A stretch of DNA of 27,728 bases, taken from contig JADGIF010000044.1 in assembly GCA_018985225.1 (NCBI GenBank), positions 1 through 27,728 on the forward strand, given 5' to 3'. Under the pieces are notes generated by a model. That model saw only the letters and a list, made by a program, of their open reading frames with translations. It did no database searches and was not told the origin of the DNA. The stretch's first letter is position 1; each line of letters starts with the position of its first letter. Below, piece after piece: positions 1 to 27,728 of this stretch. The DNA is from Amoeboradix gromovi (lineage: Eukaryota > Sanchytriomycota > Sanchytriomycetes > Sanchytriales > Sanchytriaceae). The position numbers and the translations under genes are program-made.

Positions 1-222
1 AGAGTACTGTCTAAGAAAATGCACCTTTTGCTTAGATGCTCAAAGACCTCATATATTTGAACGAGATGCAGGGTCTTCTAGTTTTATTTTAAAAAGAGGA
101 ATACAATCAATGAAAGAGTCTTGGTTTGAAAGAAGATCTTTTATTAATGATAGCATTTCCTCCGTATGGTGCACCTTCTTTAAAAACGAGTTAGTGTAGT
201 TTTTATATTTGGTGTCCCAATT
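1..222 (+). pseudogene. C-terminal piece of a Fanzor1/TnpB-like nuclease (family F2, copy 1)
   Basis: An open frame enters from the left edge and ends at TAG 197-199 (65 codons). It carries a Cys pair (CTFC), then IFERD, then a Ser-rich helix-like stretch ending ILKRGIQSMKE. This is the pattern of the TnpB/Fanzor C-terminal zinc ribbon, where the second CxxC precedes the RuvC-III Asp of a (D/E)RD motif and an 'N/FIL..GI' helix. The first Cys pair and the rest of the protein lie outside the window. The same ~220 bp recurs at 19286-19505 and 27615-27728 in the opposite orientation. Homology to copy 2 continues past the stop to about 222, and weakly further, so the repeat includes 3' flanking DNA. 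Whether the full gene to the left is intact is unknown. Confidence 0.6.
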
Positions 223-342
223 GCACAGTTTTCATATGTGACATGCTCTTAGAAACCTGATATTCCAGTCAATACCTGTCCTTTTTAAAGAAGCAGCGAG
301 TTTTAATAAACATCAAAATGCTGAGCAGTTAATTAAAGAGGT

Positions 343-936
343 TTATTCAAAAAAACTGCCGATTTTGCTTAACCAATTTTCATACTCTTTTTGCTCTTTC
401 CAACTTTTTAAATCTCGAATCTTGTCTGTTAATGTAGTATCGATGGTTAGTTCCTTCAACTTCTCATAAACACCGTCCTCCACTTGCTGATCCAAAGTGT
501 CAATCATTGGCCCTTCATAGTTATCATCACGAAGTTGCTGGGACTTCTGAAAATCCTTATTAGGATACCAGCTAAGGTTTTCAACTGTCAGCTCTTCACT
601 ATCTAATAGTAAGTCTAATGACACTACGCCATCCTTTCCTCTCTTTGTGATATCTACAACCATGTCGATTTCATCAATTTCTGCTTCTGCATCCTCGTTG
701 CAATCAATGAACATCTCAACATTGTATTCGTCAACTTGCTTTGATAGCACAATTTCTGCTTTTCCAATCTCGTGACCAATTTTCCAACCCTGTTCCTTTA
801 AAAATTCAGCTGTGTGAGGATATACCTGATGAATGGTGTTATTGTTAACTTCGTAGTCCAGTTCTTTCTTTAATATACTTGATAAATTGTGTTTAGGAGC
901 TGTGCTAAAAAATTTACGACCTACAACTCTAATCAT
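343..936 (-). CDS. MAM33: Mam33/p32 family mitochondrial matrix protein
   Basis: A 197-residue acidic protein of the p32/gC1qBP (MAM33) family, which forms trimers in the mitochondrial matrix and is linked to mitochondrial translation and respiration. The start at ATG 934-936 gives MIRVVGRKFFSTAP, a typical cleavable matrix-targeting leader (Arg/Lys, hydroxylated residues, no acids). The frame stays open upstream but would overlap RAD14, so it was rejected. The C-terminal half has the family pattern: strands with alternating acidic residues (EVDMFIDCNEDAE-like) and a final amphipathic helix ending SWKEQKEYENWLSKIGSFF. The start lies 34 bp from divergent RAD14. Shorter than yeast Mam33 but the domain is whole. 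Confidence 0.85.
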   Translation of the reverse strand: MIRVVGRKFFSTAPKHNLSSILKKELDYEVNNNTIHQVYPHTAEFLKEQGWKIGHEIGKAEIVLSKQVDEYNVEMFIDCNEDAEAEIDEIDMVVDITKRGKDGVVSLDLLLDSEELTVENLSWYPNKDFQKSQQLRDDNYEGPMIDTLDQQVEDGVYEKLKELTIDTTLTDKIRDLKSWKEQKEYENWLSKIGSFFE

Positions 937-970
937 ATGAGTGTGACAAGCGGAGTGAAGGGTTAAAGAA
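937..970. promoter_or_regulatory. 34-bp bidirectional spacer MAM33/RAD14
   Basis: Only 34 bp separate the start codons of divergent MAM33 and RAD14. Core promoters and both 5' leaders must lie here or overlap the opposite coding region. No obvious TATA box is seen. Confidence 0.45.
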
Positions 971-1612
971 ATGGGAAAGAAGCAAATGAAAATTATGAAA
1001 GTCGATTCGCAAACTGATACTAAGGCAGGATATATTGCAAGCGAGTATAAAGTTCCTGTCTCCGCTAAAATAGTAAAACCAGATCTGACTTTAAAAGCAC
1101 CATTGGATCCAGCGTTACATCCCAGATGTGACCACTGCAGTACCATGGATATAGACCCTTCATTTTTTAACACTTTTAACATCAAAGTGTGCAAAAACTG
1201 CATGAACGAACATGAAGAAATCTATGCATTGTTAACCAAAACAGAGTGCAAAAAAGATTACTTGTTAACGGAGCCTGAGTTAAAGTCATTGCGCCATCTT
1301 GAAAAAGTCAATCCCCATAGATCGCATTGGTTCCCTATGCAATTGTTTGTACGCAAAGAGGTTGAAGAGTTTGCAATCAACAAATGGCAAAGTTTGGACA
1401 AGTTAGATGAAGAATTTTACCGAAGAGAGTCTGCTAAGGTAGCAAGAAAAGAAGAGAAACTTAAAAAGAGGCTCAACAATTTAAGAAATGGCGTTCGTAC
1501 TAATGAATGGAACCGTAAAGCTGAAATTATTCATGAACATGAATTTATTGAGCTAGACAATGGTAAATCTCAATGTGATTGTGGAATGGAATTGGAAATT
1601 GAAGAGATTTAA
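971..1612 (+). CDS. RAD14: DNA damage recognition protein Rad14/XPA
   Basis: A 213-residue XPA/Rad14 orthologue, the scaffold of nucleotide excision repair that binds kinked DNA and recruits RPA, TFIIH and ERCC1/Rad10. The XPA zinc module is complete: C53-x2-C56 (RCDHC) and C74-x2-C77 (VCKNC). It is followed by the diagnostic run LLTKTECKKDYLLTEPELK and by RHLEKVNPHRS...MQLFVRKEVEEFAI. A basic coiled segment rich in RKEEKLKKR follows, then a C-terminal CDCG motif. A short DTKAGYIASE upstream resembles the XPA segment that precedes the zinc finger. The N-terminus is short compared with yeast Rad14. No intron is needed; stop is TAA. Confidence 0.93.
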   Translation: MGKKQMKIMKVDSQTDTKAGYIASEYKVPVSAKIVKPDLTLKAPLDPALHPRCDHCSTMDIDPSFFNTFNIKVCKNCMNEHEEIYALLTKTECKKDYLLTEPELKSLRHLEKVNPHRSHWFPMQLFVRKEVEEFAINKWQSLDKLDEEFYRRESAKVARKEEKLKKRLNNLRNGVRTNEWNRKAEIIHEHEFIELDNGKSQCDCGMELEIEEI

Positions 1613-2627
1613 ATCATTTTTTTGAAAATTCTAATAAGGGCCAATTCTGAAAGACTTTATTAGCTCCTAAAAGTTCTTGAAAACTTAGATCTAGCAAATT
1701 AGAATTGCTTCTTGTTTTATTATCGTTTAGACGACACTTCATAATTAATAATTTCCTTCTAAGCCTTGCAACAAGCATGTCTACGCTGGTTTCTTGTTCA
1801 AGATATTACAATGGCCCGTTCTGCTGTGCACGTACCCAATCGTATTTAATAAATTACCTAAACAATATTTATTCACCATAATATTCATGCGATCATATCA
1901 TCACTGGTAAATATAACTAACATGATGGGTAACTGTGCTGGATATACGCAGAGCTTGAATCCATCATACCCTCAAAAAAATCATTTCTTTTTCAGCTAAA
2001 ATGGTAGGTTCTAATACTCGTTAGATTTAACATCCAACGCAATATCATTTTCTAAATTTTTTATTCAGTTAGGTCTTAATAACATTTCCAGCATACTGCG
2101 CCATAAACAATGTTTGTGAACTATCCGTAGCCTGGATACTCCTGTTGCTACCTTAGCTTCAGTGAGTTTGAAGGAGGACTTGGGGTCCTCACAATATCCA
2201 TCACAGACACAAAATAGTATGACGGATCAATCGTTCTAGCAAACACATAAAATGAAAGAGAATATAGATCTTATAAACCGTTTGGGCTTACGGATCGCTA
2301 GCTTCAATAGAACTCCTCATTCCACCAACTCTTTGCGCACTTGACAAATCCACGTTTACACATGTTTTCTGCCAACTCTTAGACAAGGCATTTTCAGAGA
2401 AAGAGACTGAGTTTGAATCTTTTAGACAGCATCAACTTTACTAAATTCCCAAAGAGATGTACAAACTAGTCATGCTGCTCGATTCAGAACTATCTGAAAA
2501 CACTCAGTGTAATAAATTCATTCAATTCTAAGGCATAATCAACGATCTAGCAAAACAAAATTTTCAAGACATCGTATGCTTCAACTTATTTCAGATCATC
2601 AATATCGCAACAGCAAGGAGTTAAAGG
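1613..2627. other. 1-kb gene-free stretch, probably decayed DNA
   Basis: No frame on either strand supports a recognisable gene. Short open stretches with stops occur on the minus strand (for example one reading AQRVGGMRSSIEASDP near 2300) but could not be assigned. A small hairpin, GAGGAC...GTCCTC, lies near 2173-2190. No tRNA-like A/B boxes were recognised. The stop density and patchy protein-like fragments fit old pseudogene or transposon debris. Confidence 0.4.
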
Positions 2628-2981
2628 ATGGTCCTTCTTAAAAAAGAAATTTCCATTAGCCAACCAATGCTAAATTGCTTATGGAATGCCTGCACATTCC
2701 GCACACCTCGTAGTAATATCTTGTACGAGCATTGTCAATCTCATATTGGTGGTGAACAACCTAACCACAATAATCACACTTTCGAGTGCAAGTGGTGGAG
2801 CTGCACATTTAAGTGCCATAGATTGCACGGACTCAAGTCCCATATTAGCATACACGTTCCCTTTCGCCCTTTTAGTTGCTGCATTTGTAAACAATCATTC
2901 AAAAGAAAATTTGATGTTAAGAAGCACATTCGCATGGTCCATTACAAAGGATTAGATACTAAACTACTGGAATCAGATTAA
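2628..2981 (+). CDS. Minimal PacC/Rim101-type three-zinc-finger protein
   Basis: A 117-residue protein consisting almost only of three C2H2 fingers: C17-x4-C22...H35-x3-H39, C54-x4-C59...H72-x3-H76 and C84-x2-C87...H100-x4-H105. The first two have the CxWxxC form, and the linker SHISIHVPFRPFSCCICKQS followed by FKRKFDVKKHIR matches the DNA-binding domain of PacC/Rim101, the fungal ambient-pH regulator that recognises GCCARG. Unlike PacC (usually >500 aa) there is no regulatory C-terminus and no calpain-processing region; TAA follows 12 residues after finger 3. It resembles the proteolysed, constitutively active form. ATG 2628 is the natural start. Homology to PacC is from motif memory, and the pH role is inferred. 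Confidence 0.72.
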   Translation: MVLLKKEISISQPMLNCLWNACTFRTPRSNILYEHCQSHIGGEQPNHNNHTFECKWWSCTFKCHRLHGLKSHISIHVPFRPFSCCICKQSFKRKFDVKKHIRMVHYKGLDTKLLESD

Positions 2982-3222
2982 TAAACTCATTTCGCTACAG
3001 CGTCTTAGTTTAAACAGTATTCAATTTAAGGTTGGGTTTGTAAAAATATCCTTGTAAGATTGAGAAACCTCACTTATACCTAAAAATGAGGTGCTTGAAA
3101 TAGCCACAAAAGGTGATACCAGTGGTATTTAAGGTTTTAGCATGCAATGCTTAGTCTCCATAATTCAGAAAACGTTGAAATTCCCCCGAATTTATAAAAA
3201 CTCAAAAATTGGTTAAATTTAG

Positions 3223-4454
3223 TTACAATTTATTGTTATTGCGAACAACCCAATCTACGCTTTCACAGAAATAATCTAGATTAGCGCTGGTTAAACCACA
3301 CATGCTAATTCGCCCATTGTCAGTCATGTATATGTGAAATTTGTTTTTCAGCAAGTGCACCTGCATCTTTGTTAATCCCGTAAATGAAAACATGCCAATT
3401 TGGGAAGTGATATGCTCCCAGTTACCCGGTGTTTTCAGTTTCACTAATCGTTCTTTGACACCGGTTCTCATCTCCGTAATTCTACCAGACATAGCCATCA
3501 ATTCCCCTTGCCATTCTTCAAATAGACTAGAATCACTCAAAACTATAGACACGATTCTAGCTCCAAATGCAGGGCTGTTAGAATTCATTGTCCTGATTAT
3601 TTTACTAAACTGGGATGTAACTTTATTTGCTGTGTCTTCATCTTTACAAGCAGCTATTAAACATCCGATTCTTTCAGAATATAATCCAAAGTTCTTACTA
3701 AACGAGGATGCAATAAAGCATTCAAGTTTTAGTTCATTTGCAAAGAATCTCATCGCCCAAGCGTCCCTATTTAGGTCTCCAGATGCGAATCCCTGATAAG
3801 CGTTATCAAAGAGGACAAGATGCTTTCTTTTTATTATAGCATTGCCAATTTCTTTCCATTGCTTTTCAGTTAAGTCAACTCCGGTTCTAAGTAAATAAAT
3901 AACTACGGATTATGGGCACATGCATGCAGAACAAAGACAGAACCACTAGGAGCATCTAAGATATCTTGCTTATAAGAATCAAACGCTAATCCTCTTGTAT
4001 TTGAGTCGTAATACCTATATTCCTCCACTTTAAGATTTGCAGCTTCAAAAATTTGGCGATGATTTGCCCAAGTAGGATTACTAATGTAAACTATAGCGGA
4101 CGGAAAATGTTTTTTTATGAACTCAGCACTAACGCGCAACGCACCCGTGCCTGAGATGCATTGAACTACTGCAAACCTCTCATTTTCTTGTGTTCCAACT
4201 GCCAATTGAAGTGCGTGTTTACGGAATAGAGGAAGCCCCGGAATTGGTAAATACTCATGATCTTCGTTACTATCCATTATTCTTTTTTCTGCTTTTCGCA
4301 CTACATTTAGCACGTATGGTTTTCCAGAGTCCGTTCTGTACGCACCAACACCAACATTAATCTTTCGGTCAAATTGGTCTTGCTTGTAGGAATCTGTTAA
4401 ATTAAAAATAGCATCAGGTGGTAGTAAATCTACACTTGAGAAATGAATACTCAT
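3223..4454 (-). CDS. Aspartate aminotransferase (spliced, one 20-nt intron)
   Basis: Pyridoxal-phosphate transaminase (aspartate + 2-oxoglutarate to oxaloacetate + glutamate). Exons are 4454..3907 and 3886..3223 on the minus strand; removing the 20-nt intron 3887-3906 gives 403 residues, the normal length. The join restores HACAHNPTGVDLT, the invariant AAT substrate/PLP loop. Other hallmarks are GVGAYRTDSGKPYVL near the N-terminus, YLPIPGLPLFR, CISGTGALR, YISNPTWANH, LFDNAYQGFASGD and the PLP lysine SSFSKNFGLY (about K247), then ERIGC. It starts MSIHFSSVDLLPPDAIFNL with no targeting leader, so a cytosolic enzyme is likely. Without splicing it would be two halves separated by a frameshift. Stop is TAA. 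Confidence 0.93.
3887..3906 (-). other. 20-nt spliceosomal intron in aspartate aminotransferase
   Basis: The sense sequence is GTAGTTATTTATTTACTTAG. It splits a Pro codon (CC|A, phase 2) of the conserved HNPTG motif. It has GTA donor, YTNAY-like TTTAC, then TTAG. Splicing is inferred from restored conserved protein sequence. Confidence 0.9.
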
Positions 4455-4502
4455 CTTAAAAACAAGGAGGTCATGCTCTATGAAAAGTAAACGGGGTTAG
4501 AA

Positions 4503-4748
4503 ATGGATATCAAGAAGACAAAGGAGCAAACATTAGTAGTCCTGGAGCCCATTATAGTGGTATATGAACCAGATTATATAATAGTACTATATGACTTGTT
4601 TAACAATTTAGTCTACTTTTTGTACGATGCGTCGGCAGTGACGATGCTTTTTATATTTAATCGTTTATCTTGGGTATCCAAAACTCTAAAATTAAGATTG
4701 TGTTATAGATATGATCGCACACAAAGTGTTGTATTGATATCTAGTTAG
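4503..4748 (+). CDS. Hypothetical small hydrophobic protein
   Basis: An 81-codon frame starts at ATG 48 bp from the divergent AAT start. It begins MDIKKTKEQTL and continues as a largely hydrophobic stretch (LFNNLVYFLYDASAVTMLFIF) that could make one or two membrane segments. No family is recognised. It lies on the same strand as the MAIP1-like gene but in a different phase, and no intron fitting the local consensus joins them. It may be a chance frame in the intergenic region. Confidence 0.2.
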   Translation: MDIKKTKEQTLVVLEPIIVVYEPDYIIVLYDLFNNLVYFLYDASAVTMLFIFNRLSWVSKTLKLRLCYRYDRTQSVVLISS

Positions 4749-4877
4749 TTATTCCATGTAAATTAAATTCTAAACCATAGCATGCAGCATTTTTAGGACC
4801 TTATACTGCAAGACTCTTATAGCTAATTAATAGTAATGTCATACTGGTATTAATTATTTTGTTTTCACTATGGTTGG

Positions 4878-5537
4878 ATGAAACAATGGTATAAAAATCC
4901 ATTCAAATTTAGTAAACCGTCATTATTCAGAAGTTTGCTAAGTAGTATGATTGAGAAACCAATGCAAGAAATTGGACTAAGATACACACTAGGCTCTTAT
5001 TTTCCTAATGAGTTTATTCAAGGAGCATCAAGAGTAATTCCATTAGTCTTAAATCCAGAATTTGACGGCGAAATATTCACAGAGCATATGAAAGACATAG
5101 TCCCAATAAAAATGAATATTTTAGATTATCACAATGTTTGTGTACACAATTTTAGATTTAACATTGGCTCCCCAGAGTCCTTTGACAGTGACAAATATGG
5201 GATCGCAGTTAATCCGGCTGATTTCAGTATTATGACTTTTGAAAAGATAAACGGATTTCCTAATTTTCAAGAAAGAATGGCTAAAAGCGATGGTGTTGAT
5301 ATTCAACTGATTGTAGATGTTAAATGCAACGCTACACTATCCGGTAAGAAGGACGAAGTAGATGTGTATTTAAAAGGGTCTGAGCTCATAGTATCATTTG
5401 CATCACCAACTTATAGATCAAATCAACTGAAAAAAGACATGGATATTCCAAACTGGAAGATTTGCGATTTTCAATATTTCAACCTGAACAGAATTATAAG
5501 TAAGCACAGGGGTACTGAAGATTCAGACAGCTATTAA
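4878..5537 (+). CDS. MAIP1-like (Tim44-fold) mitochondrial protein, tentative
   Basis: A 219-residue protein without membrane segments. The N-terminal part (MKQWYKNPFKFSKPSLF...LGSYFPNEFIQGASRV) resembles the start of the conserved region of human MAIP1/C2orf47, a matrix protein related to the Tim44/mL45 fold, where an aromatic W-F-R run precedes F..DEFLEGA. The end, NQLKKDMDIPNWKICDFQYFNL, resembles the family's terminal 'PDW.I..I....L' strand, and the middle contains alternating beta-strand patterns. The match is from memory and weak, so the name is a suggestion. The annotated ATG gives no clear presequence, so a short upstream exon is possible, but none matching the local intron consensus was found in 4749-4877. 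Confidence 0.5.
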   Translation: MKQWYKNPFKFSKPSLFRSLLSSMIEKPMQEIGLRYTLGSYFPNEFIQGASRVIPLVLNPEFDGEIFTEHMKDIVPIKMNILDYHNVCVHNFRFNIGSPESFDSDKYGIAVNPADFSIMTFEKINGFPNFQERMAKSDGVDIQLIVDVKCNATLSGKKDEVDVYLKGSELIVSFASPTYRSNQLKKDMDIPNWKICDFQYFNLNRIISKHRGTEDSDSY

Positions 5538-6274
5538 TAAAAGATGAGTAACTTGCACGATCAACATACTTGCTACCATAGGCAACTCATTTCTTGTTCG
5601 GGGAGAGCATAACTGAGAGCATGTGATGTTTATGACACCTCTTGTAGATTGTGTGATGATATGAGAATACAAATACTCTTCAGTTACATTTTCTTTTAAC
5701 ATTACGGGATTTCCATTTAGTCAGCTGAAATACTGTCTGAAATTCGGCAAAGGTCGCTATCGGCCCCTCTTGCTATTTTACTGTCGGTAACATTACGATG
5801 ATGTAATGATCCTCTTCAGTACACAACCCTCAGCGTCTCATAAACTTCGTACAATCCCTAGTCAGTTTTTCTGTAATATTCGTCGAGAAGGAATGCCATT
5901 GCAAAGTACTTGCAGCAAATTTCGACAAACAAGTACTTATTCTTCTCTCTTCTCATCATAAGCTAGGCATGTACTTGTATTCCTGGGATCATTCAAAGAA
6001 CAAGGCTTATCATATGACGTAACTTTGTTGTAAGACCACCAAAAAGTGGAATACAGATGTGGTGCGCTGTAATAGTGACAGAGCTCTTACGATCTCGAAA
6101 ACAAAGCAAGAAATAAAATCTCGAGTGTCATCATGCAAAGATTCCTTGACTCTTCGAAGAGTAGCAACCAAACGGAGCATTATGACAGCATGGATATTAT
6201 GCGACAGATAAACTAATATTTGCTGATCTAGCGCAGCTATGCTTAAAGTAGAATACAGTAGCCATGGTATTTAC
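5538..6274. other. Gene-free decayed stretch
   Basis: All six frames are broken by stops and no protein motif or RNA gene was recognised. The stretch lies directly 3' of the F1 nuclease relic (which reads leftward), so part may be the element's 3' flank. Small inverted repeats are present but none is convincing. Confidence 0.4.
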
Positions 6275-6894
6275 CTTTTCACACAGGCCTTCTCGTTAAA
6301 GTACTGATTTCTGAGAAAATCGAGAATTCCCACAGAAAAACTAGCAATGCTAGATGCTCCGTTACAGTGATTACTCACGCCTTCACTACCCTGAGGCGCG
6401 ATCGAATAAGGATGCAGATACTTGTATATGTTCCTTGCTGCCATATGATCTCTACCTGTCTCCAAATGACACTTTGTACAGGTACAAGTTTCTAAATTAG
6501 TTTTTTAGAGTACCACACCTTGTACATGTCTGACTAGTAAATGCTTCATTACATTCAACCATCGTCTTTCCTCTTTGTTTACACTTGAACTTCAAGCGTT
6601 CCTTGAATGTGTAATAGGACATTGTAGCCATATCTCTTGCGACTTTCTCGACATGCTAATTATCATTTGACTAGTATTAAAAGATGGTATGTATATAAGA
6701 TCTTATGTCTTTGTATGCTGTACCTATTAGTTATTTCTTTAGATTTGACATATTCGGGATTACATCCATTAATTCCATTTACCATTTGCGAAAGGAAGAA
6801 TATCGAGTGTTTAAGCTACTAGAAAAGTCATGAAATTACATAAAAACGCATACAAATTCGCGATAAATGATCTATTCAAGAAAACAATCGAGCT
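6275..6894 (-). pseudogene. TnpB/Fanzor-like nuclease relic (family F1, copy B)
   Basis: Read on the minus strand this contains, in order: a degraded segment with NPEYVKSKEITNRYS (compare the 'NP.Y.....KL..LQR' run after RuvC-I in TnpB); MATMSYYTFKERLKFKCKQR; then TMVECNEAFTSQTCTRCGTL; then after a one-base deletion, TKCHLETGRDHMAARNIYKY. This is the canonical TnpB/Fanzor C-terminal order 'F...L.YKA..YG..v.E..E.yTSktCs.CG...C..C....RD.NAARNI'. RuvC-III Asp (GRD) and both Cys pairs are present but split by the frameshift near the first Cys pair. The right boundary matches copy A from AGCTCGATTG (6894). Upstream RuvC-I/II is not recognisable. A dead fragment. Confidence 0.72.
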
Positions 6895-7138
6895 GTAAGA
6901 AAATTTGAGGACAGCTTCCGTTGATCACACCGCTCATTTTATCATTGTGACTAGGGAGTTTAACGCTTGAAATCTACCGTCTCCTATAGCTAACAACATC
7001 CTTTGAGCATGTGATGGGAATTTAAGTTTTTACTATTGCACTCACAAAAGTCATAAAGGCTTAATCTGGAATTGCTCTGAGCTGTTCAAGACAAAAAGCT
7101 TTAAAAAAAAGAGCACATTGAAGCCAGATAAGTAACAA

Positions 7139-7858
7139 TCATGATAATTTACTAAACAATTGCTTCGATCTTTTGCAAGTATTTAGTCTGGCTTCTGAGT
7201 AGACTGTGGATGTCATATTCGCACATATTTCTCTCATTTTATCATAAACTGAATCCATAGTGCATGGTATATCCATCAAGTTGAGTACTTGAACTAGCTT
7301 TGATTTTATTTGCATCAGCTCTTCCTTCTTAGTTTCTCTTTCTAAATTCCGCTGTTCCATATCAGTGCAGTTATATCTAAGGTTTCGGATCTCTTCTACA
7401 AGTTCCTTCTTTTCAAGCTCCAATTTCTGCAGTTGTTGCTTTAATTCCCTCTTGCTCTTTATTTTCTCATCTTTCAGAGTAGTCAGGTATCTTTTAACTT
7501 TCTCCACTCTACTCTTTGATAATTTTAAGCATTGAGCATCAAATTTCTTTGTTTTCTTGTTTATAGGAGCTACTGCAGTTAGCAGATCGTGGAATTCCTT
7601 CATGAATGGCTTGCAATCTAAGAACATGAACCTGTTTGAAGGTGTATTATCTCTGTCTCTCAACTGTCTTTCTAGCCGCTCTTTTTCCTTTCTCTTCTTT
7701 TCAAAATTATCTCTAAACAACTCGGCTTTGAACTTTTGAGCCTCGTATTGTTTTTTTAATTCCTTAAAGTCGCAATTATCTTGAATTGGATCATCTCTGT
7801 TTGAGCGGAAAGGATTTTCCGTTTTATGAGTATTTGCCTCTTTATGGAATGGGCTCAT
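7139..7858 (-). CDS. Coiled-coil protein, unknown
   Basis: A 239-residue, lysine/glutamate-rich protein with long predicted coiled coils at about residues 30-75 (KQYEAQKFKAELFRDNFEKK) and 118-185 (KSKRELKQQLQKLELEKKEL), separated by FMFLDCKPFMKEFHDLLTAV. The C-terminus is short and basic (CKRSKQLFSKLS). No signal peptide or membrane segment. No family recognised; its composition would suit a spindle, basal-body or kinetochore component, but that is only inference. It is the first of a minus-strand run with 7TM-RGS, KEX1 and UBC9, 144 bp from its neighbour. ATG at 7858, TGA stop, no intron needed. Confidence 0.75.
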   Translation of the reverse strand: MSPFHKEANTHKTENPFRSNRDDPIQDNCDFKELKKQYEAQKFKAELFRDNFEKKRKEKERLERQLRDRDNTPSNRFMFLDCKPFMKEFHDLLTAVAPINKKTKKFDAQCLKLSKSRVEKVKRYLTTLKDEKIKSKRELKQQLQKLELEKKELVEEIRNLRYNCTDMEQRNLERETKKEELMQIKSKLVQVLNLMDIPCTMDSVYDKMREICANMTSTVYSEARLNTCKRSKQLFSKLS

Positions 7859-8002
7859 TATTAAGTATTCGTGGTTTTCTCCTTTTTTGTTTTCTTAGTA
7901 CCTGATAATAAGTTCTCATTGATACAATAAAATGAAAGAAAGCAGATGCAATGAAGCTATTTATTTAGCTTGCTGTAGCTAAATTGACAAAATAATTTGA
8001 CT

Positions 8003-9148
8003 TCATTTGCTTATTTTATCCAAATACGCTTGTATGACATTCTCTTTCAGCATCAAAACTATGTCATACTCTACCAACGCAAAAATGTCCTTAAGCTCAT
8101 CCAAATTTGTAGAGGCACATGCCCTCAACCTAAGGTCGTAATTAATATTTATCTGATAGAGTGAACAACAATCTATATACATATTAACTAACTCGGAAAA
8201 TTCAGAAAATGTGGCATTTTGGTTTATCTTGTAGTACGCTTCAAGAAAGTAAAAGTTTTCCATAACGAAATATCTTGCGCAGATTCCAGAAAATATCGTC
8301 TTCTTTACATCATTCATCATTATACATTTTAAATTAATCGAGTTTTTCAGCGTATAGTCATTATGTTGTAGCGAGCTTCTCAGTCTGGTTGCTTGTCGAT
8401 GTTTGAGCTCAGAATAAAGTGGAAAACTAAATGTTAACGCATGAATTGCTATAAACGTGGCTAACATGACCTTTTTAGCCAATTTGCTGTAGTAAATGGT
8501 ACCTAAAACAGAAAAGCACCCAGAAATTAAAAGTCCAGCTAGCGCCAAGAGTATCACACCGTAAAACTCAGTCTTGATATAGTATACATCATTGACCTTT
8601 CTTAGGCAGAATGTAATAAAGCAAATTATAAGGACATAAAAGCATTTACAAGCAAAATACCACAAACCAGAAGCAGTACAAGAATAATCTAGCTCTGAAA
8701 TCACGTATCCTTCAAGTGCACCAATGAAGAATCCCAAAAGTGGATATATCCAAGCTCTGAACCAAGAGTTGCTACTCTTCTTCATAGCACTTAGAATTTT
8801 GTATCCCAGAATAGCTATATCAATTCTTTCGTTGTTATTAAATGCAAATTTCTTCCATAGGGAAAATGCCCTCATAAAGTATATTAACAAAAAAGGATTC
8901 AATGTAACGAGAGTTAAAATAGCTCCATACTTGCAGCTGTTAGACAGATAATTATATGAATCTTCAATAAAAATAATATCATATTGAATTATTACTGCGA
9001 TGAAATTTACAAAAAATAATGGAACTAAAGGCTTTGAGTCTCTCATCTTATTGCACTCGCTGTTTCTGTATATTATGCTAATTGCAACTGGCACTATCAT
9101 GAATATGGATATCAAGGCTGTTTCCCAGTCAAATATAATGTTTAGCAT
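8003..9148 (-). CDS. Seven-transmembrane protein with C-terminal RGS domain
   Basis: A 381-residue membrane protein. About seven hydrophobic segments occupy residues 5-250 (for example IIFDWETALISIFMIVPVAI, LVPLFFVNFIAVIIQYDIIF, AILTLVTLNPFLLIYFM, IYPLLGFFIGALEGYVI, FYVLIICFITFCL). They are followed by an RGS-like domain at about 275-380 with the family's helix pattern: MENFYFLEAYYKINQ (compare 'sEENl.Fw.a...yk'), a middle MYIDCCSLYQININYDLRLR ('INI....R') and a last helix DIVLMLKENVIQAYL ('D.y..Fl.S..Y'). RGS domains accelerate GTP hydrolysis by G-alpha. The 7TM-RGS combination is known from plants (AtRGS1) and some fungi and protists. The RGS match is by pattern, not alignment. ATG 9148, TGA stop. 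Confidence 0.72.
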   Translation of the reverse strand: MLNIIFDWETALISIFMIVPVAISIIYRNSECNKMRDSKPLVPLFFVNFIAVIIQYDIIFIEDSYNYLSNSCKYGAILTLVTLNPFLLIYFMRAFSLWKKFAFNNNERIDIAILGYKILSAMKKSSNSWFRAWIYPLLGFFIGALEGYVISELDYSCTASGLWYFACKCFYVLIICFITFCLRKVNDVYYIKTEFYGVILLALAGLLISGCFSVLGTIYYSKLAKKVMLATFIAIHALTFSFPLYSELKHRQATRLRSSLQHNDYTLKNSINLKCIMMNDVKKTIFSGICARYFVMENFYFLEAYYKINQNATFSEFSELVNMYIDCCSLYQININYDLRLRACASTNLDELKDIFALVEYDIVLMLKENVIQAYLDKISK

Positions 9149-9208
9149 TCAGCGGCCTAAATGATTGTGAAAGTAAATTAAAATCTCAATAACATATTTA
9201 TTATAAAA

Positions 9209-10661
9209 TTATACCAGTTTGTCTTCGCTTCCATTTAAGTCTGCATGTAGATATATTTTCTTAAATCCACTCAATGCCGGGTGTGGTGAAAATGGACTGT
9301 CAGAGAGTTTGAGTCTCTTATTCTTCCAGTACGCATACATAATGAACAAAGCTAATACATCAACTACTAGGAAAAACAGTATTCCCATTAAAGGGTTTAT
9401 TTTATCTAACCCATTTTCACTCCGATGTATTTCAGTTAAGTGGCTAGTGTTATTGATCTAAGTCAGTATGAACTACCAGTGTCCCTTCTAAAAAATGCTT
9501 CAACATATGATAGGTGGTCTCTGGTTGATCTATAGGTACCATATGCGACGCATTATATATCTTCATATATAACAAGTTATTTTCACTTTGTATTTCAGCA
9601 GTTTTTATTCCATTAAGCACTATGGGTAAGGGATCATTCTTGAACCCTTGCTGGTTGTTCCAAGTCAGTTTCTTTATCATATTCTCTTGACCGATGTGAT
9701 TGCAGATAAAGTCCTTATCGCCATTAAATAACAAAACAGGAATCTGCTTTAATAGCTCAGGGAGAAGCTCAACAGAAGGTTTGCTCCGATCTGCACTTAG
9801 ATCTCTGTAAACCTTGGAGTTGCATTCCACCCACGTTTTATTGACGTGCAGCTTTTCCATTGTTGCTGGGCTTTGAAGATATTTGTACACTTGAGGTAGG
9901 GCATACGGCCAATTCTCACCACAACCGTTATCTTCAATTAATCTTATGTCATACATATTAGTGCATTTTCCGTTATTTATTATCCTGGTGCTTTGAAATA
10001 TGATGCCAGCAATCTGCTCACATTCAATATCAAATATTCTGTTTGACTTTTTAATTGAAGCTTCACATTTAGTCCATTTCTTCTCAATTTCAGAATTAAA
10101 TCTATCCAACAGTAAGCCATGTGCTTTTGAATACTCGATATAGCTTCGATATTGAGAAGATGGATCCATCCAGCCATTTCCCATTAGTAGCCCCTTAACA
10201 TTGAGATTGTATTTTAACAAACCCTGAGCAATATAAGGTATGTAAGTACCGGCATACGATTCCCCGGATAAGTATATCTCCATGTCCTTAAACTGTGGGT
10301 ACATATCTAGTAACTCGGCCATAAATTCAGTAAAATCGGTGACCACGTCTGCTTCTGAATTTGCGCCAATGCCTTGGCTAAAGCCCGTGTTCAACGGTTG
10401 ATCGACATAAACCATGTTGGCTAGCTTATGCCAGCCATATTCGTTATTGTCTTCTTGTTCGCCATTTACTCTCATAATTTTGGGGCCATTCTCAAGAAGC
10501 AGCCCAACATCACTGCTACATCCCGGTCCCCCGTTTAGCCAAATAACTAGCTTGTTGTTTACATGAGGAATATGATAATAGAAAAGACTGCCTTTCTTTA
10601 TATCTATGTAGCCAGCATAGGTCTTATCCTGGTGTATATAATGATTTTTTGAGCAGGTCAT
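9209..10661 (-). CDS. KEX1: Kex1-like serine carboxypeptidase (spliced, one 19-nt intron)
   Basis: S10-family serine carboxypeptidase with a C-terminal membrane anchor; the Golgi enzyme Kex1 trims basic C-terminal residues from pro-proteins. Exons are 10661..9477 and 9457..9209, 477 residues. Motifs: WLNGGPGCSS (oxyanion hole, about 41-50), LSGESYAGTY (catalytic Ser135), NGDKDFICNHIG (Asp, about 313-324) and NASHMVPIDQP (His373). Exon 2 encodes a Ser/Thr/Asn stretch, one transmembrane helix (NPLMGILFFLVVDVLALFIM) and a cytoplasmic tail ending EDKLV. Without splicing the anchor is lost and the protein ends eight residues after the junction. Oddity: ATG 10661 gives MTCSKNHYIHQ with no signal peptide. 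The frame is open upstream to a TGA at about 10713 and encodes hydrophobic residues (FFTLNIL, ALLIM) but has no ATG. It lies 52 bp from the UBC9 stop. Confidence 0.92.
9458..9476 (-). other. 19-nt spliceosomal intron in KEX1
   Basis: The sense sequence is GTAGTTCATACTGACTTAG (phase 0). It has GTA donor, CTGAC branch-like pentamer and TTAG acceptor. Its removal joins the catalytic domain to the anchor exon. Confidence 0.9.
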
Positions 10662-10712
10662 AATAAGTAAAGCTTGGCCTCGACGTAATATGTTGAGAGT
10701 AAAAAAATTTAT

Positions 10713-11192
10713 TCAGTCAGCAGGAAACCTCTTTACCAGCGCTTTTACCTTGTCGTTGTATGTTTTTTTATCTTTTCGGGCAAATAATTTCGCTGCTTCA
10801 CCATTAGCGGGACTTTTGATATTTGGAGTCTTTAGAAAGTCTCTAAGATTTATTAGTAGCGTTACTATGCTAATTGAAGGCTTCCAATCATTTTGTAGTA
10901 AACTCAAACATACATGGCCAGTAGTGTAAATATTTGGATGGAACAGGGCGGGCTTAAATATAACTTCAGGTGGATTCTGCGGATAAGAATCACTAAATAG
11001 CAGTTCCAGGTTGAAGAGTCCTCCTTCAAAAGGTGAACCATCGGGACCTGGAATTTTACATAACCAGATTTTGAAGTTCAATTCTCCTTTTGCAGTCTTC
11101 TTTGGTGCTGCAAAAAAGCCCGCAGGCCTTTCTTTCCTCATTCCTTTCCGCTCCTCTATTAATCTACTGAGCCATAGTCCCTCTTTTGACAT
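10713..11192 (-). CDS. UBC9: SUMO-conjugating enzyme Ubc9
   Basis: A 159-residue E2 with the Ubc9 signature rather than that of a ubiquitin E2. The N-terminus MSKEGLWLSRLIEERKGMRK...GFFAAP matches Ubc9's 'RL.EERK.WRK..P.GF.A.P'. The catalytic region is HPNIYTTGHVCLSLLQNDWK with active Cys95 and an HPN motif at 85-87. WKPSISIVTLLINLRDFL and the tail YNDKVKALVKRF correspond to the 'WRPAITIKQILLGIQDLL' and 'YEKRVRAQA' elements of the family. Start is ATG 11190-11192; the codon before is TTG. Divergent PCP1 starts only 13 bp away. Stop is TGA. No intron. Confidence 0.92.
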   Translation of the reverse strand: MSKEGLWLSRLIEERKGMRKERPAGFFAAPKKTAKGELNFKIWLCKIPGPDGSPFEGGLFNLELLFSDSYPQNPPEVIFKPALFHPNIYTTGHVCLSLLQNDWKPSISIVTLLINLRDFLKTPNIKSPANGEAAKLFARKDKKTYNDKVKALVKRFPAD

Positions 11193-11205
11193 CAACCCCG
11201 ATTGT
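11193..11205. promoter_or_regulatory. 13-bp bidirectional spacer UBC9/PCP1
   Basis: Only 13 bp lie between the two divergent start codons, so each gene's promoter must overlap the other's coding region, or the transcripts carry almost no 5' leader. Confidence 0.5.
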
Positions 11206-11960
11206 ATGAATAGAGTTGGTATTGGATTTGTTGGTGCAATATCGCTCGTGGAAGCAACTAAGTATGCGAATCCAAATTGGAGTCTTTATAGAACTGAGTG
11301 GTTTAAATCTATTAACAGAGCATTTAGGATCCATCCAACCGTTTTAACACTTACTGGAATAAATGTGGCAGTGTTTGCAGCTTGGCAATATCCTCCTATT
11401 CGTAATACCGTATCCAAGTATTTCACTTGTTCTAATATCAGTCAGTTTTCTGCGCCAAAGCCGTATCATTTTGTCGGTTGGTTATTTAGTACTTGCTCAC
11501 ATCAGAGTGTTATACATCTTGGTTGCAATATGCTTGCGTTCCAGTCTTTTGCACCTATAATATTATCACAAGTGGACAACTATGGATTCTCTGAGTTCTT
11601 TGTGACATCCGCTTTCTTATCATCTGCTGCTTCACTACTGTATAAGAAACGCTATGGCATAGTCAGATCTTCGGTTGGGCTATCAGGTGTGTTGATGGCA
11701 ATGCTGGCATTCACAGCATTAAAGTATCCGCATGTTAAAGTTAATTTAATGTTTATTCCTATTCCGTTTGAAATTCAATCAGGAATGGCCGCTGTTGTTG
11801 TAATGGATGTAATAGGCGTTATATTCAGATGGCAGTCGTAATTACCCTTTCACTTAGATTTGACCATATTGCTCATTTGGGCGGTGTAGCAGCGGGACTG
11901 CTCTACTATAATTATATGAAACTGCAGCCTAAGAAAAAGCACAGAGTGCTATGGCAGTAA
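11206..11960 (+). CDS. PCP1: Mitochondrial rhomboid protease Pcp1/PARL (spliced, one 20-nt intron)
   Basis: Intramembrane serine protease of the inner mitochondrial membrane (Pcp1/Rbd1/PARL), which processes Mgm1/OPA1-like substrates. Exons 11206..11837 and 11858..11960 give 244 residues. Features: hydrophobic segments; HLGCNMLAFQSF (TM2 His/Asn, about 104-115); VGLSGVLMA with catalytic Ser160; and, in exon 2, FDHIAHLGGVAAGL with catalytic His217. PARL proteins share the 'FDHAAHLGG' form. The intron falls six residues before that His, so the unspliced product (stop right after WQS) would be inactive. The frame is open upstream on the UBC9 antisense, but ATG 11206 is the natural start; no strong targeting leader is visible. 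Confidence 0.9.
11838..11857 (+). other. 20-nt spliceosomal intron in PCP1
   Basis: The sequence is GTAATTACCCTTTCACTTAG (phase 2, TC|A). It has GTA donor, TTCAC pentamer and TTAG acceptor. Retention puts an in-frame stop (TAA) within the intron. Confidence 0.9.
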
Positions 11961-12996
11961 AATAAGCAATAAACTGGATATCAAACTCAGGGCTTTTCTA
12001 TTTTTAATCGTGAGATCCGTTGCAGTTCACGGATCATAAATCTAGCAGTGCATCTGGTCAATTTCAATTGGTGTATACCAACTTGTACCCAAAGCAATAT
12101 GACCCCTACGGCTTTTTTGGTACACGTTTCTATAGTATCGAGATATATGGGCTCTACAAATTCTGTTTCAATAATCTCAAAACAGTATAGAGATGTAGCT
12201 TAAGATTGAAATTTGAGTTCATATATCAATTCTTTTATTTTCTACGCTTTGCATCTTCCATGGCACTTTCTTCAGGATGCTTAATACATACAACAGGAAC
12301 AGCATGATATGCACATCTATCGTGAATGGCAAAAGTTTGGTCTTCAAACGTTTTCAGAGGTCCGGCTTTAGTATCTTCATTCTTGAATCCATTGAATCTA
12401 TTTATTTACCTCCCTTCCGAGTAATTTAATAAATGAAGCCCATTCGGACAAAATGTCCTCATTTCCAAGTAGGAGAAACATCTAGAAACCATGGTCTCTT
12501 TCCAAAATTAACATTTTCCAGTGAGCTTTACTGTGTCAAACATAATATAAGCGTATAAGTCCAACCCAGCGGTTCAATTGTAATTATGATTCTAATCATT
12601 TTAATTGCATTTAGAAGTTGCGCCTTGCTATCGGAACTGAGGAGTTGATAAAGTTTTATTCTCCTCCATAAGGTAACATCGCAAAAAACGAATAGTCAGA
12701 GCTAACCCTTTTCTGCTAGCCTTGCATTAAATCAAATCTCCTTTAGGTTACAGCACTTTTTAATCTGATTCCCTCTGTTCTGGAATGCCGCAACTGTTTT
12801 CGACTAAAAGTTACACTAGCTATGAGAAAAACTGATGTTCCGCCTCCCATAGTTGTTGCAGTCTTTCGCCAGTTCTACTCTTCAAAACATTTTCATCCAC
12901 TGGTCCTAGAAAAGTTAGGGTACAATTTTGAGCATCGTTTGCGTGGATAGTCGTCTATTTGGAAACTGAAAGCCTGCGGTCACTTTGGCAAGTCTC
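11961..12996. other. 1-kb stretch with an unassigned short coding-like frame
   Basis: No complete gene. On the minus strand, frame 12408-12235 reads like protein (NRFNGFKNEDTKAGP..., TFAIHDRCAYHAVPVV, ending MEDAKRRK and TAA). An ATG-led frame just upstream at about 12480-12406 reads MFLLLGNEDILSEWASFIKL, in a different phase. No 19-20 nt consensus intron joins them. A second unbroken minus frame lies near 12830-12940. A perfect 7-bp hairpin (GATCCGT, 8-nt loop, ACGGATC) is at 12014-12035. Probably a broken gene or gene relic. Confidence 0.35.
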
Positions 12997-14610
12997 TCAT
13001 TTGCTGATGGTAGAATCAATCAGCTTTATTCTTTCAAGAGGCATATCATTTTCGTCTGTCTTAATGTCATTTATAGCGTGAACTGTATCTATACCATCAA
13101 TTACCTTCCCAAATACACTGTTCTTGCCATTCAACCACTCGCATTCTCTAACTGTAATAAAAAACTGACTGGTATTCGAATTGGGTCCTTTGTTAGCCAT
13201 GCTAACTACATACGCGTCATGCTTTAAACCTACCTCATCCTCAAAAGGGTGTCCAAATATGCTCTCTCCTCCAGTACCATCTCCGTTTGGATCTCCTGTC
13301 TGTATCATAAATCCCTTTACTATACGATGCCATGACATGTTGCGGTAATATCCGCTTTTTATTAGCTCTGTGAAGTTATATACAGTCTTTGAGCAATAGT
13401 CACCATATAACTTGATAGTAATATCGCCCTTGGATGTATGCAGAATGACTTGAGATGGTAAATCCGTTGGAATTTCTATTTTACTAATTTTTAGATCTTC
13501 TTGATCGATTTTCAAGATCTTCTCGTTCTCATGGTCCCTTAAATCCAAGGGGTCGCTGTTGTTGTATATGTAAAACCTGTTATCGCAAGTTGCTATAAGC
13601 ACAGGATCAATAGTTAACATTTCCTGTAAAGTTGGATTATTAGCAACCGCTAGTTGAAAATCGGTCAGATCTGCTTTAATATACTGAAATAGTACTACAT
13701 CGGTATGATATAAAGAGTCTAGCCTCCCATATTCCTTCAAAACTACCGGAATATCCTCATTTAGTCTTAGAGGAATTAATATGCATTTTATACTCTCAGG
13801 AGTTGGCACCAGTATATAATTATCGGTATAATCAAATGTGCAGCGTATTTTGGAACTGAAGTCAGCTTTATTTGAATCATTTAGTAGGTCAGGTATCTTT
13901 AAATCCAATAAACATTTGCCAGTGACTATGTTAAATACTCGCAGATTGTTATCTAAACACATAAAAGCACACAGCTCCCCGTTTTTACTCAATTTGATTG
14001 TAGCGGCAGATGTTTTTAGTTTGCTTAGCATGTACAAATCTGTTTTCAATTTAATTTTCCATTTTAAATGCCTTGGTTGATGAGGTTTTTCAAGAGTGTA
14101 AATTCCAATGACTCCAGAAGTATCGCAAGCTATTATAACATTTAGGGATGTGCTGTAAGACAGACAGGACAACTGAACGCTGTGCATGTTGATTGAACTT
14201 AAGAGATTGCAGTCAAGCGAGTAGATATCTATACTTTGGTTTGCTAGGACAATGCTGCTTGGGGTGCAAAGGCAAAACAGATACTTCAGGTGAATATCTT
14301 TTGTAAAGAAGACATCTAAAGTTAACAAATTAGTAATTTTGACGTTTGTGAGATCCTCTGAGTTACAAATAGTAATCAGCATCTCATTACAGATAAAAGC
14401 ATGAGTTATAGAATTATGCAGATGAATCTTTTTAATAAACTCAATTTTAGGCAAAGTCCACAACTGCAGCATACCTTCAGCTGAGATAGTACAGAGCATT
14501 TGCTTCTTATCGTAAATAAAAACGAATTTAATAGTACTCAAATGCATCCAAGATTCATGATAAGTAGTGCACTTTGGCAAATCATGTAGTTCCAACTTCC
14601 GTCGTTTCAT
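12997..14610 (-). CDS. PPWD1: WD40-cyclophilin peptidyl-prolyl isomerase (PPWD1 type)
   Basis: A 537-residue protein with an N-terminal WD40 propeller (about 20-380) and a C-terminal cyclophilin domain (about 386-537). The cyclophilin part has VILHTSKGDITIKLY, WHRIVKGFMIQTGDPNGDG (catalytic Arg in HRI), SMANKGPNSNTSQFFIT and the FGKVIDGIDTV turn. The WD40 part shows PPWD1-specific order: SWMHLSTIKFVFI, CDTSGVIGIYT, WKIKLKTDLYML, ATIKLSKNGELCAFMCLDNN, IVTGKCLLDL, and NPTLQEMLTIDPVLIAT before the linker. PPWD1 is a nuclear protein found in late spliceosomal complexes. Such a protein is absent from baker's yeast, which argues against a Saccharomycotina host. Complete, no intron, TGA stop. Confidence 0.9.
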   Translation of the reverse strand: MKRRKLELHDLPKCTTYHESWMHLSTIKFVFIYDKKQMLCTISAEGMLQLWTLPKIEFIKKIHLHNSITHAFICNEMLITICNSEDLTNVKITNLLTLDVFFTKDIHLKYLFCLCTPSSIVLANQSIDIYSLDCNLLSSINMHSVQLSCLSYSTSLNVIIACDTSGVIGIYTLEKPHQPRHLKWKIKLKTDLYMLSKLKTSAATIKLSKNGELCAFMCLDNNLRVFNIVTGKCLLDLKIPDLLNDSNKADFSSKIRCTFDYTDNYILVPTPESIKCILIPLRLNEDIPVVLKEYGRLDSLYHTDVVLFQYIKADLTDFQLAVANNPTLQEMLTIDPVLIATCDNRFYIYNNSDPLDLRDHENEKILKIDQEDLKISKIEIPTDLPSQVILHTSKGDITIKLYGDYCSKTVYNFTELIKSGYYRNMSWHRIVKGFMIQTGDPNGDGTGGESIFGHPFEDEVGLKHDAYVVSMANKGPNSNTSQFFITVRECEWLNGKNSVFGKVIDGIDTVHAINDIKTDENDMPLERIKLIDSTISK

Positions 14611-14640
14611 AAATGGGCAGAAATGAAAATAATGTGTTTA

Positions 14641-16060
14641 CTAAAACTTGAACTCGCCGAAATCCAGATCTAAAGATATCGATTCTAATTCTGGCTTGTC
14701 AAAAAAGAGCTTCGAATCAGTGGATATGTTGAACCTAGAATCGACAGGAATTAATGCTTCTGCCTTTATATGAAATTCTTTAATCGAAGACGGACCCTCA
14801 TCATAGATCTGCTCTGAGTTAAATTCATCTTTATTATCATTACTCTCGAGAGAGTTACTTTCACCTGCCGAATCTTCAATTGCTGGAGTTTCACCAGTTT
14901 CTTCTGGAACACTCAGACTCTTTTCATCAACAACATCTACGCCGTTTCTTAGAATACCCGAGTTATTCTCGAGTAAGTAGCTAATTATATTTGTAAACTT
15001 GTCCTAAATTAATTGGAAATACAAGGTATCCCGACTCGATATCTTTCCCATAATACTCTCGCTCCCATTTCGAGCATTCTATTGCAGAAACCTGTTCTTT
15101 CAATTTAGACTCTATGTCCTTAATTTTGGGTATTGCTTCTGATTTTGGGCTTGCTTCCTTGGGCTTAAGAATTTCATAAAGTGTTACAAATTTGGAAAAC
15201 TCAGTTTCTTCTATTAATGTTGTAGGTTTATGAAGACCCAATTCTCTTAGTTGCTCGTTCAGTACTAAGTTCTTCTGTATCACTACCTTTAGCATGTTGT
15301 AAAGATCTTCTAATTTACTTTTATATTCCCCTGCAATTACTTCTAAAAAAGTATCTTCTTTTGATTCCTCAAAAAGACTTTTTACTCTGCTAATTATCTC
15401 AAAATCTTGAATATTCTCATCAGAGGAGCTGTATTGTAAAATTTCTTGGCTCATCAGAATCGCAGTCTTGTAGTCTTCAATTGTACATTTTTGAACATTA
15501 GCTTTATTTGATCCGTTTTTTAGCTCTTGTTTTAATCTTTCAATTTCATTGTCTTTAAACCTCAGCTCATCTCTTAGTTTGTAAATTTCATCAGATTCAA
15601 TTTTTTTCTCTTTTATTGCACTCGCCATATAAAATAGATTTGATTTGCTTTCGCACCTGTCTATGCTATCTTTTGAGATTTTCTTACCGAAATCTTTCAA
15701 TACGTGGTTCCTATGTCTAACAAATGTAGAATTCCTTTTAAGAGATTTTTGGGATTCAGAATCTTCATCTACACTTGATTTAGTAGCTGCTCTCATGCTA
15801 TGCCTGAACGAGGTTTGACTAGGAATGCCTATGTTTAAGCTATTATTTCTTATATCAGTTACATCCAAGTACTGATTAGGTGCTGCTTCCGAGTCGTTTT
15901 TATTTATTATTACCTTGCTTATTTTTTTCTGAGATTGAAGACTTGACCTTGGTTCTGCAGCGTCTTTCTCAATAAATACCGCGTTGGTTTTTATTTTTGG
16001 GTTCTCCATTGCTACTTGGATGTCAATTGGTTTTCTTTTTACAGTCTGTCTTTTTGACAT
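14641..16060 (-). CDS. Coiled-coil protein, unknown (spliced, one 19-nt intron)
   Basis: Exons 16060..15023 and 15003..14641 give 466 residues. The N-terminal ~150 residues are basic and Ser-rich, probably disordered (MSKRQTVKRKPIDIQ, RHSMRAATKSS). Coiled coils follow at about 155-190 (YKLRDELRFKDNEIERLKQE) and 255-280. The C-terminal exon is acidic (EETGETPAIEDSAGESNS) and ends LDLDFGEFKF. Removing the 19-nt intron joins GYL to DKFTNIISYLLENN, giving 121 more codons to TAG; without splicing the protein stops nine residues past GYL. No family recognised; a cytoskeletal or kinetochore role would fit the composition but is inference. It ends 30 bp from the PPWD1 start on the same strand. Confidence 0.78.
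15004..15022 (-). other. 19-nt spliceosomal intron in the coiled-coil gene
   Basis: The sense sequence is GTATTTCCAATTAATTTAG (phase 0). It has GTA donor, TTAAT pentamer and TTAG acceptor. No homology guides this call; it rests on the consensus and the long open frame it restores. Confidence 0.8.
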
Positions 16061-16209
16061 GGCTTGAACCGACCAAGAAATTCAATTTGAACTTTATAAA
16101 ATAAAGTATTTTAGCTTTTAACCGCTGTGTTTCTGCCGATTTAACAGCTATTAAACTTGAAGATTATCAAGTTGCCGAATATATAACGTGGAGTATTTAT
16201 TTCTCAAAA

Positions 16210-16695
16210 ATGAAAGAAATACCCTACCATTCCAATTTCTCAAGAATCCCACTATTGTTGTGTCTTTATTCTATATGTGGCCCCATATACAAAATGTTTA
16301 TTATTCTAGAATTCTTATCAATCTATATCAAGCTTATCCCATTTACCCATATTTTTATCAACATCCATTATTTCTTCTTCGTTTTGATATTTCCGTTTGT
16401 ATCTGATCTAGACTTATTCTCTGTCATTCTTTTGTCTATATTAACATATTTTAAACGTAACTGGATTGCAGTCTTTAAGTTGTACTGGGGCTATTACTAT
16501 CCATCTAGTCTAGTCTGTTTAGTTTCCGTACTATTTAGTTGCTCTCCATTTATTCCAGTACTGACATTTATTTTTGTTCAATCAATTACATCTTTCCAGG
16601 TTGTTCAAGTAGTTTGGAAAACTCCATTCCAAACTGGTGCATTAATCTGGATCTCCAGTAATGAAGAGCGGACAGTGGGTTCAATCACAGTGTAA
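16210..16695 (+). CDS. Small multi-pass membrane protein, unknown
   Basis: A 161-residue frame with about four or five hydrophobic segments (IPLLLCLYSICGPIYKMFII, HYFFFVLIFPFVSDL, FSVILLSILTYF, SLVCLVSVLFSC, FIPVLTFIFVQSI) and a short polar C-terminus (NEERTVGSITV). Basic residues FKRNW separate the halves. No family recognised. The frame is open upstream to a TAA near 16105 and would add ADLTAIKLEDYQVAEYITWS, which looks protein-like, but has no ATG; a non-AUG start or missed 5' exon is possible. Divergent from the coiled-coil gene. Its placement at the edge of the decayed zone leaves some doubt that it is functional. Confidence 0.45.
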   Translation: MKEIPYHSNFSRIPLLLCLYSICGPIYKMFIILEFLSIYIKLIPFTHIFINIHYFFFVLIFPFVSDLDLFSVILLSILTYFKRNWIAVFKLYWGYYYPSSLVCLVSVLFSCSPFIPVLTFIFVQSITSFQVVQVVWKTPFQTGALIWISSNEERTVGSITV

Positions 16696-18682
16696 TTCTT
16701 TTTTCAAATAGGGCTATAGTACATTAGATGTTTGTCAAGGCCCAATTGTGACACTCTTCTCCTTGTTAAAAGTCCTGATCTACAAGAAAATCGAGTTTCT
16801 ACAGATAGAATGACGAAGCGAATCACTGCACTATAATCGTTACCCATCAAAAGGTATATGACTCTCTTTTCTTGCGTGGATGTGCATCGGATGTTTACTG
16901 TGAAAGAGGAAAGAGTATCAAGTATTATTAATTACACAATACTAGAAAGATTAAATTAGAATAATAGAGTTCATGCATCGAGATAAATGATTTACTCAAC
17001 TAAATTTGACAGCTGATTGAATGAGAAGCGACAACATAGATTTACCTTCAAAACGGGAATCACAAAAGCAAGTTTAGTGCGGTAGTCATCTCAGTCTTCC
17101 TGACAACTTGCATTACCATTTTAAATCAATTGACCATATTATTTCAGATTTTTGTTTCCTTCTCTATCATCTTATTCATATTAGTACCCTATACCTTACG
17201 TAGGACAAGCTCTAAATGCATCGTGTTCCATATTTTTCTGCTCAATTTGGAATCTCCTAGAGCGTCCTCTCATCGCTCTGCTCTTGCCATACTTGGATCT
17301 TGATTGCTTTGAACAATCGACTTTTGAGTGAACCATGGCTGAAGTATTTGAAATGATTAAGTTTAGCATTAGTTATCATGGACTTTGCTTCATAGAGTAC
17401 AACATGCTGATGAAGTTTTTATCTTGGCGATTCTGAAAATTTGTATACTGATTGTGTGATCCATATTTAGCATGCTCGTCTTTCATTCCTTGATAAATTT
17501 TGATATAAAACTTCTAGAATTTGTCATTCGATAACAGCACTACAGAAAAGTCAAAGGATTATCAGGTGCTAGATACATCAGCCTGAGTATAGAAAATGGG
17601 ACTTATACATTATGACTTGCACAGCGTCTACTCCTCATTAACTGTGTGTAAAGATCTCAAGGAAAGTTAGGAGGTGTCTTGCGTCATGGTCTTGTCATGC
17701 GTAACATTTAGAGGTGCTTATATCAGATATACCATTTCGTCCATCAGTAAATACAATATCATTCTTCCTGCTTTTAAGGATTTTTTATTGACCAAAGAGA
17801 CCCGCTTATCCTTAATTTCTTTAGTTCTTAGTATGAAGATCGCGTTCCAAGCAGTCGTATCAAAAAGGGACAAACTTTCAGCTACTGGACCCCAGTCACG
17901 ATTTGCGTAAAGTTTTTATACTCGCTGAGGCCAGAAAACGGATACTAATGGGGTAATTAACCTTGTACAGTTTATTACTTTCAAAAGTAGTCCAGTTATC
18001 TATGTTTTATTTAAATTCGGGTTATGCAACACATTATGGAACTTTATCTTCGCTAAGAGAACGGAGATGATTCTGGCACCAAACTTCCTTTTAATGAGTC
18101 ACGATAAAATCACCAAACCAGAGGTAGCATTGTTTGCAGCAGGTCTAATACTTCCGCCTTTACAGCTCCACATATGCCTTTGAGTATCTGGTAAAAAATT
18201 TAGGCTTATTTACAGCCTCGAAAAGCATATCACTACCTTTTGATTCCGCTGAATCAGGCTCTCATACAGATAAAAAGAGTTCAAAAACATAATAGATTGA
18301 TATGACATGCGTATCAGATATACAGGTGATTAATTATTGACCGTGGGGCAATAAGGCATTTGAAGCTGAATTATCGGCTTCCAGGGTTGAAACGGTGACA
18401 ATTTGGCAAGCTATCGGATGAGTAACAGATCATATAAAGATGCCAATTGAATTCAATACTCTTAAATTATGCTACTGTTGCCACGCCAAGTGCGCTCAGC
18501 GATCTCGAAAAGGTGCAATGTTATACCATCTGTGTAGTGAGATGTAGTCGTGAATAGGCATGTTTATGCTTTATGTTCGCAATAAAATCTATCGAGAAAT
18601 GATGAAAACTCGACTCGAGTGAACAACTACTATCATAAACTGACTGTCTATTTCTGTTTCTCAGGAAATTCTCGATTTATCC
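16696..18682. other. 2-kb gene-free decayed stretch upstream of the F1 relic
   Basis: No intact gene on either strand. A 78-codon frame at 17674-17910 has no recognisable motif and no conserved context. A stretch near 17015-17070 reading EKRQHRFTFKTGI vaguely recalls the N-terminal 'FTF..G' part of TnpB-like proteins, which would fit a degraded 5' half of the F1 element, but the spacing is poor. Otherwise nothing was recognised; no tRNA. Confidence 0.4.
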
Positions 18683-19290
18683 AGCTCGATTGTTCTCTTA
18701 AATATATCATTTATCGCGGATTTTTATGCATTTTTGTATAATTTCAAGACTTTTCCAGATTTTTCTAATAGCTCAAATACTCGATATTCTTCCTTTTCGC
18801 AAATGGTAAATGGAGTTAATAGATTTTATCCTGAATATGTCAATTCTAAATAAATAACTAGCAGGTACAGCATACATTCGTCTCAGACTGATAAGCTGGT
18901 CCAAATACGGAAATTTGATGCCATGCACAATATGCGGCACTCTAAAGAAAACCAATTTGGAGAGCTATTCATGTATATAGTGTCATTTGGAAGCGGACAT
19001 GGACCACATGGCACCAAGGAACAAATTCGATGCCATGTATGAGGTATGGTACTTTAAAGAAAACTAATTTAGAAACATACACATGTACAAAGTGTCATTT
19101 GAAGATAGGTAGAGATCATATGGCAGAAAGGAACATATACATCAAGTATCTGCATCCTTATTCAATCCCGCCTCAGGGCAGTGAAAGTGTGAGCGATCAC
19201 TGTAACGGAGATCTAGCATTGTCAGTTTCTCTGTGGAAACTCCCGATTTTCTGGGGAATCAGGACTTTTAATGAAAACGGGATCTCATTT
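18683..19290 (+). pseudogene. TnpB/Fanzor-like nuclease relic (family F1, copy A)
   Basis: Homologous to copy B from AGCTCGATTG onward. The segment coding for the 'FKERLKFK' helix is deleted, and the zinc-ribbon segment occurs twice in tandem (period 112 bp, units starting 18911 and 19023). Unit 1 reads CTICGTLKKTNLE then a stop inside the second Cys pair. Unit 2 reads CMRYGTLKKTNLETYTCTKC (second Cys of pair 1 changed to Tyr), then GRDHMAERNIYIKYLHPY, keeping the RuvC-III Asp. The downstream SIPPQGSESVSDHCNG is shared with copy B, so the C-terminal extension is a family trait. The frame runs on into the F2 repeat (GTPNIKT). Non-functional. Confidence 0.72.
18911..19134 (+). repeat. 112-bp tandem duplication of the zinc-ribbon segment
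   Basis: Two diverged direct copies, each running from AAATTTGATGCCATG / AAATTCGATGCCATG to the CATGGCACCAAGGAACA / CATATGGCAGAAAGGAACA region. They carry the Cys-pair and RDHMA coding segment. Differences between the units show the duplication is old. Confidence 0.7.
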
Positions 19291-19605
19291 GGGACACCAA
19301 ATATAAAAACTAGACGAACTCGTTTTTAAAGGTGCTCTATACGCAGGAAATGCTATCATTAATAAAAGATCTTCTATTATTCCAATTTTCTTTCATTGAT
19401 TGTATTCCTCTTTTCAAAATAAAACTAGAAGACCTTGCATCTCGTTCAAATATATGAGGTCTTTGAGGATCTAAGCAAAAGGTGCATCTTCTTAGACGGT
19501 ACTCTTTCTAGAGTCATTTTGTAATGTTATACTAACATCATTACTCTTATCTATTTCATTCTCACAGACACTACATTTCTTTGATTTACTGGTGTATGAA
19601 AGAGT
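19286..19605 (-). pseudogene. Fanzor1/TnpB-like nuclease relic (family F2, copy 2)
   Basis: On the minus strand this reads SYTSKSKKCSVCENEIDKSN (compare 'yTSKtCs.C'), then after a one-base frameshift near 19505, YRLRRCTFCLDPQRPHIFERD, then SSSFILKRGIQSMKENWNNR. It therefore contains both Cys pairs, the 'LRRC..C' strand and the RD motif of Fanzor zinc ribbons. A TGG-to-TAG change relative to copy 1 adds a stop near the end. The 220 bp of 19286-19505 match positions 1-222 inverted, visually around 90% (not computed). The 5' part is lost where the WD40 gene begins. Tail to tail with the F1 relic. Confidence 0.68.
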
Positions 19606-19787
19606 AAGAGAATAGCTGTACAGAATATTTATTTTTGAAATTTCGATACAAAAAGTTATTTATTTTCCTTTTATACTCGTCAACTCCGCAACTAGCTGAA
19701 TGTCCACTCGCCTCTTAAATCCATAAATTAATAAAGCTGAAATAATGTTCCAAGTTGTTACAGAAAGTTAGTCCAGTTTTATATTTG

Positions 19788-21600
19788 ATGTCTCATATGT
19801 TTCCTATTTTTTTGACCAACAAAACCCAATTATCCTTAGGGCTGGAATTTAAACCTAATAAAAAGAGGGAACTGTTTACCTTGATACCATATTCAACAAT
19901 CAAGTCGCATATGGAAGAAAATCCTTTAATCTCAGAATTTTTGCCACTAAAAGAAGAACTGAAGGACATAGTAGCTGATCTGGTGCTAATCAAAGACATA
20001 TATTGGACAAGCGGTCAAAATTTTATAATAACCAAAGACCTAACAAGAGGTGAGCCTTTGGTCGAAACTGAGATGATAAATGATGTCAAAGATGTGAAAG
20101 TTCAACAAGAGACAAAGCGTCACATTCGTAGTAGTAAATGGAAGTTGTCATCGGTGCAAGGCTCACCAACTCTTGAAGTCCATAAATTCCAACTATCTGC
20201 CATAAAATCTCAAGTTGTGTTGGATAAGAAGTCATTTATTTTTAACCAGAAACACTGTGGGTCCAAATCTCATGGCATCCAAGTTCAATCGAAGTTCACA
20301 AGTGTTAAAAAAGTCCAGTATGAAAATTCAACTTTATCAGAATCGAAAATACAAAGCATAACCTCAAGCGCAGGATTTTTAGAGTTCTGCAAGCAAGCAG
20401 AATCTGCAATCGAGACAGATTTGCAGTTTCAAAATCTAATAGACGCCACTCGAATTAAAAACTCAGATGTGTTTATAAGCAATAAAGAGAAGTTACTCGA
20501 CTTAACTTCATTTTCACTTGCAGATGATAGCACCGAGCGAAAAATGATTGCAACTTGCGTTAGATTTTTACCTGATAATCATGATAAGATAATATGCTCG
20601 TTTACTTTTTTAAATACATCAAAAGAGGATGAAATCATTTTATGTAAATGGAGCTCAAAAGACATTATCACACCAGAACAACAAGTGTTAGGAAGCATAG
20701 GAGTAACATCTTTTTGCATTTTCTGTAACCTGATAGTTTGTGGATATGAAAATGGATCATTAAAACTCTTTGATAAGGAAACGCTCGTGGAAAAAGAATA
20801 TTTAATTGACAAGCTGAACAAAAAGTCACCCATCGTGTATTTACATTATTTCAATTGGTGGATTACTGCGGTAGCTATGGATTGCTCTATCTCTTATTGG
20901 AAAATCCATGACACCCAAATTAAGTTAATTCACGAGGTAACAGTTACTGATGTAGACAAGTCCGAAGTTCCAATCCGTTTGCTTACATGCTGAGCACTGT
21001 AGCAACAACTTATTCCGTATAACAGAGGATTCTGGACTGGTTTACGATGCACTAGTGAATGATTCCACCACTGTATTTGTTAGTAATCAAATTAAACTAC
21101 CATTTCCAGTATCATTTACTACTGAGCATCCTTCCATCGATTCCTTAGTCTTAAATGGCTCATACCAGCTGTTAACATTTTATTCAGAAAACAAAGAAAT
21201 TCACAGAATATTTCAGAATTGTACATATGTTTGCGGTAAATGGTCTCCAAGCCGAGCTAACATCTTGTATTCGCTTACAAGCGATGGAAGCTTACATGTA
21301 TACGATTTGTTGCAAAACGATGAGCATCCAATCGAAATCAAAGCAGTTACGTCCTCAAGATTAGTAACGATGGATGTGTTGTTGCTAAATTTCAAGCAAT
21401 ATATAGCGATGGCAAGCCAGGACGGGTCCAGCTGTATACTTAAAATACCCCGGGAATTAAGCAAGGCATATCAAACCGATCTAATAGAATTTAAAGCATA
21501 TTTGTTGCGTATGATACAATCTAAAAATGAGCTGGCCCAATTAGAAGATCTACCAGCAAAGCCAGTCGTAAAGTGCAACCCCCATTTATACATCAAATAA
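19788..21600 (+). CDS. WD40 protein, possibly dynein-2 intermediate chain (spliced, one 19-nt intron)
   Basis: Exons 19788..20936 and 20956..21600 give 597 residues: an N-terminal ~230 residues without a known domain, then a WD40 propeller (about 260-570) with repeats such as FCNLIVCGYENGSLKLFD, HYFNWWITAVAMDCSISYWK and GKWSPSRANILYSLTSDGSLHVYDL. The splice join restores FQSVCLHAEHCSNNLFRITE followed by DSGLVYDA, the 'V....HP...N.F..GTEDGLVY' repeat typical of dynein intermediate chains. EFCKQAESAIETDL ahead of the propeller and a late ILYSLTSDGSLHVYDLLQ also fit; WDR60/DYNC2I1 is the closest family by pattern. If right, the organism builds cilia or flagella. Start is ATG 19788; an earlier ATG (19745) is stopped after eight codons. 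Confidence 0.6.
20937..20955 (+). other. 19-nt spliceosomal intron in the WD40 gene
   Basis: The sequence is GTAACAGTTACTGATGTAG (phase 0). It has GTA donor, CTGAT pentamer and GTAG acceptor. Removal joins two open frames and completes a WD repeat. Confidence 0.87.
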
Positions 21601-21756
21601 ATGATATGGAACCATTAAGTTTAGATTCTGGCGGGCAAAGACCTTGTTGCCTAACAATTTTTAAAACACATTTTCTTTAACTTACTCGTGTGCAATTTGC
21701 TGAGTTTGTTTTACACTCTCAAGTTGGCAGCGAAAGGATAAGAAGTAAAGGCGGAT

Positions 21757-22455
21757 TTATTCTAGATGAACTTTTAGGTCTTGAAGTATACATAGTAGCT
21801 CTTTCGAAGACAAGCATTGCCAATGTTTCCCGATAATCCATCTTATATCCGTTTTGATGTATTTCGCAAAATTAACAGATTGCCGGGCACTTAGTAAATC
21901 ATCGTCCTTGCTTTGAACAACAGTTATTTTATTCTCGCCAAAGTCAGTCAAAAACGTTGATGGTGATACATGCGAGTAAAGTGCCTCGGAATTTCCAAAA
22001 CATTGTTCTATAAAGTCAATGTAGCTTGGGTACTCATTGATCAGATCAGGTATATCATAAATTCCCTCAATGCAGCATATATGCTTGATCTTGCTAAAGA
22101 CTTTGTATTCAATTTTTTGGCCATAATAATCTTTGATTTCATGTTGTTTTTGTATTGCAAAGAGACAAAGCGCTAATTGGCACCCGCAACTATGCCCGAT
22201 AATAAGTAACTCCTTGCCATATTTTATATGCAGTTTGTTTAGAGCATGTATTAGATCTCGGACCTGCTGTCCCCACTTGATCCCATCGACGCAGAGGCTA
22301 TAACTCGGAATGGCACAATATTTAAAAACGGATGCCACAATTGCTCCAAAAAACTCATATTCAATTGGACTACCTGACCTCCACGCTCCACCATGTAGAA
22401 CTACTGCTAGGATATCGCTCATTTCGGTATCTCCCATTTCTAGCATAAGGGACAT
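21757..22455 (-). CDS. BNA7: Kynurenine formamidase (Bna7-like alpha/beta hydrolase)
   Basis: A 232-residue alpha/beta hydrolase likely to hydrolyse N-formylkynurenine to kynurenine in tryptophan breakdown and de novo NAD synthesis. Motifs: oxyanion-hole LHGGAW (about 20-25), nucleophile elbow IIGHSCG with Ser89, an acid in QSKDDDLLS (about 183-191) and a late His in GKHWQC. The HGGAW and GHS(A/C)G pairing with a size near 230-260 aa matches Bna7/arylformamidase, though related small esterases share it. ATG 22455; a second Met at residue 4 is possible. Convergent with the WD40 gene, 156 bp apart. Confidence 0.75.
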   Translation of the reverse strand: MSLMLEMGDTEMSDILAVVLHGGAWRSGSPIEYEFFGAIVASVFKYCAIPSYSLCVDGIKWGQQVRDLIHALNKLHIKYGKELLIIGHSCGCQLALCLFAIQKQHEIKDYYGQKIEYKVFSKIKHICCIEGIYDIPDLINEYPSYIDFIEQCFGNSEALYSHVSPSTFLTDFGENKITVVQSKDDDLLSARQSVNFAKYIKTDIRWIIGKHWQCLSSKELLCILQDLKVHLE

Positions 22456-22860
22456 GCTCTGTGAATAGTAGAACTAGAGGGGCAGAGTGGATGTCAAAAA
22501 TAAATAGAGATGTGCAGTTGGAGGATGTTTTGTAAGATTAGTATATGGTTACTATTTGTCTCTTTTTACATAGAGTTTTGTTGGCACCATCATCTTCTGG
22601 CATATTTCTTTACAGAGCAGTATGTATATACTGATTATTGAAACTAGCCAAACCAGTCATATTCCCAATCTTATGAACACCAATGAAAACTGATTACACA
22701 GCTTACAAAGAGACTCAAAGTTTATTCATCATAAATGAAGCTTATTCCATTTTTAATTCCACATTTGCATTCATTCCACTAAAGTGGTACTCACGCTTTC
22801 ATTACTCTGAGACTTGACTGCAGGTGAGACTAGAGAATAGTAGTTAAGATTAAAGGGTGT
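22456..22860. other. 405-bp spacer, nothing recognised
   Basis: Stretch between the BNA7 start and CDC8 stop. No open frame of note, no RNA gene. It must hold the BNA7 promoter and CDC8 3' end. Confidence 0.4.
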
Positions 22861-23415
22861 TCATTTATTGATAAAGTCTACTGCTTTGTTAAACACCTCT
22901 TCAAGAGATTGAGTGGCATCAATAATACACCACTCCTCAGTTATCAAAGACTTGAATGAATCAGTAACCAATTCCAGAAATTGTTGCTTTTCATAGAGCT
23001 CATCTCCGAAGCCTTTACGAGCCGCGCTGGTTTTTGCTGAGAGATCCAAGTAAATTATTTTGTCGGGAATTATCAATCCTTGTTCCACGTTGGAGCACCA
23101 TTTGCTGTCTATTCCCTGGGCAACACTGTAAGCGATCCCACTATAAATATATCTATCTAAAACAACATCTCGCGTCATTAGCATTGTTTTAATTTCTTCT
23201 TGTAGTTCCCATCTATTGGCTGTGAACAATAAATGCAGCGCTTTTTTATCTTTAATTTCCAATTCTTTTGTTAACACCTTGTTAATTAACTGTCCGATAT
23301 CTGTTGATCTGTTTGGAAATCCTGACTTGTGACATTGGTAATGCGTAGTCAGTCTAGTTACCAAAGTAGATTTACCAGATCGATCGATTCCCTCAACGAC
23401 AATCAGTTTTCCCAT
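22861..23415 (-). CDS. CDC8: Thymidylate kinase Cdc8
   Basis: A 184-residue dTMP kinase (dTMP + ATP to dTDP + ADP), essential for DNA precursor synthesis. Motifs: P-loop VEGIDRSGKSTL (about 7-18), SGFPNRSTDIGQLIN with the FP(N/D)R substrate motif (about 31-45), LLFTANRWE, the catalytic DR(Y) segment VLDRYIYSGIAYS (about 87-99) and the lid segment RKGFGDELYEKQQF. The order and length match eukaryotic Cdc8/DTYMK. Two-base-pair changes typical of decay are absent. TGA stop; no intron. Confidence 0.93.
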   Translation of the reverse strand: MGKLIVVEGIDRSGKSTLVTRLTTHYQCHKSGFPNRSTDIGQLINKVLTKELEIKDKKALHLLFTANRWELQEEIKTMLMTRDVVLDRYIYSGIAYSVAQGIDSKWCSNVEQGLIIPDKIIYLDLSAKTSAARKGFGDELYEKQQFLELVTDSFKSLITEEWCIIDATQSLEEVFNKAVDFINK

Positions 23416-23989
23416 TGTTAGAATAATTTAAAACGTTTTCTTAACTGTAAAAATAGAAAGCTATCACATCAGAAATTAATAGAAGTAGAAAATTGTAAAG
23501 CTATAATGTATCCAATGAGGCGCCTTTATCATGAACACTCAGAATTGACTTTTCAGTTAGTTATGGCTCTGACACTGCACCCAGAATGAATGCAGAAGTC
23601 TAAACAAGCTGCTATTTCGGATAGCTATGTATGTAGTCTTACTATTAAATTTTGGTATTATGCGTCAAACGGTCTTCAGACTCAACTTCGAACGCATCAC
23701 ACAAAAGGATCCTATACTAGGAACTAACTGATGTCTCTCGTCGCAAGAAATATTCCTGTACCTGACTGTATACATTAAAGAGTCTTTGCTGCTCCTCAAA
23801 AGAGAACATCGTACATGCGAGAGTTTGGTAAAATTAACAAAGTTTACACAGACTCATTAAGCGCGTGAAGGATTTAGGGAAGGCTAGGAGAAGAAGACAT
23901 CAAATGTCCCACAAAGAAGTACTATTTTATGCATTTGCTAGCGCTCAATAAAAGTGAATAATAATCAATTGTCAAGTTAATTAGTCAAA
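23416..23989. other. Gene-free stretch upstream of F1 copy C
   Basis: All frames are interrupted and no motif was recognised. It holds the CDC8 promoter at its left end. The rest may be degraded 5' sequence of the F1 element whose fragment follows. Confidence 0.35.
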
Positions 23990-24095
23990 ATATGGCTAAA
24001 ATGCTATGTTACTCATTTAAAGAGCGCTTGAAGCTCAAGCGTAAAATGGAAGAAAGGCATTGATGGAGTGTAATGAAACGTGTAGTCCAAAAAGG
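23990..24095 (+). pseudogene. TnpB/Fanzor-like nuclease relic (family F1, copy C)
   Basis: About 100 bp aligned to copy B: it codes MAKMLCYSFKERLKLKRKM, then after a frameshift the segment equivalent to VECNEAFTSQ (here CNETCSPK). This corresponds to the helix before the zinc ribbon. The homology stops just before the Cys pairs. Fragment only. Confidence 0.6.
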
Positions 24096-24277
24096 ACAAT
24101 GATCGATGAGTATTTGCTTAAAAATAGTGAACGACCATGTTGGTAGAGAATGATGATGATGCAACTATTAAGCCTAATTCTAGCTAGTGATTTATGTGGT
24201 ACTTCCGTTAAATGTGTTCTATACTTGTACGATGGGTATGCTGAAGTGTGAAGTATAACTAACAATTTATTTTCTAG

Positions 24278-25420
24278 TTATTCTATGTAATCAACTCGTA
24301 TGTTCTTCCATTTAGTTAAACAGCAAAGCAAAACAGTGTCTCCATTGGTGTCTGCATTGTTTAACGCCTCTAGTAGTGTTAGATTCTCGTTGATAATCCT
24401 AAATTTCCAACAGCTTTCTCTTAAACCCATCATATCATAATAGGTATAAATATTACTCAGCTTGTCACATTTAAACATCACTGTATAATGGCTATCATAA
24501 TGGAGTATCCAAATGGGAAATTTGGGCGACTGCAAGCAATTGCCTACCATATGCTCAATTGGAGTTAAAAACCCGATGTCGCTCTGAACGGTCATGCCCT
24601 GAAGCCCCAATTCATCGGCGTCTAGTTGATCTAACGTATCCATGATAGCTCTACCGGTTAGCATTAAATTAACCACACTTTGTGTTCCGTATGCATTTTC
24701 ATCGTTGTCTATTAGGGGACCATTACCGTTAAGGTCTGAGGTAACTGAATCCAAGCCCCTGCTTAAGACACAGCTGTATATAACGGACAGAACAGCATGG
24801 AATGATGTCTTGATTGTGTTGCCTTTGAATAAACTGATGTTTAAAAGAATAAAATCAACCAAGTCAGACATGTCAACCAGTAAATCAAATCTTGCAAACT
24901 CATATATCTCCATGTATTCAGAGATTCCATCGTACTTTTCAATGTTGATGCTGTTATTGTTAAACAGAGCCAACTTGACTATTTGAGAGTTGCTAGCACA
25001 TTTCCATAGCACATCTGCGAGGCCATATGCAAATGCTCTGTATAGCTGGTCATCTGAAGGCTTCAATGAAGGAACCTCGTTTAAGATTTCTACCACGTCA
25101 AAGCACTCAAACTCAGAGAATAATAGATGTTTAAATAAATATGCATTCATACTAGCTAATACCGTGCATGGACCACCCTTCTTCTGCATGAAGCCAAAAT
25201 TGCAATGCCGGTTAACTTGAAAGCCTTTGTTTTTCCAGTTGTTGGGGATTGATCGATTTTCATCACCGAATACGGTTCTTTTCAGAGATTGCAGCTCTTG
25301 CTTGTTAATTGGATATCCCAATACCTTATTAGGAAGAATTTCGGGAGAATGCGGTGCGCTTTTTGACAACTTCAAATTCATAGTTTCAACTCTAAAAGTC
25401 TCCAGAACCTGTAAAACCAT
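24278..25420 (-). CDS. MINDY-3/4-type K48 deubiquitinase
   Basis: A 380-residue protein of the MINDY (FAM188/FAM63) cysteine protease family, which trims K48-linked ubiquitin chains. Catalytic elements: GFMQKKGGPCTVLASMNAYL with oxyanion Gln79 and nucleophile Cys85, and YDSHYTVMFKC with His311. Further family pattern: VVNLMLTGRAIMDTLDQLD, then GMTVQSDIGFLTPIEHM, then SPKFPIWILH, which follows MINDY-3/-4 ('LLLTGKA...SDIGFLSLFEH...P.FPIWV') rather than the MINDY-1/2 group that includes yeast Miy1. No EF-hand insertion or accessory domain is seen, so this is a minimal catalytic core. ATG 25420, TAA stop, no intron. Confidence 0.85.
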   Translation of the reverse strand: MVLQVLETFRVETMNLKLSKSAPHSPEILPNKVLGYPINKQELQSLKRTVFGDENRSIPNNWKNKGFQVNRHCNFGFMQKKGGPCTVLASMNAYLFKHLLFSEFECFDVVEILNEVPSLKPSDDQLYRAFAYGLADVLWKCASNSQIVKLALFNNNSINIEKYDGISEYMEIYEFARFDLLVDMSDLVDFILLNISLFKGNTIKTSFHAVLSVIYSCVLSRGLDSVTSDLNGNGPLIDNDENAYGTQSVVNLMLTGRAIMDTLDQLDADELGLQGMTVQSDIGFLTPIEHMVGNCLQSPKFPIWILHYDSHYTVMFKCDKLSNIYTYYDMMGLRESCWKFRIINENLTLLEALNNADTNGDTVLLCCLTKWKNIRVDYIE

Positions 25421-25539
25421 AACTTCAACTCTTCAGTATCTCTAGAACACGATTATATGATACCGAAATATGCTAGATTCCATAGAATTACATCAATATT
25501 GTCGTGAAAGCTACGGATACTGCATTGCAAGCGATTGAA

Positions 25540-25767
25540 ATGGGATATTATGGTACTCCATCGGGACGTTTTCTTTTTAAAGTTCTTTCTTTTTGTAAGA
25601 GTGCGATTAGTGTGAATTTACTTTTTTCGGTAATCATGATTCTCCATTTTCGTTTTGTAAACACGAGCAATAAGAAGTTGAGCTGTACAATTGTTGTAGA
25701 AGAGAATGGGTTTATTGTACGCAGTAACTACTGCACATCTTCAGAAACTCAAACAAGCAGTGTCTAA
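25540..25767 (+). CDS. Hypothetical small membrane protein, possibly 5' half of a broken or spliced gene
   Basis: A 75-codon frame from ATG 25540: MGYYGTPSGRFLFKVLSFCK, then a hydrophobic stretch (SAISVNLLFSVIMILHF), then a beta-like segment (KLSCTIVVEENGFIV). The open frame extends upstream to about 25486 without an ATG. GRFLFK-hydrophobic faintly recalls the first membrane segment of small mitochondrial assembly proteins such as TMEM70/TMEM223, not enough to name it. It ends at TAA 25764, and another open frame continues out of phase to TGA 25970, overlapping the ACBD start. A real gene is possible but unproven. Confidence 0.3.
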   Translation: MGYYGTPSGRFLFKVLSFCKSAISVNLLFSVIMILHFRFVNTSNKKLSCTIVVEENGFIVRSNYCTSSETQTSSV

Positions 25768-25939
25768 CATTAGAAACAAACTCTGAGTTTAATAGAATTT
25801 GTAAGGTTTTCTTACTTTTGAATAAGTACTTTAGTACGGTTCATGATTTTCTTTCGGTATCTGCAGAATCTGTCCCATATCTAGAATTCAAAAACCATGT
25901 CCCGATTGTTTCAGTTGGATTTCATCTTTCTCATCCCAG

Positions 25940-26437
25940 ATGCAATTTGAGCAAGCTGCAGAGCTTATGAATGCATGTCCATCAGAAGTACAAATTAGCA
26001 CGGAGGAGAGACTTTTGTTATATGCCTATTTTAAACAAAGCACTTTGGGAGATAACGTAGGAACTAGACCATCGTTTTATCAGGTGGTGGAGCGAGCAAA
26101 ACATGATGCGTACTATGAGCTGAAAGGAACAGACATAGACGAATCAAAGTCTAGATATGTTAAATTAGCAAGAACTATTTTAGAACGCGTAAAACATGAA
26201 TATCCATTAATAGCCCAACAATTAAGCGTGTTATCTCAAGAGACTGAAATAGAAAATAACCATGAGTCCTCAGAAAACCAGAGGAATTTATCTCTTCAGC
26301 TGGTCAACCAAAATAAGTCCCTGACGATTCAGTTGAAATGGCTCAAGAGACTATCCATTGTTCTATTTTTAATAATAGTTTTCCAACTGAAGGTTCCTTT
26401 TAGAAAAATACTCCAAGTTTATTTTAATAAAAAATAA
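25940..26437 (+). CDS. Membrane-anchored acyl-CoA-binding (ACB) domain protein
   Basis: A 165-residue protein with an ACB domain at about 1-95 (FEQAAELMNACPSEVQISTE, LLLYAYFKQSTLGDNVGTRP, FYQVVERAKHDAYYELKGTD, KSRYVKLARTILERVK). It keeps the family's 'L.lYa.yKQat.Gd....rP......a..KwdAw..lkg.s...A...Yv' pattern, with the usual Trp replaced by His in KHDAYY. A polar linker and a C-terminal transmembrane helix (WLKRLSIVLFLIIVFQL) with a basic tail follow. This architecture matches ACBD4/5-like tail-anchored proteins of peroxisome/ER contact sites. Soluble ACBP lacks the anchor. CDC7 starts 45 bp downstream on the same strand. Confidence 0.82.
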   Translation: MQFEQAAELMNACPSEVQISTEERLLLYAYFKQSTLGDNVGTRPSFYQVVERAKHDAYYELKGTDIDESKSRYVKLARTILERVKHEYPLIAQQLSVLSQETEIENNHESSENQRNLSLQLVNQNKSLTIQLKWLKRLSIVLFLIIVFQLKVPFRKILQVYFNKK

Positions 26438-26481
26438 TTCAATTTAATTTATCACTTCCTGTCCCGAGTTTGAATCTTCAA

Positions 26482-27556
26482 ATGCCATTTACCAACTTTG
26501 CTGAAGCTTGTAAATACACTCCACCTGGTTTAAAGCTTTTAAAAAAGGTAGGTGAAGGTACATTTGCAGCTGTATACCAATGCGTTCCAACAGATGAAAC
26601 TGAAGAACTGTACAGATTTATCAGCAATCCTAGCTACTGTGCAGCGATTGATTCAAAATACCTTGCTGTAAAGTGTATTTACCAACAATCCGATGAAAAA
26701 AGAATTATGCGTGAAGTTGAGCTCATGTTTAAACTGCGTAATTCTCCAAATGTCATTGATGTACTTGACTTCCATAGATACCAGGACCAGAGCTGTGTAG
26801 TTATGCCATTTGTTAAGTTCCACGAGTTTAAAGATTTTTACAAGAAGATGAACTCCAAAATGGTTAAATCATACATGTTCAGCTTATTGACCAGCCTCAA
26901 AAGTATACATAAACATCTAGTGATTCATAGAGACATAAAACCAAGTAACTTTTTATATAATGTCAAGGCGAAGACTGGCTGCTTGGCCGACTTTGGTCTG
27001 GCGCAAATTGATGAGACAACAAAGAAAAAGAAAAAGCAAGTCTTCACAAAGGAACCCAGTTTGTATGATGTGAACAATGGTACAGTTTATATAGACGACG
27101 CTGAAAGTCGCCCTGCTTTACGAGCGGAGAGAGCGGGAACTCGAGGATTCAGAGCACCGGAAGTGTTGTTAAAGTGGCAGTTCCAGACTACTAAAATAGA
27201 TATATGGTCAGTAGGAGTGGTATTGCTATGCATAATGTCAAAGAGGTACCCGTTCTACCACAGCACCACCGACGATGAGGCTCTATTGGAAATTGCTATG
27301 ATAACAGGAAGTAGGGCCATAAAAGACTTGGGAGCGGTAATTGGTACTTGCACCTAATGTAGGACGATTTGTAGACATCAACACACCACACATAACGGAA
27401 GAAGGCATGGGATGGAGACCAACGATTGAGCTGTTAAATCCGAATTGTTCTTGGACGGATGATTTGTACGATTTATTGAATAAATTATTAACAGTGGAAC
27501 CCCAGCTAAGAATATCTGCAAAAGATGCACTGAAGCTACCTCTGTTCGCTAAATAA
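26482..27556 (+). CDS. CDC7: Cdc7 (DDK) protein kinase (spliced, one 19-nt intron)
   Basis: Catalytic subunit of the Dbf4-dependent kinase that phosphorylates MCM and fires replication origins. Exons 26482..27343 and 27363..27556 give 351 residues. Motifs: GEGTFAAVY glycine loop (about 24-32), LAVKCI with Lys64, LVIHRDIKPSNFLYN (Asp151), ADFGLAQ (Asp170) and AGTRGFRAPEVLLK (about 219-231), the last two in Cdc7-typical form. A kinase insert rich in lysine (KKKKKQVFTKEPSLYD) precedes the activation-loop end, as in other Cdc7s. The intron splits a Gly codon at about residue 288; exon 2 holds the C-lobe end (DLYDLLNKLLTVEPQLRISA). The larger inserts of human/yeast Cdc7 are reduced. Start: ATG 26482, preceded in frame by TTG. 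Confidence 0.93.
27344..27362 (+). other. 19-nt spliceosomal intron in CDC7
   Basis: The sequence is GTACTTGCACCTAATGTAG (phase 1, G|GA). It has GTA donor, CTAAT pentamer and GTAG acceptor. Retention stops the kinase inside its C-lobe. Confidence 0.9.
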
Positions 27557-27614
27557 ATCAGATTTAATTTAGTTTTTATTAAAGTTTGCAGTATCTGAAT
27601 GAATCGTCAACTGC

Positions 27615-27728
27615 AAATGGGACACCAAATATAAAAACTACACTAACTCGTCTTTAAAGGAGGTGCACCATACGGAGGAATGCTATCATTAACAAAAGAT
27701 CTTCTATTATACCAATTTTCTTTCATTG
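27615..27728 (-). pseudogene. Fanzor1/TnpB-like nuclease relic (family F2, copy 3, cut by window end)
   Basis: The minus strand reads MKENWYNRRSFVNDSI, matching the C-terminal end of copies 1 and 2. It then differs by a one-base deletion giving PPYGAPPLKTS and stop. The zinc-ribbon part would lie beyond the right edge. Same orientation as copy 2, opposite to copy 1. It begins about 60 bp after the CDC7 stop. Confidence 0.62.

Follow-up and report, generated by a model that had tools for sequence, protein, structure and literature searches.

Near-minimal introns of 19 to 21 bases as the probable standard intron class of Amoeboradix gromovi

Six genes in a single contig of Amoeboradix gromovi, an algal parasite among the sanchytrids (JADGIF010000044.1, 27,728 nt; this whole stretch of DNA is referred to here as the window, and coordinates of its genes are given on it) are each interrupted by a segment of 19 or 20 bases, which raises the questions of what these segments are and whether they represent the usual intron of this genome. 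An earlier note had described the six as introns, and all of them are present in the sequence exactly as it gave them. We put at about 0.9 the probability that the segments are U2-type spliceosomal introns of a uniform, near-minimal length (19-21 bases) that make up the genome's standard intron class, a reading that draws on genomic sequence.

Deletion of each segment joins its flanks into one open frame in all six genes, as had been claimed, and in three of them the predicted intron has support from both frame and domain. In the aspartate aminotransferase (AAT) gene (about 3223-4454, 403 aa once spliced), removal of 20 bases at 3887..3906 on the minus strand leaves 417 codons from stop to stop and a join reading ..LHACAHN/PTGVD.. 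(the slash marks the junction); spliced residues 5-395 align to a PDB aminotransferase (E 2e-122), and a single Pfam domain covers residues 30-392. The PCP1-like rhomboid protease gene (about 11206-11960) has a putative 20-base intron at 11838..11857 on the plus strand, whose deletion leaves 317 codons, joins ..RWQ/SFDHIAHLGG.., and raises the score of the Pfam Rhomboid domain to 70.6 bits from the 48.7 bits that exon 1 reaches by itself. The 19 bases at 27344..27362 on the plus strand belong to the gene for the CDC7 kinase (about 26482-27556, 351 aa); splicing leaves 368 codons and takes the Pfam Pkinase match from 137.0 to 154.2 bits, reaching the last position of the profile.

The other three putative introns, each of 19 bases, are supported by frame and motif. 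They lie in a gene for a KEX1-like serine carboxypeptidase (about 9209-10661; intron at 9458..9476, minus strand; 494 codons stop to stop after deletion), in a gene that carries the earlier note's label of coiled-coil (about 14641-16060; 15004..15022, minus strand; 473 codons), and in one that it labelled WD40 (about 19788-21600; 20937..20955, plus strand; 611 codons). The Peptidase_S10 domain of the KEX1-like protein stops at residue 410 and the join is at residue 412, so that the domain lends no support. The segment at 20937..20955 has the lowest motif score of the six (12.0) and its removal restores frame over 397 and 214 codons, and the WD40 label finds no support in Pfam, where the best score is 18.1 bits and the cut-off 47. 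Homology thus backs three of the six predicted introns, and frame and motif back all six; the proposal that four joins restore well-known protein motifs is borne out for three, AAT, PCP1 and CDC7.

It is at one and the same codon, that of the window's intron, that five relatives of the CDC7 protein (P0002-P0006) diverge. Their identity is 66-81%, and their source labels are ena, eukprot, ncbi and lgn, with EukProt the source of only one. Back-translation of P0002-P0005 allows a 19-base segment of the form GTA-N7-YTNAY-DTAG, lengths of 18, 20, 21 and 22 fitting none, and P0006 fits 19 bases only with a non-GTA donor. Because a random peptide fits the short tails 34% of the time, each tail is weak alone and it is the common stopping place that matters. 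P0005 continues beyond the intron, and with 19 bases removed its codons are compatible with 17 of the window's 21 residues IGRFVDINTPHITEEGMGWRP; random tails of this kind match the pattern 0.4% of the time. In a CDC7 tree the window protein and its five relatives form a clade (100/100) whose branch is long (1.9) and whose placement is weak (71/78), showing only that the group is divergent.

Related observations come from a glycoside hydrolase-type protein labelled GH31, whose gene has a predicted intron at our locus L018. The terminal tail of a sibling GH31 protein (P0243) is compatible with a 19-base segment at a site some residues distant from this intron, and the three ENA relatives (P0244-P0246, 839 aa) are unbroken, so the L018 intron is not common to all. 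According to excerpts of PMC8371127, sanchytrid genomes are SPAdes single-cell assemblies with proteins called by TransDecoder directly from contigs; published proteins that cross such introns would consequently be cut or split, and the EukProt GH31 protein P0241 (698 aa) ends in the intron and extends to 868 codons when spliced.

Single-cell origin, which is probable for this assembly, is also the basis of a different reading, in which assembly or amplification errors have created frameshifts that resemble introns, and one broken RPB1 piece does suggest some misjoins (neither end of the piece is intact, and RPB1 was for this reason dropped as a taxonomic marker). However, such errors would yield neither GT..AG ends, a fixed branch motif and a length peak at 19-21 bases nor a break at one shared codon in the five CDC7 relatives, most of them from non-EukProt sources, and we regard this explanation as very improbable.

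The case for a standard class depends on sequence beyond the window. Close reading covered about 257 kb, comprising the window, 20 unselected 10-kb stretches and eight small loci (L003 and L006 were left out as too short or overlapping); the GC content is 36.5% over 227.7 kb, close to the 36.27% published for A. gromovi, with 34.64% given for S. tribonematis (PMC8371127). A coding-junction filter that ignores the branch motif, and judges GTA..TAG segments solely by the coding potential and frame of the two flanks, returned 95 segments of up to 60 bases. YTNAY is present at -9..-5 in 17 of the 18 filtered segments of 19-21 bases (13/14 outside the window), compared with 4/77 at other lengths (0/7 below 19 bases, 1/9 at 22-30 and 3/61 at 31-60). 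The background before any TAG is 189/7715, corresponding to a binomial p of 7e-27 for 17/18, and in these 17 the A of YTNAY is exactly 5 bases from the end. From the window, the AAT, PCP1, coiled-coil and 20937 introns pass the filter and those of KEX1 and CDC7 fail it. When only GT..AG ends are asked for, the filter gives 36, 20 and 11 segments at 19, 20 and 21 bases versus, for example, 44 at 25, and the absence of a clear 19-21 peak indicates that the coding filter needs GTA and TAG.

The pattern put forward in the earlier note, GTA..YTNAYKTAG, recurs in the 200 kb of the 20 stretches outside the window, with 14 matches at 19-21 bases against 3.8 expected (Poisson p 3.9e-5); frames are restored, with at least 40 codons on each side, in 7 of these 14 and in 4/83 at other lengths from 13 to 80. 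Relaxing the acceptor to DTAG, a change learned in part from the same 20 stretches, gives 21 matches at 19-21 bases against 5.2 expected (p 1.5e-7) and frame restoration in 13/21, versus 7/115 at other lengths. A genome-wide scan of the kind that the note had proposed also bears out the size class: GTA-N4..34-YTAAY-KTAG has 673 matches and its reversed control 737, so the totals are uninformative and the length peak carries the weight, and among the 100 matches listed of the 673, 48 are of 19-21 bases (25 at 19, 13 at 20 and 10 at 21; about 4.6 expected jointly), with about 1.5 per length at 25-46 bases. A narrower pattern has 480 matches genome-wide against 312 in its reversed control, which is weak as totals. 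The unselected stretches contain 15 predicted introns in 200 kb, from which several hundred would be expected in the genome.

A normal population of longer introns might exist alongside these and have been missed: the scans require fixed motifs and open flanks (60-120 bases) to either side, introns close to a gene start or built on a different motif could escape them, and only the 257 kb was read closely. A coding scan for bare GT..AG ends, carried up to 400 bases, is too noisy to recover even the 19-21 class and so does not speak against longer introns. Against such a population, motif pairs number 17, 10 and 5 at 19, 20 and 21 bases with no second peak up to 120 bases, showing no excess and never rising above 4 at any length from 25 to 120, and among the 100 genome-wide matches listed, which span 16-46 bases, no other length comes near those of 19-21. 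We therefore consider a missed population of this kind improbable, and the tiny introns remain the preferred candidates for the standard class. A bump in motif pairs at 22-24 bases (1, 5 and 5) was rejected as introns, as it stems at least partly from an interspersed repeat of about 600 bases. A main class whose lengths cluster tightly at no more than about 21 nt is the feature by which a tiny-intron class is recognized, and the predicted introns show it.

The originally proposed lengths of 19-20 nt describe the class correctly, but not its limit, because 21-base introns also exist. Being multiples of three these preserve the frame, and two of them, located within kinase domains, contain in-frame stops; one such join reads ..KTACG/TPAYVAPEV.., where a six-frame search had read across the stop. 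For a sequence logo, 30 segments were taken from 35 coding-context candidates of 19-21 bases on two grounds, a score no lower than 14 and a stop in the unspliced reading, the 20937 segment being added by hand; the set may include false members (L004:685 and L005:124 look doubtful), and its lengths are 19 bases in 17, 20 in nine and 21 in four. The donor is GTA in 30/30, a count to which scoring that favours GTA contributes; position +4 is free, +5 is T in 26/30, C in 4/30 and G in 0/30, and +6 is T in 29/30, which extends the GTA of the earlier note to a donor plan of GTA-N-Y-T. The branch motif is mostly YTAAY, with A at -7 in 23/30, and the presence of the branch A in 30/30 is partly circular because the set was chosen with the motif, a problem from which the branch-blind 17/18 is free. 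TAG ends 27/30, preceded by T in 13, G in nine, A in seven and C in one; of the KTAG acceptor first proposed, the TAG stands and the K gives way, since the base before may be A (7/30), making it DTAG. Strong consensus is absent from the exon flanks, and phases 0, 1 and 2 are represented 12, 7 and 11 times.

Only the donor-to-branch stretch varies in length: the gap from GTA to the branch motif is 7-9 bases, so that the putative branch A is base 14, 15 or 16 of the intron. The distance from there to the acceptor is indeed fixed, at 5, and the geometry is unusual as had been suggested, although not unique, as the ciliate Stentor shares the spacing. The predicted introns tend to lie toward the 3' ends of genes (21/25 beyond mid-gene, p 0.0009, with 5/30 omitted where the frame is cut by the locus end), which is only suggestive because introns close to a start codon escape the filter.

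Searches for the splicing machinery covered 6.78 Mb, probably about 65% of a 10.5 Mb assembly; every contig of known length in this set measures at least 10 kb. Inspection of the U2 snRNA, advised by the earlier note, located a gene (102 bits) with GUAGUA intact, to which the YTNAY motif is complementary; a U6 RNA gene (65 bits) has ACAGAGA intact, and the N-terminal domain of U1-70K was found. The segments thus combine GT..AG ends, frame joining and a U2-complementary motif with the presence of U2 and U6 genes, consistent with U2-type introns. Slu7, Prp18 and SF1-HH gave no match in the 6.78 Mb, in a gene set that is probably incomplete and in searches with no fungal positive control. No U1 RNA turned up: Rfam returned chance-level matches only (11.5 and 10.6 bits), whether at gathering or at E 10, and a U1 stem-loop 1 pattern has 70 matches versus 64 in the reversed control, with none accepted from the 16 of the 70 that were fetched, folded and run through Rfam. 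One locus (L035) has by eye a stem and an Sm-like U-run, but was rejected as U1 because its 5' part is unable to pair with the donor.

Short segments that are exactly excised so as to join reading frames are also known at the DNA level, as the internal eliminated sequences of ciliates, and the segments could conceivably be removed in this manner and not by splicing. Their ends are GT and AG, their branch motif is complementary to U2, and U2, U6 and U1-70K genes are present, all of which speak against DNA removal. So do the nearest named relatives, which are fungal for both AAT (Paraphysoderma) and CDC7 (Anaeromyces, Paraphysoderma and Neocallimastix), and by these two genes the host looks fungal; for GH31 a beetle and a green alga come first among the named relatives, ahead of fungi. 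DNA removal is the least credible of the alternatives, with hardly any probability left to it, and splicing is the favoured explanation.

If the segments of 19-21 bases are spliced, branching would presumably occur at the A of YTNAY, 5 bases before the exon. At this spacing the acceptor and the branch site make up a single unit, which leaves a pyrimidine tract no room; the AG would arrive together with the branch site, and neither a polypyrimidine tract nor a separate acceptor scan would be used. The acceptor may then dock directly after branching, bypassing the step served by Slu7 and Prp18, and both factors could be lost. The idea of direct docking derives from short-distance data in yeast, from Stentor, where the spacing is also 5 bases and neither factor is detected, and from C. 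merolae. In excerpts of PMC10711555, Prp18 and Slu7 of yeast are dispensable at a short branch-to-acceptor distance, Prp18 is described as a minimum-distance ruler, natural yeast introns go down to 10 nt in this distance when counted likewise, and C. merolae is without both Slu7 and Prp18.

The earlier note knew of no fungus in which such introns are the standard class, and none was found in the open-licence literature searched, where the closest fungal-side case is E. cuniculi, with 22-76 nt (excerpts of PMC3629993); in the portions of two sanchytrid papers available (PMC8371127 and PMC10459994), the word intron occurs only in the reference lists, once each. A standard class of 19-21 bases looks new for fungi, and looks to be among the shortest splicing substrates known. 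Fungi would thereby become one of the few lineages known to splice close to the physical minimum, and the reported association of tiny introns with an absent Slu7/Prp18 step could be put to the test in a second lineage, unrelated to the first. The introns of A. gromovi also run counter to a 2008 generalisation, as excerpted from PMC2483917, that short-intron lineages have degenerate introns lacking a branch signal. A more speculative extension, which we offer as a tentative and rather doubtful possibility, is that a whole fungal phylum has introns of 19-21 bases with a 9-base branch-acceptor unit, has lost Slu7, Prp18 and SF1, has re-tuned U1 to GUANYU, and has independently repeated the Stentor solution.

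Uniform tiny introns are already known in three unrelated groups (PMC2483917, PMC10245619, PMC9505925), which we compare from excerpts of these papers. The ciliate Stentor coeruleus, with more than 8,000 introns of 15-16 nt analysed (PMC9505925), is similar in the uniformity of its tiny introns, in a branch A at position 10 of 15 that is also 5 from the end, in the absence of G at +5 in its commonest intron GUAAUUUUUAUAUAG, and in conserved U2 and U6 boxes. Slu7 and Prp18 are undetected in its published list, and neither had a match in the 6.78 Mb here, where the gene set is probably incomplete. Unlike in A. gromovi, its introns are 4-5 bases shorter, its branch consensus is not strong, and SF1 is reported together with U2AF, whereas SF1-HH has no match in our 6.78 Mb (PMC9505925). 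The mikrocytids are likewise parasites with a narrow length range (16-17 nt), conserved intron sequence and intron numbers of a few hundred (M. mackini has 224), but these Rhizaria have shorter introns and a very reduced spliceosome of 17-19 proteins (PMC10245619). In the Bigelowiella natans nucleomorph the lengths are nearly the same (18-21 nt; PMC2483917, PMC10245619), but this is a relic algal nucleus for which a branch-point signature, strict in A. gromovi, is reported in the excerpted text as absent (PMC2483917). Microsporidia are fungus-related parasites that share a strict donor and branch motif (CTAAY in their case), but the introns of E. cuniculi are few (37) and range widely, from 22 to 76 nt (PMC3629993, PMC2483917).

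An interspersed repeat of approximately 600 bases occupies positions 6300-6900 and 18680-19270 of the window. Of the 20 stretches of 10 kb that were sampled, 15 carry pieces of it at 75-97% identity; intron-like look-alikes of 22-24 bases sit inside this repeat. A second repeat, marked by the sequence TACGTTAAATGTGAAGAATTCG, has more than 20 copies in the contigs of genome set G000 (e.g. C44:44-77, C53:42-75 and C61:39-72). Because several of these copies lie within 120 bases of contig starts, this repeat may be a cause of assembly breaks.

The window also contains a single open frame at 13000-14610 on the minus strand with cyclophilin and weak WD40 matches, and its predicted product resembles PPWD1, a spliceosome-associated cyclophilin. 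Elsewhere in this small fungal genome, MyTH4, CAP-Gly and PAK-like proteins (labelled from Pfam) and an IQGAP-like protein (labelled by eye) are spread over the closely read loci L009, L010, L005 and L022. A piece of RPB1 in locus L012 (7161-9443, minus strand) is broken at both ends, where no small intron was seen, which points to a misjoin or a pseudogene.

Within the set of 30 introns, positions are skewed toward the 3' end of genes, with 21 of 25 past the middle and a median position of 0.8. This skew, which may stem from detection bias, is the reverse of the 5' bias that is usual in intron-poor genomes.
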